Source: Quercus robur (lineage: Eukaryota; Streptophyta; Magnoliopsida; Fagales; Fagaceae). Taken from it: DNA of 64,000 nt. Shown here piece after piece: positions 1 through 64,000 of this stretch. Under the pieces are notes generated by a model. It was not told where the DNA came from, did not search any database, and saw only the letters and a list, made by a program, of their open reading frames with translations. The first letter of the stretch is position 1, and each line of letters starts with the position of its first letter. The translations under genes were made by a program, and so were the position numbers. The stretch is taken from NCBI RefSeq assembly GCF_932294415.1, contig NC_065538.1, positions 44,306,843-44,370,842 of the forward strand, written 5' to 3'.

Positions 1-299
1 GCACAGAAGAGGAGGGGCTGTATGGACCTTGGATGGTAGTGTCCAGGAAAAGAAATGGGTACAAGGCGACAAATAAAGGGACCAATCCCGAAGCGATCCC
101 AGGTGCTGGCTGGAGGCCGACACGCTCCCACTCCTTTGAGGGACCCAGTCACGTGACCAAACAAAACTCTGGATCATCTATAAACTCGGCTGGGCCAAAA
201 GTGACCATGCTTCATCCCATGTTGGGCCAGCAGACTCCAAATGGGCCTCAGAATAAACCAGATGCCATGAAATCCTCGTTTGGTGCTTCCCAAGCCTAG
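1..299 (+). pseudogene. LINE ORF1 (gag-like) C-terminal part
   Basis: The frame reads through YGPWMVVSRKR at about 18-50. This resembles the 'GPWM-V-basic' stretch that follows the zinc-knuckle region in plant LINE ORF1 proteins. It continues as a low-complexity Ser/Pro/Asn-rich tail to a stop at 299. The N-terminal part lies left of the window. The protein would bind LINE RNA in an intact element. The call rests on this motif and on its position directly upstream of the endonuclease. Confidence 0.6.
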
Positions 300-869
300 A
301 GGTTGAAATTGAGAGATTCTGTCAGGGGTAAGAAAGACATTGCTTGGGGAAGATTAAGCTTACCCAGTACAAAGAGCACTGTTGACTCCCATCTAGGTAC
401 ATCTCCTCTCTAACTTGCTTCCATTCTCAATAATGGACCTAAGCTACTCTCTAGAGGTCCTTTCAAGTTCACGGCCAACACTGAAGCTAAGGTGGGTCAC
501 CAATCTGAAGGGAGAGGCGTTAGAGATGCCGGAGATCATAAGGTGGAGATTTCTAGTGAAAGGCCTGTCACCAAAGGAGAAAAGAGCGCAGAGTTGGTTG
601 GTGGCTCCACTGCTCACCATGATCCCGACTCTGTGCAATATGGACCCAGCCATGGGGATTTGTCTCTTCATCAAGTTGATTCTTGTATCCAAGTTAACTG
701 TGATGCTCAATCTACACGCTCTAGCTTGGGAGGTAAGGAGGGGACTGTCTCTCAATCCTGGGTTCGGCCAATTGAAGGGGTTGATGGAGATGATAGGATG
801 GGAGCTGAGGATGGGAGCGGAGCTACTTCCTCCTGCTGATGTCTATCTCATTCCGAATCATCTATTTAT

Positions 870-3800
870 CATGAATATTATCATCTGGAACAGCAGGGGC
901 GCTCTAATGCCCAATTTTCAGAACCATGTTCGGGAACTCGCTTGCAGTCATGATCCGGCCATTTTTGTGGTCATGGAAACTAAATTAGGAGGTGAAAGAG
1001 CTAGGGAGATCACTGACAGACTCCCCTTTGATGGGGCCATACACACGGACACTATCGGCTACGCGGGTGGACTCTAGTTATTATGGAATTCTGATAAAGT
1101 GGAGGTTCAAGCTCTTGCCAACACGGAATAGGAAATTCATGTGGAGGTTAAGGTATGTTCTGCTAACTCTGCTTGGTTATTTTTAGCAATTTATGCTAGT
1201 CCTAGAAGTGAGGAGAGGCAGGTCTTATGGAATAATTTGGCTAAAGTGGTTGAGCTACACAATAAGCCCTGGATCATGGCAGGGGACTTTAATGAGCCTC
1301 TAATAGAAGGGGATAAATTTGGGGGGAGAGGCGTGAGTCTTAATCGCTCCCTTTTATTTAAAGAGTGTTTGGATAGGTGTAACATGATTGATATGGGGTT
1401 TTCGGGTCCAAGATATACCTGGACAAACAAAAGAGGCATAGATGACCTTATTCTTGAAAGGATTGATCGGTTCTTCATGAATTCCAGCTGGTGTGTCTTG
1501 TATCCGGATGCCAAGGTTTCCCATTTGCCCAGGTGTCATTTTGATCATTGTCCAGTCCTTATGGAAGCCTTTCCAACCCAAGTTATCAGACTTAGTCGAC
1601 CCTTCTGCTTCCAGAGTTTTTGGTTATCTGATCTATCCTTTCCGAAGGTAGTTTCTAAGGCTTGGAGCCACAATAGAAGTCTGGTTGATTCCATTGATAC
1701 TTTCACCAAAGATGTTGCCCTGTGGAATAAAAATAGCTTCGGGAATATTCATGCTAAGAAAAAAAGAGTCCTTGCAAGACTTTATGGGGCTCAACGAGCT
1801 TTATCAAATAGGCCGAGTGCACCTCTTATCGAGCTAGAGAAATCTCTCCATCTAGAATTGGAGACACTTCTAGATCAGGAACGAGATTTATGGGCTTTGA
1901 AATCCAGAATTAATTGGATGATTCAAGGAGACCGCAACACCTCCTTTTACCATATATCTACTCTAGCCAGGAGAAAGCGGAATCACATTGCTTCGGTAAA
2001 AAATAGTGCAGGGGATTGGCTCACAAAGGAGAGGGATGTTATGGAGTATTTTAGAATTGGGTTTATTTCCCTATACACAACTTCTCATTCCAAAGCTGAT
2101 TGGGGCACCAAGAAAATTTCAAGTTGGCAAATTTAGCTTTCTGAGAAGGATAAATGCAGTCTTACTGAGATGGTGTCTCCTGCGAAGATAAAAGAGGCAC
2201 TTTGGTTTATGAAAGCTTACAAAGCCCCAGGTCCGAATGGTTTGCATGCTGGGTTCTTTCAAAGATTTTGGCTTGTAGTAGGAGACTTGGTGAAGGAGGA
2301 AGTGATGAAGGTGTTTAGGGATAGGAAGGTCCCTAAATATCTAAGCCATACCTTTATAGTTCTTATTCCGAAAATCCAAGGGCCCAATACTATTGGTAAT
2401 TATAGACCAATAAGTTTATGCAACTCAATTTACAAGATTATTACAAAAGTCATTGTTGCTAGGATAAGACTGCACTTGGATAGTTTGATCTCTCCACTTC
2501 AGGCGGCTTTTGTCCCAGGAAGAAGGGGTGTGGACAACACCATCTTAGTTCAAGAACTTATCCATTCTATGGGGAGAGCTAAAGGGAGGAATGGATATAT
2601 GGCAATAAAAATAGATCTAGAGAAGGCTTATGACAAACTTGAATGGGGTTTTATCAGAGAGATGCTTATGCGGTTTAATTTTGCAGAAAATCTAATTGAG
2701 CTCATCATGTGCTGCATCTCTTCAGTGTCTACCTCCTTACTTTTCAATGGTGGCTGCATGGACCCCTTCCGGCCTCCTAGGGGCATTAGACAAGGAGACC
2801 CGCTATCTCCGTATCTCTTCATTTTGTGCATGGAGTTCCTTGGGCAACTTATTGAAGAAAAATGCAGTAAGAAGCTGTGGGCAAAGGTTAAAACTTCAAA
2901 GAGCAGGCCTACCTTCTCCCACCTTTTCTTTGTCGATGATTTGGTCCTTTTTGCTCATGCCAACCTTGAGAATTGTAATACAAAAAGGGGTCCTCCAGGA
3001 GTTTTGTACCAGATCTAGACAAGTTGTTAGTGAAGCTAAGTCTCGGATTTATTTTTCTCCAAATGTAGATCCTGACCAAAGGGTTTTCCTAGCAGACACC
3101 CTCGGGTTCCAAACCACCCCCAACCTTGGAAAATATCTAGGATTTCCTTTGAAGCACTCTAGGAGTCATAGGCATGATTTTGATTTTGTCCTTGATAGAG
3201 TGAAACTAAAGCTTGCAGGGTGGAAAGGTAATCTTCTCTCAATGGCTGGATGAACAGTCTTGATCCAAGCTGCTTCCTCCACCATACCAGCCTACACCAT
3301 GCAAAATGTTTACCTCCCGAACAAAATACTTGAGGGTATTGATAGAGTTAACAGAAACTTCTTATGGGGGTCGACTGAAACTGAAAGAAAAATGCATTGG
3401 GATAATTGGGAGAAGGTTACTAAGCCAAAAGACCTTGGAGGGTTGGGACTCCAAACTGCTAAAGGTAGAAACACAACCTTGTTAGCCAAACTTAATTAAA
3501 GGCTCAACACGGAACCTGACGCTCTGTGGGTGAGAGTTCTTAAGAAGAAGTATTGCACTCAACGGAGAATTAATTCTAGGACAAAGTTTAGCTACAAAAT
3601 TAGTTGTAGTCTTAGGCTACAAACTTACTTAATATCTTTTTATTGGATGTGAATTTTGATAAATCCACCATTGGATTACATCTTCTTCTTATATCCTCCA
3701 TGCTTGCAAAATTTCAAGAAAATTAAAGATCAATAGCTATGTCATCAATAAATTTTTTAAATTGCAAGTTTTTGTAATTTAAAATTATGTACAAAATATA

Positions 3801-5399
3801 AACTTATAGATAATATAGTAAATGATATCCGATTGACACAAAATTTAACATATGTATTAAGGGCGTAAAGAACATGCAATTCAACGGTTAAATTTTCAAA
3901 ATATGTTGTAATATTTATTTTATTGAGTGAGTTTGTAGCCTTAAGCTACAACCAATTTTGTAGCTAAACTTTATCCTTAATTCTAACCGAGAAGTAAGGC
4001 TGCCAGCTTCCCCCACTTGGAAAGGCATTAGAAGAGGTGAGGATACCTTTATGAAGGGGATTAAGTGGAATCCTGGTCGGGATAGTATTTTAAATTTCTG
4101 GGCAGATGCCTGGACAAATCTTGGTCCCATTAGGAATCTCATCCAGGGTCCGTTGCCTCAATTGAGTCTTGATCTCAAAGTAAGGGATGTCATCACTCCC
4201 TATGGTTGTTGGGATTGGTCCTTGATTCCATTTAAGCTGCCCCAGAATATTAAAGCAAAAATTCAAGGCACTCCTATTCCTATCATGGCGAGGGGAGGTG
4301 ATAAACTGGTTTGGAAATTCTCTCCGAAAGGTGGTTTTGAGATGAGAAGTGCTTATCTGCTCACCACAAACACCCTGGAAGCCCCCTCTTTCTCTAGAAG
4401 CTAGATTTGGAAAGCCCACACTCTCCCAAGAATCCAAACTTTTGTTTGGAAATGCATGCATGAAAGCATTGGAGTTAAAAATTGTCTAGCTGGAAGGGGT
4501 ATGATGTTAGATACTACCTGCCCTTTATGCCAATTGAGGTGGAAGCAATTACTCATGCCCTGCGAGATTGCAATATGGTTAAAGCTGTCTGGCATCAGTT
4601 GGGAGTCCAAGCTTCTAACAGTGCCTTTTTCACTCAAAACTTAAGGGATTGGCCCAATACCAATGGCAAATGGATGCAGAACCATAATCCCACTAGCCTA
4701 CCATGGAATGTAGTTTTTCTGTTTGCTGTCTGGGGGATTTGGAGACAAAGGAACAACCATGTGTTTAAGCGCAGTAGTAGCAACCCGAATCTAGCACGAG
4801 ACATTGTAGCGCAAGCCTCAGAATTCTTCCTGTGTGCTGATCAAGCCAGGAGTATCAGTGGCAAAAGCATCAGAAAAATCAGGTGGGAAAAGCCGGAGGT
4901 AGGCTGGATGAAGCTTAATACTGATGGAGCCTTGAATTCGTTGTTGGGTTTAGCTGGTGGAGGAGGTCTGATAAGGGATGAAGCTGGCAGATGGGTTGCA
5001 GGATTTGCGAGAAAAATTGGGAAGGCTAATAGCTTCCTTGCGGAGCTATGGGCTCTTCGAGATGGCCTTTTGCTGTGCCAACAGATGAATGTGACTGCCC
5101 TTGTTATAGAAGTGGATGCAAAAGCTCTAGTTGACGCTCTCATTAATCCAAGCTATTCAAATGCCATCGTTTATGGTCTGTTTGACGACTGTAGGCAGTT
5201 GGTCAACCGGCTTCCCCAATTTCAAATCAAACATGTCTTCCACGAGGCCAACATGTGTGCTGATCAACTTGCTAGATTAGGCTGCTTACTAGTCTCAGAT
5301 TTCACCTTGTATTCCTGTCCACCTGTGGACATCATGAAAATTTTTGAGGCTGATAGCCAGGGTCTGTTTTCAAGCAGGCTATGTACTGATCCTTTTTAG
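870..5399 (+). pseudogene. LINE ORF2: endonuclease, reverse transcriptase, RNase H (broken)
   Basis: The endonuclease starts at MNIIIWNSRG (870) and has the GDFNEP, RYTWTN and HFDHCPV motifs near 1,280-1,560. The RT spans about 2,170-2,970 with KAPGPNG, NYRPISL, KIDLEKAYD, GIRQGDPLSPYLF and FVDD, where FADD is usual. The RNase H spans about 4,900-5,290 with the acidic residues in NTDGA, AELWAL, EVDAKAL and HEANMCAD. Breaks: in-frame TAG at about 1,075, another before 1,141 and one at about 2,134; a frameshift between 2,940 and 3,010; TGA at about 3,251 where Arg is expected; a stop at about 3,499; and the MITE insertion at 3,579-3,976. The only long uninterrupted stretch near the end is 4,482-5,399. 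Confidence 0.92.
3579..3976. mobile_element. 398-bp MITE with 9-bp target duplication, inside the LINE
   Basis: Both ends read GGA(C/T)AAAGTTTAGCTAC inwards, and the similarity continues through the following 'AAAATT-GTTGTAG' and 'GGCTACAAAC' stretches. The 9-bp direct repeat TTAATTCTA flanks it at 3,570-3,578 and 3,977-3,985. Removing the insert rejoins LINE sequence. The 9-bp duplication and the inverted repeats fit a non-autonomous Mutator-type element. It has no coding capacity. Confidence 0.88.
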
Positions 5400-5460
5400 T
5401 TTAATGCAAGTCTTCCTTCTTACCAAAAAAAAAAAAAAAAACTAATATATTAATACCAAA

Positions 5461-5909
5461 ATTCGGCCCCCAAACAAAAAATCCTAGCTCCGCCTCTGTT
5501 GCTGCAGTTGAGGCAATGGCATGCAGACGAGTTGTGCAATATGCATCTGAAATTGGTGTCCAAGAAGTTATCTTCGAGGGGGATTCGATGATTGTAATTC
5601 AAGCATTGACCCACGGTGCTGCTAGCAAAGCTCCATATGGCAACCTGATCGACAACATTCTTATTCTTGCTTCTCATTTATCAAAAGTTGATTTTTGTCA
5701 TGTTAAACGCTCTTGTACTAGGGTAGCTAATGCTTTAGCAAAACGAGTCAAAACTGGAGTTGAATTCCTGGCATGGATTGAAGACCTGCCAGAGGACATT
5801 GCTCCCTTAGCTCTCTTTGATGTTCATTAAGTTCAATTGTATTTGGTTTTGTGGTTTCTAATAACAGTCCCAAGCTTCTAGTTTGGTTTCTCAAAAAAAA
5901 AAAAAAAAA
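5461..5909 (+). mobile_element. Second LINE, 5'-truncated RNase H end
   Basis: From about 5,505 to 5,830 the frame encodes the C-terminal half of a plant LINE-type RNase H: AAVEAMACRRVV, then FEGDSMIVIQAL, then VKRSCTRVANALAKR, with a stop at 5,830. An oligo-A run follows at about 5,893-5,909. Before it, at 5,461-5,498, lies a short stretch (C-rich run, then CCTAGCTCCGCCTCTG). It resembles the right end of the 9,473-10,292 element, so another element's end is fused here. This is a relic next to, but separate from, the first LINE. Confidence 0.75.
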
Positions 5910-8548
5910 TGCATTAGCTTAATTAGGAATTTTACACATTCTTTATTATTTTTAATTGTACCAACCGAAATATCTGAAATATTTTGAGTACAACCTGACA
6001 TTTTATCTAGTATGTTTCAAAAGAATACCAATATTGATTTAATTGCTAGTAAAGTAGTACTATACATATCATTAGTACAGTTGATACTAGTATTGTATTG
6101 ACTACCTTAGTTCTCATAGTAACACATTATTTATTCTCATGCTAAAAAAAAAAATAATAATAATAATCTACTCTCACGCATCCACAAAAGCAATATCATT
6201 CCTCTATCCACACGCTATGAAAGAGAATGTATTATTCCATTGCATGAGCCAACTATGGCTATTTTTTGGAAATATTACACATCCATATCATTGTTTTCAT
6301 ATGAACATAGAAGTAAGGAATTATAACATATATTACATTTGTATTGTTCCAAGTGCTGTTAGATTCTAAAACCAATTAGGACACCTCCAAACTTATTTTG
6401 TCACGAGTTGGACATAACAAATCTCCACCTCTAGAATATACTCTTTGCTAATTATAGATTCTCTCTTTACATCCTTTTGTGGAAAATCAGTTGAGTTGAA
6501 GCAATGAGGGCTCATTATATTTGGTGGAAGATATCAACGTTGTCAGAAATATTTACGAATTCAACAACAATCTCTAATTAACAATCAATAAATCCCCCAC
6601 TTGGCTTACAGGTTGGGCCGTATAGAAAAGAGAAGCTTCTTTAGGGCCAAAAATTGTGTGCTTAACGTGAAGACTAGAATCACCACTTTTTAATCTATGG
6701 ATCGGATCAGCAATAGCTGTCTACAACTATTTTAATTATGTCAGACATAAGTCTTCGTCTTGTCCTTGAGGTGGCTAAAGCAAAGCTCTATGACGCACTT
6801 AATGAGGAAGGATCACCGATTCCTTCCAAAGCAGATCAAACATCACAATTTGAACAAATTTGACTTTATTGACCACCAATTTAACTTTAAAAGATAATTT
6901 TGAAGATAAAATCATGGGCCCACTCTAGCAAAATTGTTGTCACAAGTGACATATGTCTCTATGTGGTTTGGCATGTCCACTGGGGCAGTGGCATAGGTAA
7001 GTAGCCAAGCTAAAATCTTTTTTTTTTTTTTCTTAACTAATAATTGATGGTTTTTTTTTTCGGAGTCATAAATTTGGAGGTGTCTTTAACCCACCCTAAG
7101 CATAGCTTCCTCAAGTGCTCCTAGGTGAATACAACTGAGTCACTCCCCATTCAAGTCAACATCCTAAGGGAGGAATAAACGAGCTTTTAGGTAGAGAAGG
7201 CATATTTTGATTAGGCCCCTTCTTCCATTCTCTAATGAAAGAGCCTATCGAAAAATGTATCACCCAGTTCTTACAATCTTACTTGAACCTTGCTTTGATT
7301 GGGCACCACACACACCTATTAGTTTTTCAATTATCATTGGAATCAATTTATTGTATTTACAAAAATATATATATATATATATATCAATTTGTTATAATTA
7401 TTTACTTTAACGGCAGTTTTTAGCTTAAAATGTTTTTGTGTGTGTATATATATATATCCAATCCAAGAAAGATCAACCCCGTTTTCAGTTTTATCAGTGC
7501 CTATATATAGTGGTTTGCTAATCAATGGGGAAATTGTGGGGTTGGGGGGAGTGTTAAATGTGTAACAAATTGCGATACTAATATCTTGTATAAATTTATT
7601 AAAAAACATTATAGGTGAAAATATATATTATACTCTTTTAGTTTGGATAAATTGTCATTTTCGTTTTCAAAGTTTCGATTTTATTATTTTGATATTTTAA
7701 GGTCACATTTGTTACCAACGTCAGTCCTCCCATTTAGAAACTACCATTCGTTTTGGTCTATAAAACTGTCATTAAAGAAATGGCAATAAATGAAATGATC
7801 ATCTTTGGAATATTAAAGTTTAACAATTAAATTGAAAAAAATAAGCATTGGAGATGAAAATGACAATTTTCCCCATTTTCTAAAATAGTGTTTGATAACT
7901 TTACACAAAGGTGTAATTTGGATTTTATTCATTAATTTTTAATTTATTGTACTTAATTTATTATGCTATAATTAGTGTATAACACGTGCATATGCACGCT
8001 ACAATTAAAAAAAATTACAATTACACACATATATGGATTCAAATTATACTCTTTCTCTCTCTCTCTCTTATTTTTTTATTTTAATTTCTTTTGGATATAC
8101 TCATGAGTTTACTCTTTCTTTCTTTTTTTCTTTTTTTGTTTATTGAGTTTTTAATGATTTATTTATATTAGATCCTTCGTCTTTTGCACCTCATTAACTC
8201 ATCTAGAACAAAATTAAAAAAAACAAAAAAAAAAACTTAAATAGGACACATGGTGCAAAATTAAACAACAATTATATATATATAAATATATATATTAATT
8301 ACAAGTTGTTGATGGCTATTTTTGCATTAAATCATACAAGACTGATTCAAAGCAAAGCCCAACTTTCTTTTACTCTTGTATGTGTGGCCTAAATCCTTGC
8401 AATTTAAATGGAGATTTAAAGGAATTTAGTTTAGAAATTGAGATTTAAGTCTATTTGGGGTTTTTTCATGGACCTTAAGTTTAAATTTTGCTAAGTGGGC
8501 TGAGGCCTCTTGTAAAACCTAAGAATCCATTAAAGAAATCATATGGTA
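5910..8548. other. Non-coding AT-rich stretch left of the giant element
   Basis: I see no gene. The stretch contains T-rich and (TA)n runs near 7,365-7,385 and 7,445-7,460 and a CT-rich tract near 8,050-8,140. It also has one probable Helitron terminus at 7,972-7,998. The longest frames (for example 7,343-7,609) are low-complexity and match nothing I recognise. Confidence 0.6.
7972..7998 (-). mobile_element. Probable Helitron 3' terminus
   Basis: On the minus strand the perfect palindrome CGTGCATATGCACG (7,985-7,998) is followed 12 bp later by CTAA and then a T outside the element. A hairpin just before CTRR, with insertion before T, is the Helitron 3'-end pattern. The 5' end would lie to the right, but I could not place it. 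The core of the element was not identified. Confidence 0.45.
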
Positions 8549-8558
8549 GCCACTTTGA
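8549..8558. repeat. Left 10-bp target-site duplication of the giant MULE
   Basis: GCCACTTTGA lies immediately outside the left terminal inverted repeat. It is repeated perfectly, in the same orientation, at 50,021-50,030 just outside the right one. MULEs typically duplicate 8-11 bp, most often 9. Confidence 0.93.
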
Positions 8559-8790
8559 GAGGATTCTGGCCCTTTGCCCTTTCTGGGAAACATATTTGGC
8601 ATAATGCCCCTGTTTTGAAACTATATAGGGGCGTGCCCCTGTTTTGATACTCGATATCCGTAACGGCGAGTTACTTAAGTAACTCGATTATTGAGAAACC
8701 GAGTTGAGGGCAGGTTCTTGCCACGCTGGTGTTCCACCTTGGCTTTTGGGCAATAAAATATTCCCGCGTTACTGCTTGGAACTCGTCAAT
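8559..8790 (+). repeat. Left terminal inverted repeat of the giant MULE
   Basis: These 232 bp match the reverse complement of 49,789-50,020 position for position without gaps. I count 5 mismatches (about 98% identity), after which similarity stops. The repeat contains two complete ACTCG-N13-CGAGT boxes and the start of a third. It also contains a GGGGC-rich segment around 8,605-8,640. Confidence 0.94.
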
Positions 8791-8971
8791 GGGGAAAACG
8801 AGTACTAAAAACCCGAATAACCGATAATCGAGTTATAATGTCAGACTCGGTTATTATATAACCGAGTTTCATGCTAGTCTGACGCCATTTCACATCAGTT
8901 GGACACACGTGAAGCTTAACCCGATTAATAGGAAATCGAGTTATTAATACTCGGTTCTTTAATAGTCGAGT
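8649..8971. promoter_or_regulatory. Box cluster A: seven ACTCG-N13-CGAGT palindromes at the left end
   Basis: Boxes of exactly 23 bp start at 8,649, 8,682, 8,781, 8,811, 8,845, 8,919 and 8,949. Two have ACCCG in the left half. Start-to-start distances within groups are 33, 30, 34 and 30 bp. The cluster overlaps the terminal inverted repeat. It lies upstream of the first coiled-coil gene, whose probable 5' leader ends near 9,067 at a CATCTCAG/GTTTTC donor. A role as a protein-binding array is inferred; the motif and its spacing are seen. Confidence 0.85.
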
Positions 8972-9472
8972 TATTCTGCTATATGCAGTTCTCCTCATAA
9001 TTCTCAGATATTCTCCTCATTCTTTGAATTTTCGGTCAGGGGCACGCGTTTTCTCTCCATCATCTCAGGTTTTCCTAACTCATTCTCTTCTTTGAAATAC
9101 ATTGAGAATTTTATTATTGTGTTGGTAAACATAGTTGTAGATACTATAAAAATTTATCAATCATAATGTATGTTTTTTTGTTAGAGTTTAATTTTCATTT
9201 AATAATTTGTATTACTTATGCTGTGGTATTTTCTTGAATGAGGGTTATGTGTATTTTCTTGAATGGTGTTTTAGAGGTATATTAGTTGTTTGGTGTTGTT
9301 TGATGTTACAAGAAACGTACGAGGATCAATAGAAATGGTGATAAATGTTATGTGTGTACATTGGGTTATATTGCGTGTTATGTGTGTAATGGTTATGGTA
9401 AAATTTGAGTGTTAGTATTTAATTTTTAGCATGTAATAGTACACAAATTGATGAATGTCTTTGTCATGTACC

Positions 9473-10292
9473 GGAGGCGGAGGCGGAGTCGGGGGGGGGG
9501 GGGGGGGGAGGGGGGAGGAGAGGGGGCAAGTGCCCCCCTTGACTTGTCCAACTATTAGGGAATATTTAGAATGCTTTACCCTCCTTGATGTAGAAAAAAA
9601 AACACAAATCAGGAAAAAAGCTATCAGGAAAAAAGCTTCCTGGCCCTGCTGAAATAGAGGGAAAATGACAAGCTTACCTAAGTCAATGACACCGTGTAAG
9701 GAAAAAAAAAAGGAAACAAGGAAAAAGTTTCGTGACAGAAGCAAAAATAATTAGAAGAATTTCCGTTAGGCACAATAACACACACCAAGAGCTTTAACTT
9801 GTTAGCTGTTAGCTTTTAATTATCATGCACTTAAGCCTAGCATAATAATAATGCATTGTAGTGTCTTTGTTATATGTCAATCGATAGTCCTATATCGTAC
9901 ACAATTTTTTTATATTGTTTTTTGGTCCTCAATTTGTTGACATTTCAGTTTTAAATTGTGGGTTTATGCTATGAACTAAAATTTTAATTAGTTTGTAAAA
10001 TAAAAAGAAAGTCGAACTTTTCCTATAGTTTCAAAAACAATCAAGAAAAGATAGTGAGATGTGTATACAACTTTGCAAGTAAATTGCTATATTTTAAATA
10101 TTTTTAAAATATATTTATTTCCACAATTTATTTTATAGTATTAACTTAAATGTGTAAATATAGTTTACATAGTTTTTGTATGACACTTATAGTTGTTTTT
10201 ATAATTTTTTTGAATATATATATATAATTTTTGTTGGGTTAATATTGACTTCTAAGCTTGCCCCCCCTGAATTGAAATCCTACCTCCGCCAC
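9473..10292. mobile_element. 820-bp inserted element with 11-bp target duplication
   Basis: The direct repeat TGTCATGTACC flanks the segment at 9,462-9,472 and 10,293-10,303. The ends are short imperfect inverted repeats built on GGCGGAGG, next to G-rich (9,491-9,520) and C-rich (10,259-10,267) runs. No coding region is seen. It sits in the probable 5' intron of the first coiled-coil gene. A similar end occurs at 5,465-5,498. The superfamily is not assigned; the long duplication would fit a MULE-type element. Confidence 0.65.
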
Positions 10293-10385
10293 TGTCATGT
10301 ACCATCTTATGCAGCATTACATTATTTACCAACAATTGATGCACACTATTAACTTGATCAGTTGATGTTATTGTATTCAGTGTCA

Positions 10386-10835
10386 ATGTCTGGTTCTGGC
10401 AACCCACAACTCTATAGGCCTCACGATGTGTTCACTGCTATGGGTCGTTGCTGGGTATTGGAAGATGAGTTTAGCTATCCAATCAATCCAAATCTGCGAA
10501 ATAGTGCTTATGTTCACAATACCATGAGACAGGAGTGGGATTGGTTATTTTGTGAACAACAAATGTTTTATGATGAGTTGACTGGTTTTAAGTTGCCAGT
10601 GCCTCGGCGACTCGCATCGCAGATGCCTAGAGACACGATTGACGAACTTCGTAAAGCATTGAACCGCATAAGAGAAGAAAATAATCGAATGAAGATACGT
10701 CTTAATCGATATCGGACCCAAGTCGAGATTCGAGAGTCAGTGGAGGGAGGGTGGTATGAGCACGCACAATTCATGCAATCACTTCTTGCTGATCCCATTT
10801 ATCAGTCAGACGTGGAGATGTCAGATGAAGACTAA
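10386..10835 (+). CDS. Small coiled-coil protein 1 of the giant MULE
   Basis: I do not recognise a named family. The 149-residue protein starts at MSGSGNPQLYRPHD, just after an acceptor-like TTGTATTCAG; eight further residues are open upstream. It has a central W-rich stretch (RQEWDWLFCEQQMFYDEL), a G-x-VP patch and a predicted coiled coil around ELRKALNRIREENNRMKIRLNRYR. The tail is acidic (SDVEMSDED). The order 'aromatic/W block, VP patch, I-x-x-ENN-x-M coil, acidic tail' is shared with the genes at 11,196 and 13,701, so the three look like diverged paralogues. The upstream region is box cluster A, and a non-coding first exon is likely. An accessory DNA-binding or transposition role is a guess. 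Confidence 0.7.
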   Translation: MSGSGNPQLYRPHDVFTAMGRCWVLEDEFSYPINPNLRNSAYVHNTMRQEWDWLFCEQQMFYDELTGFKLPVPRRLASQMPRDTIDELRKALNRIREENNRMKIRLNRYRTQVEIRESVEGGWYEHAQFMQSLLADPIYQSDVEMSDED

Positions 10836-11195
10836 TCGTGTCGTGGTGTAATTAGACTTTGTTATTTAACTATTTTTGTTAACTATGTTTTAAATGTATG
10901 TGGGTCACTGTTGTTGCATTTGTATTATGTAAACCTTATTATTGATTGTGAGGACCATGCACATTATTCGTAATCTACTTTATTCCCACAGAACGCATAA
11001 AAGTCAAATATTCCCATACATGATTGATGTTTTTCAATAAGCACCTAGAACATAACAATAAGCACCTACAACATAACACAGAAAACTTAAAGTAACTTAC
11101 ACGATGTCACCAATATGCATGCATTGCATATCGAACAGTAATGCTACTAACATTATTGACTTAACCTAGACATAACACACATACCACATAGGCAT

Positions 11196-11576
11196 TCACT
11201 CTGACAGGTAGTCCTCGTAGTTGAGGACATTGTTACGTTCCGTCGGAGTGAGTTGCCGGTTCGTGGCGGCGGCCAGCTCTTCCGCTAGCTGTAGCATGTG
11301 ATACCTGGACCTACGCAGTATCATCAGATTATTCTCTTTTTTTATTTTTGTCACTGCACGCTCATATTGATGCATATTTTGTCGTGATAGTGTGAGTGAG
11401 ACACGATCAACAAGAGGCGCTCCGATTCGCACGAGATCATCGTGCAGAGCGTTGGACTCGTTCACACGAAAGTCCCACTCCCGCTGCAGTCCGGCATAGT
11501 ATTCCCTCTCGTCGGAATCTCTCTCCCTCCTATAGTTATCTGGAAAACGAGGTAGCATCCAATTGCGCATTGACAT
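11196..11576 (-). CDS. Small coiled-coil protein 2 of the giant MULE
   Basis: 126 residues, starting MSMRNWMLPRF. It shares the layout of its neighbours: QREWDFRVNESNALHDDL, then a G-x-P patch (RIGAPLVDRV), then a coiled coil with YERAVTKIKKENNLMILRRSRY, and an acidic end (NYEDYLSE). The conserved core ENN-x-M lies in the same place as in protein 1. On the minus strand the upstream DNA has TATATAAAG twice (about 11,648 and 11,693) within 45-bp tandem repeats, which could act as its TATA box. It appears to be a single exon. No function can be assigned from sequence; the gene could be silent. Confidence 0.65.
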   Translation of the reverse strand: MSMRNWMLPRFPDNYRRERDSDEREYYAGLQREWDFRVNESNALHDDLVRIGAPLVDRVSLTLSRQNMHQYERAVTKIKKENNLMILRRSRYHMLQLAEELAAATNRQLTPTERNNVLNYEDYLSE

Positions 11577-11610
11577 TGGAAAATGTGACTTATGATCGGT
11601 ATCTGTAGAT

Positions 11611-11716
11611 GTTTTGCAAGGGTAGATGTAAATGGGAGTGGGACTTTATATAGGAGTTTTGCAAGGGTAGATGTAAATGGGACTAGGACTTTATATAGGA
11701 GTTTTGCAAGGGTAAA
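11611..11716. repeat. 45-bp tandem repeat carrying a TATA motif
   Basis: Units starting GTTTTGCAAGGGTA occur at 11,611, 11,656 and 11,701 (the third is partial), an exact 45-bp period. Each full unit holds TATATAAAG on the minus strand, 70-130 bp upstream of coiled-coil gene 2. Confidence 0.8.
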
Positions 11717-11955
11717 TATTCACGTGGATGTGATTATATGTAAGGGTAAGTATTCACGTGAATAAAGATGATATGTCTCGTCATTGTATTGTTTAGTGAG
11801 GTGTTGAGGAGCACATACTAACTGCAAACATGACTTGGCTATACAGTGGCACCTGTTGGTGCACGTGGTTCGCTGAGGCAACTGTTTGATATGGATATAG
11901 CTTATGGTACAGTAGAAGGCAGGTGATGTGTACTGCAAAGGAGGTTGTGTGTTTA

Positions 11956-12330
11956 TTCACGTGAAGACTATTCAGCATTCCTATGCTTCATCTGACATGA
12001 CTTGACGAGACAGTGCTGAGTTGCATTAAATGTTTCATAAACTTTTCAAGGATGCTCTGCATCATTGAAAACGGTGCATTGCAAAAATCTGCATATTTGT
12101 GTATTGACGAGCGTGTAGGTGATATGACTAGATAGGGTTCACGTGAAGACTATTCAGCATTCCTGTGCCTCGTCTGACATAACTTGACGAGACAATGCCG
12201 AGCTTTGTTAAATGTATCATAAACTTTTCAGGAATGCTCTGCATCCTTGAAAACGGTGCATTGCGAAAGGATGCATATCTGTGTGCGCATGTGCGTGTAA
12301 GTGATATGACTGTATAGGGTTCAACAATGT
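11956..12330. repeat. Two ~182-bp direct repeats
   Basis: Units beginning TTCACGTGAAGACTATTCAG start at 11,956 and about 12,138. They run through 'CATAAACTTTTCA-GGATGCTCTGCAT' and 'GAAAACGGTGCATTGC', with scattered differences. A third, partial match appears near 12,412-12,450 (CATAAACTTTGAAGGGATGCTCTG, then CACGTGA). The array is upstream of coiled-coil gene 2 and is rich in CACGTG-like G-box cores. Confidence 0.8.
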
Positions 12331-12450
12331 GACGCACTGTTGAGCAGCACATGCAGCACTGCAAAGTGTATAAGTAGAAATGGTGGACAGCTCACCCCCA
12401 AAATCAATGCATAAACTTTGAAGGGATGCTCTGTATTTTCACGTGAGTGT

Positions 12451-13700
12451 GGATGGGTACTTGTGGTCAGGGTTAAACAGTGCTAAGCTATCCATGGTAG
12501 CTACACTCATTGTTCCCTATGGTGGTATTTGGCAAGTGGGATTGAATCCCTGTTGATAACAACATTTGGTTTTGTAATGGTTGGCAGGATTTCGTTGAAC
12601 ACCATTCTATCTGTTATGTTTATTTTCTAGTTTTCAGATGTGAAGGAAAATCAAGCTTCCATGTTCTTATATTTGATAAGACTACCATTGAGATTCAATA
12701 TCCACCCAATAACAACTGTAAATTGGAAGATCATCAGCTATAAATAATAGACTTATATGAAGATGATAGAAACATATCCCTTAGCTGATTTGCCCATAAA
12801 ACATGAAGCCAGACAAAAGTTTGTTACGAAAGTAACAAAAAACTTTCTTCTACATAAAGAGGAAGACAGAATGAGTGGTTGGCCTGATTTGGATGAGTCT
12901 GTATGTAATGTATTTATATAAAGTAGGACAGTTGTAGAACTAAGATACACGGATTCGGGTATATGATACAGCAACTGATGGTGTCATATATATGAATTAT
13001 TTGTATTATTGAATCATATGTGTGGTTAGTATGTGTGGTTTGGATGAGTCTGTATGTATTGGATATATTAAATTTTTCTACAAGTAATGTGCAATAAATC
13101 TAAGTTGGGTGATGAGTGTTATGTGGGTAACATTTCAATTTACACAGAGAGAATATTGGAAACATCAACATTTCTAAGCAGAGGACATTTTCCAACCAAA
13201 GCACAAGAATCATATGTAGCAACAAAGAACAACAGGGAAAGAATGAATTACCAGCCTACTACACTTAGCTAATCCATTGAAAACATTGCAACATACTGAC
13301 ATAACAATTTAATATAGTACCAGTTTCACGGAATGCATGTTGGAAGGGAGTATTATCTTGAACAAAGGTGTGTTTTTACACCTCACCGGTGATGGTCTCA
13401 GTTGGGCCCTACTCTACTTCGGCGAGTCCTTGCTTTAGGAACCATATGGTTTTTGTGTGAAAGAGTGGTTGGTGTGTGTGGTTTGGAAGAGTCTGTATTG
13501 TAGAATGTATGAAATTTTCAGTTTAAATTTTCATATGTAGCAACAAAGAACAGCAGGTAAAAAATGATAAACTGATTTCATTTAAACTTAGCGAAAAGTA
13601 ATGAATAGCTTATCTTTAGTAATGCAAAAGTTGAACGTACATAATCATCATTTGTCAGACGTTAAGAACAACATTTTGTAGTGCACAGAATGTGTAAACA
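12451..13700. other. Non-coding stretch between coiled-coil genes 2 and 3
   Basis: No convincing gene is seen; the longest frame, 13,087-13,272, is short and featureless. The phrase 'TGTGTGGTTTGGA-GAGTCTGTAT' recurs (13,019-13,056 and 13,458-13,492), as does 'CATATGTAGCAACAAAGAACA' (about 13,212 and 13,533). This hints at an old internal duplication. Confidence 0.5.
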
Positions 13701-14315
13701 TTAACAACAACGTCTAATGTTCGTAGGTAGAAATTTCTGGAAGTCATCATTGCTTGAATCTGAGAAGTCTGAAATATCTCTTTCATCATCTAACGCAGTA
13801 ATTTCATTAATAGACTTCATGGCTCGCTCTTGCGCCTTCCCCTTTAGATGCTTCCTAGCTTTTTGGATCGCGTGAAAACGGTCTAGTCGCCTTTGCATTT
13901 GATTGTTCTCTTGTTCAAGACGCGCAAGTATGTTGGCAGGTTCATCTCTAGGTAACTCGGCTGAGCGTGCCTTAGGAACTCGTAACCCGTGCCATCGACA
14001 ATACACCTCCAACTCACACCTCTTCTCGTATAGGGTTGACCATGGTGGTTCTGCTACGGTGAACTCTATTGCGGTTGTATCTGTACTTAGTTTTGTGGGT
14101 TTGCCGACCATGATGTGTCCGACGCTTCCAAGACTCTCGTACGTGTATATTGGCATATTAATGAAATCTCTCTTCTTTCCGACCCATTTCCCTCCATAGT
14201 GGTCTGTGTATGTCTGTAGTTGTTGATCTGCTGGAGCTTCTGATGATCCATATGTTGAAGTAGATCCAAACTTGTTTCGCATTTTACGCTTTGACATTGA
14301 GACGCTGCGACTCAT
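13701..14315 (-). CDS. Small coiled-coil protein 3 of the giant MULE
   Basis: 204 residues, starting MSRSVSMSKRKMRNKF. A basic N-terminus is followed by a conserved-looking middle (YCRWHGLRVPKARSAELPRDEPANI) and a coiled coil (LARLEQENNQMQRRLDRFHAI). The tail is Asp/Ser-rich (ERDISDFSDSSNDDFQKF). The VP patch, ENN-x-M coil and acidic tail place it with the proteins at 10,386 and 11,196; it is longer at the N-terminus. The basic start followed by a coiled coil would suit a nuclear protein (inference). Just upstream (14,376-14,390) is TATAACCGAGTTTCATG, which matches part of box A5 and its flank, suggesting a decayed box in its promoter. Confidence 0.68.
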   Translation of the reverse strand: MSRSVSMSKRKMRNKFGSTSTYGSSEAPADQQLQTYTDHYGGKWVGKKRDFINMPIYTYESLGSVGHIMVGKPTKLSTDTTAIEFTVAEPPWSTLYEKRCELEVYCRWHGLRVPKARSAELPRDEPANILARLEQENNQMQRRLDRFHAIQKARKHLKGKAQERAMKSINEITALDDERDISDFSDSSNDDFQKFLPTNIRRCC

Positions 14316-15402
14316 AGCTTACTCAATCTACGAATTTAGTGGGAGTAGAAAGAAAGTCATTATTGTGGTGCATTTATAACCGAGTTTCATGGTTCAAGCA
14401 TTACAATCAAAATTTAGTAGAGCTTGTCATGTCAATACAGGCTAGAAAAACACTGTATGAAGAGGGTCATAATTGTTACCATTGTCATGTGTCTAGATTC
14501 TTGTGGGGACGACACCAATTTAAATATGAAATTGGTGTCTAATTTTCCTCCATCTGTCTAAATTTAACTGGGATCAATTGTAATTACGCTACTATTACTG
14601 ATAGAAGTTAGGTGAAAGTTAGCTGTGCTGCTATTTTATTAATTTTTTTTCCCCCACACCTGTGTATTTTCAGGTTCACCTCTCCTTCTACAATAATCAA
14701 AACCCAAGATTGTTCCTCTCCCACTCAACTGATTACGCGACCTTAACATACAGCTCCCCTATTTTTCAATGAATGCTATTTATGTATCTTATATAGGAAG
14801 AGGTTCTCCATCTATTCCGATTTTACTTTTCTTTACAAGTTTAATGGTCCTGGTTTATGCTCTGCAAAACCAATTCCAACCATTCCTAAGGTTTGATTAC
14901 TCATCTATATATATATATATAAAACCGAAGTCTCTGCTGGCACCACAATTTTCCACATCAGCATCATTTAAAAAAAAAAACAAAAATTCTAATTTATTTT
15001 TTTCTCTAAAACCTAATAATAATACATAAAAGTGATAAAACCCAATAATACAAACCCAATTCTCTTCAAGCCGACTCCAAACTTCTAAAAAACCTAAAAA
15101 ACACACAGCCGACTCCAAGTTTTTGAAAAACCTAAAAAAACACACGGTGAAACCTTCAACTACCTCCTTCCTTCTCTCTCACTCCAATCTCTATCTATCT
15201 CTATCTCCAATGAGACCCAGAAAACTCATAAATCAACCATTGAAGAGTGAAAAAAAAGTTTTCAGAGCTGTGATCCTTGAACAAATAACATTCTTGGATG
15301 ACAAAGCAGTCTTTTTATTCAATTGGTGATAAGAACACATATTTCTCTCATAAAAACTTATCTACAGTTTCTGTCCCAAGCTCTTTTGACCAAGACGATG
15401 GC

Positions 15403-15693
15403 TTATATATAAGTTTTTCTAGCACGGTCATACGGACTCATACGGCCAAACTGGGTATTCTGGATGTTCTGACTAACATTCCTGTTGCAGCATATTCCTT
15501 CGCCTTCCTTCATCAATATACAGCATCGACTTTTCTTTGTGTTGCAGCTAGGACAGGAATTCCGAACATATGGATGTCGGAAACCATAAGGAAGGTTTTT
15601 TCCATCGAACGAAGGTTTGTCACAATTCACTAGCGCTAATATAAATGCCAATAATGTAAATGGTACAATCCATTTATACTCCATATTTTGCAT
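15403..15693 (-). CDS. Hypothetical secreted cysteine-rich peptide inside the Helitron
   Basis: 96 residues, with a start at MQNMEYKW or at the internal MEYKW (15,684). A hydrophobic N-terminal stretch (IVPFTLLAFILALVNC) looks like a signal peptide. It is followed by a short chain with paired cysteines (SCPSCNTKKSRCC and GICCNRN). The part after about residue 72 may be intron or UTR. It is probably a captured host gene fragment. I do not recognise the family, and expression is unknown. Confidence 0.4.
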   Translation of the reverse strand: MQNMEYKWIVPFTLLAFILALVNCDKPSFDGKNLPYGFRHPYVRNSCPSCNTKKSRCCILMKEGEGICCNRNVSQNIQNTQFGRMSPYDRARKTYI

Positions 15694-18221
15694 CTAAAAA
15701 TTTTCTTTCTTCATTAAGAAATATTACTATATAATTTTAACAATTACAGTAAATAGTGGAATTCCCAAAAACAAGTGTTTAACCATCACCATAATCTCAA
15801 CTGTATTGCTATATTCTTCCAATCATTGGCATCCAAACGCTCTTAGACACTGAATATTGTGGAAGCGTTGAAGCAATAGCTAAGAGAGGTTGCCTTTCTC
15901 AGTTATATACGTAGCTATCATTTGTTTGTTATGACTATAAGAATGCACGCATCGGCCGCAGTTGCATTTTTTGCTTACATTCTTTTCTTCTAAAAGACTA
16001 TATCCATACAAATTATATATAGGAACCCATAATACCATCATGCTGTGGCAAATACTCTCTGAGAAATGCTATATCGGTATATCTATAATATTTTCACAAT
16101 ATTTTTATAACAAGTCTCAAATGGTAGATTGCTACAAAAAGTACTAACACAATTCAAACTGCATCAAACGGATCTAGCTTTTCCAGCCAAATTTTTTATG
16201 GAGATATTAATGAAGGTTCTCTGATTGTTTGAGTTACAAAAGCAATGTGTCCTTAAGTGCATCTGTTTGTCAGGTGGTAAAATCATTTTGGATCTATACA
16301 TCTGTGTGTCCTTTATTGTTTATCAGTTTCTAATTGACTTGTAGATAACTTTTACGTACAAATTCATATATTGTGAGCTACATATCATACGTTATAATAT
16401 TAAGTACAAAATTGTTATCAATGCTTTTAGGGAATAGAACCAATCTATTCAAATTTGATAATGGACTACTATGAGGGAGTCCAACCTCGAACAACATATG
16501 AATATAATGCCCTGTTTGTTTAATTATAAATGTTTTTTATTAGGAAATTGGTGATTTTCAAGAAAATCATATCATTTTTCTGTGTTTGGTATTGATCTTG
16601 AAAACGAGCTTAAAAATGTTTTCTAACCAAAAGTATAACTCTGAAGTATTATCTTATTTTTGTTTTTTTTTTTCTTCTTCACATGTATTTAGGGTTGTGT
16701 TGGGAATCAGGAATATTTATATAAATTGGATTTTTTGGCTTAAGCGTATATTAGATTTAGGGATTAGGTTTGCACAACATAATTAAGGGAATGATCGATT
16801 CAATTTTACTTTGAATTAAATTACATATTTTCATTCATTTTTTAAGTCATTATACCATCAATCAAAATAAATATACGTACTTTTTTTCATTCTTTGCTTT
16901 CTTTCTTTCTTTTTATTTTTATTTTTTTATATCTTTTATCCTAATATGTCAATAATTTTTTAATTTCTAGATTACATTATTCAAAAAAAATTTTTAAAGT
17001 CCCTCTATTTTAGCACCTGTACATCAATCAAGTTCTATTTCTTGGCTATATCTGTTAGGTATTTGACAAAGGGCGTACAAGAGAACTGTTGTACATGTAT
17101 TGGAATAATAATTGAATTGGCATAAACTATTTGATGATGGCCCATGGTCACTAAGCTGCATCTTGCTGTTCAATGTGTCATTAAGTCATGTATTTCTGTT
17201 TTATAACTTATATTCATGGAAGCTACACTTTTTGCTATATGAAAAATGGGGTGTGATGATGGGGTGAACTGACTTGATTGTATTTCTGAAGACTAGGTTT
17301 GATTACTGATGTATGGATTTTTGTTACCTGATTGTTTGATTCTCTACTGGTAGATGGGTGCTTTAATAAAAATATGTTGGATTGCTATAATTGGAAATAC
17401 ATACCTATGCAAATATTTATGTTTGGTCTGTTATCCGCTCATCCTATAACTCCCTTGATATCCCTGCTCCAGGAGGTATAAAACAACGTAAGAAAGCTTG
17501 GCAAGCTAAAACTTTTAAAGTTACTTCCTTTCCAATCGAGTCTAAAATCTTAACAATTTATGCTAGGTTTGTTAATTCTGCTTCCAACAATCTCCCTCTA
17601 TGTTCTTGATATTTGGTTCTTCATTTTGTGAATTTTAATTATTTTTATTTTGCTTCGTTCTTCTCTCTTCAAATATTACGATTATTTGTTGGTGATATTT
17701 TTGCATTATGGTGTTTTTAATACAAGGCTACTTTTGAATCAATCTGTATCTATGCTAATGGTGTATATATTGAGAACTTTAATAATAATGGCATGTAAGA
17801 TTTTGATAAAATCATGAATCTTAACTTTTGTTGAGGGCGGCAAAAGTAGGAAATGAAAATTCTAGAATTCTGCTTTTGTCTGCATAGTTTTGCAAGGCAG
17901 GTTGCTTATGATGGGGGAGCTTTAGTTGTAGAGCAGAGAGAAGAATGAAGCAATCCAAGAGAGACTCTTTGTGATACAGTGTAGAGTCAACAACAATATG
18001 CCTTCACCTATTTTCTCATATTTAATATGACAACTTAAACAAGTCTTATGAAAAAGGTTATTTTTTATTGATAAAATATAGTTAGCAAAGCTACCCCCAG
18101 CAATTTAATCAGATTTTGTTGTTGATTTACAAAACTCTTTGAATATTATGATCATTTGTGTGCATGTCATATATTTTACTTTATGTTAGTGTTTCTTTTA
18201 AATGTGATATGTAATCTTGGT

Positions 18222-18440
18222 CACTATACACACACACACCTACCTTGGTTGACCAGCTCAAATCCTAATGAAATTTGTATATTCCTTTTTGTGTGAATTA
18301 TTCCTTAAAATCCAAAGCGAAAACGTCCATATATATACACACACACACCTACCTTGGTTGACTAGCTCAAATCCTATTGAAATTTGTATGTTCCTTTTTG
18401 TGTGAGTTATTCCTTAAAATCCAAAGGGAAAATGTCCATT
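18222..18440. repeat. Two ~105-bp direct repeats within the Helitron
   Basis: Two near-identical units begin in a CACACACAC run and read 'CTACCTTGGTTGAC-AGCTCAAATCCTA-TGAAATTTGTAT-TTCC'. They start at about 18,228 and 18,339 and differ at a few positions. They lie just upstream of the Helitron 3' hairpin. Confidence 0.8.
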
Positions 18441-19312
18441 TAAGTTAAATTTCTCTCAACCCAACAAAAAATGCATTTAATTTGATTAAAAAAAATATTT
18501 AGCATTTTTAGGAACTTTCCCGTGCATCGCACGGGTTAGCGACTAGTTTGTTTAATATGCCTAAACTTTCGTTCCTTTTTTGTCAAAAAATTTTGTTGTG
18601 TAATTATATAATTTGATTGTTTTTCTATGATTGATGTTCTATGTTTTTTTTCCGTTTCATAACAAGTTGTAAGGAAACTGTTATTTTTAATGGTCCTGGG
18701 AAATGCTTCCTAAGGTTTGATTACTTCTTCCTTTCATCTGCCTATGCTTTCGTTTGCTGTTGTGAAAAAATTATATTGTTTAATTGTATAATTTATTTGT
18801 TTTCCTAGCATTGATGTTGCATGTTTATTTCCTATTTCATAGGAAGTTGCAAGGAAACTTAGAATTTAGCTGCTCCTGGTTTATGCTATGCAGAACGAAT
18901 TCCAACCATTTCTAAGGTTTGATTACTCCTTTCGTTCATCTACCTATGGTTTCCTTCCTCTTGGTGAAGAATGTTTATTCTATTGGTGAAGAATGTTTTC
19001 TAAGGTTTCAACTCTTTTTCACTTTTGTTATGGATGTGTAGTAAGTGGGATTTTTTAAAACGTGTAGTTTTCCTTCTTTTCATAAACTTTTAAATAAGGA
19101 TGGGGTCACACGAATTCCCCACTGTAATCTTAAAATTTTCCCTAAATATAAGGATATGGATGGAGAAGTGGAAACACAAAACAAATCAGTGATCGGAAAC
19201 AGGAAACGTAGGTATTAATTATGAAAAAAAATGTATATAACGTTCATCGAGAAAGTATAAACGTGTATGAGTACGGCATAGGAAATTTACGAATTTTAAA
19301 TTCAACTATAAA

Positions 19313-19619
19313 CTAGGCTTTTAGCACGCGCGTGCTCAGAGTCTCTTCAATTTTTTGGGTAAGGGTTCAGTTACAGCAGTTATTGTAATATTGGATTATT
19401 ATATTTTCCAATCATAAAAAAAATAAATAAATAAATAAAAATGAAACAAATAAAAAAAACCCTAAAGGGTGTGATGAGTATTATGTGCGGTGAATCACAA
19501 TGCCGTACTTTTTTTTTGTTTGGAAAATGTAGTAATCCCAAATTATGATAAATGCTTTAAATTAATCCTTATCCATAAAATTAGAACAACCTCTGTGCAC
19601 GTGCGTGCTCAGAGGCTAG
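19313..19619. mobile_element. Two opposed Helitron-like 3' ends about 300 bp apart
   Basis: On the minus strand, AGCACGCGCGTGCT (19,323-19,336) is followed by AAAAGC-CTAG and then T. On the plus strand, CTCTGTGCACGTGCGTGCTCAGAG, a hairpin with one mismatched pair, is followed by GCTAG and then T at 19,620. Each looks like a Helitron 3' terminus. Their tail-to-tail arrangement is odd, and no 5' end could be assigned. Confidence 0.4.
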
Positions 19620-20028
19620 TATGTGCTTAATCTACTTTTATGATCTCTTTCTATTTTTTTGGTGTAGCCATTGCATAACTAATCGATAATGCATATCGTG
19701 AGGTAGGTTCCTTTCTGTTATCATTTCAATGATTGTAGTTTTTCTTCAAATATGCATATCAACATTCCAGTTGAAGGAAAAAATGAAAGAAAGCAAATGA
19801 TCATTCAATATAAAAGTCATCACACATTCTGAATATGGTCATATTATCATAAAATTAAAACCATGTTTGTGGACCTTGAATCATGTTATATAATAATATA
19901 CAAATACTTGAGAATCACATAAAAAAACTTTCAAGGTCCACAAAGTATGGAAGCTACAAATTAACCCTAAAGCTCCTACGCTACAATCCCTACTTCCCCT
20001 GTCTGTTATGTATTGCCAAAGGCAATCA
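19620..20028. other. Non-coding stretch
   Basis: No gene was found between the Helitron-like ends and the 3' end of the PF20167-like gene. The sequence is AT-rich, and the only frames present are shadows of the neighbouring gene. Confidence 0.5.
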
Positions 20029-21237
20029 TCAAGAGTCAGACGGTGGTGGAGGTGGAAAAGCACCGCTGTACTCTGAAAAATCTGCTCTCAACGCAGCAAC
20101 CTCAGCAATAAGGCCATCTAAAAGCTGTCCATGAGCTGCTTGAGTCGTCATAATGGTCTCCATCATAGCACGAAGAGATAGGGGAGGAGGAACGGTGGGG
20201 TCTGCAGCTGTGCTGTGAGCATGTACCCCATCGTCACTAATGTCAGCAACGGTACCTGTAGGATCAACAACTCTGCTCAGCATGATCGCCTCCAGTGGTG
20301 GACTGTACTCGTGGCCTTTTTGATGACCCAACACTCGGTCCAACACTCCTCTTTTGTGCAGTCCGCTGTTTGAGAAAAGTGGCTCCTATAGGGGCTGTGA
20401 TGTGGATCAACTCTAGGGAAGGAAAATTCTGTACCCCTACATAGCATAGAACCCTATAGATGAAAACTGGGAAGAATAGACCATGCTTCTTGCTCTTACT
20501 CCTATGCGCCCGAACAAGCGTTTCATAAAAAAGGGAAGCAAAACACATGGACGCATCAGTGACGAGGGCATACAAAAAGAAACACCTCTCTCTAGGAATA
20601 GTATGGACATGGGAGATGGGGAAGATGTTGTGACAAGCTATCCTAAATAAGATATAATTAAGCTCGGTTAAGTCACTCGAGTTAATTCTTGGCTCAAATC
20701 CCAATGTCATTGATTTTCCGCAAAGAAGAGTCATAACATCAGAGATTTCAGGACGGTTCGAGTATGAGTATGGATAAGTAGGTGTTCTAACACGAGGTAC
20801 ATCAAGAGCATTGGATATATCATTCTTAGTTATGACAAAGTATTGACCTCGAATCCAAGTAGCGAAATCATTATCAGAACGAATTTCGAGATTGGCATAG
20901 AACTCTCTAATCAGTGCAACTTGAGGGGGTTGTAAACCTTTACATAGAGACAACCAGTTCCTACACTGTAAATTCCTATGGACAGCAAGTGGTAATTCAT
21001 CTAGATTGATTTCTCGTTCCGGCCAAATTGTCCAATACTGAATTACATTTTCAAACCTTTGTGCCTTCGTAAGATTATGAAACGTTGTTTCATCAAACAC
21101 AATTGCGGGCTTAGATGAGGAGGCAGACACTCTTTTGGCAGGCTTAGATGAGGAGACACTCTTTTGGCAGGCTTAGATGAGGAGGCAGACACTCTTTTGG
21201 CTTTGGTTTTAATGGTTTTAGACTTCTTAGGAGCCAT
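20029..21237 (-). pseudogene. 'Putative plant transposon protein' (PF20167-like), probably frameshifted
   Basis: The minus strand encodes RNWLSLCKGLQPPQVALIREFYANL...FATWIRGQYFVITKNDISNALDVPR. This is the recognisable core of a family that sits in many plant transposable elements (identified from memory of its motifs). A coiled-coil tail ends in a proline run (ALRADFSEYSGAFPPPPPSDS). The natural start is MAPKKSKTIKTKAKRV at 21,237, followed by three copies of an AKRVSASSSKPA repeat. The middle copy lacks 4 bp, shifting the frame before the core domain. A second frame change is needed near 20,280 to reach the tail. The gene is therefore broken unless splicing or sequence error explains both. 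It lies downstream of box cluster B. Confidence 0.65.
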
Positions 21238-22298
21238 AACTAGGATGTACAAGTGGGAATGAAAGCACAACAGAAAACCAATATTTAGAACTGCGTTAGA
21301 GACACATAAACACAATGTACATATGCATGAGAAAAATACTGCATGATATTGATGCACAATAAGCGTCAATGAATGAATGCATTGAAATGAAATATTTTCT
21401 GTACGTACATGAACATTGACCCATACAGTCAAGTTATTTGAGAAGCATGCAAACCCACAGTGTAGGCCATTGTGCAACGGGTGTAAAACCAGTCACTACC
21501 ATCCATCAATGTCTTACCATGTCGTCAATTTCAGGCAATTATACCCAATTCAACAAAACCCCAAATTCCACGAAGAACAAGATTGGCGAATGAACCAACA
21601 TGCATACCAAGATGTGAAAATTTTGAATATAAACGATAGAGAACTGAATCGCCAACATGCATACACAGCAACCCATGAACCAGTTCAGATCAAATGAAGC
21701 AATACATGTGAAAATCCCGAAATTCCCAATATGAAGACATGAACTCTAATTTGTCATTTCTCACAAATCATGCGTTCTTTGCAATTAAAGTGTATAAAAC
21801 GTGTGTACAACATCCATACAAAAAAACCCATTACCTATTTCATGTCAAAACACCAACACCCATGAAAATCCCCAAATTCCATATTAACACATGAACCCTA
21901 AATTGAATGGGCTTGTAGAAATCAGCTATGTTTATGTAATTAAAGGCTACAAATCGTATGAACAACATGCATATGTAAAAACCCATGACCCATTTCAGAC
22001 CACAACACCCAAAATCATGAAAATCCCCACACTTGCATAGTTCGAAATTTCAGCTTTGACAGGGAGATTAATGCAGGATTTGAAATTAATTTCAATGGGA
22101 AGCAAGGGTAAAAGAGTCATACTACAGTTGAGGATCGATGTTTGGAACCCGGGAAGTCGCTTACGAGCTTGAGGAATCGAGAGCAATCGACTGCTGCTAC
22201 CGTGGGAGTCCAGTGCGTCCACACAACATCAGCTTTCCTTTTTTTTCTTTTTATGAAACAACTGTTAACACTGAACTGTGTAAATGAAGAACGACATA

Positions 22299-23170
22299 AC
22301 TCGATACTGATAACATCGAGTAATATACTACTCGCTTAACAAATAACCGAGTTACATAATTTGGACCGATCGTCCACCAATCAAGTAAGAATCGATTCTT
22401 ACAGACAACTTTGGCTGGAGTTGTGATGGAACGCAGATCTGCTCGCTTTCGTTGAAAGCGAGTAATACAAGTAACTCGATTTCTCGGAGATCGAGTAATG
22501 TGAAAACTATTTCACAGTCACCACTTAGTACTCGATGACTACAGTACCGAGTTACTTTAAAAATACTCGCTTTCACGGAGAGCGAGTACTAACTGGTTAT
22601 ATATATTGTTAGACACCAGTTAGTACTCGGTTATAGTATAATCGAGTTATATAATTTGGACCGATCGTCCACCAATCAAGTAAGCGTCGATTCTTACAGA
22701 CAACTTTCCCTGGAGTTGTGATGGAACGCAGGTCTACTCGCTTTCCTTGAAAACGAGTAATATCTGTAACTCGATTTAATGTAAATCGAGTACCGTGAAA
22801 GCTATAGTACTCGATGACTAAATTACCGAGTTAAATTTAAAATACTCGCTTTCATGGAGAGCGAGTACTACCTGGTTATATTTGTTCGACACCAGTAGTA
22901 CTCGATTTTAGTATAGTCGAGTTACTTCATTTGGACCGATCGTCCACCAATCAAGTAAGCGTCGATTCTTACAGACAACTTTGGCTGGAGTTGTGATGGA
23001 CTGCGAGTAATACAATGTCCTCGATGACTACAGTATCGAGTTAAGGATTGAACTCGCTTAATGTAAGATCGAGTAAAGTGTTTTCCAGTTTGTTTTCACA
23101 GACGAGTACGTGGTACTCGAGTGGTTTATTACCGAGTTATTACTGTTACTCGTTTTTACCAAAATCGAGT
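22299..23170. promoter_or_regulatory. Box cluster B: sixteen ACTCG-N13-CGAGT palindromes
   Basis: Boxes start at 22,299, 22,330, 22,441, 22,474, 22,530, 22,565, 22,625, 22,736, 22,769, 22,809, 22,844, 22,900, 23,019, 23,052, 23,115 and 23,148. Most form pairs 31-35 bp apart. Box 22,441 has GCTCG and box 23,019 has CCTCG in the left half. The cluster is organised in about three tandem units of 275-295 bp. Each unit holds TTGGACCGATCGTCCACCAA (at 22,361, 22,656 and 22,931) and a TCGATTCTTACAGACAACTTT stretch. It lies upstream of the PF20167-like gene and downstream of the transposase. Confidence 0.85.
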
Positions 23171-23962
23171 TTTGCAGAACAACCTTCCACTACATATTAC
23201 AACTCGGCCTGCATGTTTTTTCCTGTTGCAACTCAGTCAGTTTTTTACACCAGGTATGTTCTGTTTATTACAATGTTCATGAAGCAACAAGTGCATGGCA
23301 TGCAACACACTCCTATATTGTTGCTTTTGAGATTTCCACTACTATATAAATATGAATGCAACAAAGTTGGAGAAGTTGGAAATCATACTAAAACAGCTTA
23401 GTGAAACCCCATTGCAATAACTTCGTTTTTAACTGAATTGTTTGCTTGACCGGCTTAGTAAAACCCCCACCAGTACATAACATTAAAGGCACTAACAACG
23501 TGCATGACTACATAAGTACAAATTTTAATATCAACTTCTAAGCTGTTAACATGACCAATATCATTTGTCTTATCATCATGGGGCTGTGTTCAACTGGTGA
23601 CGTTCGGTTGCTTCCAATTAAAGAGGTAGGGATCATCCTCGCTGCGCAACGTCCAGCTTTGTTAGCACCCATCCACCTTGGCTGCCGTACCTACTGTAAA
23701 TAGTTATAAAATGTTATGTACACTGGACTTATATAAGTTATTAACACGCAACATAGGCAGAACAGGAAAAATTTACAACACTTACGACGAATAGTGTAAC
23801 AAAAACAACTGAACAACCTCATTTGCCTATACATGCATGAACACCAGTGTTTGTTTCATGACTAGTCCAAATACTTACTATGGCAATAGAGAACAATATT
23901 CCAAGTTCTTAATAGTGGCAATTTATATATGACAAACGTTGTAGGAGATATATGAGCTTTAC

Positions 23963-26584
23963 CTATGATGCAGCTCCACCGCTAGTTGACTCCACATTTC
24001 GAGTAGGACATGTTCTACGGTTGTGCCCCTCTTGGCCACACAACCCACATCTTGACTTGGGTCCATTCTCGATCCATAGGGAGGTCGGCAACTCCCTATC
24101 ATTCTCGTCCATCTCATTGCGGATTCGTGTGGACTTTGGCCGACCTTTGTTCCGGATCAGGTGCGGATTGGGCATCACTACTCTAGTTTCTTCCGGATCC
24201 GGCCATGCTAATCTGTCTTTCAACGGTTGGAATACTAGTTCATAGCTATGGAACCTATGACTCACGCTATAGCAAGGATCAATAAACTGCTGCGCATCGT
24301 GCTTATACTTAGCACAAATTGCTATTACGTGTGAACACGGCATCTTGTATGCTTCCCATTTTCCACATGTGCATGTCATACCCCGAAGATCAACCCTGTG
24401 CGTGTGTTGTCCGCCCCCATTACTTAGAGGATTACCCGGTGTGTCAACCTGATATAACTGTGCTTGTGTGCACATCCGTGTCACCATATGGTCCTTTGCC
24501 TTCGCTTGGTGTTTTTCGAACCTATCCATGGCATACTTGCACCATTCTTGACCCGCTTCCAATTGCTCTAGAGCGAGATTACGACGAGCGTCAAAGTAGG
24601 AGTTCACTTTGAAGAAGGTGTACCTCACCATTGCCGTGATTGGCAAGCTGCGTGCACCTTTCAGTACTCCATTAAAACACTCCGATAGGTTGGTTGTCAT
24701 TGCTCCGTATCGACGCCCTCCGTCGTGTGCAAGTGTCCACTTTTCTTTGTTTTCATTTTCCAAGTACCTGTGTGCAGCCGGTTTGACATTGCGAATTAAA
24801 TCCAGTGTGGCCTGAAACTTTCTAACTTGATTCGCGCTTGCGGCCCTCCATACCATGTTCTTCAACTCCGGAATTTTCCATTTTGTGTTCACATTGCTAA
24901 CTACATGGCGGAGGCAATACCGGTGATGGGCCTGGGGAGGCTGTAACCAAGTCATCCTTGTGTCATCAAAGCAAGCTTTTATACCCGAATGTCGGTCAGA
25001 GATGATGCAAAGATTTGTCCGGTCCGTAACATATCGTTTCAGGCATGCCAAGAACCATCCCCATGTCTCCTTGCTCTCACTCTCAACAACGGCAAACGCC
25101 AGTGGATAAACCTCGTTGTTAGCATCCGTTGCCATTGCTATCAACAACTTCCCCTTGTACTTGCCATAGAGGTGCGTTGCATCGATGCTTATCACCGGCC
25201 TACAATACTTGAACCCTTCTATACACGGACCAAAAGCCCAAAAGGCACAGTTAAATGTGCAAGTTCCCGGCACACTACGGTGGTCGCACTTCAACTGTGT
25301 CACTGTGGTTGGATCTGCATCTTTTAACGCTGCCAGGAACCGAGGCAATTCTGCGTATGACTCATCGAAACCACCGTAGATGGCTGCAACGGCTTTCTGT
25401 TTTGCATCCCAAACCTTATAGTGAGACGCCCAATGGCCATGCTTCGCATGAAGAACACTACGCAGGGTTGCTACTGTTCTTGAAATGTCTTCCCGTACGT
25501 ATGACTCAATTGTGATGGCAATGAACTTCGAATCCATCATCCTTCCATCATATTCCACTTGGAGTGTCGAGCAAGTGTGGGGACCCTTACATGTTGTGAT
25601 CATCCACAGCTTGTGCCTTTTGCTGTAGATAGCTCGAATTGACCACAGACATGCATCGTGTACACACGTTACAACCAGTCTCTCGGGGTCTGACTTCATG
25701 TACTTAAATTTTTTATTCAGCCCAACGGAGAACATGGTTAGCGCGTGCTGAACCGCAGCTTTATTCTTGAATAGCATCCCTTTGCTCGGTTCGTCCCCCG
25801 GTTTCCAACTCAGCAGACCTGTTTCTAGGGAAGGTGATGGGTCATTAATGTCATCCCATGTGTTTGACGTGAACCATTCGGGGTTATGGTTCGGATTATT
25901 TTCCGGTTGTAGTTCATCTAACAATTCTGGATTCTCTACCGGTCCATTGTTATCAATGAACTCCTCATGCACATCTCGAGTCTCATCCATTTCGGTTGCC
26001 TCGTCCAAGTAGGTTTGGATATCTTCATTTCGGTGAGTATATCCTTCATCCTCATGGGTATGGATAGACCCTAACACTTCGGCGTCTTCAGTATTGTCCA
26101 TAGCAACCCCATTCCATGGTTGACAGTTGTGGGGCAAAGATGTCTCGGGTGTAACTGACGGGTGCACAACGGTTACAGGAATTGATTCTTGCTCTCCAAC
26201 TCTACTGCCATATTGCGAACCCCCATCGACATTGAACCCAACAGTGTGGACAGTTACATACAAGTCAGAACCTATGAATTGCCCTGCCCGCTTTATCACT
26301 CCCCACATTATATTTGCATCATTGTCGCATTGTAACGGAATTGAATTGTAGAACACTTGGGTACCTACTAGTTGCTGCGGAGCCCGAAATACAATGGAGA
26401 TGTCGTGGGTATCCTTGTCTAACCCCATAGTTGACATTATCTTCCGTTTAAGTTTTCTCGTGGGTATCCCACGTTTCACTTCAATAAGCGTTTGCTTTTG
26501 GTTCGGACCTCGGTATGATAGCCCGTGCAAGTCATTAATATATGCCTCCCCGTCGTAGTAAACATAGAAGTAATGTGGACTCAT
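23963..26584 (-). CDS. MULE (Mutator-like) transposase, full length
   Basis: An uninterrupted 873-residue transposase. The ATG at 26,584 (MSPHYFYVYYDG) is chosen because the longer frame upstream has only a TTG, and an acceptor-like TTTGTGGTTTAG precedes it. In order: a PB1-like N-terminal part (about 1-115), an acidic linker, the MuDR-type domain (GMLFKNKAAVQHAL...CVHDACLW, about 268-320), and the catalytic domain with D468 (SIDATHLYG), D530 (CIISDRHSG) and E635 (NLSECFNG). A SWIM finger follows (C738, C740, C750, H752), then a CCHC zinc knuckle (C846, C849, H854, C859). All catalytic and zinc residues are present, so it is potentially active. It would cut and join the element ends in the nucleus. 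Upstream lies box cluster C, shared with the divergent gene at 27,909. Confidence 0.96.
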   Translation of the reverse strand: MSPHYFYVYYDGEAYINDLHGLSYRGPNQKQTLIEVKRGIPTRKLKRKIMSTMGLDKDTHDISIVFRAPQQLVGTQVFYNSIPLQCDNDANIMWGVIKRAGQFIGSDLYVTVHTVGFNVDGGSQYGSRVGEQESIPVTVVHPSVTPETSLPHNCQPWNGVAMDNTEDAEVLGSIHTHEDEGYTHRNEDIQTYLDEATEMDETRDVHEEFIDNNGPVENPELLDELQPENNPNHNPEWFTSNTWDDINDPSPSLETGLLSWKPGDEPSKGMLFKNKAAVQHALTMFSVGLNKKFKYMKSDPERLVVTCVHDACLWSIRAIYSKRHKLWMITTCKGPHTCSTLQVEYDGRMMDSKFIAITIESYVREDISRTVATLRSVLHAKHGHWASHYKVWDAKQKAVAAIYGGFDESYAELPRFLAALKDADPTTVTQLKCDHRSVPGTCTFNCAFWAFGPCIEGFKYCRPVISIDATHLYGKYKGKLLIAMATDANNEVYPLAFAVVESESKETWGWFLACLKRYVTDRTNLCIISDRHSGIKACFDDTRMTWLQPPQAHHRYCLRHVVSNVNTKWKIPELKNMVWRAASANQVRKFQATLDLIRNVKPAAHRYLENENKEKWTLAHDGGRRYGAMTTNLSECFNGVLKGARSLPITAMVRYTFFKVNSYFDARRNLALEQLEAGQEWCKYAMDRFEKHQAKAKDHMVTRMCTQAQLYQVDTPGNPLSNGGGQHTHRVDLRGMTCTCGKWEAYKMPCSHVIAICAKYKHDAQQFIDPCYSVSHRFHSYELVFQPLKDRLAWPDPEETRVVMPNPHLIRNKGRPKSTRIRNEMDENDRELPTSLWIENGPKSRCGLCGQEGHNRRTCPTRNVESTSGGAAS

Positions 26585-26849
26585 AACGGACCTAAACCAC
26601 AAATAGTAATAATTGTATCATGCTGCGTAATATTTCCAAAGCATAGGCTAACTATACATGCCCTATGTACCTAAGCAAATTGTGCTGAACATGCTAAAAA
26701 TTACTATTGAATAATTATATCGTCTACTCCATCAGAGTTCATTTCGATAACGAAAATGTTTGCACAATGTGGTCGGGTTTCATGCTGGCTATTGTTCAAC
26801 AAATAATTCATGAGCATTGCAAATAAGCAAGATAATTCATACCATGCAA

Positions 26850-27295
26850 TATGGACCACATTATTATGGTCATATACCTCCCATTGAAGACCCACAACAT
26901 GAAACTAATTTATGTTCTCAAAAATTGTACCACATTATTATGTTCAAATACCCCCTATTGAAGACCCACAACATTCATATTATTTGTGTTCTCAAAAATT
27001 GTCAAGAACAGTATTATGTTCAGATGTCCCCATTCAAAAAATTGTCAAGAACAACATTGAGAAAATTCGTGTTGGTCTAAGGGAGATAATTCATAAGCAT
27101 TGAAATAATTCCTAGCATGCAAAAGCATTGCAAATATCAGTTATATAATTCCTAGCATGCAACATGTACCACATTATTATGTTCAGATACTTAGCATTGA
27201 AGACCCACAACATTGAAATAATTTCTGTTATCAAATTTTGTACTACATAAGTTTGTTCAGATACCCCAATTCAACACCCACAACAGCAATAAAAA
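26850..27295. repeat. Imperfect ~72-bp repeats upstream of the transposase
   Basis: The phrase 'ACCACATTATTATG-TC-ATAC...GAAGACCCACAACAT...TGTTCTCAAAAATTGT' recurs at about 26,856, 26,929 and, in part, 27,170-27,240. Fragments 'TTGTCAAGAACA' lie between the copies. The array lies in the probable 5' leader or intron of the transposase gene. It has no coding potential. Confidence 0.65.
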
Positions 27296-27562
27296 AATTT
27301 GTGTTGCTGTAAAGTGTTATATGAATTACTGACCTATCAACTGAGATGTTGACAGAACAATTTCTTGAAGTGCACTGGCAATGAATTAGCGTGCTTTGTG
27401 TAGATAGTTAATTGATGTAAGATGACACCTCTCACTAGTTGTGACACAATGGTTGCAAGCGCAGACCGGTCCACCTCCAGAGTTCAGAACAACAGTATGA
27501 ACTATAATTGGTAAGTGGTCCCAGAAAGTTGGGCGGGTGGGGGTGTGTTATGGTTGGAACAT

Positions 27563-27882
27563 ACTCGGCATTACTTATATCGAGTTACATATAACTCGAT
27601 GATACTTAGGACGAGTATTATGGAAACCGTGTACGTCATGAATGCAACTCGTTTCTGAAACAATCGAGTTACATATAACTCGATTCTTGAGAAACCGAGT
27701 ATTATTAAAACCTACAACTACCAGCAGAACGCACAGTGATTCTGAAATGGAGTTAAATAAAACTCGTTCCTGAGGAGACCGAGTATTATTTACTTCACCA
27801 AACTGGTCGTTAGGACAGTTGTTTATACTCGCCATTTACAGAGGCGAGTTGCATGTTGTACTCGAAACTTGTACATTCGAGT
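27563..27882. promoter_or_regulatory. Box cluster C: seven ACTCG-N13-CGAGT palindromes in a divergent promoter
   Basis: Boxes start at 27,563, 27,594, 27,647, 27,678, 27,762, 27,827 and 27,860. Three pairs are 31, 31 and 33 bp apart. All seven have perfect half-sites. The cluster lies between the transposase (minus strand, starting at 26,584) and the hybrid-binding-domain gene (plus strand, starting at 27,909), so it could control both. A TATATAA is at 27,901-27,907. Confidence 0.87.
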
Positions 27883-27908
27883 ACAACAGTTATTCCACTT
27901 TATATAAG

Positions 27909-28682
27909 ATGACAGGTTCCTCTCCTGGTGGATTGGAACCTTGGCAGAGGAAAACATTCAGACAGGGAGAGAAGCCTCCTTCGCTTCTAGAGGTAACATG
28001 CCCACCTTCTTTGTACTTCTCATTAAATAATTTACTACTGTACAAACCAAATGCTGATGATGCAACTGTTTGTCAGATCTTTTAACAAGAAACGTCAACG
28101 TTGCTGCAGTCCACTGGCACCTATTGGTAGAGCAACATGGTACATTTTTATCTAATACCTCAGTTTCGAAACTTCGTAAGTTCTAACCCCAGCACAACGA
28201 GCAATAGGTTTTAACATACAGTGTTGTTGTACGAACTCTTTTAGGGTGGCAGATACTATGTTGTTTTCGTTGGCCGTGCTCCTGGCATATACGACAATTG
28301 GGCAGAAGCAAGTAAACAAGTTCATCGATTCGCGAACGCTGAACACAAGTCATACAAGGATCGACGGGAAGCAGAATCTGCATACATGGAGTTCATGCAA
28401 CGTAATGGTAGGAACGTGCAGTATGGTGCTTCCCAATCGTGGACATCTCCTACCATGTCGCCATCAAGTTCTGGAATGGCATCTCAAAGCGAAGGAACTA
28501 GCTATTGCGATGGAGACGTTAGGAACAGATTGTTGAGGTATCAGTTAAACGTTGCTATTGAGGAGCGTGACCATGCAAGGAGGATTGCAACCTTGAGTAC
28601 TAACATGCTAAGTGAAGTGGTAGCCCATGTTATGGGGGATGACGAAGTTCATGATTCGGCACGACAAGGAAGCACGAAATGA
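27909..28682 (+). CDS. RNase H1 N-terminal (hybrid-binding) domain protein, two exons
   Basis: Proposed exons are 27,909-27,992 (GAG/GTAACA donor) and 28,245-28,682 (TTTTAG acceptor). They join in phase to give 173 residues. At residues about 29-80 it reads RYYVVFVGRAPGIYDNWAEASKQVHRF...HKSYKDRREAESAY. This is the domain found at the N-terminus of eukaryotic RNase H1, where it binds RNA/DNA hybrids. No catalytic RNase H domain follows. Instead there is a Ser-rich linker and a coiled coil (RYQLNVAIEERDHARRIATL). A TATA-like motif lies only 2 bp before the chosen ATG, so the true first exon may differ. It is divergent from the transposase over box cluster C. A nucleic-acid-binding accessory role is inferred. 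Confidence 0.78.
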
Positions 28683-30730
28683 AGGTGAAACTATGGCTCT
28701 TGCTTGTGGCATTTATGAATCTAGTAATACTAAATATATAAATATATGTGTTTTTATGACCCCTATGGCTCACAATTGTGCTGAACATGCTAAAGTGTTG
28801 TTGAATATCTTTGTTGTTTCCCTTTTCAACGTTTATTATGTACTTTGTCTTAGCCTGTTGGCTTGTAATTGCTTGTATTGTTGTTAACATTGGGTATGTT
28901 GTTTTGGATACTTATTGGCTTTGGATAGCCAATAAGTATTTTATCTATATATTTTTTTGCGTAGGAAAAACAAAAAAAAAAACTTGTATATAATTAAGTT
29001 GCGAATATAACGAGCAATAGGTTAGTTGTCGTAACGCTAATGTAATATACCCCGTGTCGGTTATGATTTTGCAGCATGACATTGAGCCATATTGGAACAT
29101 AAAATCCAGATATGCACACCACCTAGCAATGAAACATGTATGGGCATTTGCCAAACTGTTTCATTACGTAATATGCAGTTATTCGACCTTAACATATACA
29201 AATGTACATTTCCAAATAAATTTAAACATACTTGGGAAGAAAAAGACCATTTCATTCCTTACTTCGACAGAATTGATCATTTGACTCTGCGTCAAAGAAT
29301 GTTGACCATTTTTTGTAAGGACCTTTTGCAGATGAGACATGAGGATAAGGATAGACAAAGTCAAATAATATTGTAACTGATAGACTGTAACTGTTTGATG
29401 ATCATGAAACCGAATTTTATTTTCTCTGTTTTATATGAGGAGAGTTTAAACTTGTACGTAGGTAAGAAAGAGTGGATGACCTTTTTGAAGGTTTTTTTAT
29501 TTATTGTTTTTATTTCTTAAATTTATTTGGATTTTATTTTCTTTTATTTCTTTTTTTTGTAATTGTTCAAAACATCATTGTTGTGATAATTGGATTGAGA
29601 TACGATAATTACAAAATTTTATTTTTCTTTAAATAAAGGTAATTGATTTTTATTTTTTGTTTCAATAACGGCAGATGTGTGTGTTCAACGGTTGGTACCA
29701 CATTATTATAATTTTTTTGTTTATCAATTATCATGGCAGATGTATTATCAAACAAACGTGTTTGTTTTAATGAAATTTTTTTGATAAGTGAATAAAGTAA
29801 TTTGAATACCATCAGGAGAGTAATCTAATTTTGTAGGCAATGTTTTGGTGCAAGTTAGACATGTATTTTTACCTTTCATTCAATAGTCAGAACTTAAATA
29901 TAGACGTTAAGGACATTCACTTAATTAATAAATGGGGACTCGAAATAAGAGAAACCCCTAAACTATTTTAATACATAATCTTAAAAAAACATCAGGTTCA
30001 GTACAAAATGATAAAAACTCGACTAAATACTAAATTGTATAATATTTTATTTTCTGAGATTGCCCCTGATGTTCAGGGAAAGCGCTAAACAACTAATGAA
30101 AATTATGAAATACCCTTAATGTAATAAACTTATCTTTATCTCTAATTCATAAGAAATGGTTTAAACTCTTAAATTGATAAAAATTGAAAGCAAACAATGT
30201 AATGAAAAAAGTGAACTTCTATAAATAAAAAAAAAAACATATGTACCACGGTTATATTTTGAAAAAACAATAAATAAATAAAAACTATCTCGGCCTGTTC
30301 TTTGTTGTTTCAAATTCAAAACATAATAATTCCACTACATATTACACTTAACACGTTTGAATTCCACTCCCACATTGTCAAATAACCTGTTATGTTGCCC
30401 ATGTATGTACATTCAGAATTCAACCATAAATCAAGTAAAAAAAAGTCAAAATAACGACAAATGCAAATACTTCGGCAACTCTTCCACTAAAACAATTAAT
30501 ATTTCCAAAATGTTCCACAGTCCGTCCATACTAAGTAAACAACAATACCATGTCAAAGTTCCATAATAAATAACCAAGTATTCTCCTATTAGATGCCATT
30601 TTCAGTTCCATATGAAAAACTAAAACACATAACAGATTAAGATAATAAAAACCCAAAATGATTACGTCGCAAATAGTAATAATTGTTCATGGCAAAATCC
30701 AGTGCCATATCAAAAAGCCTTCAGACATCA
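28683..30730. other. Non-coding AT-rich stretch
   Basis: I see no gene I can support. The frame at 29,092-29,376 encodes 94 residues without recognisable features, although ATG-rich sequence continues from the preceding gene. Several T-rich tracts (29,490-29,560, 30,220-30,290) suggest intergenic DNA between two convergent genes. Confidence 0.5.
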
Positions 30731-32745
30731 CTAAGAGACTCGATTAGAAGAGCTGTCTTCCTTGTGCTCATCGTTATTGATCTCCATGCTCTTTTTATCT
30801 TCACTGACCTCTTCCAATTGTGGCTGTACAAGGTCTACATCAAATGAATTGAATGAAACATTAAAAACGTATAAACGATATAAATCTGAAATTTAAAATG
30901 TGTGCATAATGAAGCAATGTAAGCAATGAATCAATTAAACAAATAAGTCATTTGCATAGTAGTAAGAAAAAACAATGACTGGTAAATTTTTTGTACTGTC
31001 TACTGTCTGCCAACAAAATCCAAAAACGATTCTAAAAAATATGCATGAATATAATTTGTATTACGTTGGTATCAACCATACCATCATGCATAATTTTTCA
31101 TCAGATTATTCCATTTAAATTCTCGCCAAGATTGTGCACACTCTGCGCAGCATGTTCTATTTTCATAACTCAAATTTGTACTACATATAGCAACTTCAAT
31201 GCCATTTCAACTTTTCTCTACACCACCTCATCATTAATATTTAAAGTAAACATTTTTGTACTTTATGGGAAATCCAGAACCTTTTGGACATATATATTAT
31301 AATTTTTTTTTAAATCATAAACTTATAACTTTGGATAGCCAACATATAAATAAAAAATGCATTACCTGTAGAAACAGGAATGCTCAATGGCACTTCCAAT
31401 TTCTTTCGACATAACTCCGAATGGCGCTTCAAATTATACTGAACAAATGCTCCGTCAGCAATAAATTTCTTTCCACACTACTTACATTTGCATGAAGGCC
31501 GTTCTTTACCTTTTGTCGGAAGCATCTCAAAGTCACGCCAAACACCTGAAGTCCTCCTCTTGTAGACTTTGAGCTCAGTCTTTGCCTTCTTTGGCTCGGG
31601 AAGGTCAGACACTTCATTAAATTGGGCATCTAACTCAGGCTGTTTTCCTTTTTTCGTCATGTCACTGCGAATCATCTGATCACTTTCCATCTAGACCAAT
31701 TTAAAGAAAAATTATTGATAACAAATTCAGTAATTGTAAGAAAAAGTAAGGACTGACAAATTAATTTAAAATCGACAAAAGGAACAAACAATCTACTATT
31801 ACTACTTAACAATTAGACACTAGTGGGTTAATTGGCCAAATTTGGACTAAATTTAACCCACGTATACCTCACCCTGAACTATTGTGCAAGCATAGACAAA
31901 GGCCACAGGCCCGAGCCCAGAACACTGGGACTAATACAATAAGTATGTAGACATAGTAAAATTCATAATAAATTTTAGAATTGTATGACGTGGCATATTG
32001 TTCAATATGGATAATAAAAGTATGTCAATATTAAACAACATGAGACTCAATAATAACCTACCAATTTAACACGTGTCAAAATTTGTGGAGAAGTTGTAAC
32101 ATTACTTTTGTAAGTATTGATATAACTTTAGCACCCTCTAAAGACAAAAAGGGTGAAATTTTAGGTTTCTGTGTCTCTAGACTTTTCTTTTGTTTTACAT
32201 CATATAATTTAACTGTTATGATCTATTCTAAATCGATTTACTTATTAAAAATGACAAAGTCTACTATAAGTACTAAAAAATGGACATGATGATGATTAAC
32301 ACAGTAAACGAAATCTACAATTTAATGAAGCAATTTCATTACTAACTAAACAAAATTGCATGTACATTATGATGGACACAAACGAACGGATGTATTCTCA
32401 AAATATTTTGTTTGAAGATGACAGATACAAAGAAATTTGAAAAGAAATCAGACAACAAGACCCAATTATTTAAAAATCAACAACACAAATCTATGGACAT
32501 TACGATAATAATGAGTAACACAGCAAACGACATCTACTACACTTTAATGAATCAATTTCACTTCTAACTAAACAAAACAAAAATTATAATGGACATTCAT
32601 CATCTGAAAAGGACATACCTTGCTGGACTGGATTCGGTGGTTCAAAGCTGAAGAAAAATAACCGGTTGGAATACCGGTTGTGAGGAGAAGATAAATCAGA
32701 GGGGTCGCCTACGGATTTGAGGGGAATAGTGACTTTGAGAGACAT
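30731..32745 (-). pseudogene. BED-type zinc-finger gene with a premature stop
   Basis: Three exon-like blocks are visible: 32,745-about 32,624 (MSLKVTIPLKSVGDPSD..., GTATGT donor), 31,690-31,366, and 30,834-30,731. The middle block contains a BED finger as found in hAT transposases and their host derivatives: SGVWRDFEMLP..., then Cys-Lys-stop-Cys, then LKRHSELC. The TAG at 31,480-31,478 falls exactly between the two first zinc cysteines. Reading on past it, the frame stays open and splices in phase to an acidic tail ending SSSNRVS. Block 1 does not join block 2 in phase, so block 2's own ATG or another exon may be used. It was probably a DNA-binding protein and is now disabled. Box cluster D is upstream. 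Confidence 0.65.
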
Positions 32746-32981
32746 TTTCAGACTAGGGTTTTGGTTTTATACTGAAGAATTTTATCTGTACTGTACTGTG
32801 TACATCAAAGAGGGGCGATTGTAGTTTTGAGGAGATTCAGCGAAAATTACAGAGAGTAATGGTTGACGACGAAAACGAAGAGGCAGTCTTCAGATTCAGA
32901 ATTTCAGAGAGGCGTGAGGGTTCGTTCAGTTTCTGGGGGAAAGGTACCTAGACACATAGAAATCAAATAAACCAGTACGGT

Positions 32982-33912
32982 ACTCGATAATTACATAAGC
33001 GAGTCTAAGGGCACAATTACTCGGCTTCAGCTTATTCGAGTAATATTACTCGAGAAGATCATCACCGAGTTACATGGAAACTGACCGATCACACACCAAT
33101 CCAACAGCAATCGAGTTGTACAGACAGGATTGGGTGGAGTGATGGAATTTCTTGGTTTTAAATTAGTACTCGCTTCCAAGGAACTCGAGTACTAAATTGC
33201 GTTGTACGCAGGAATTTTAGTTCACAATTACTCGGCTTCAGCTTATTCGAGTAACATTACTCGAGAAGATCATCACCGAGTTACATGGAAACTGACCGAT
33301 CACACACCAATCCAACAGCAATCGAGTTGTGCAGACAAGATTGGATGGACTGATGGAATTTCTTGGTTTTAAATTAGTACTCGCTTCCAAGGAACTCGAG
33401 TACTAAATTGCATTGTACGCAGGAATTTTAGGGCACAATTACTCGGCTTCAACTTATTCGAGTAATGTTACTCGAGAAGTTTATCAGCGAGTTACATGGA
33501 AACTGACCGATCACACACCAATCCAACAGCAATCGAGTTGTGCAGACAAGATTGGATGGACTGATGGAATTTCTTGGTTTTAACTTGGAACTCGCTTCCG
33601 TGAAAATCGAGTACTTCTTAGTATGGTACGCAGGAATGTGATTACGAATTACTCGGCTTCATATTATTCGAGTAATTATACTCGACAAGGGTATCAGCGA
33701 GTTATATGGAAACTGACCGATCACACACCAGTCCAACAGCAATCGAGTTGTGCAGACAAGATTGAATGGACTGATGGAATTTCTTGGTTTTAAATTAGTA
33801 CTCGATTCCGTGGAAATCGAGTACGGGGTAGTGTACTTAGCAGGAATTTTATTACGCTTTACTCGGCTACGTAATATTCGAGTAATTTTACTCGACAAGT
33901 GTATCAGCGAGT
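32982..33912. promoter_or_regulatory. Box cluster D: fifteen ACTCG-N13-CGAGT palindromes in 211-bp tandem repeats
   Basis: Units repeat with a 210-211 bp period: the 'ATTACTCGGCTTCA' start occurs at about 33,017, 33,228, 33,439 and 33,649, and a variant at about 33,859. Each unit has three boxes (for example 33,019, 33,048 and 33,168), the first two 29 bp apart. Each also holds the block GACCGATCACACACCAATCC...TGCAGACA, which corresponds to a block in cluster B. Another box starts at 32,982. The array lies upstream of the BED-finger gene on the minus strand. Confidence 0.88.
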
Positions 33913-34292
33913 AATACTGTAAGTATTACGATCCTGATTATTAGTAAGATTATGATTACGAATATGTAATAATATTGAATATTGGAATTAAATGAACAAA
34001 ACAATATAAAGATAGTAGTTCATTAGGGGGGGATAAATAGACCGAACTGGAATTTTACGACAAATATCTTCTCGATCTCTTTCCTTTTTTTTACTTCGCC
34101 TTTTGTTTGTTGCCGTGCCCCAGAACGTTAGCTAAAATCTGTAATTTCAATATTACTTCTATACTTTATATAGTTTATATTTATATGATTTATCTATTTA
34201 GTTTTTATATATTATGCTCACCCCTTACATTATCTCGATACGCACATTTTTTGCGTAAGGGTTAAACTTAAAAAATAAATCACGCAAACTAG

Positions 34293-34478
34293 TCAATGAT
34301 GACCCTCCATGGATTCACCTATATAAGCCACAGTTACAGCTGCAAAAATAAGAGCGTGAATATTGGTTGTAAATAATCCACAAAGTATGACGGGTATAGG
34401 AACAATCCTCATGGGTACTAGAGAAACAAGAACAAGAACTAGTAATTCATCAGCTAACGTTGCATTCATCTTGAACAA
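34293..34478 (-). pseudogene. atpI: Plastid atpI C-terminal fragment (nuclear plastid DNA)
   Basis: The translated end [19 protein letters not shown], then a few changed residues, then ...[20 protein letters not shown], followed by a stop, matches the C-terminus of plastid ATP synthase subunit a (the proton channel). It is diverged at several places, for example VPMRIVPIP where the plastid protein has VPLVVPIP. It has no plastid gene neighbours that I could see. It is an old transferred fragment inside the giant MULE, between the BED and PMD genes, and not a working gene. Confidence 0.85.
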
Positions 34479-35805
34479 ATCCCAACTGTCTAAATTTACT
34501 CTAGAGTCTTTTGCTTATAAAAGAGACCCACATAAAAGGAAAATTTCAACAAATGTAATGTATAAATTAAACTTCTTCAGTTGTGGGATCTCCATCCATC
34601 ATCACTATATTGCATTCGTCTAATGCTGCCCTTGTTCAAATATGCAGATTCATAGATACAAAAATCTAGAAATGAACTTTTCCATTGCACATGAAAATAT
34701 CCACCCTTTGCAAATATAATTGGTATAATTGGTACCTAACTCGAAGCTGACTCAAATATTCATGTACATCATAAACATGCTTAATTAGGTTCATTTACAA
34801 AATATGTTCCAAAAGCTGTGTCTAACATATCCAAAAAATCAGCTGTTAACATATATGCCCTCCAAAAATCTGCTGTCATGTATGCTCTCCAAAAATCTGT
34901 CAGTCTTTTATGTCCAAAAAATGTTCTCAAAGTTTTATCCGCTAGCTGTTACACGAACAATAACACGTCTACCAACTCCTGTGCAAAAAACAAAGAAAAA
35001 AACAAATTGTGGTCAGGTTTCTTTTAATATCAATAGTAGGAACCACTGAAGCCTGCAAAAACTTCAATGCCAAATATGAATCAATAAATAAAAAACAAAA
35101 ACCAACAACTAAATGACAATATAAGTTTAAACTATACAAAAATCCCTTAACGTTTACGCACACCTAAGTCATGCCATATATCCCAACCAACTAATAATAA
35201 GGACATTTATTTTCTCTTTTTTTTTTTTTTGGTTGTGAATTGTAATTTTCGAAATTGAACCTCAAAAACTAAAATAAATTAAAAATGTATCAACTATATT
35301 GGGCAAGGTTTTACCCCCATAAGCTCCACATCATCAACGGCTCAACGATCTTTTCGTTTCCTCACAATTGCCTTCGCCGGTCTCGTCTTACCTGAAATTC
35401 AAAGGGATCACACATTACTTGAATGCACACATTCCCTATGCTTAATTTAATTATCAGAAAATGTATGATCTGAGTACGATCATCACTTAAAGCACACAAC
35501 ATCATATGCAAGTCCTGTGACATTCTATTAAGGTAAATGATAAACAGTTTACATAGCATGGAGGTGCACTGCCTAAATAATAAAATATAATGCAAACTAA
35601 GCAGAAGATTGTTAATCTGAACAATCTGATGAACATGTAGCAGTTAAGAAAGATGCCTTCCTAGCTATGCAAATAATTACTTTATCATTATGAAAATAGA
35701 AGACTATGACATATAATGACATAGTAATAGTTCCTTTATGAGTTTTATATGTGTTTTATAATTATGCGCAGTCTATGGATAGCTTCCATGTTTCCATAAA
35801 TCATG
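34479..35805. other. Non-coding stretch after the plastid fragment
   Basis: No gene was found. Around 34,808-34,930 a short phrase (AAAAATCTGCTGT / AAAAAATCAGCTGTTAACATA / ATGCTCTCCAAAAATCTG) repeats about four times. The rest is AT-rich spacer up to the PMD gene's stop codon. Confidence 0.5.
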
Positions 35806-38800
35806 TTATTTACCGTCGCCGGTCCCACAACCAGGGGGATGTATGTCAGTGCGAAGTGATCTTCGCAACCCATGTACCGGCACTATATTCTCACCCTGTA
35901 TCTGTTCGATTTGTGCAGCCGGTTCGTCAGGGTTAGGAAGTGAAGGGTCCTGGGTGGGCTCAGCTTGAACTACAGGTGGTGTCGGTCGGCCAGGGGTGGG
36001 TACAAATATACAGCCACCGTCGTGGGCAGAGTCGGCAAACAATGGGGGAGACAGCCGAGTGGGTGGTGGGGACCGAGGGCCAGCTTGGGCACAGGATGTG
36101 TGTTCTGCACTATTCTCATGGCCAGGGGGGTGGGATGGCTGGGCAGCAGCGTCAGACGTGCATCGCGATGACCCGACACCATCCATGTACATGCCCCAGT
36201 CGCCCTCCAACGCCTCATCATCTGCAGAAAAACAGTTGCATTTATTAAGATAACCACATTGAGTCATAAAATGTCTTACTATTTGCAGCGTAGATATGAT
36301 TCAATGGCATTTGACCCTTTAAACTCGCTTAATTTGGGTGCATGAGACCTCTCATATACACACTCACATGCACACAACCAATCATACAAAATGAAGTCTC
36401 ATGGTTGCTTGAATTTCCGGTCCAATGTTCTTACTCTGAATTCTGATTGAATGCTTTTCCATTTGCAATGGCAGTATCATATTTTGCCCCAAGCTAGAGA
36501 AAATGGGCAAATGCCCATTCCAAAAAAACAATTTAGCATTTTGCCGTCTTTCCCAAATTAATTAGGGAAATACCCCTCTTTTTAAACTCGATTTTCTCTA
36601 AAACAAAGTTAAGCCCTATAGTGACATTTGTAAGGATCCTATAGTGAGTTTTTAAGGAACTATAGTGGCATTTTATAATCCAATCTCCATAAAGTCGAGT
36701 TACATGCAATTTTTTTCTCTTTTTGTTACCTATAATTGAACTTCATGGAAATCGGATTACAAAACGCCACTATAGGTCCTTAAAACGTCACTATAAAATC
36801 CTAAAAAACGTCACTATAGAGCTTAACTTGATTTTCAAAAAATCGAATTTAAACAGAGGGGCATTTCCTAATTAATTTGGAAAATACGGTAAAATGCTAG
36901 ATTGTTTTTTTGAAAGGGGCAAAAGCCAATTTTTTCATACAATAATTATTTCAACTTCAACAATAAAACATTGTTTCTAACAGAAGATTCAAAATGTGAA
37001 GTGTAACCAAGGGCGAAGTGAATACGGTGTAAACCCTATTGTAAAGTGTAAACCCAACATCAGACAAGGGCCAAATGCGTAAGTAATCGCTTGACCCGCA
37101 CCTAGTGCATGTCGTTCATAGAATCCAATAACTATTGTCTAGTGTAAACCCTTCCCAATAAAACTAATACTCACGCCACCTAGACGAGTTACGTATAAAC
37201 CTTGTTTTGTTGGTAAAATCTAATAAAAATTTGTTTTTAATTCATCATTGGCATATTAAATTAACTATAATAATAAAATTTATAAAACAAAACCTTTGAA
37301 ATACAAAGTCCAGCTTTGTTTAGTTGAGCATGTACTATCATTGTTATTACTATTTTTTAAACTCTAATTTTATGAACGTCATAGTGTGATCACAACTTTG
37401 AATTTCCTCATATAATGCTAATTTTATGTTCATGGTCGCATAGCAATATTTTTAAAAGGAATTACATTGGCATCCATAGTGCTCTGTGCTTTATACGATG
37501 AAAAAATGATTTTGCTGGACTTTTGTTTTCATACATAAGCATAATATATTAGCATTGATGTGTATATGTTAAAAGTGGATAATAGTATTGTGATTGTAGT
37601 TGATAAGGAATGAATGAAACAAGTTTGCATGTCTTACATTTCAATACATATATATATCGCTTGGAAGAAAAAAGTGCTTATTCCCATTGGTTAATTTTTA
37701 TGATAATTGCAGAACATTGTAACGCTACTAATTATACCATAATTATGAGAAGGAAGTGAAAATTAACACTAAAAACATGTTACCAAACAATATATACTTT
37801 GCTACTATAATATGTCCTCTAAATAAATTACAATTGAAAGTAGTAGAAGTTAAAGTCAATAAGAATTGAAGGTATTAGAGTTGGAAGTTACCCAAGACAT
37901 CGTCATCCTCGTGACCACGTCCACGACCTCCACTGTATGCACGACCTCCACTGTGTCCACGCCCTCTAGACCCACGACCTCCCCCACCACGGCCTGTGGC
38001 CTGTGTGCTCGCCTCAGTCACCGTGGCACGCGCATTCTCCAATGCCGCTCGGCTCATCTCTCCGACAAGATCCAGCGTCCTCTTCAGGTGGTTGTACACT
38101 GCGGAGTTTGGTTCGCATTGCAATAGTAATTCCACAGTGGACTCAACCTGCGAAATAAAGGAGTCCCATTAAAACTTCTTTCTTTAGTTTTGTGTTGTGC
38201 AACACTAGGCCTTTAAGTCCAAAGCACTAAATCTGTTTTATCTTTGCATTAACATTTTCTTTGCATATTATTGGCGAAGGTCATGTCAATAATTTAGTAA
38301 GATACTATATAAGATGGTCTTTCACCAAGAATTATAGTGTTCGATCAAATGCGAGTTTGAATTTGCTTGAGTCTTCAGAGTTGTATCATCTTATGCTTGC
38401 CCCACTAAAATGAGACTATAAAAGTGAATGAAAAGGTTTATGTTAGTTTATTTCAAAGTGCAAATCATGCAATGTTATGCGATTATTAAGTATTCTACCT
38501 ACTGCTGAGTCATACACTGATTAGTATTTTTTATATAACGAATTTGGCATAACCTAATTATATGATATCAAAATCTGTAGAAAAAGAATCCCTTAATTAC
38601 TTTTCTTCTATTTGATGAGCAATATATGAATTGTATAAAATGGGTACCAGAGAAGAGAACCCTTCTAGTCTATGGACCTACTAACATAAGTCGTAAAAAG
38701 AATATATAATAGGTTGGAGTAAAAGTAGACATTGCAATGGAACCCAATGTTATAAAATGTGCAACAAAGTTTGCAGTATAAAGTATTTGGCTAGTTCCTT

Positions 38801-41484
38801 TTTTAAATATTTGTCTAGTCTTTTTAAAGAATCAGAGGTACAAACAATATCATTATTACATTTGTTTTCCTAAATAAATGTAAATTAACTAATAATGGGT
38901 TGGGCCCTAACTATGAGGAACAGGGCTGGCCATAATCCCAATCGTGTTGCAATATCATATTCTCTTTGTCTATGGACCAAACCCAAATTTATGATAATCC
39001 ATAGATGTGCTAAACCCAACCCGGTTATACTAATTCAATGAGACTGCTCCACTTATATTTTCTAAAATAGCTTACTTTTGTGACCATACCATGCCTCAAA
39101 CAATCTCAGTTTTAGGGCAAATTTCATATGGAAAACTAAGTGGGGTGATATTACAACAGCCACATCAATGAGCTCCTAGCTAGGAAAAAGCCAATGATTA
39201 ATTATTAAATTCTATCATGAGTACTAATTTAAAATGCAACTTTGATTCACTGTTATTTGACCAAATATAAGTGTAGTAAATTAACATGACCAAGTAACTT
39301 ACCACTACACACTCTTGGTGTGATGGTCACTCCACAAATTTACTACACTTAAAGGTGAAAGGCAACCTTAAGGTGCCAAAAGAAGGGGGAAAAAAGATTC
39401 GGTTACTTTCTTCCTCTTCTCTCAAGAACTTTTTTAGGAAGCCCATTATGAAAAAAAAAAATCCTACAATTCTGTGTAATTCAATCAACTTTTGCAAGAT
39501 ATGGACTGGGTTTTCCGAGGAAAACACCAAGCTAGCTAGGGACGGTACTTTAAAGTATCCATAACTAATTGGTACTCATTACCGCATGTTCAAAAACAAT
39601 TTGGCAAACCTAAAAATAAATAAATATACCCTAATGAATATGAAAATGTTCTCTAAAATGAAATGTTCTCTAAAATGAATATCAAAATATTGATCCAATG
39701 ACTCCACTCATCAAAAAATTCTCATAATGCATGCAGCAACACACATATATTGTCAATCCATAAAAGAAGCATCGAATTGTTGCCTTACCATTATTTCCCA
39801 ATACGCCGAGTCGCGTGTAATGTACCGTCTCGTCGTCTTTCGGTACGACTCCATGTAAGCAGCAAGGTATGTCGTGTCCCCATCCAATGCCGATGCATCA
39901 GCAATATGTTCCTCTCTATGGGCCCATCGGTCAATGTAGACAGCATGCTCTTGCACCCAATCCTTATCTAGTTTACCTTGGAGGGAGATTTTGTGGAGAT
40001 GAACGGACGTATCTACAATATCCGGTGGCACTTGCTTCATCCCAAACTGACGAAAGACACGTTCCGGATGATGATCCTCTACTATCCAAAAATAGATCAA
40101 TGGCACATTGGCCCTCCATATTTGTCGGCCAGCAGTGCAATATGGGGGCAACAACTCTAGGACATCGATGTAGGGCTCCCAGACAACCTGCATAAATGGT
40201 CAACAATAAGATGCCTGCCAACAATAAGAGAAGCTCAGAGTGCTACTAGTGTGGCAGCCACATAATAAAAAGCTATGATGCTTGAATCAGAAAATATGAT
40301 CAAGGAGAGAATTACTTATTAATTATGGTTGTCACCTTATACCTATGTATGATTTGAGTTCTTTCTTAGATAGAGTTGTTATTTCATGTCATCGAAAACA
40401 TTTTCTTATCTGTATACGTATTCCTTTATTGGCTCGAGCTATAACTTGCCATCAGTAATCTGTCTACAATTATAGCATGCATGCTTACTTTTTATGTATC
40501 ATTGAATTTCCAATAATTTTATATTTATGGTCATGAATCATGAACTGCATGAATGTGGTTCCCCACTAATTATCTCTAACTTTGGCAAAGATTTGTTTGT
40601 CGGAAAAAGGGAAGGTGACTTGAGAAAATCCTGATATATAATTTACACTATCAGACATTGATTCACAATCAAAATTAAACGTAATTCTACCATCAGGAGA
40701 ATTTCTTATAGTGCTGGATTTATGAGTTAACATATTATTCTTTGCACTTCAATTAGAACAAACAGTATCACTCGACGATCATATGTGGACAACGTGAAGC
40801 ACGATAGAACAAACAGTATCAATTGTGACATGAAGCGGTAGAATACCTGGTGTGCCCGTATACTCGACAGTGACGCACGATACGCAACTAGCACATGTGT
40901 CGCATGCTCTGTCGTGCTCTTCGGCCCCTTCCATCTAGTAAACATATAATTTCAAACAATGCTCATTAGTTATCATCCAAATAATAGATTCCAAATAATT
41001 ATCATGCAAATATTCATGCCACTGTAGTACATTTTCAGTGTACTTGGGTTGCCTATTCTTTAATAAAAAGTTCTAAAGTTATATATCAAAAAAATAAAAA
41101 ATAAAAAATATCATGCTAAATTTGGAACTTTTCTTCTCTAGAATGAAAGACAGAAAAAGAGTGGCTCCTTTATTACTACAAGCATGGTGTAATATCTTTT
41201 TTTCTTTTCAATCTTGGATTCCCATTGGGTGCACCTATAACTTACCAGTTAAAAAAAATAAAAATAAAAACAAGTCAAAATCAATGAGGGACTTATTGTT
41301 TTGTAAGAAAGACTTATTGAAAGTCCCAGATTGAAATGAAAGGGGATACTATACTTCCTCCTCAATAAATACCTCTCCATCAAGAATTTCAAACATGAAT
41401 ACATTGTTTAGTTTTTGCAAGGGCCTGACATTGTTTAGTTTTTAATGTTGGGCTAGCTTATGTGTAAACATAACATATGCATGA

Positions 41485-41533
<49 letters not shown>

Positions 41534-44500
41534 TTGTTACTTATCAAAAAAATAATATACAAGGTTTTCTTTTGTAAGAGAATAAAAATATTTAGTAATT
41601 AAAAAAGGGGCCAAAACTAATCAAACTGCTCAAAACCAGGAAGCGGTTTGACTGGTTTTGAGCCCTTCCAATTTTTTCCTGGTTTTTTAATGTGGACCAT
41701 ACCAGTCTAGGTCCCAGTTCACTGGTCTGTAGTCCACTGGCCGCTCTGGTCTGCTTTAAAAATTTAAGCTCCTTCAACTTTGCATTGTTGGATAAGTGAA
41801 TATGGTGCTTTACTCAGGGAAATGACCAATTGTGGAGATGCCTTCTGAGAATTAAATACGAGCAAGATTCCCAGTGGACTATAGACGGAGTAGAATTTCC
41901 ACACGGAGTGGGACTGTGGAAAGGAATAAGAGCAGGTTTTGGGAGTCCTATAAATTTATTAGATTTCAAATTGGGGATGGCATGATGGTGAGGGTATATG
42001 GCCTGATGCATGGTGCGGGAACAAGTCTTTTAATTGGTTAGTTTACGTTAGTTTATGATCCTTTCCAAATTGCAGCTAACAAACATGCTAGGGTTAGTGA
42101 TTATTTGGATGTTAGGGGTAAAGTAGTGCATTAGTACCCTATCTATGTTAGGCAATTGCAGGATTGGGAATTATTGTCTCCCTGCCCTGTTTGATTTACT
42201 GTATTCTCAATGGGTTCAGCTTTGGACAGAAGACAGCATATTGGAAACTAGATAGAAATGGTGACTAACTCCATGTGAATGTATCTTCAATTTCTTGAAT
42301 TTTCTTTACCCTTTTCGTTTGTAACATTTTGATTCGACAATGGAACCCCACAATCACAAAACCAACTTGTGATTAGGGAATATGGGTCGTTCACGGTGGT
42401 GGATAAAGTTGGGATTTCGATAATTTGGTTGGGGTTGGTCTGGTATTTGTCCTTCACCGGGTAGTAGAGCAATTATAGAAATTGTGGATCATTATAGAGA
42501 AATTGGAGAAATTGTCACATTGAATACTATTTTATATTATTTATTGACAAAATATAAATTCTCCAATGACATAACCGTACATAATTTCATTTAGTATAAT
42601 TACTTTCTAGTAAGAGTTTTAGCATGATACCAAAATTTATTTCTCAAAAGAATGTAGTCAAAAAAATTTCTTTCGACTGAATTCATTCTACCAAAGTTTA
42701 AAATCTATTTGCAGTTGTCTCCTCAAATGCTGCATTAGAAGCTACAAAAGGCAGATTGAACCTATGGCATTAGTAAGCATCTCATGACCATGGACCCTTT
42801 TAGGACAAGAGGCCAGTCCCTAAGCTAATAGAGGCAATTTTGATTTGAAACAGGCCTATAGCTTCATTAACATATCAAAGTTACCATCAACCCAAAAAAA
42901 AAAAAAAATCAAAGTTACCAGAACTTCCATTACCTTCATAACCATTTACTTGGCAATGTATGCAACTACCAATCCACATAAAATGTTTATGCTACACATC
43001 AAAAGTGATACCAAATAATTCATGAGGTCTTTAACCTTTAGACTAAACAACAATGACATACGGCAGAAAAATATTCTACCACCCAATCTAGAGACTGAGA
43101 TAAAGGAATGCCAAGAATAACAATCATCGATGGAAATGCTAAGAGGATTTAAATTAATTTCTAAGCTCTTACTAACCCACCGTGATGCATATTGGTTAGC
43201 CAAGTCCTACAATTAGTGCCAACGAGCTCTTGACTCATGTACATCTCATATATCAATTTATGTATATTCTATGATGAATGATTTTTGAAAACCAAAAAAC
43301 CAATACTTCATTTCTAAACACAATTATCAAAAATACATTAGATTGAAATTTGAAGGAGGAATATTAAACCCAAACCATCTGAGAAGTGAAAACCCAAGGT
43401 TATCTATGATATCCAACCATCATTCTGGGTTTCCACCACTTATTTTACTAAAAATTAGAAAGATCTAGACATAGAGAGATTCTTGACTTAGGGATTTGTT
43501 GAAAGTATATGATTTAATCTCTTCTATCTTCTTCTGTATTAGAGGTGTGATATACATGTAATATATACTTATTTGTCTTACCATATAAAAATAGTTAAGC
43601 ATAGGGTAAAGTTAAGTTATGGCCCTGATTCTATTTTTTATTTTTTTATAATTTCATAGTTGGAGTGGGGGATTTGAACCCTAGATGTCTACGTCGGAAA
43701 CAATAGGAGGTGCCAATTAAACTACAAGGCTCTTGCCTAGGTTATGGCCCTAATTATCTTGCAAATTCAGAACTACTACCAGGCAGAAAAGGACATTGGC
43801 CAAAACAACTATGCTTTAGCATTGCCAATACATTTTAGCATTTCTAATATTAACTAAATGTAGTAAGATATTGGAATTTAAATTGGAATCAGACTAACCA
43901 AAATAATAATAATGCAAATATAATGATTGACATAAGGTGAAGAAATTTGTCTTTCGCAAAGTAGCATGCTTTAATCATAGAAGCAACATAGTCTTACAAA
44001 TATACGTAGGCACCACAAATCATACCAAACATTTATTGAAAAAAAATAAGAGTACTTGACAATTGTATCAAACTACTCAAATAACATACCGATTGGCAAG
44101 GGGACCTGCCTCCACTGGCGGTAGTGGCAACCTCATAACAGGGCATATCAATGGGAACCTCGAATACGCCCACAGCTGCACCAACATCACTGCTCCACCA
44201 ATCTGCTTCGCCTTCGACTCCGATGCCTTGCATAAGTGCCTGTACAACCAGGCTAATGCCCCACTACCCCAACTGTACCTCTTCGCGTTGCTGATTGGGT
44301 TTAGGAACTGTAGAGGCAGCACCGACACCCGGTCTGCTGACTTATCCATAAACAAAATCGTCCCCAACCGATCGAGTATGTGATAGCGCGCATGTTGCTG
44401 CACCACCTCATCAGTAGCATCCGCAGCTAGGGGCCCACTAAATAGTGCATCCAGCCACGTGAATCTGAGCCTCGCCCCAGCAAGGATAGAGGTGTTCTCA

Positions 44501-45575
44501 TGGGGATGCGGTATCGGGTCTGGTGGACGATGACCCAATAACTCAAGACACAACGTAGGCCAATCCATCTTCACAGCCCCAGTAATTGGCAACCCATCAA
44601 CAGGAACCCCTAGCATCACCTCAATATCTTGTAAGGTGATGCTCATCTCTCCATGCGGTAGGTGGAATGTGTGCGTCTCCGGACGCCAACGCTCAACTAG
44701 TGCTGTGATCAACGCATGATCCACTTCCAAGTTTGGGACCTTGAATAACCCTTCAAAACCCGCCTCAGTTATGTACCGAGCAATCCGTGGGTCAAGCCCA
44801 TGCTCGGGTAACTTGCAACTTCAGCGTCTGCAGTTTAGCACGCCTGGCACTACCTGCACACGAAAGAGCATTGTCTTAGGATAGTGCACACGAAATAACT
44901 ATAACAATGCTACATAATAATAATATGCAAGAAACAGTAGGCTAACTAGTTAGTCCCGAACATTTTGCAAAACGTTAGTTACAATGTTAATTGCTTATTC
45001 GCTCTACCTCAATAGCAGATAGGATCAAATTCAACATCAATGACATTGTTTAAAATTATCACTAAGGTGATGGGCATCATGTTTTGAAATGAATGAACAA
45101 AGTGCCTCACTATGTCAAATGGAGTAGGGAATTAGGAATCAAGGTCGTTAGTTGTCTTATGTGTAGCCACGCGTAATTGTGTGTGCATGTTTGGAAAAAA
45201 GAATAGTAGCGGATTCAATTATTTATTGATTACTATAGCTTCTAAATGACATGTACTGACTTTGGACATGTACTGACTTTGAACATTTCTGCTCCACACA
45301 ATGTTCTTGATTATTTATGCTTCATGCCATTTTCTCTTTGGATTAAATACAATTCTGCGTAAACCAAAACATTCTACCATGTCCAAAGTCTATTTGCTAA
45401 GAATCAAAGAACCCTACAAAAATAAAATTAAATGATTTCGACATGTTCAAAGTTCAGTACAACTACACACCTGACCGGCTGGCGTCTCCCAAAGCAGCGT
45501 GGATCGATGAACCGGCTGCCGCGTCAACTGTGTACCAACCGTCGGTCCAGGATCCACATTTCCCACTTGCTGCAT
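35806..45575 (-). CDS. Plant mobile domain (PMD; MAIN/MAIL-like) protein gene, six coding exons
   Basis: Minus-strand exons: 45,575-45,471, 44,853-44,090, 40,934-40,847, 40,187-39,789, 38,147-37,892 and 36,221-35,806. All junctions from exon 2 onward have GT-AG and keep phase. Exon 1 has VHRSTLLWE. Exon 2 carries the PMD core: DPRIARYITEAGFEG, ALVERWRPETHTFHLPHGEMSITLQDIEVMLGVPVDG, then AWLYRHLC and QLWAYSRFP. Exon 4 has VVWEPY, FWIVEDHHPERVFRQFG and DIVDTSVHLHKISLQGK. Exon 5 adds an RGG-like Gly/Arg tail and exon 6 a Pro-rich tail ending RRSLRTDIHPPGCGTG. In plants, MAIN/MAIL proteins act in transposon silencing and genome stability, and transposons also carry this domain. In exon 2, TTGCAAG (7 bp, near 44,816-44,825) looks inserted and shifts frame; without it the N-terminal frames join. 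A non-coding first exon lies near 49,461-49,720. Confidence 0.85.
36500..36933. mobile_element. Foldback element in a PMD-gene intron
   Basis: The left half (36,500-36,710) and right half (36,720-36,933) are diverged inverted copies across their whole length. The outer part reads CAAAAAAACAAT-TAGCATTTT and the middle part AACTATAGTGGC / CCTATAGTGGCG. No clear target duplication was found. It is a non-coding MITE-type foldback sitting between PMD exons 5 and 6. Confidence 0.75.
39789..40187 (-). other. PMD gene exon 4, best-conserved C-terminal block
   Basis: This exon encodes 133 residues in phase on both sides (acceptor TTTATGCAG, donor ATG/GTAAGG). It holds the VPLIYFWIVEDHHPERVFRQFG and DWVQEHAVYIDRWAHREEHI blocks typical of the C-terminal half of PMD proteins. 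It is listed separately because it is the single most diagnostic piece of the dispersed gene. Confidence 0.85.
41790..42260 (+). mobile_element. LINE ORF2 relic in a PMD-gene intron
   Basis: The frame reads LWRRLLRIKYEQDSQWTIDGVEFPHGVGLWKGIRAGF... and, after frame breaks, HARVSDYLDVRGKVV and RQLQDWEL. This is the region between reverse transcriptase and RNase H of plant L1-type LINEs. It is short and broken, and lies between PMD exons 2 and 3. Confidence 0.7.
42480..44089. other. Rest of PMD intron 2
   Basis: Apart from the SINE-like segment at 43,632-43,737 I see no feature. An oligo-A run is at 42,893-42,908, and the sequence is AT-rich. Confidence 0.5.
43632..43737 (-). mobile_element. 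tRNA-derived SINE
   Basis: On the minus strand, GCCTTGTAGTTTAATTGGCA resembles a pol III A box. About 40 bp later GGGTTCAAATCCC matches a B box. After CCACTCCAACTATGAAATTAT the sequence ends in an A-rich tail. This layout is that of a plant tRNA-related SINE. Confidence 0.65.
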
Positions 45576-48500
45576 ATCTGACACGCATGCAATCATGTTA
45601 GACACGTAAACACAGACAAGTAAACACAGGCAAGTAATAGTGAAGAAAAGCTTGGCTTTTGCAAGTAAACACAGGCAAGTAATTGAATGTTCTACAACAA
45701 ACTCACAGAAACAAATACAGAGAGACAGAGTGAAAGAGAGATTTCACAGAAAATTGAAAACATATAATTGCTAAACTGAATTATACATCATGCATCTATA
45801 TACACTGATTTTCAATCGATTTAATCATATCAAGGAAGAGTTAAAGTAAAACACTAAAATATAAACAACCTAACGTTCATGGCTGCAAGGCATAAACATA
45901 AAAGACACATAGTTGCAAATTGTATAAGCAACCTAACCAACCAACCAAGTTGAGATTCAATGTCTAAATCAAACAAAGTAAACCAACAAATGAACAAAGC
46001 ATAATGCAAACCAAACAATCAATTAAGCACCACAAAAAACACCATTCTAGAACACTAAAACATAGCTCTAAAATTAAAAGGTACCCAATTACCAATTAGC
46101 CCTAAACAAGCCCTGCCACCCATGAGTACTAGAATTTCCCTTCTTTAATCGAAGTGTAAACTTCCTTCCTTTTGCTTTTGCTTGTTCCCATACTTGACAT
46201 CACACTCTAAAAGAAATTTTATTTAATAAAGCAAGAACTGAAAAGGGTTCATTGTAACTTAGTGGCTACTGAGGTGTGTTTTCAACAAAAAAAGGGGGAG
46301 ACAAACATGGAAATAGGTAAAGGTTCCATTAGAGACTCTACTGCAATGGACATCTCACTCACAAGCACAGCTTTCGAGGCAACTAATAATAGTCAAATTA
46401 ATATTGAGCTTTATTAAATGGATTAAACAACTGTGAGACCTATACCATCAAATGATGGTGTGTGCATAGTTATGTGTCAAATGAACACTGAATTGGTGAC
46501 CATAACAGTCCAAGACCTTTGCTTTCTTCTCTTTTAGGTTTTGTTCCTTCATTTGTTTTTATGAAGTCGATTATTTTTTCTCTTAGAAGTCAATTATATT
46601 TTTATTGGTCAAGTCTTGGTCGTAAATTAGGTTATTAGTAATTCATTTCTTTTCTTCAAATCAAGCAGATTTTTTAAAATCAATAGTTGGCTTTCCTAAG
46701 TCAACTAGAAATAGGGTCAAGGTAGTTAAAGGCGAAAGGCAACCTTAAGGTGCCAAGGTGCCAAGGCCTTATATGGCCCGATGCCCTAAGGTGTGAGGCG
46801 ACAAGGCCTTTGGTGCAGCCAAGGCCAGCCCATTCCAGAAGACCTAGAATTTACCAAATAGTCTTCATTCTGGGAGAACTTAATTAAAAGCATTCCAACA
46901 GTGAAAAACATAAAACAAACAATCAAATAAGTGTCAAGTCAATTCAACTTTAGATCGACCAACGAAGGTCCCAAGATAACTCTTCATCATCTAAAATTCC
47001 CAAATTAAAAGGTCTTTAAAGAAAACTGCAATCAAATAACAGTACATTCAAGTTTAGACTAAGGAAGGTCCCGATAGAACTCTTCATCATCTGAAACATC
47101 CCAATAGACTAAGCCAATTACATTCCCATCACTGACTCGTACGTTTTTAATTTCTTATCATTTTTCATCTTTGACTGTTCTCATCTGATTCACCCATGGT
47201 AATGCCTTCTAATTGTTTAATCAATTGGCTTATTCAATTGGTTAAAAAAGAGCTCTCAATCTTGTGCTGTTAGAAAAGACTTAACAACTAACTAGTTAAA
47301 AAAAAGGAAATTCAGCAACCTGTTACAAAAACTACAAAGCAGCATTTCACATTTACAAGCTTAGATGCTCCTGCATCAAAAACTGCTATCGATAATCTTA
47401 TTGCAAAATGTTTACAGTTTACAAACAGACATGGAAATTTCTGACTCAGCTGGTTAAGTGGGGTCACATGTCAAGTGTGATGCACGCACGTGCGCCACTT
47501 TTTTGTTAATATAACACCAACACATACAGCAGGACATTGTAGCAAGGTTATAAAATTGGGGAGTCATTAACGAATTTCGAAAGCATGGAGGACATTGTAA
47601 TCAGAGTAAAAGTTTAGGATCGAACAGTGTAATTTATCCTAACAAAAATTTTTCTTTTCACAGCTACTCAATCCCTACACTAGCATGGTGGTATTATCAA
47701 AGATTTTCCAGGATGGAATCATCAAGGCATCTCATTCTGATAAGAAATACTAGGATAGTGAGCCTACCATTGTTGTTGCTAATCCTTTCAATTTCGATGA
47801 TGGGTACAGATGGCGTAAATATGGGCAGAAGGTGGTTAAGCTACTACAAATGTACATGTGTGGGTTGTAATGTCAGAAAATGGGTTGAGCAATCTCCTGC
47901 CAGAGAAATGCCTAAAATTAAGTACGAAGGCAAACATAATCATGAAATGCCTAACAAGCTTGCAAAAGAAATTAGTGATTCGCAATATCTGGCCGGAAAT
48001 ATGAACATTCTAAGTCACAATTGGAAACAAAAAGTGACTGTGAGGAGGAAGGTGTTGCAGAAACAAGAAGTTAATTCCGACACACAGAAATCAATACCCT
48101 AGGGAAATAAGTATAGTAGGCCAAACCACCAAAAAAATAAATAAATAAACAAAGCCCTAGGTCCTTCAGAAGCACCCTAGAGGATGTACTATTTCCATTC
48201 CCAAAAGCCACCACAAATCTCAATGCTCCCTAACCTAACCCAACCTATTATGAAAGGATTGGGTGACCCTAAAAGGCCACTAAGGCCACTAACTTCCCTT
48301 TTCAACCCCAAATGTAATAGATGATAATAATAATAATTCGATGTACTTAGTCAACAAACATAACCCACAGAAGCTGCTAATCTGACACAAGACAGGAGCT
48401 TCAACGGGCTTTAATACCAAATTTGATGTAGCCTTTTTAGGAATTTCAACACTAAACTACATTCTTGATAACATATTGATTGTGTTGATGACTGTTTGGT

Positions 48501-49460
48501 ATTTAAACAATAAAAAAAACATCAAATAAACAAAGATAAAACATTGGGCAATCACACGTAGGCTTTCCTAAGCACTCACATTTAGGTACGAGATAGCAAT
48601 TGCGATTGAAAAAAGTTGGAATGTTCATTATATAGGCTACTTCTAAATCCTTTCTTACAAAGGCTAGGAATACTAATAACCAAAAAAATAAAAAATAAAA
48701 AAAAGTACTTAAACTTCTAAGACAATTCTAGTCTCTTAAGACAATCAATTATGCATCTGTACACAAAATGTAAGTGACTTTCAACTGATGTGGTAAGTAA
48801 GTTTATATGTTCCCATATGATATTACAAGGATAATGACATGAAAAAAAAAAATTACAAACCAAAACTTAGATGTTGAATAAAAACAATATGGCACAGTTA
48901 CAGCCGTAAGCAGAGTAAATGGCAGCAAAGGTTTTAGGATGTCCATGGTCTGTGTGTAGATATATGCGTGCATATCCATTATACACACATTATATCTATT
49001 ATAATAATAACTAAACAGAGTGGAAGCTTGTAAAAGCCAGTAACTTTGAACCTTGTAAAACCAATAGCTTCTCAATTCAACATCATTCAGCATTGAATTA
49101 AAAAGAAATTTTCCCTAATTCAAAATCATGACATAACTTGTGACATACTTTCTGGAAAAAATAGAGATTAATTTGATACACTTTCAAACTATATGAATTA
49201 CAAACCAATTTCCCCTAACAATGAACACCGTTGTCATGCTAACTCTATTTTACAGGAATTTCTGCCCTAGATGTGCGTCATAAAACACTTCAAAACCAAA
49301 CCCACTTCAAAACCAAACCCAACAAAGCTAAAACAGCAACAATAATTATGAATACAGATACACAACAATCTAACAGCGAAAAACTTAGGAAGCCACACTC
49401 AAATCAGATTACATGCAAAGGGAAAAAATTACAAATTTGAACTCAGCATTTACAAATTAC
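45576..49460. other. Large 5' intron of the PMD gene
   Basis: Bounded by the proposed leader donor (AAG/GTAATTTG, near 49,460) and the acceptor CGTGTCAG before 45,576. It holds the broken WRKY fragment at 47,684-48,102. Near 46,725-46,830 is a repetitive stretch with AAGGCAACCTTAAGGTGCCAA; the same phrase appears at 39,360-39,380. I see no other gene. Confidence 0.5.
47684..48102 (+). pseudogene. Broken WRKY transcription-factor fragment
   Basis: One frame reads NPFNFDDGYRWRKYGQKVVK. The next frame reads SYYKCTCVGCNVRKWVEQSP...KIKYEGKHNHEMP. Together they are the C-terminal WRKY domain of a group I factor, with the CX4C and HNH zinc ligands. The few residues normally between the two parts are deleted, which shifts the frame at about 47,845. 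A stop (TAG) also lies upstream at about 47,754. WRKY proteins bind W-box DNA; this copy cannot make a proper domain. It lies in the 5' intron of the PMD gene on the opposite strand, most likely captured by the element. Confidence 0.85.
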
Positions 49461-49720
49461 CTTAATACGTTTGTAATCCTTTAACTCCGAAGACAGATTG
49501 GGTTGAGCTTCGGCTGTGGTGAGATTGAATAAGTGTGGGTATGGGTATGGGTATGGGTTTCGCTTCAACTTCGGAAAGGGTCTACTGAACGGTTTGGTTT
49601 GGGTGCGGGTAAAAAGAGGAGAATCTGACGGTGGCCACTGACGGTGGCTACTGAACAGACTGGCGGTGGCTTAGAATCGGACTGAGGAAGGGAGAGAGAC
49701 TGTAGACTGCAGAGGAAGGA
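49461..49720 (-). promoter_or_regulatory. Probable non-coding first exon of the PMD gene
   Basis: The minus strand is rich in C/T with exon-like composition. It ends at AAACGTATTAAG/GTAATTTG, a good donor. It lies just inside the right terminal inverted repeat, downstream of cluster E in the gene's direction. This mirrors the probable leader of coiled-coil gene 1 at the left end. It is inferred from position and splice pattern only. Confidence 0.4.
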
Positions 49721-49775
49721 AGCCAAACAGTTTTAGAGACGTTACATTTAAAAACTGGTTCATATTACGCACATA

Positions 49776-49930
49776 ACTCGATTTCCAAATTAACGAGTTC
49801 CAAACAGTAACGCGGGAATATTTTATTGCCCAAAAGCCAAGGTGGAACGACAGCGTGGCAAGAACCTGCCCTCAACTCGGTTTCTCAATAATCGAGTTAC
49901 TTAAGTAACTCGCCGTTACGGATATCGAGT
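49776..49930. promoter_or_regulatory. Box cluster E: three ACTCG-N13-CGAGT palindromes at the right end
   Basis: Boxes start at 49,776, 49,875 and 49,908. The last two are the mirror copies of boxes A2 and A1 within the inverted repeat, 33 bp apart. They lie about 90-145 bp inside the element end and upstream of the PMD gene's probable first exon. Confidence 0.85.
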
Positions 49931-50020
49931 ATCAAAACAGGGGCACGCCCCTATATAGTTTCGAAACAGGGGCATTATGCCAAATATGTTTCCCAGAAAG
50001 GGCAAAGGGCCAGAATCCTC
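49789..50020 (-). repeat. Right terminal inverted repeat of the giant MULE
   Basis: This is the reverse complement of 8,559-8,790 with 5 mismatches and no gaps, ending CCAGAATCCTC. Three of the differences are near the inner part of the repeat. Confidence 0.94.
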
Positions 50021-50030
50021 GCCACTTTGA
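50021..50030. repeat. Right 10-bp target-site duplication of the giant MULE
   Basis: GCCACTTTGA directly follows the right inverted repeat and is identical to 8,549-8,558. Confidence 0.93.
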
Positions 50031-51014
50031 GGCAAATAACACATTGTCTGCTCCATGTGAGTGAAGGCCCATGGACTAAAAGGCATGCTAGTCCATTAAT
50101 GATTTCTGACAAGGTTTGTCGCATTGTTCCTCAACTTGTCCCATAGAATTCAACTAATCAGGTTTAGTCAACAAATTTTCTAAATCGTGACTAAATTAGT
50201 TTTTCCTATTATCCAAACTAAAACAAATCTGAAGTGTACCTCCTGTTTAGCAACACAGCAATTAAACGTTTCAATCCATAAGCAAATTGGACATTAGGGA
50301 TGTCCTGAACCTGCTATAAAGCCCGCCATGAAACCTTGCATTGACAAGGCATTCTTGTTCCTCAACTACCAAACTTATTTCACTCTTAATTGTTATTGAA
50401 TTAACATTGCAATATCATTTTAGCACAATGCTGCTTACTAGACTCTAGGCAACTTTGAGCTATTAGCCTCAAAGAAGTCAAAGCGGGACAAATATCATTT
50501 ATTAAGCTCAAAACATCTGCTGAGTCTAATAGCATGGACTTTAAACTTGCAAGTAAAAAGAGCATTGAAGTAAAACTGGAAGTATGAAAATGACCTTGAT
50601 TAGGATAATTGCTCATAATCTGTTAACACTTTGCCTTTGGTAGAGACTAGAGTTGCTATTTGCATGCCCCCTCACCCTCGAGTAAAACTGTGAAAAGGGC
50701 ACCGACACTCTCAATAGGCAGTTGGCAATTCGTAAATGTTATAGACAACCTCCAAACGCCTTAAATGATAGAAAAAGGAAAGGCAAACATTTCTCCACCA
50801 TCGATAAGGGGGAAGAAGAATAAAGACTAGATTTCAAACTGGCAAGACAATTTCAGAATTGCATCAAATCCATAGTTGTAAAAATTCAAAATTCTCATTA
50901 CTAGTTCATATCTCTTCATTCTATAATGGCTTTATCTTGATTCTTTGAGTGCATAATATTCCAGCCATACAATGGTAAGCACTAACAAGCTTAATGTCCT
51001 CCTGTTAGTACTTC
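50031..51014. other. Spacer between the giant MULE and prohibitin
   Basis: No gene is seen. The frame at 50,401-50,616 (minus, 71 residues) has no recognisable feature. The last part is probably the prohibitin 3' UTR. Confidence 0.5.
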
Positions 51015-52028
51015 TCACTGCTTGCACTTTCCTAAATTAATTCCTTTAAGGTTCAGCAAAAGGTCACCAGCATTCAAGTACACGGTGTTGACAGAATTTG
51101 ATATTGTCTGCGCTATCTCTCTTGCAGCTTCAATTCTTCGAAGCGTGATGAATGACTCATTCTTGGCAATAGCTTCACCAATTAGCTGGGCACTCTTGGC
51201 TTCACCCTAGTAATTAAAATTTAAAGAGTAATGAGAGAGAGAGAGAGAGAGAGAGAGTAATCATATTGAACTCAAGAATATATTACTCACCTGTGCCCTG
51301 ATGATGGCACCTTTCTTATCTTGCTCGGCTTTCTCAACAATATATTTTGCCCTCTCAGCTTCTTGAGCAGCAATCTGCTTAGCTTCAATAGCAGATGTAA
51401 ACTCCTTACCAAAAGTTAGGCTTGTAATTGACACATCATCTAGTGCAATGTTAAAGTTGGCTGCCCTTTTATTCAGTACATCACGAATCTCCGCACTAAC
51501 TTTCTGCAAGGAATAACAGGTTGTAATTTCATTTTCTGGAATAAGGCAAAAATGAAAACCCTGTCAATCACTAGCTCAGATGATAATGTTATCGTCAGTT
51601 CAGGATTCACTTTGTCCAAAGATATGTCAAGGGTGGGTGTTTTATGGGCAGTTGGGCACATATCTAGACAAGTTTCTCATAAACATGTCTACTAGTAATA
51701 CAAAAATTTATAAATGATACAAGTACAGAAGAAAAAAGTTCTGGTGTCAAACCTCTCTCTGAGTGAGGAGCTGGCTAGCATTATATCGAGCAACCACGGA
51801 TTTCAGAGTTTCATGAGTTACTGAAGGCAGGACTCTCTCATTATAGTTCCGACCAAGAGTTCGGTAGATTGTGGGCAGCTTCTGTGCCTCAGGACGTGTA
51901 AGAACTCGAAGCCCTATCTTGACCTGTTAGACAAATATGTGTTGCACTAATTAGTTACCAGAATATGGAAGAAAATTCCAATTCCCAGCTGCAAATGCCA
52001 AATTAACATAAACACAAAATGCAGCCAC

Positions 52029-52059
<31 letters not shown>

Positions 52060-53960
52060 TGAAAAAGCTCACTCTCTCTCTCTCTCAATTTTATACACAC
52101 ATATTGAAGAATTTGGAGAATTATCGAATCAAATTTATAACTATCATCCAATTTGGAGAACTATCATCAAATTAATAATTAAAAAAAGGCCAATAATGTC
52201 TTTTTAATTCAGGTTACAATAATGTGAGTAATGAGATCAAAAGAATCACTTGATGGATCTATGCTGAATTCACATTAGCTGGATTAGTTTTATCATAGTA
52301 GTTCATTTACATATATCATCTACAGAATTTCAAGCTTTAAAAACACAATTTTAAAAAAGAAAATTATAATAAATAAAAAACCCTTGAAAATTCATTTATG
52401 TTATTGTGTGAACCGTTCCCAAGATCACTATTTCAGGCTTTGTCCAAAACTTACAATTTAAAAAACATAGCAACGTTCCATTTAATTTTACAAAAGGTAA
52501 GCAATCGAATTTCATTTAATGACTATAGGCCCATAAATAGAGGTAGGAAGTATAATTATACACCAAATGACCACTAAACTTGTAAGCCTTCCCAAATTTC
52601 TGTTCACAAACCAAAAGGACCACAGAATTTCACATCAAGAGACTTTCCAGAAAATCTACCCTGAGGGGAATCTTATAATCGATTCAAATCATCCCCTAAT
52701 TGATAAAGTGATACAGAGACAAGATGGTAAAAGATAAAAATCTCCCTATAGAACAATATAATTTCAGTAGTGTTCCCTATAAGACTTGCAACAAATATTT
52801 ATCAGAATCCAAAACTCATCACATTTTACTTATAAAAAATACAAATATTCTATATATTCTATAACCATGGACTATCTCGTTAAATTAAGCAGCAGAAATT
52901 TACTATTCCAATTTGGCATCCAGAACAAATTTTAGTTTATTTGTAATACCGATGAAATTTAATCAGAGTTGCATAAGTTTTTTTATTATTATTTATAAGT
53001 TACACAAGCACAACATGGATCATGAGCCCACTATCTCATGAAAAAATATTTTGTATCAAATGATACCATATCATCCATATCAAAATCCAATAAATGAGAG
53101 ATATGTGTACAAAAATAACTGCCCACTAACACGTCTTTCATTTGTTAGTATAGTAAGGTAGTTATTTTTTACTGACATGTTTTATACTTATTAGATTTTA
53201 ATACTGTTGACATAGTATCATTTGATACCAAATCCCTTCTCATTGAAAGTTAAAACCTCAAAAACAAAAATGTGCACTACTATTCTATTCCTCCTTTTTT
53301 ATTGGAAATAAGGGATAGTCTAGAAAAGAAATGTACCATTTGAAGATCACGACTCCCAGATGTACTCTCAACAAGATGGGGTCGAGCTCGAACATCATAA
53401 ACTATTGGCCTTTCAAACCATGGAACCATTAAGTGTGTTCCTTCAGTGTAAACCTGCAAAATAAGATATGCGATCAAACAATGTAAACAATCAAAAAAAC
53501 ATCTCAATTATTGGATTTGGACACTAGAAATGAACGGGGAAAAAGAACTATCACAGTGAATGAGTTCAGCATTACTCATTGAACATTAATCTAAGGTCAT
53601 CAATGGGAGACAGAAACAGCTTAAATAAAAACAAAAGAGCAAGCATTACTCAAAATGCTTGCCAGCTAGTAGAGAACTTATGAGCATCAAATCATGTCAA
53701 CCAAAGAGGTGTTTCAAGAGTTGTTTATTTTTGTCAAAATGAGGAGGCGAGGGGGGAGAGGTGGGGTTTGAAAGTTTAGAATAGATGTTATGTTTGAAGA
53801 GGTTTACCCTGTCTTTGACACCGTGTATGCGGTTAAACACAATAGCCCTATGCCCTCCCTCAACATTGTAAAGACTATGGTAAGCCGCATATAGACCAAT
53901 GCCTCCAATAAGTCCCAGCCTTACCAATACCCTAGGCAGCTTACTGGCAGCAGCACTCAT
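51015..53960 (-). CDS. PHB: Prohibitin, type II (PHB2-like), five coding exons
   Basis: Exons 53,960-53,808, 53,453-53,337, 51,923-51,753, 51,503-51,291 and 51,206-51,015 all join at phase 0 with GT-AG borders. They give 281 residues. The N-terminus has a hydrophobic anchor ([21 protein letters not shown]). It continues [46 protein letters not shown] (SPFH domain), then [23 protein letters not shown], then [19 protein letters not shown] and the coiled-coil region [27 protein letters not shown]. It ends [18 protein letters not shown]. Prohibitins form ring complexes with their type I partner in the mitochondrial inner membrane and support membrane-protein quality control and cristae. The gene appears intact. 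A non-coding first exon probably lies near 55,452-55,560. Confidence 0.96.
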
Positions 53961-54697
53961 ATCTGTATACCTGAGAAATAAGCAAATCAAACACCAATAT
54001 GATTAAATATACTAGAAATTTCATATCAAAAGTAACCATAAAACGAACCTATTATATCATCTTTAGAACTAGAGTCTACTAGACAATGATGGAAAATGTG
54101 CAACAGAGAGAGAAAAGGAACATACAAACGGAAAGTAAGCAATAACTGAAGCAAAAATAAAGACATTTCATACATATCAGTATTTATATTGCACCAAAAA
54201 ATTTCTATATTGTTCTTCTCCTACAAGGATAAACCAAGTGATGATTCAGGGGGAAAAAATAGATGAATTTTTTATTTTTTCAAAAAAACGGACCAGGAAT
54301 ACATGAATCTAATAAAGCTATTTGCAGTCTCCAAACTCAGAAATGCAATATCATGTCAATCAAGTCATTTGAGAAACAAATCAGAAATAAGAAATAATAT
54401 TCAACCAGTATCATTCCACATCTTATTCACATAATACCCACTTCAATTATAATTAACAAAATGCATTTTCACGTCAATCAAACACTTTGACCTCGAACAA
54501 AATCAAGCCCTAGTCGATTAACTAAACAATCTTCTGTGTTGACAACACCAAGCATGTTTATATAACAAAATATACATGATGCCATCCTACCCCCGCATCC
54601 CCCAAAAAAGCAATCACATACAGACACAAACTATTGAATCTCTTATTTGTGTAACAATAGCTTTATAATCACTGTGTCCAAAAATATTGAACATGAG

Positions 54698-55152
54698 TGT
54701 TGGAGCATTTTAATATTAAATAATTAAAATGAATTAATATTACAACATAAATGTAAAATGTAGGAGTGAATATGGAAAATGAGGAGTTGTGAAAATGTTT
54801 AATCTCACATTGAAAAAGAGAGAGACTATTTTATTCTTTTTAATTGTAGAAATTAATGGGCTAATATGAATTGTTTTAAATATTGGGCTAGATACGTGCT
54901 TAAGGAGAGGTGAAGAGTGGAGGTAACGACACTTGTTGGGTTGTTGTATCCTAAGGGAGACAAGTCAGAGAAGGTCTGCACCGGTTACAAAATTTAGCCA
55001 ACCAAGGGCTTGAATCTCCTTAAAGAGAGTGAGTGCCGCAACCTCAGTCCAAATAGTGTTGTGTAATTTTTTCTCATTGAATTAATAATATTCAGAAATA
55101 CTATTCAGTTTTTCTTTGTATTATCTCTATTATTATTGTGTTTGCTCCAACA
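54698..55152. mobile_element. Solo LTR in the prohibitin 5' intron
   Basis: The 455-bp segment starts TGTTGGAGCA and ends TGCTCCAACA, perfect short terminal inverted repeats with TG...CA ends. The flanks are ATGAG and ATGAA, a near-perfect 5-bp duplication. No internal retrotransposon sequence is adjacent, so it is a solo LTR. It lies between the proposed leader exon and the first coding exon of prohibitin. Confidence 0.8.
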
Positions 55153-55451
55153 ATGAATTTAATAAAATATAAACTTCTATGACTAGAAAACAAGTTTGAA
55201 CAAAAGTAGAAAACTACAGCAATCAAACAGAAAACATAAAAGAAACATAATACATCAAAAATATCAAATTTTAAGCACCCCATGCATAACACCAAAAGAC
55301 AAAGAGAAGTGGTTTACTATAAATATATGTTACTTATACTATTCTTCCAAGACCCATCAAATTCTGAAAAGAATACTTCTCATAATCCCGAATATACACA
55401 TACAAATATACATCATATATTAACAGAGACTAGAAAGAGAGAGTAAAAACC

Positions 55452-55560
55452 TTGATATGCCTCAGCGTTTTGAGTCTTCTACTTCTTCTTCACGTAAGGA
55501 CAGGACAAGGTGAGGAAAAGAATAGAGAAATAAAAAGGGTTTTAACCGTCTTTTTCTTTG
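55452..55560 (-). promoter_or_regulatory. Probable non-coding first exon of prohibitin
   Basis: On the minus strand the stretch ends CATATCAAG/GTTTTTAC, a plausible donor. The acceptor TTTCTCAG lies at about 53,970, ten bases before the coding start. The placement is inferred from splice-like borders and composition. Confidence 0.4.
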
Positions 55561-55855
55561 TCTGCAAGTTATGGTATGGAGCGGGTGACTCATGGGCCTT
55601 GTCGGGTCCTGCCACACCCAGCCCATATTTGATTTATTAATTAAGGGCCCACTTGGATACAGTTTATTTTATTGAAAACTGAAAATACTATAATAAAATA
55701 ATTTTTAAATATGTAAAGATTCATTTTTAATGAAAAAATTATAGAAAAATAAAATTTATTAGTCTCATAAACAGTACACAGACCCACAAGTGTACATGGC
55801 TTATTTTGCTGGTAAACCGTATACGGACAGAAAAGTCATGGGTGAACGGTACATG

Positions 55856-55857
<2 letters not shown>

Positions 55858-55892
<35 letters not shown>

Positions 55893-55918
55893 AGAAGAAG
55901 AAGAAGAAGAAGAAGAAG
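55858..55918. repeat. Poly-A and (GAA)n microsatellite
   Basis: A run of about 34 A is followed by about 9 GAA units. Similar simple A runs occur at 52,028-52,057 and 56,383-56,415. It contributes only low-complexity frames. Confidence 0.9.
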
Positions 55919-56383
55919 GAGGAAACGTAGACGCAAAAGACACTGCTTTTCAGGTATCCAAATTCCAAACCATACCTAAATCTCAGACCTTTTTGTTTTT
56001 GAACCGACCAATTAAGCCACAAGACAGGAGTGTACAGCTAGCGTAAAAAAAAGAATGCATGTCTGTCCCACGGTGACTCCCACCAAGTGAGGTGCAGCAG
56101 GTGCTGCCTCCAATCAGACATTGACACTGACACTGGCACATATTTTGGTTAATTTTAAAAATTAACACATATTTTTCAAGGCATACTTCTGCAAAGTTTT
56201 AAAATATATATTTTTTTTTAAATAAGCATATATAATTATCAAGAACCTCGTGGATAATCAGCACTGCTTGATTTTCTCATTAGAAGAACCAGAGTTGGTA
56301 TTTACTCTCGCCCCATTTTCTAAACACATGCAATCTTCACAATAATGTTTTTTTTCTAATTTAAATGAGGTTAGATCTAAGTC

Positions 56384-56417
<34 letters not shown>

Positions 56418-56428
56418 AGAAGAAAGGA

Positions 56429-56735
56429 ATGTAGTGTTAGTTAGCAAAATCTCTAGAAGGTCAGCAATATCAACTTTTTTTAATAAAAAAAAATGTTTTC
56501 ACATTTTCTGAACATGCATAATTTTCTTGCAAACTTGTTTTCATATATGTAGCACAATTAAGTCAACATATAGTTTTTTTTTTTTTTTTTTTTTTGGATA
56601 GAGAACATGTAGTAATGTTAGTTAGCAAGATCTCTAGAAGGTCAGCAATATCAATATTTTTTTTGACATTTTCTGAACATGTGTAATTTTCTTGGAAACT
56701 CGTTTTCATATATGTAGCACAATCAAGTCTATATA
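56429..56735. repeat. Tandem duplication of ~170 bp
   Basis: Two copies share 'GTTAGTTAGCAA-ATCTCTAGAAGGTCAGCAATATCAA' followed by 'ACATTTTCTGAACATG-TAATTTTCTTG-AAACT' and 'TCATATATGTAGCACAAT-AAGTC'. They start at about 56,433 and 56,608 and are separated by A/T runs. Both are non-coding. Confidence 0.8.
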
Positions 56736-56904
56736 AGTATCTTATACTGTAAGGACACAATTGTTAACGACCCAAAAATGACATTGGGCTCGTACGTAAA
56801 GGGCCCGAACAATATAATTTGTAGAGTGTGGGCTTGAAAGGCTTGACTTTGGTCACTGGACAGCGGTCTGGTCATGGTTTTGTGGAAGTTTATATGAGGG
56901 TGGA

Positions 56905-57725
56905 CCTGGTGTGGCTGACAAAACCTTCTTTCGGTGTGACCTATGGGGTTTTTTGTCCTCGGGATCCGTCCGAGGAGCTTAGTGTTCTTCCCATTCTCCC
57001 TCTTTTAGGACTTATTCCCCTGGGGGGGGGGGGGGGGAATCCCCTTCTCCCTTGGTTCTTCTTCCCTTATATACTAGTAGTTACTTTTCTTTCAATGTCC
57101 ACGTGTAAGTTTCACTTTCTGGGATGAAAACTTGTCCTATCAGCCCATACCTAGAGTGGTTGGGAAATAGGATTTTGAGGGGCTATTGTGGGGCCGGAGA
57201 ATTTGTGGTCCCAGCCCACTTTACATTAGGGCCCAAGACCCAAGCCGAGGAGACCTATTGCCGAGGACGCATAATGAAAGCCCCAAAAAGGTCCAAGGAT
57301 GTGGCCGAGAACGATCTCACGCTCAGCATCCCATAGGACACCTAAAGAAAAAGGACGAGCTCAGTGCAGGGGCAGGACAAGTGAAAAAGCTGTCAATGTT
57401 GTGATAAAGAACTCTGCGCCTGATAAGTCCATGCTCTTGACCATGCTATTCAACATTTACGTCTATTTCCCAACCACTCTAGGTATGGGCTGATAGGACA
57501 AGTCTTCATCCTAGAAAGTGAAACTTACACGTGGACATTGAAAGAAAAGTAATTACTAGTATATAAGGGAAGAAGAACCAAGGGAGAAGGGGATTCCCCC
57601 CCCCCCCCCAGGGGAATAAGTCCTAAAAGAGGGAGAATGGGAAGAACACTAAGCTCCTCGGACGGATCCGAAGGACAAAAAACCCCACAGGTCACACCGA
57701 AAGAAGGTTTTGTCAGCCACACCAG
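56905..57725. mobile_element. Long inverted repeat, arms ~265 bp, spacer 292 bp
   Basis: The left arm (56,905-57,170) and right arm (57,463-57,725) are near-identical inverted copies. They run from CCTGGTGTGGCTGACAAAAC to CTAGAGTGGTTGGGAAATAG. Each includes a G/C homopolymer run and CTTATATACTAGTA. The spacer (57,171-57,462) is C/G-richer and has no gene. A short extra copy of 'CAGGTCACACCGAAAGAAGG' follows the right arm. It could be two opposed LTR pieces or a foldback element; the family is unknown. Confidence 0.8.
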
Positions 57726-59797
57726 GTCACACCGAAAGAAGGTTTTTTTTTCTCTTTCTCATACAAAATTTGAACTACACACTTACATTTCACTTTCATA
57801 TTTGTAAATTTCTTTTCTATACTATGAATAAGGTATTAATTGACAATATAACTTTTTTTTGTCATTATTGTTATAAAGTCTAAGAAGCTAGAATACCAAG
57901 AAGAAATATTATATATATAAACAAGAAGAGACAATAAATGTTGATGATGATAAATAAAATTTCAATAAATAAATGAATTTGCAAAATGATGAACACGATT
58001 ATAACACTAACTTAGATGGAGTTGATTAGGTAAGATGATGAATATGATGAAAATAAATTATTATTTTGGGTTATTTTTCATGTATTATTATTTTTGAGTT
58101 TAATCTTCTTCTTCTTTTTTGTTGAGAAGTTGTTAATTTGATTTATTTAACTAGCTTGTTAAATATTATTACATAAGCAATATTAAATTAGTTATTAGAT
58201 GAATATATTCTGAATTTATAATGAATATACCCTTTATATATGTATATGTATAATTTTGTATTAAATTTTATTAAGTATTTGTGTATCTTACGATACATAA
58301 TACTATAGGATACACGATACAGGAAAATAAATTTTTAAAAAAAAATTTACAATACAGTTCACTTTTTGATAACTATGCCTATAAGTATGTACTCGATTTC
58401 TTTTAATATATGTATCACAATAGTTTTAATCCAAAGGGGTAGTATAATTATTGAAGGACCACCATCATGAAGGGGATATTTATGGACTATTCTATTCTAT
58501 TCTTATATATACCCTTCACTCGGTACATTACAACATATAGAAAGCTCAATAATAAAAATGTAACCCTTTAAAGATTTTGGTCATAGATGTAAGATCCTTA
58601 AAACAGAGCCACTTAATTTCTTATATGTTTGTTTGTTTAGACCCCTTAAAATAGATTGTTTAACCTAATATATTAGCTAAGTGATTACTTAGGTTAATTA
58701 TGAAATCTAGGTTAAACAATGAAAGATCATATCATGCAAACAGCGGAAAAATAAATAACACATAGATATGATCATTTAGCAAAACCAATGAAATGAACCG
58801 TTTCAAGGTAAAAACCTGGAGAGAACTTGACCTAGCTATCCTCAAGGTAAATAAATCCACTAATAGAAATTGAAGTTTTTACAAAAGATTTAATCCTAAA
58901 TCTATTGCTACCTCCAGTAGTAACTTATTAACACGACCAAGTGCAAGTTCCAAATCCACGGACTTTTCTCTCTTGGATTTGCAGCACACAAGCTCTCACG
59001 CTTATGACTTTGAGATCCCACTCAAAGGTTTCAGATCACCACTTGTTGATCTTGCAGCTACTAAATTCCACCAGCACTTGATTGTAGATCTTGTTCTGGT
59101 AGACACTTGTAGACTTAGAAGGTACAGAACCTCTCAGATCTCACAGAAGTAATTCACAAGTCTTCCAAGAGTCTTCAAAATGAAGTTAGGGTTTTCCTTT
59201 TATACTTAGGAGTGTTGGCCTGAAACCCTAAACGTTTTCCCCGGCTTGGACCTGATTTAAATTATGCAGAAATTGTTTTTCTTCAATTTTTGATCAGTCG
59301 AGCCTGTCCTTCGATTGATCAAGCTTCACTGAAATTTAATTATTTTTCCTACAACTTGAATATTCTCGAGACTTGACTTGAAACACTTTAAGCAATACCT
59401 AACACTTATTTTAGACATATTTTTGTTCTTGGTTTGCCAACATATACAAATTAGAACTCTAAACATTTAATCCTAAATCTTTAGAACCTAACATTTTTTT
59501 TTCTTTTTCATCTATTCTTTATTTATTCTCTCTTAAATGCTTTTGTTTATAAATTTTAATAATACGATTTTTTTATGATTCAATAAATAATACACCAATA
59601 AGAGAATGGTGATTCAAACCTTAATTCTCCTCATTAAAGAAAGAAAACAATATCAATAATCTACAAGACATTTGACAATAATATGAGAGTTAATAAAACA
59701 AAGTTTAATGGGATCAATCTTCTTTGCCAATTTTGTAAATTTAGTTGCAAATAGAGGATGCAAATTCAATTCCCATAAATGCTTACTTACCTTTTCC
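57726..59797. other. Non-coding stretch with a possible LTR relic
   Basis: No gene is visible. The segment around 58,630-59,410 reads like a plant LTR or untranslated region, ending near CAATACCTAACA, but I found no convincing duplication or partner copy. Confidence 0.35.
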
Positions 59798-60231
59798 CCG
59801 GAATTATCACACCCTTTCTCCCCTCGAAACAAGGTCTTCTCTAGAAGGTTTTTTCGATACATTCTCTAGAAGGTTGAACACACGAAGAAGTCAAAATTGA
59901 GGGGGGTCCAAAAAAATAAATAAATAAAAATTTTGAGGGGGTCCAAAACGCACACCTTAAGGTCATAAAAAGTGTGAATCTTTTCAAATGTATAGCGAGA
60001 AACTATATTTCCATTAAAAAATAATAATAATAACGAAAAACTAAGCAATATGACGGTGTTGAAATTCAGCAAAAAAAAAAAAAAAATGACGGTGTTGAAA
60101 ACCATTCATAAAAAAAGTCAGGAAAGTACAAATAGTAACCAAAAATGTCAATGTATATACGGACATTAAGAAACATATCCGATTTTTCCATACTTCAGGA
60201 TTAAACCAAGCTACCTAAGCTCCTCCATATG
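59798..60231. repeat. Direct duplication, copy 1
   Basis: It starts CCGGAATTATCACACCC and matches 61,882-62,203 in order and orientation, including GAAGAAGTCAAAATTGAGGG, AAAGTGTGAATCTTTTCAAA and GGACATTAAGAAACATATCC. Copy 1 is longer because of extra A-rich stretches and an internal repeat of GACGGTGTTGAAA. Confidence 0.85.
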
Positions 60232-60964
60232 AACTTATTTTTAAACTTGCACAATTCAATCACAAGTCTATATAAGTATTTTATATATGTATACCTATAA
60301 ATATATAATATTATATTTACTTAAATTAAGTCTTGATCTTATCCAAAAAAAAAAAGTCTTGTTCTCACAAGTTTATTCATAAATACATTATTATTTCAAG
60401 TTTGACTTATTTAATAGTTAAATATAAACTTAGGCTTGAGTTTGACTCATTTACTAAATAAATCATAAACAAACTTTTTCCAAATCAAGCCCAAACTAAT
60501 TATAAATAGCTTAGTCTTAAGGGGAGGAAGCATTATGGGTTATGCTTAAAACAATAAAGTAATAGAATATAAAACAATAAAGTAATGGAATGCTTTTGGC
60601 CGAATGACTTTCCTCTGTTGCTATTGTTAATATATATAGTACATTAGATATACATTACTTGAGTAGATAAGAATTTGACTAGGTCAGATAGAGTAAAAGT
60701 ATTTGACTTTGAAGTGAGTTTCTATCCCTATTATCTCTCAGTGTGGTGTAGCTTTTTATCTTGATAAGGCTGATTTGAATGTTGATCATTATCTTCACCT
60801 ACTATTCCAATAATGCTTGGTTTTATTGTAGAGATACATTCAGGAAGCAATTTCTATTTATTCAATTCTTTCAAACCAAGAGACTTTGAAGTGAGTGAGA
60901 GTATACTTATTTAGAAACAAATTTTGTGCTTTCCTCTTTATATTAATTTTATTAAATTTTGACC

Positions 60965-61207
60965 AGTCAGGGTGTAACCTGGTGGTTAGAGGCTTGGGAT
61001 GATCGCAAACCCAAATATCTTGGGTTTGATTCTCACTAAGAGTTCCTTTAAATCCAAAGGGCCATACCTTGGTAAGGTTACAAAACTTACACTAGGAGTT
61101 CCTCTAAATTATCTGATACACAGTTTTGGCAAATAGGGTTGTGTATATGTGGTTTACTTCTCTAGACTAAATCCAAAGGAGCCTTAGTAAGGTTCCACGT
61201 CATTAAA

Positions 61208-61215
<8 letters not shown>
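60965..61215 (+). mobile_element. SINE-like element
   Basis: GTAACCTGGTGGTTAGAGGC resembles a pol III A box. GGGTTTGATTCTC about 35 bp later resembles a B box. The segment ends in an oligo-A run at about 61,205-61,216. The region repeats 'GAGTTCCTTTAAATC' and 'AAATCCAAAGG' inside. No target duplication was established. Confidence 0.5.
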
Positions 61216-61238
<23 letters not shown>

Positions 61239-61881
61239 TTATTTTATTAAATTTCCATGCAGTCTAAACAACCTTTTTTTAGTTATATTGCTCTATTATT
61301 AATTTATATAATATTTTCTTATATAAATTTCTTTTCACCGTACAACTAAACAAAAACAGGGGTACTTATTCCCTTCCCTTGTCCCCTCCTTTATTTATTA
61401 AAACTTCCAAATGAAGGAAAAGGATTGATAACTTTTCCTTCTATGGAGCTTTCTCCCGATATTGCTCTTCTCCTCTTATTCTATACTTTAGACATGGTAT
61501 TTTTTCCCCCCCAGTAATTGTTAGAATACTATAGGTACACAATACATATGACTTAGATTTTGATCAAGCTTGGCCAATTGGATCATCCATTAGTGGGCAT
61601 GATCTGGCCAGCTTTAATGAGATTTACATTTACTCCCATATAACACAACACTATATGGGAATGGGCTACTAAAGGGGTGTAATCCCATTTATGTAACTAA
61701 TGCAATTAAGTAACAACGCATATGTACAGTACAACTAATGCATATGTGTGTAACTAATACAAATAAAGGTATATCTCTTCCTCTCCACGATTGGACATGC
61801 TCTTTGGTTTCTCGTTGTCAAGGTTCTTAGGTCGTGGAACTTGTGTGCCTTGCTCTAGTAGCAAGCACCACCACGCATGAG

Positions 61882-62203
61882 CCGGAATTATCACACCCTT
61901 TTTTCCCCTTGAAACAAGATCTTTCTCTAGAAGTTTGAACACACACGAAGAAGTCAAAATTGAGGGGGTCCAAAAGGCACACCTTAATAAGGTCATAAAA
62001 AGTGTGAATCTTTTCAAATGTATAACCAAAAAAATAAGCAATAAGACTGTGCTGAAGACCATTCATAAAAAATTCAGGAAAGTACAAATAGTAACCAAAA
62101 ATTTCAATGTATATATATATATATACGGACATTAAGAAACATATCCGATTTTTCCATACATCATGATTAGACCAAGCTACCTAAGCTAAGTTCCTCTATA
62201 TTA
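61882..62203. repeat. Direct duplication, copy 2
   Basis: This is the second copy of the segment at 59,798-60,231, 2.08 kb away, directly downstream of the MLO gene's stop codon. It has a (TA)n expansion before CGGACATTAAGAAACATATC. Copy 2 keeps a compact form. No coding region lies in either copy. Confidence 0.85.
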
Positions 62204-62262
62204 ATGCCCGTACTATGTGAAGAATAACTGTACAGACTATATATATATATACAAACCATGAA

Positions 62263-63926
62263 CTATGAACTACTCTCTCTCTCTTTATATTTTGACTTGG
62301 TGCTGGTGTTGCTCAAATCAAAACCATTAAAGGAGCTCACCTTTTGCTTCCCCTTTCCATTTACTTGCTCCTCATCCTCAATTTCAAGTGCCACAATTTC
62401 TGAGTCTGATATTGGGTTTGGGCCATCACGTTCTAGTGAGAATGATGCAGCAGCAAGAGTGAAAGAAGGTGAATGGTCCAGCGAAGTTTCAAGCGAAGTA
62501 TCTAAACTAGTAGTGGCATATGATAAGTGATTGGTGTTCTCCATAGCAAGCTTTTTCTTGGCCTTTGCTCGCCATTTTTTCAGACCCTCAGCCACACTCT
62601 CTGTGAAAACAGCCTTCCCCATTGACGTGCCCATCTGTTGCATATTGCACCTTTATATGTCATCATTTGATTTTTTTTTTTTTTTTGAGAAGCATCATTT
62701 GATATATTATTGTAAAGAATATTGTGACATTTACAAATAAAAGGGATAGATTAAAATTTTAAATAAATAATAAAAAGTATATTGCAATTTACACCTTTAA
62801 AATTTAAGGTAATTTTGATTTTACCTCTTAAAGTTTCAAAAAAATTTATCAACACCCCTAACTTTACATATCATTTGGATTTAAATTTTTTTTTTTTTTT
62901 TTTTTGTAACGTGGATAGAAGTGTTTTTAGTTTATTTACAACTACATCTCTTTTTTACCACCGCACTTGTAGGAGGAATTGTACCTCTCACATGCGTGGG
63001 AGTTTGAGTTGTAGCTTGCAGGGTTAATAACAAAATTATATCTAACTATCCCAAAAAAGAACTAAGCCTGTTTGAACTATGGTGACATTTAATGGCCACC
63101 TCAGCAATGGATATGGACAAAAGGATTTAAATCCAAGCAATATGTAACGTTAGGAGTGTAAATTGTAGAAGGTAAAATCAAAAGGACACCAAAGTTTAAG
63201 GGTGTAAATTGTAATCTAGTAAAAACTTGAGTTTGTAATGTAGGTATGTGCATAATTGAATTTATTAGTCACAAGATTCCATTATCTAGTTTTAAATACC
63301 TGTGTGACCAAAGCATAGAGAGGAAGTGTCACATAGCCACAAAGGATTTGCACAACTAAACCCATGGCAAGCCTTATGATGATATCCTCATTTTGTTTGT
63401 GGAAGCATGACCTAAAACCAAATTTGTACTGAAATTTGAAGCAAAGTTAGAACAGAAATTTCGCATTTTGAAATACAATAGCAGATCATTAATTCATTTC
63501 AAACAAATGCTTACCCAAGTCCACATGAAGAATGCTATTTGAAAGGAATTCTGCAAAGTCCACGAAAGTTTCTCTAATTAAATGAAAATGAATTTATGTA
63601 CAATTTTATTACATTTTTTGAAATAATTCCATTACTTCATAGAAAGATGAATCACTTTTTTTATATCACTCAATAAATCAATATAGCACACAAAAATTAA
63701 AAAAGTACATATATATATATATATATATAATAGAAGAAGAAGAAGAGGATTAAGGAATTGCCTGATACAATATGAAGTGGATAAGGTGGAGAAGCAATTT
63801 GGGCTTGCCAAACCAGAAAAGGTTGTCATTGGGCTTCACAAGCAAAGGCCCTCTAACAACATGAGGGCTTTCTAAGCACATCTTTGTTATGATTCCCTGT
63901 AACTTTGTTCCGACAACCAACAGCAT
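62263..63926 (-). CDS. MLO: MLO-family protein, C-terminal four exons (partial)
   Basis: Exons 63,926-63,762, 63,550-63,515, 63,428-63,300 and 62,634-62,263 join at phase 0 and give the last 233 residues. The 5' part lies beyond the right edge. The sequence shows [16 protein letters not shown], then [29 protein letters not shown] (a late membrane segment), [16 protein letters not shown], and the last membrane segment [18 protein letters not shown]. The calmodulin-binding helix [17 protein letters not shown] and a Ser-rich tail follow. MLO proteins are seven-helix plasma-membrane proteins; some act as calcium channels and some are powdery-mildew susceptibility factors. The intron after 63,762 has GC instead of GT (CAG/GCAATT). 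Confidence 0.95.
62635..63299. other. Last MLO intron
   Basis: 665 bp with good GT and AG borders. It contains T-rich runs at 62,673-62,686 and 62,888-62,905 and no other feature that I can support. Confidence 0.6.
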
Positions 63927-64000
63927 CTACAAAACACAAAAGGCAATTGCAATTACTTTATTATCTGATTGCGAAGTTTCCATAGATAAAGCATTCTTGT

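Follow-up and report, generated by a model that had tools for sequence, protein, structure and literature searches.

What role does a short palindrome play when it recurs throughout one transposon-like element, at both ends and in front of internal genes? The window studied here is a 64-kb stretch (64,000 nucleotides) of Quercus robur DNA, and the palindrome is ACTCG-N13-CGAGT (the box), two inverted pentamers (half-sites) separated by 13 nucleotides. A sequence-only reading of this DNA had proposed that a dimeric protein grips the two half-sites and that the boxes link transposition with gene control.

A giant oak element and its five box clusters

The limits of the element are given by its inverted arms and by a flanking duplication.

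8559..50020 (strand not assigned), giant MULE, 41,462 bp, with ends GAGGATTCTGG.../...CCAGAATCCTC
8549..8558, left target site duplication, GCCACTTTGA, 10 bp
8559..8803 (+), left TIR, 3 exact boxes, tip to first box 90 bp
49776..50020 (-), right TIR, 3 exact boxes, outermost box to tip 90 bp
50021..50030, right target site duplication, GCCACTTTGA, 10 bp

The TIRs are 245 bp long and 97% identical between the arms. Long TIRs, a target duplication within the range of ~8-11 bp and MuDR/MULE transposase domains are all present. By its inverted ends, 10-bp duplication, open MuDR-type transposase and accessory genes, the element is classified as a Mutator-like transposon (MULE). A gap-free repeat comparison of the window gave 23 inverted pairs and 22 direct families; none of the pairs, and none of the 20 families listed, contained an extra TIR copy of at least 100 bp. 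Rfam and tRNA scans of the 64-kb window gave no matches.

The following genes were annotated; family 2 is a second giant MULE family of oak (see below), the window element belonging to family 1.

10353..14318, left module with ORFs 10353-10832 (+), 11199-11645 (-) and 13704-14318 (-), 89-93% identity to family 2
20267..21172 (-), Transposase_32 (PF20167) ORF, with a reading frame that is broken in comparison with P0122, a 404-aa relative
23963..26602 (-), MuDR-type transposase, 879-aa open frame with DBD_Tnp_Mut, MULE and SWIM domains
28245..28679 (+), ORF with RNase H1 N-terminal (Cauli_VI) domain, 68% identity to family 2
39756..40199 (-), plant mobile domain (PMD) ORF, C-terminal part, 63% identity to family 2
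44080..44820 (-), PMD ORF, N-terminal part, 72% identity to family 2

The transposase domains (PF10551, PF03108 and PF04434) all score above the cut-off, and a zinc knuckle in the same protein scores below it. Among solved structures, the best match to Transposase_32 had an E value of 0.72, and the transposase had no match. A relationship between Transposase_32 and PMD was rejected, as profile-profile comparison gave it no support (probability 0.6%).

Scanning the window confirmed the 48 boxes in five clusters that had been reported: 44 are exact and 4 carry one half-site mismatch, all within 8559-50020. Two-mismatch boxes occur at background level (6 inside the element). The shuffle expectation for exact boxes is 0.03, and 44 was reached in 0 of 100 shuffles. 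The reported spacing of exactly 13 also held, with no exact match in the 64-kb window for any other spacer (0-12 and 14-30) between ACTCG and CGAGT.

8649..8971, cluster A, 5 exact and 2 one-mismatch boxes (8811, 8919)
22299..23170, cluster B, 14 exact and 2 one-mismatch boxes (22441, 23019), lying in tandem units that have diverged, 5' of the Transposase_32-type ORF
27563..27882, cluster C, 7 exact boxes between the divergent ORFs for the transposase (-) and the RNase-H1-N-domain protein (+)
27901..27906 (+), TATA-like site TATATA within TTTATATAA, 18 bp past the last cluster C box
32982..33912, cluster D, 15 exact boxes, arranged as four tandem units of 210-211 bp each plus an incomplete one
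49776..49930, cluster E, 3 exact boxes in the right TIR

N13 had been described as varying freely. It is variable, but that description is incomplete: in the window boxes N13 tends to a T-rich/A-rich symmetry, and in several comparisons (see below) it changes faster than its surroundings. Read as a hairpin, N13 in the window boxes shows pairing just mildly over the column expectation. In 39 boxes of a genome sample, N13 was more symmetric than in the window boxes.

Boxes at transposon ends across the oak genome

The boxes had not been seen outside the element, and a genome scan had been expected to find N13 enriched and confined to its copies. The first observation holds in the window. Genome-wide, 8286 exact boxes were found (434 for the reversed control), against 4547 matches for spacers 0-12 summed. 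The enrichment over these spacers is present, but the confinement is not supported: many oak MULE and MITE ends are marked by the box.

Box-bearing ends were retrieved with two anchored patterns (286 + 298 and 710 + 726), for each of which the control gave 0. Among 100 ends listed of the 584 found by an anchored pattern, the distance from predicted tip to box was exactly 90 bp in 69 and within 1 bp in 82, with 31 spacings allowed; the listed ends are related, so this distance in part reflects shared ancestry. The box likewise lies near 90 bp from the ends of short MITEs, and families have TIR blocks in common, e.g. AAACTANNTAG. At 20 box loci, a non-random sample from the first-listed places on contig C1, inverted ends flanked the boxes in 13 cases and no TIR was found in 7.

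The family 2 transposase is 67% identical to that of the window. This family also has five box clusters, two terminal and three internal, with tip-to-box distances of 91 and 90 bp; two copies are flanked by the target duplications TGTTAATGA and CCATAACTA. Transposase_32 and PMD ORFs are retained in both families. Copy numbers are lower bounds because the transposase search scored 51 of 1690 candidates. The earlier observation that boxes are common to ends and regions upstream of ORFs thus extends to two element families.

Divergence of half-sites and spacer

Two family 2 copies, about 99.7% identical where aligned, were compared near the left end. N13 differed at 10 of 52 positions, the half-sites at 0 of 40 and other bases at 2 of 674, so that N13 contained 10 of the 12 differences over 766 bp; 9 of these 10 are transversions. 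At the right end, the same copies showed no differences (N13, 0/39).

A similar partition was seen when cluster C of 17 family 1 copies was aligned to the window: 16/1137 for half-sites, 351/1482 for N13 and 228/2617 for other cluster bases. (Twenty stretches were fetched; L060, L062 and L063, with no box and no alignment to the window, were dropped.) In a label-shift test, the N13 rate was reached by 0 of 591 shifts. Between tandem units, half-sites differed at 0 of 260 positions in cluster D and at 3 of 110 in cluster B.

N13 was also compared with four-fold sites of the same copy, giving 21/91 versus 3/117 (p 4e-6), 23/91 versus 6/117 and, twice, 9/91 versus 1/123; the four-fold counts are small, and the element is a mosaic, so that cluster and transposase may differ in history. 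Two of seven close family 1 pairs had an N13 excess (3/91 versus 1/159; 9/91 versus 2/159), which was absent or slight in the other five. MITE spacers showed no N13 acceleration in the 81 of 100 listed strings compared, strings of any length other than 54 nt being excluded together with three of the TTAGTTAGTTGG type; the small family 2 group in this set mixes left and right ends, and its figure was not used. Substitutions in N13 were biased toward transversions relative to other cluster bases (17 Ts/29 Tv versus 23/15, p 0.048), and the flanks outside the cluster were transversion-biased as well (25 Ts/38 Tv).

Judged from these alignments, the half-sites are nearly frozen, and N13 in autonomous elements often diverges faster than everything around it, a pattern that we consider new.

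Candidate roles of the box and comparison with known systems

Conserved halves, a spacing fixed at 13, an outermost box usually ~90 bp from the terminus and, in both families, arrays of boxes that precede element ORFs point to a protein-binding site, and the dimer on two half-sites proposed earlier would fit the first two of these features. We think it probable that a protein encoded by the giant oak MULE lineage binds DNA as a dimer and recognizes the box as its bipartite site. The zinc-finger domain of the transposase itself is the likeliest binder; Transposase_32, PMD and a host protein are other candidates. Terminal boxes would be the assembly point of the transposition complex, and nonautonomous MITEs would carry the box because the complex would assemble there. 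At boxes before genes, the same protein would control promoters by activating them, by autoregulation or by preventing silencing marks. Since the protein would need to read just ten half-site bases, binding would survive N13 scrambling, and scrambling lineages would lose identity to the small RNAs of silenced relatives; perhaps the free-to-change middle serves to dodge plant silencing. A coupling of transposition and gene control by the boxes is plausible.

More tentatively, and with the odds rather against it, the box may be a control site that acts as a moving target. In autonomous giant MULEs, the ten contact bases and the 13-bp spacing would stay fixed, with a spacer turnover ~three-fold to tens-fold over that of surrounding DNA, leaving the boxes readable by their own protein and not by small RNAs of silenced relatives.

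Four other explanations were weighed against transposase binding. The binder may be a TnpA- or VANC-like accessory protein (Transposase_32 or PMD) that removes or blocks silencing marks and activates element genes, the terminal boxes having the same role or aiding transposition. Arrays upstream of several ORFs and their tandem expansion resemble VANC target regions (PMC5735166), a separate TNPA binds subterminal repeats in CACTA elements (PMC2613891), and both oak families keep the two candidate ORFs. However, 25 element ORFs, scanned without introns and short exons, had no DUF1985 match, VANC21 and VANC6 motifs were not enriched, and the box near 90 bp from short MITE ends argues for a transposition role. 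We regard this explanation as somewhat unlikely. We hold it highly improbable that the elements took over, for use as promoters, the sites of a dimeric transcription factor of the oak. Clusters do lie upstream of ORFs, one of them adjoining a TATA-like site, but a host promoter site would have no need of the near-constant distance to the ends seen in short elements.

A bound protein or a nicking step might damage N13 and be followed by error-prone repair, without selection on sequence. The left-end differences of the family 2 copies, their transversions and the bias relative to other cluster bases are consistent with such targeted mutagenesis, but MITE boxes, presumably bound too, show no acceleration, five of seven close family 1 pairs lack a clear one, N13 length is constant, and the transversion bias extends to the flanks; we consider it unlikely. 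Passive inheritance would have one ancestral box-bearing TIR copied around, with conservation and the 90-bp register due to common descent and internal boxes as relics. The common TIR blocks and the tandem duplications within internal arrays agree with this, but in the same copies half-sites change far less than adjacent bases, a difference that drift alone does not produce, and we see hardly any likelihood in it.

As a signature that is compact and can be counted, the box covers a large group of oak MULEs and MITEs, and it ties nonautonomous copies to their likely drivers. It also offers a natural experiment: in a single site, one part is nearly unchanging and the other changes faster than its surroundings. 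If spacer turnover is an escape from small RNAs, the arms race between transposons and plant silencing could be followed at single-base resolution, and small-RNA and methylation data would offer a test.

Among the titles and abstracts listed by searches of open-licence literature (subscription papers being outside the scope), none deals with the box or with oak MULE ends. The following comparisons draw on parts of the cited papers. Like Arabidopsis VANDAL/VANC (PMC5735166, PMC10398659), the oak element has short motifs in tandem-repeated noncoding DNA near genes, with fast divergence. It differs in its palindromic box with a locked spacer and in the lack of a DUF1985 match in the ORFs scanned; the VANC motifs YAGTATTAY and AGTTGT[CA]C have 4 matches each in the window, as expected from shuffles (3.8 and 4.2), and the 97% identical 245-bp TIRs rule out degenerate VANDAL-type TIRs. 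The sites of an element-encoded protein, TNPA, are likewise repeated in the subterminal regions of CACTA elements (En/Spm, Tgmt*), but these belong to another superfamily, whose CACTA ends are 13 bp and whose duplication is 3 bp long (PMC2613891), to which the oak ends (GAGGATTCTGG) and 10-bp duplication do not conform.

Among MULEs, Muta1 of Aedes aegypti has repeated motifs inside its TIR, where a 12-bp unit occurs nine times in tandem, and its terminal palindrome is 10 bp long; internal arrays are not described in the part of that paper drawn on (PMC5225508). PMD genes occur on other MULEs, where an anti-silencing role was speculated (PMC5418596); in oak, PMD is a separate ORF rather than a fusion, and boxes are not described in the corresponding part of that report. 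MULEs with multiple or internal TIRs (Ferguson and Jiang 2012, PMC3310237) likewise contain extra copies of a terminal signal, but there TIR stretches of at least 100 bp are repeated, whereas the oak element repeats short boxes. In maize, MURA binds a ~32-bp TIR motif, and the TIR is both transposase site and promoter (PMC3310237). MuDR/Mutator and other long-TIR plant MULEs share MuDR-type transposase domains, long TIRs and a 9-11 bp target duplication with the oak element, which is distinguished by its 41-kb size, its several accessory genes and its arrays of bipartite 5-N13-5 boxes at the ends and inside.

The giant element and its boxes

Domains, terminal inverted repeats (TIRs) and a target duplication identify the window element as a MULE, and every testable feature agrees with this. 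A direct repeat, GCCACTTTGA, stands on both flanks of the inverted arms and sets the element length at 41,462 bp. The window lies on contig C5; the genome searched comprised 785.7 Mb. The element carries the following features.

8559-8803 and 49776-50020: inverted arms, 97% complementary
Clusters A and E: boxes at the two ends of the element
Cluster B: boxes upstream (5') of the Transposase_32 ORF
Cluster C: boxes flanked by the divergent transposase and RNase-H1-N ORFs
Cluster D: tandem array of boxes, with no named gene beside it
MuDR-type transposase: frame of 879 aa
Transposase_32 ORF: frame broken relative to P0122, a 404-aa relative
ORF with an RNase H1 N-terminal domain
Plant mobile domain (PMD) gene: split into two pieces

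The window contains 44 exact copies of the box ACTCG-N13-CGAGT (0.03 expected) and four with one mismatch. These 48 all fall within 8559-50020 and equal the number given in the sequence-only reading. Boxes with two mismatches were down at background level. The fixed 13-bp spacing proposed in that reading was also confirmed, as the window held no box with any other spacer from 0 to 30. Within clusters, 22 of the 43 gaps between neighboring boxes measure 6-17 bp. A TATA-like site follows 18 bp past the last box of cluster C. Cluster D, judged by eye from the sequence letters, looks as if it adjoins a minus-strand 5' region.

An ORF at 47554-48099, inside the element, matches part of the WRKY domain (positions 21-59 of the profile) and is perhaps a captured fragment. 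Outside the element, ORFs at 1132-5396, spread over two frames and encoding endonuclease, reverse transcriptase and RNase H domains, mark an interrupted LINE adjoining it. Two inverted-arm pairs at 56903-57728 (98%, arms of 133 and 147 nt) are perhaps an unrelated MITE, and an ORF at 62266-62652 carries a C-terminal piece of the Mlo family domain.

The box across the genome and in a second giant family

Genome-wide, 8286 exact boxes were counted versus 434 for the reversed pattern, and spacers 0-12 summed to 4547 versus 6849 in the control, bearing out the expected enrichment of N13 over these shorter spacers. The box is not, as had been supposed, confined to copies of the window element. Among 20 loci chosen from the first listed places on contig C1, ten had TIRs with an 8-10-bp target duplication (exact at 9-10 bp in seven of them), three had TIRs alone, and seven had no TIRs. 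With up to one mismatch allowed, nine of the ten elements with TIRs and a target duplication had their first box 90-93 bp inside the left end; for the right end the distance was 89-93 bp in eight. A genome search anchored on AAAATGGGC, which permitted 31 spacings between box and terminus, returned 286 + 298 ends (control, 0), and a second anchor returned 710 + 726 (control, 0); these ends are kin and hence not independent trials. Among 100 ends listed from the AAAATGGGC search, the distance from box to predicted terminus was exactly 90 bp in 69 and 90 ±1 bp in 82. Thus, the box is a subterminal mark in fixed register at many MULE and MITE ends.

In the search with the transposase, scores were obtained for 51 of 1690 candidates. 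These included at least 21 copies at ≥81% identity (four without stops, the window copy among them) and at least 30 at 63-67%, which form family 2. Among 30 scored family-2 copies, 22 were stop-free and 28 had scores of 1323-1355 bits, pointing to a recent burst of an element of ~32 kb. One copy on contig C2 measures 31.6 kb; of the six end pairs on C1 and C2, five lie 31.6-33.2 kb apart and one 42.2 kb. Two copies have 9-bp target duplications (TGTTAATGA; CCATAACTA). Family 2 has five box clusters, two at the ends and three internal, the latter placed as follows.

Upstream (5') of the Transposase_32 ORF
Upstream (5') of the B3-domain ORFs
Between the transposase and the RNase-H1-N ORF

Its boxes (19 exact and 10 with one mismatch) share an extended motif, TAACTCGAT, that is stronger than that of family 1, the window element and its close relatives. 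Identity to the window element is 58% for Transposase_32, 68% for RNase-H1-N and 72% and 63% for PMD. Two ORFs with B3 DNA-binding domains lie 3' of a family-2 box cluster (stretch L036, 3681-4031 and 4400-4807, minus strand); none of the scanned ORFs of the window element has a B3 domain.

The left module of the window element (10300-14461, three ORFs) aligns with family 2 in collinear pieces at 81-90% DNA identity, non-coding sequence included; the remaining aligned pieces show 72-78%. Divergence at four-fold sites is 7-24% in this module versus 40-50% in the transposase, RNase-H1-N and PMD frames. This suggests exchange with family 2 or a recent acquisition common to both. The window element is a mosaic, and its parts can differ in history. 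A 205-aa ORF in the left module (13704-14318) has 242 relatives, with 64-98% identity among the 120 listed.

Divergence of the N13 spacer

Differences per compared base (N13; half-sites; other bases)
Cluster C, 17 family-1 copies, window as reference: 351/1482; 16/1137; 228/2617 in the cluster and 390/4030 in flanks
Two family-2 copies, near left end: 10/52; 0/40; 2/674
Cluster B tandem units: 60/143; 3/110; 67/393
Cluster D tandem units: 76/338; 0/260; 168/930

In a label-shift test over the cluster C region, none of 591 shifts matched the N13 rate and two were as low as the half-site rate. Compared copy by copy with four-fold sites in the initial 900 bp of the transposase ORF, N13 diverged more in four copies (21/91 versus 3/117, 23/91 versus 6/117, and twice 9/91 versus 1/123). 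The two family-2 copies are ~99.7% identical over the left and right stretches read in both; the left-end excess has a hypergeometric p of 5e-11. Four family-2 copies carry four alleles of the first left box. The window TIR arms differ at eight bases, four within one N13 and none in half-sites.

The effect is not uniform. The right-end N13 of the same family-2 pair showed no differences (0/39), and the excess in cluster D is mild. Two of seven close family-1 pairs showed an N13 excess (window/L044, 3/91 versus 1/159; L053/L054, 9/91 versus 2/159; L numbers denote genome stretches); the other five showed none or a slight one (4/91 versus 9/159, 1/91 versus 1/159, 2/91 versus 2/159, 1/91 versus 5/159 and 3/91 versus 6/159). 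Three groups of MITE ends had no N13 excess (diversity of 0.056, 0.123 and 0.204 versus 0.065, 0.153 and 0.186 in the adjoining interval). A transversion excess in N13 was marginal (p 0.048), and flanks show one too. The sequence-only reading had N13 varying freely. This holds but is not the whole picture: N13 outpaces its surroundings in several comparisons, and family-2 and family-1 spacers agree at 9.3 of 13 positions, slightly above the 7.7 seen after shuffling, so N13 is not wholly free and some preference is shared.

Proposed mechanism and known systems

Because the spacing is locked and the half-sites are frozen, a protein dimer would read the ten half-site bases. The terminal boxes would serve transposition, given the near-constant 90-bp register in short elements, and the same protein would regulate the element's ORFs through the box arrays that stand before them. 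We infer that the binder is most likely the transposase, the sole protein needed by every mobile copy. As for the spacer, a purely local mutagenic cause is at odds with the lack of acceleration in MITEs, which argues for turnover belonging to autonomous lineages, although the close pairs are divided. We prefer, as an unproven explanation of this turnover, escape from homology-dependent silencing, which would match the arms race with RdDM that PMC10398659 describes for VANDAL non-coding regions.

The boxes would work somewhat like VANC target arrays, yet are not classed there. VANC motifs occur at chance level in the window, DUF1985 was not found in the 25 scanned ORFs of the element, and, unlike in the VANC system, the window TIRs are long and alike. 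CACTA subterminal repeats are also somewhat similar in their working, but the ends of the window element are not those of CACTA. Multiple-TIR MULEs have internal copies of TIR length, whereas none was found in the window element. PMD genes within MULEs are already known. The signal is strong and real within a known class of object, the giant MULE; its control site is unusual, and the behavior of N13 merits follow-up.
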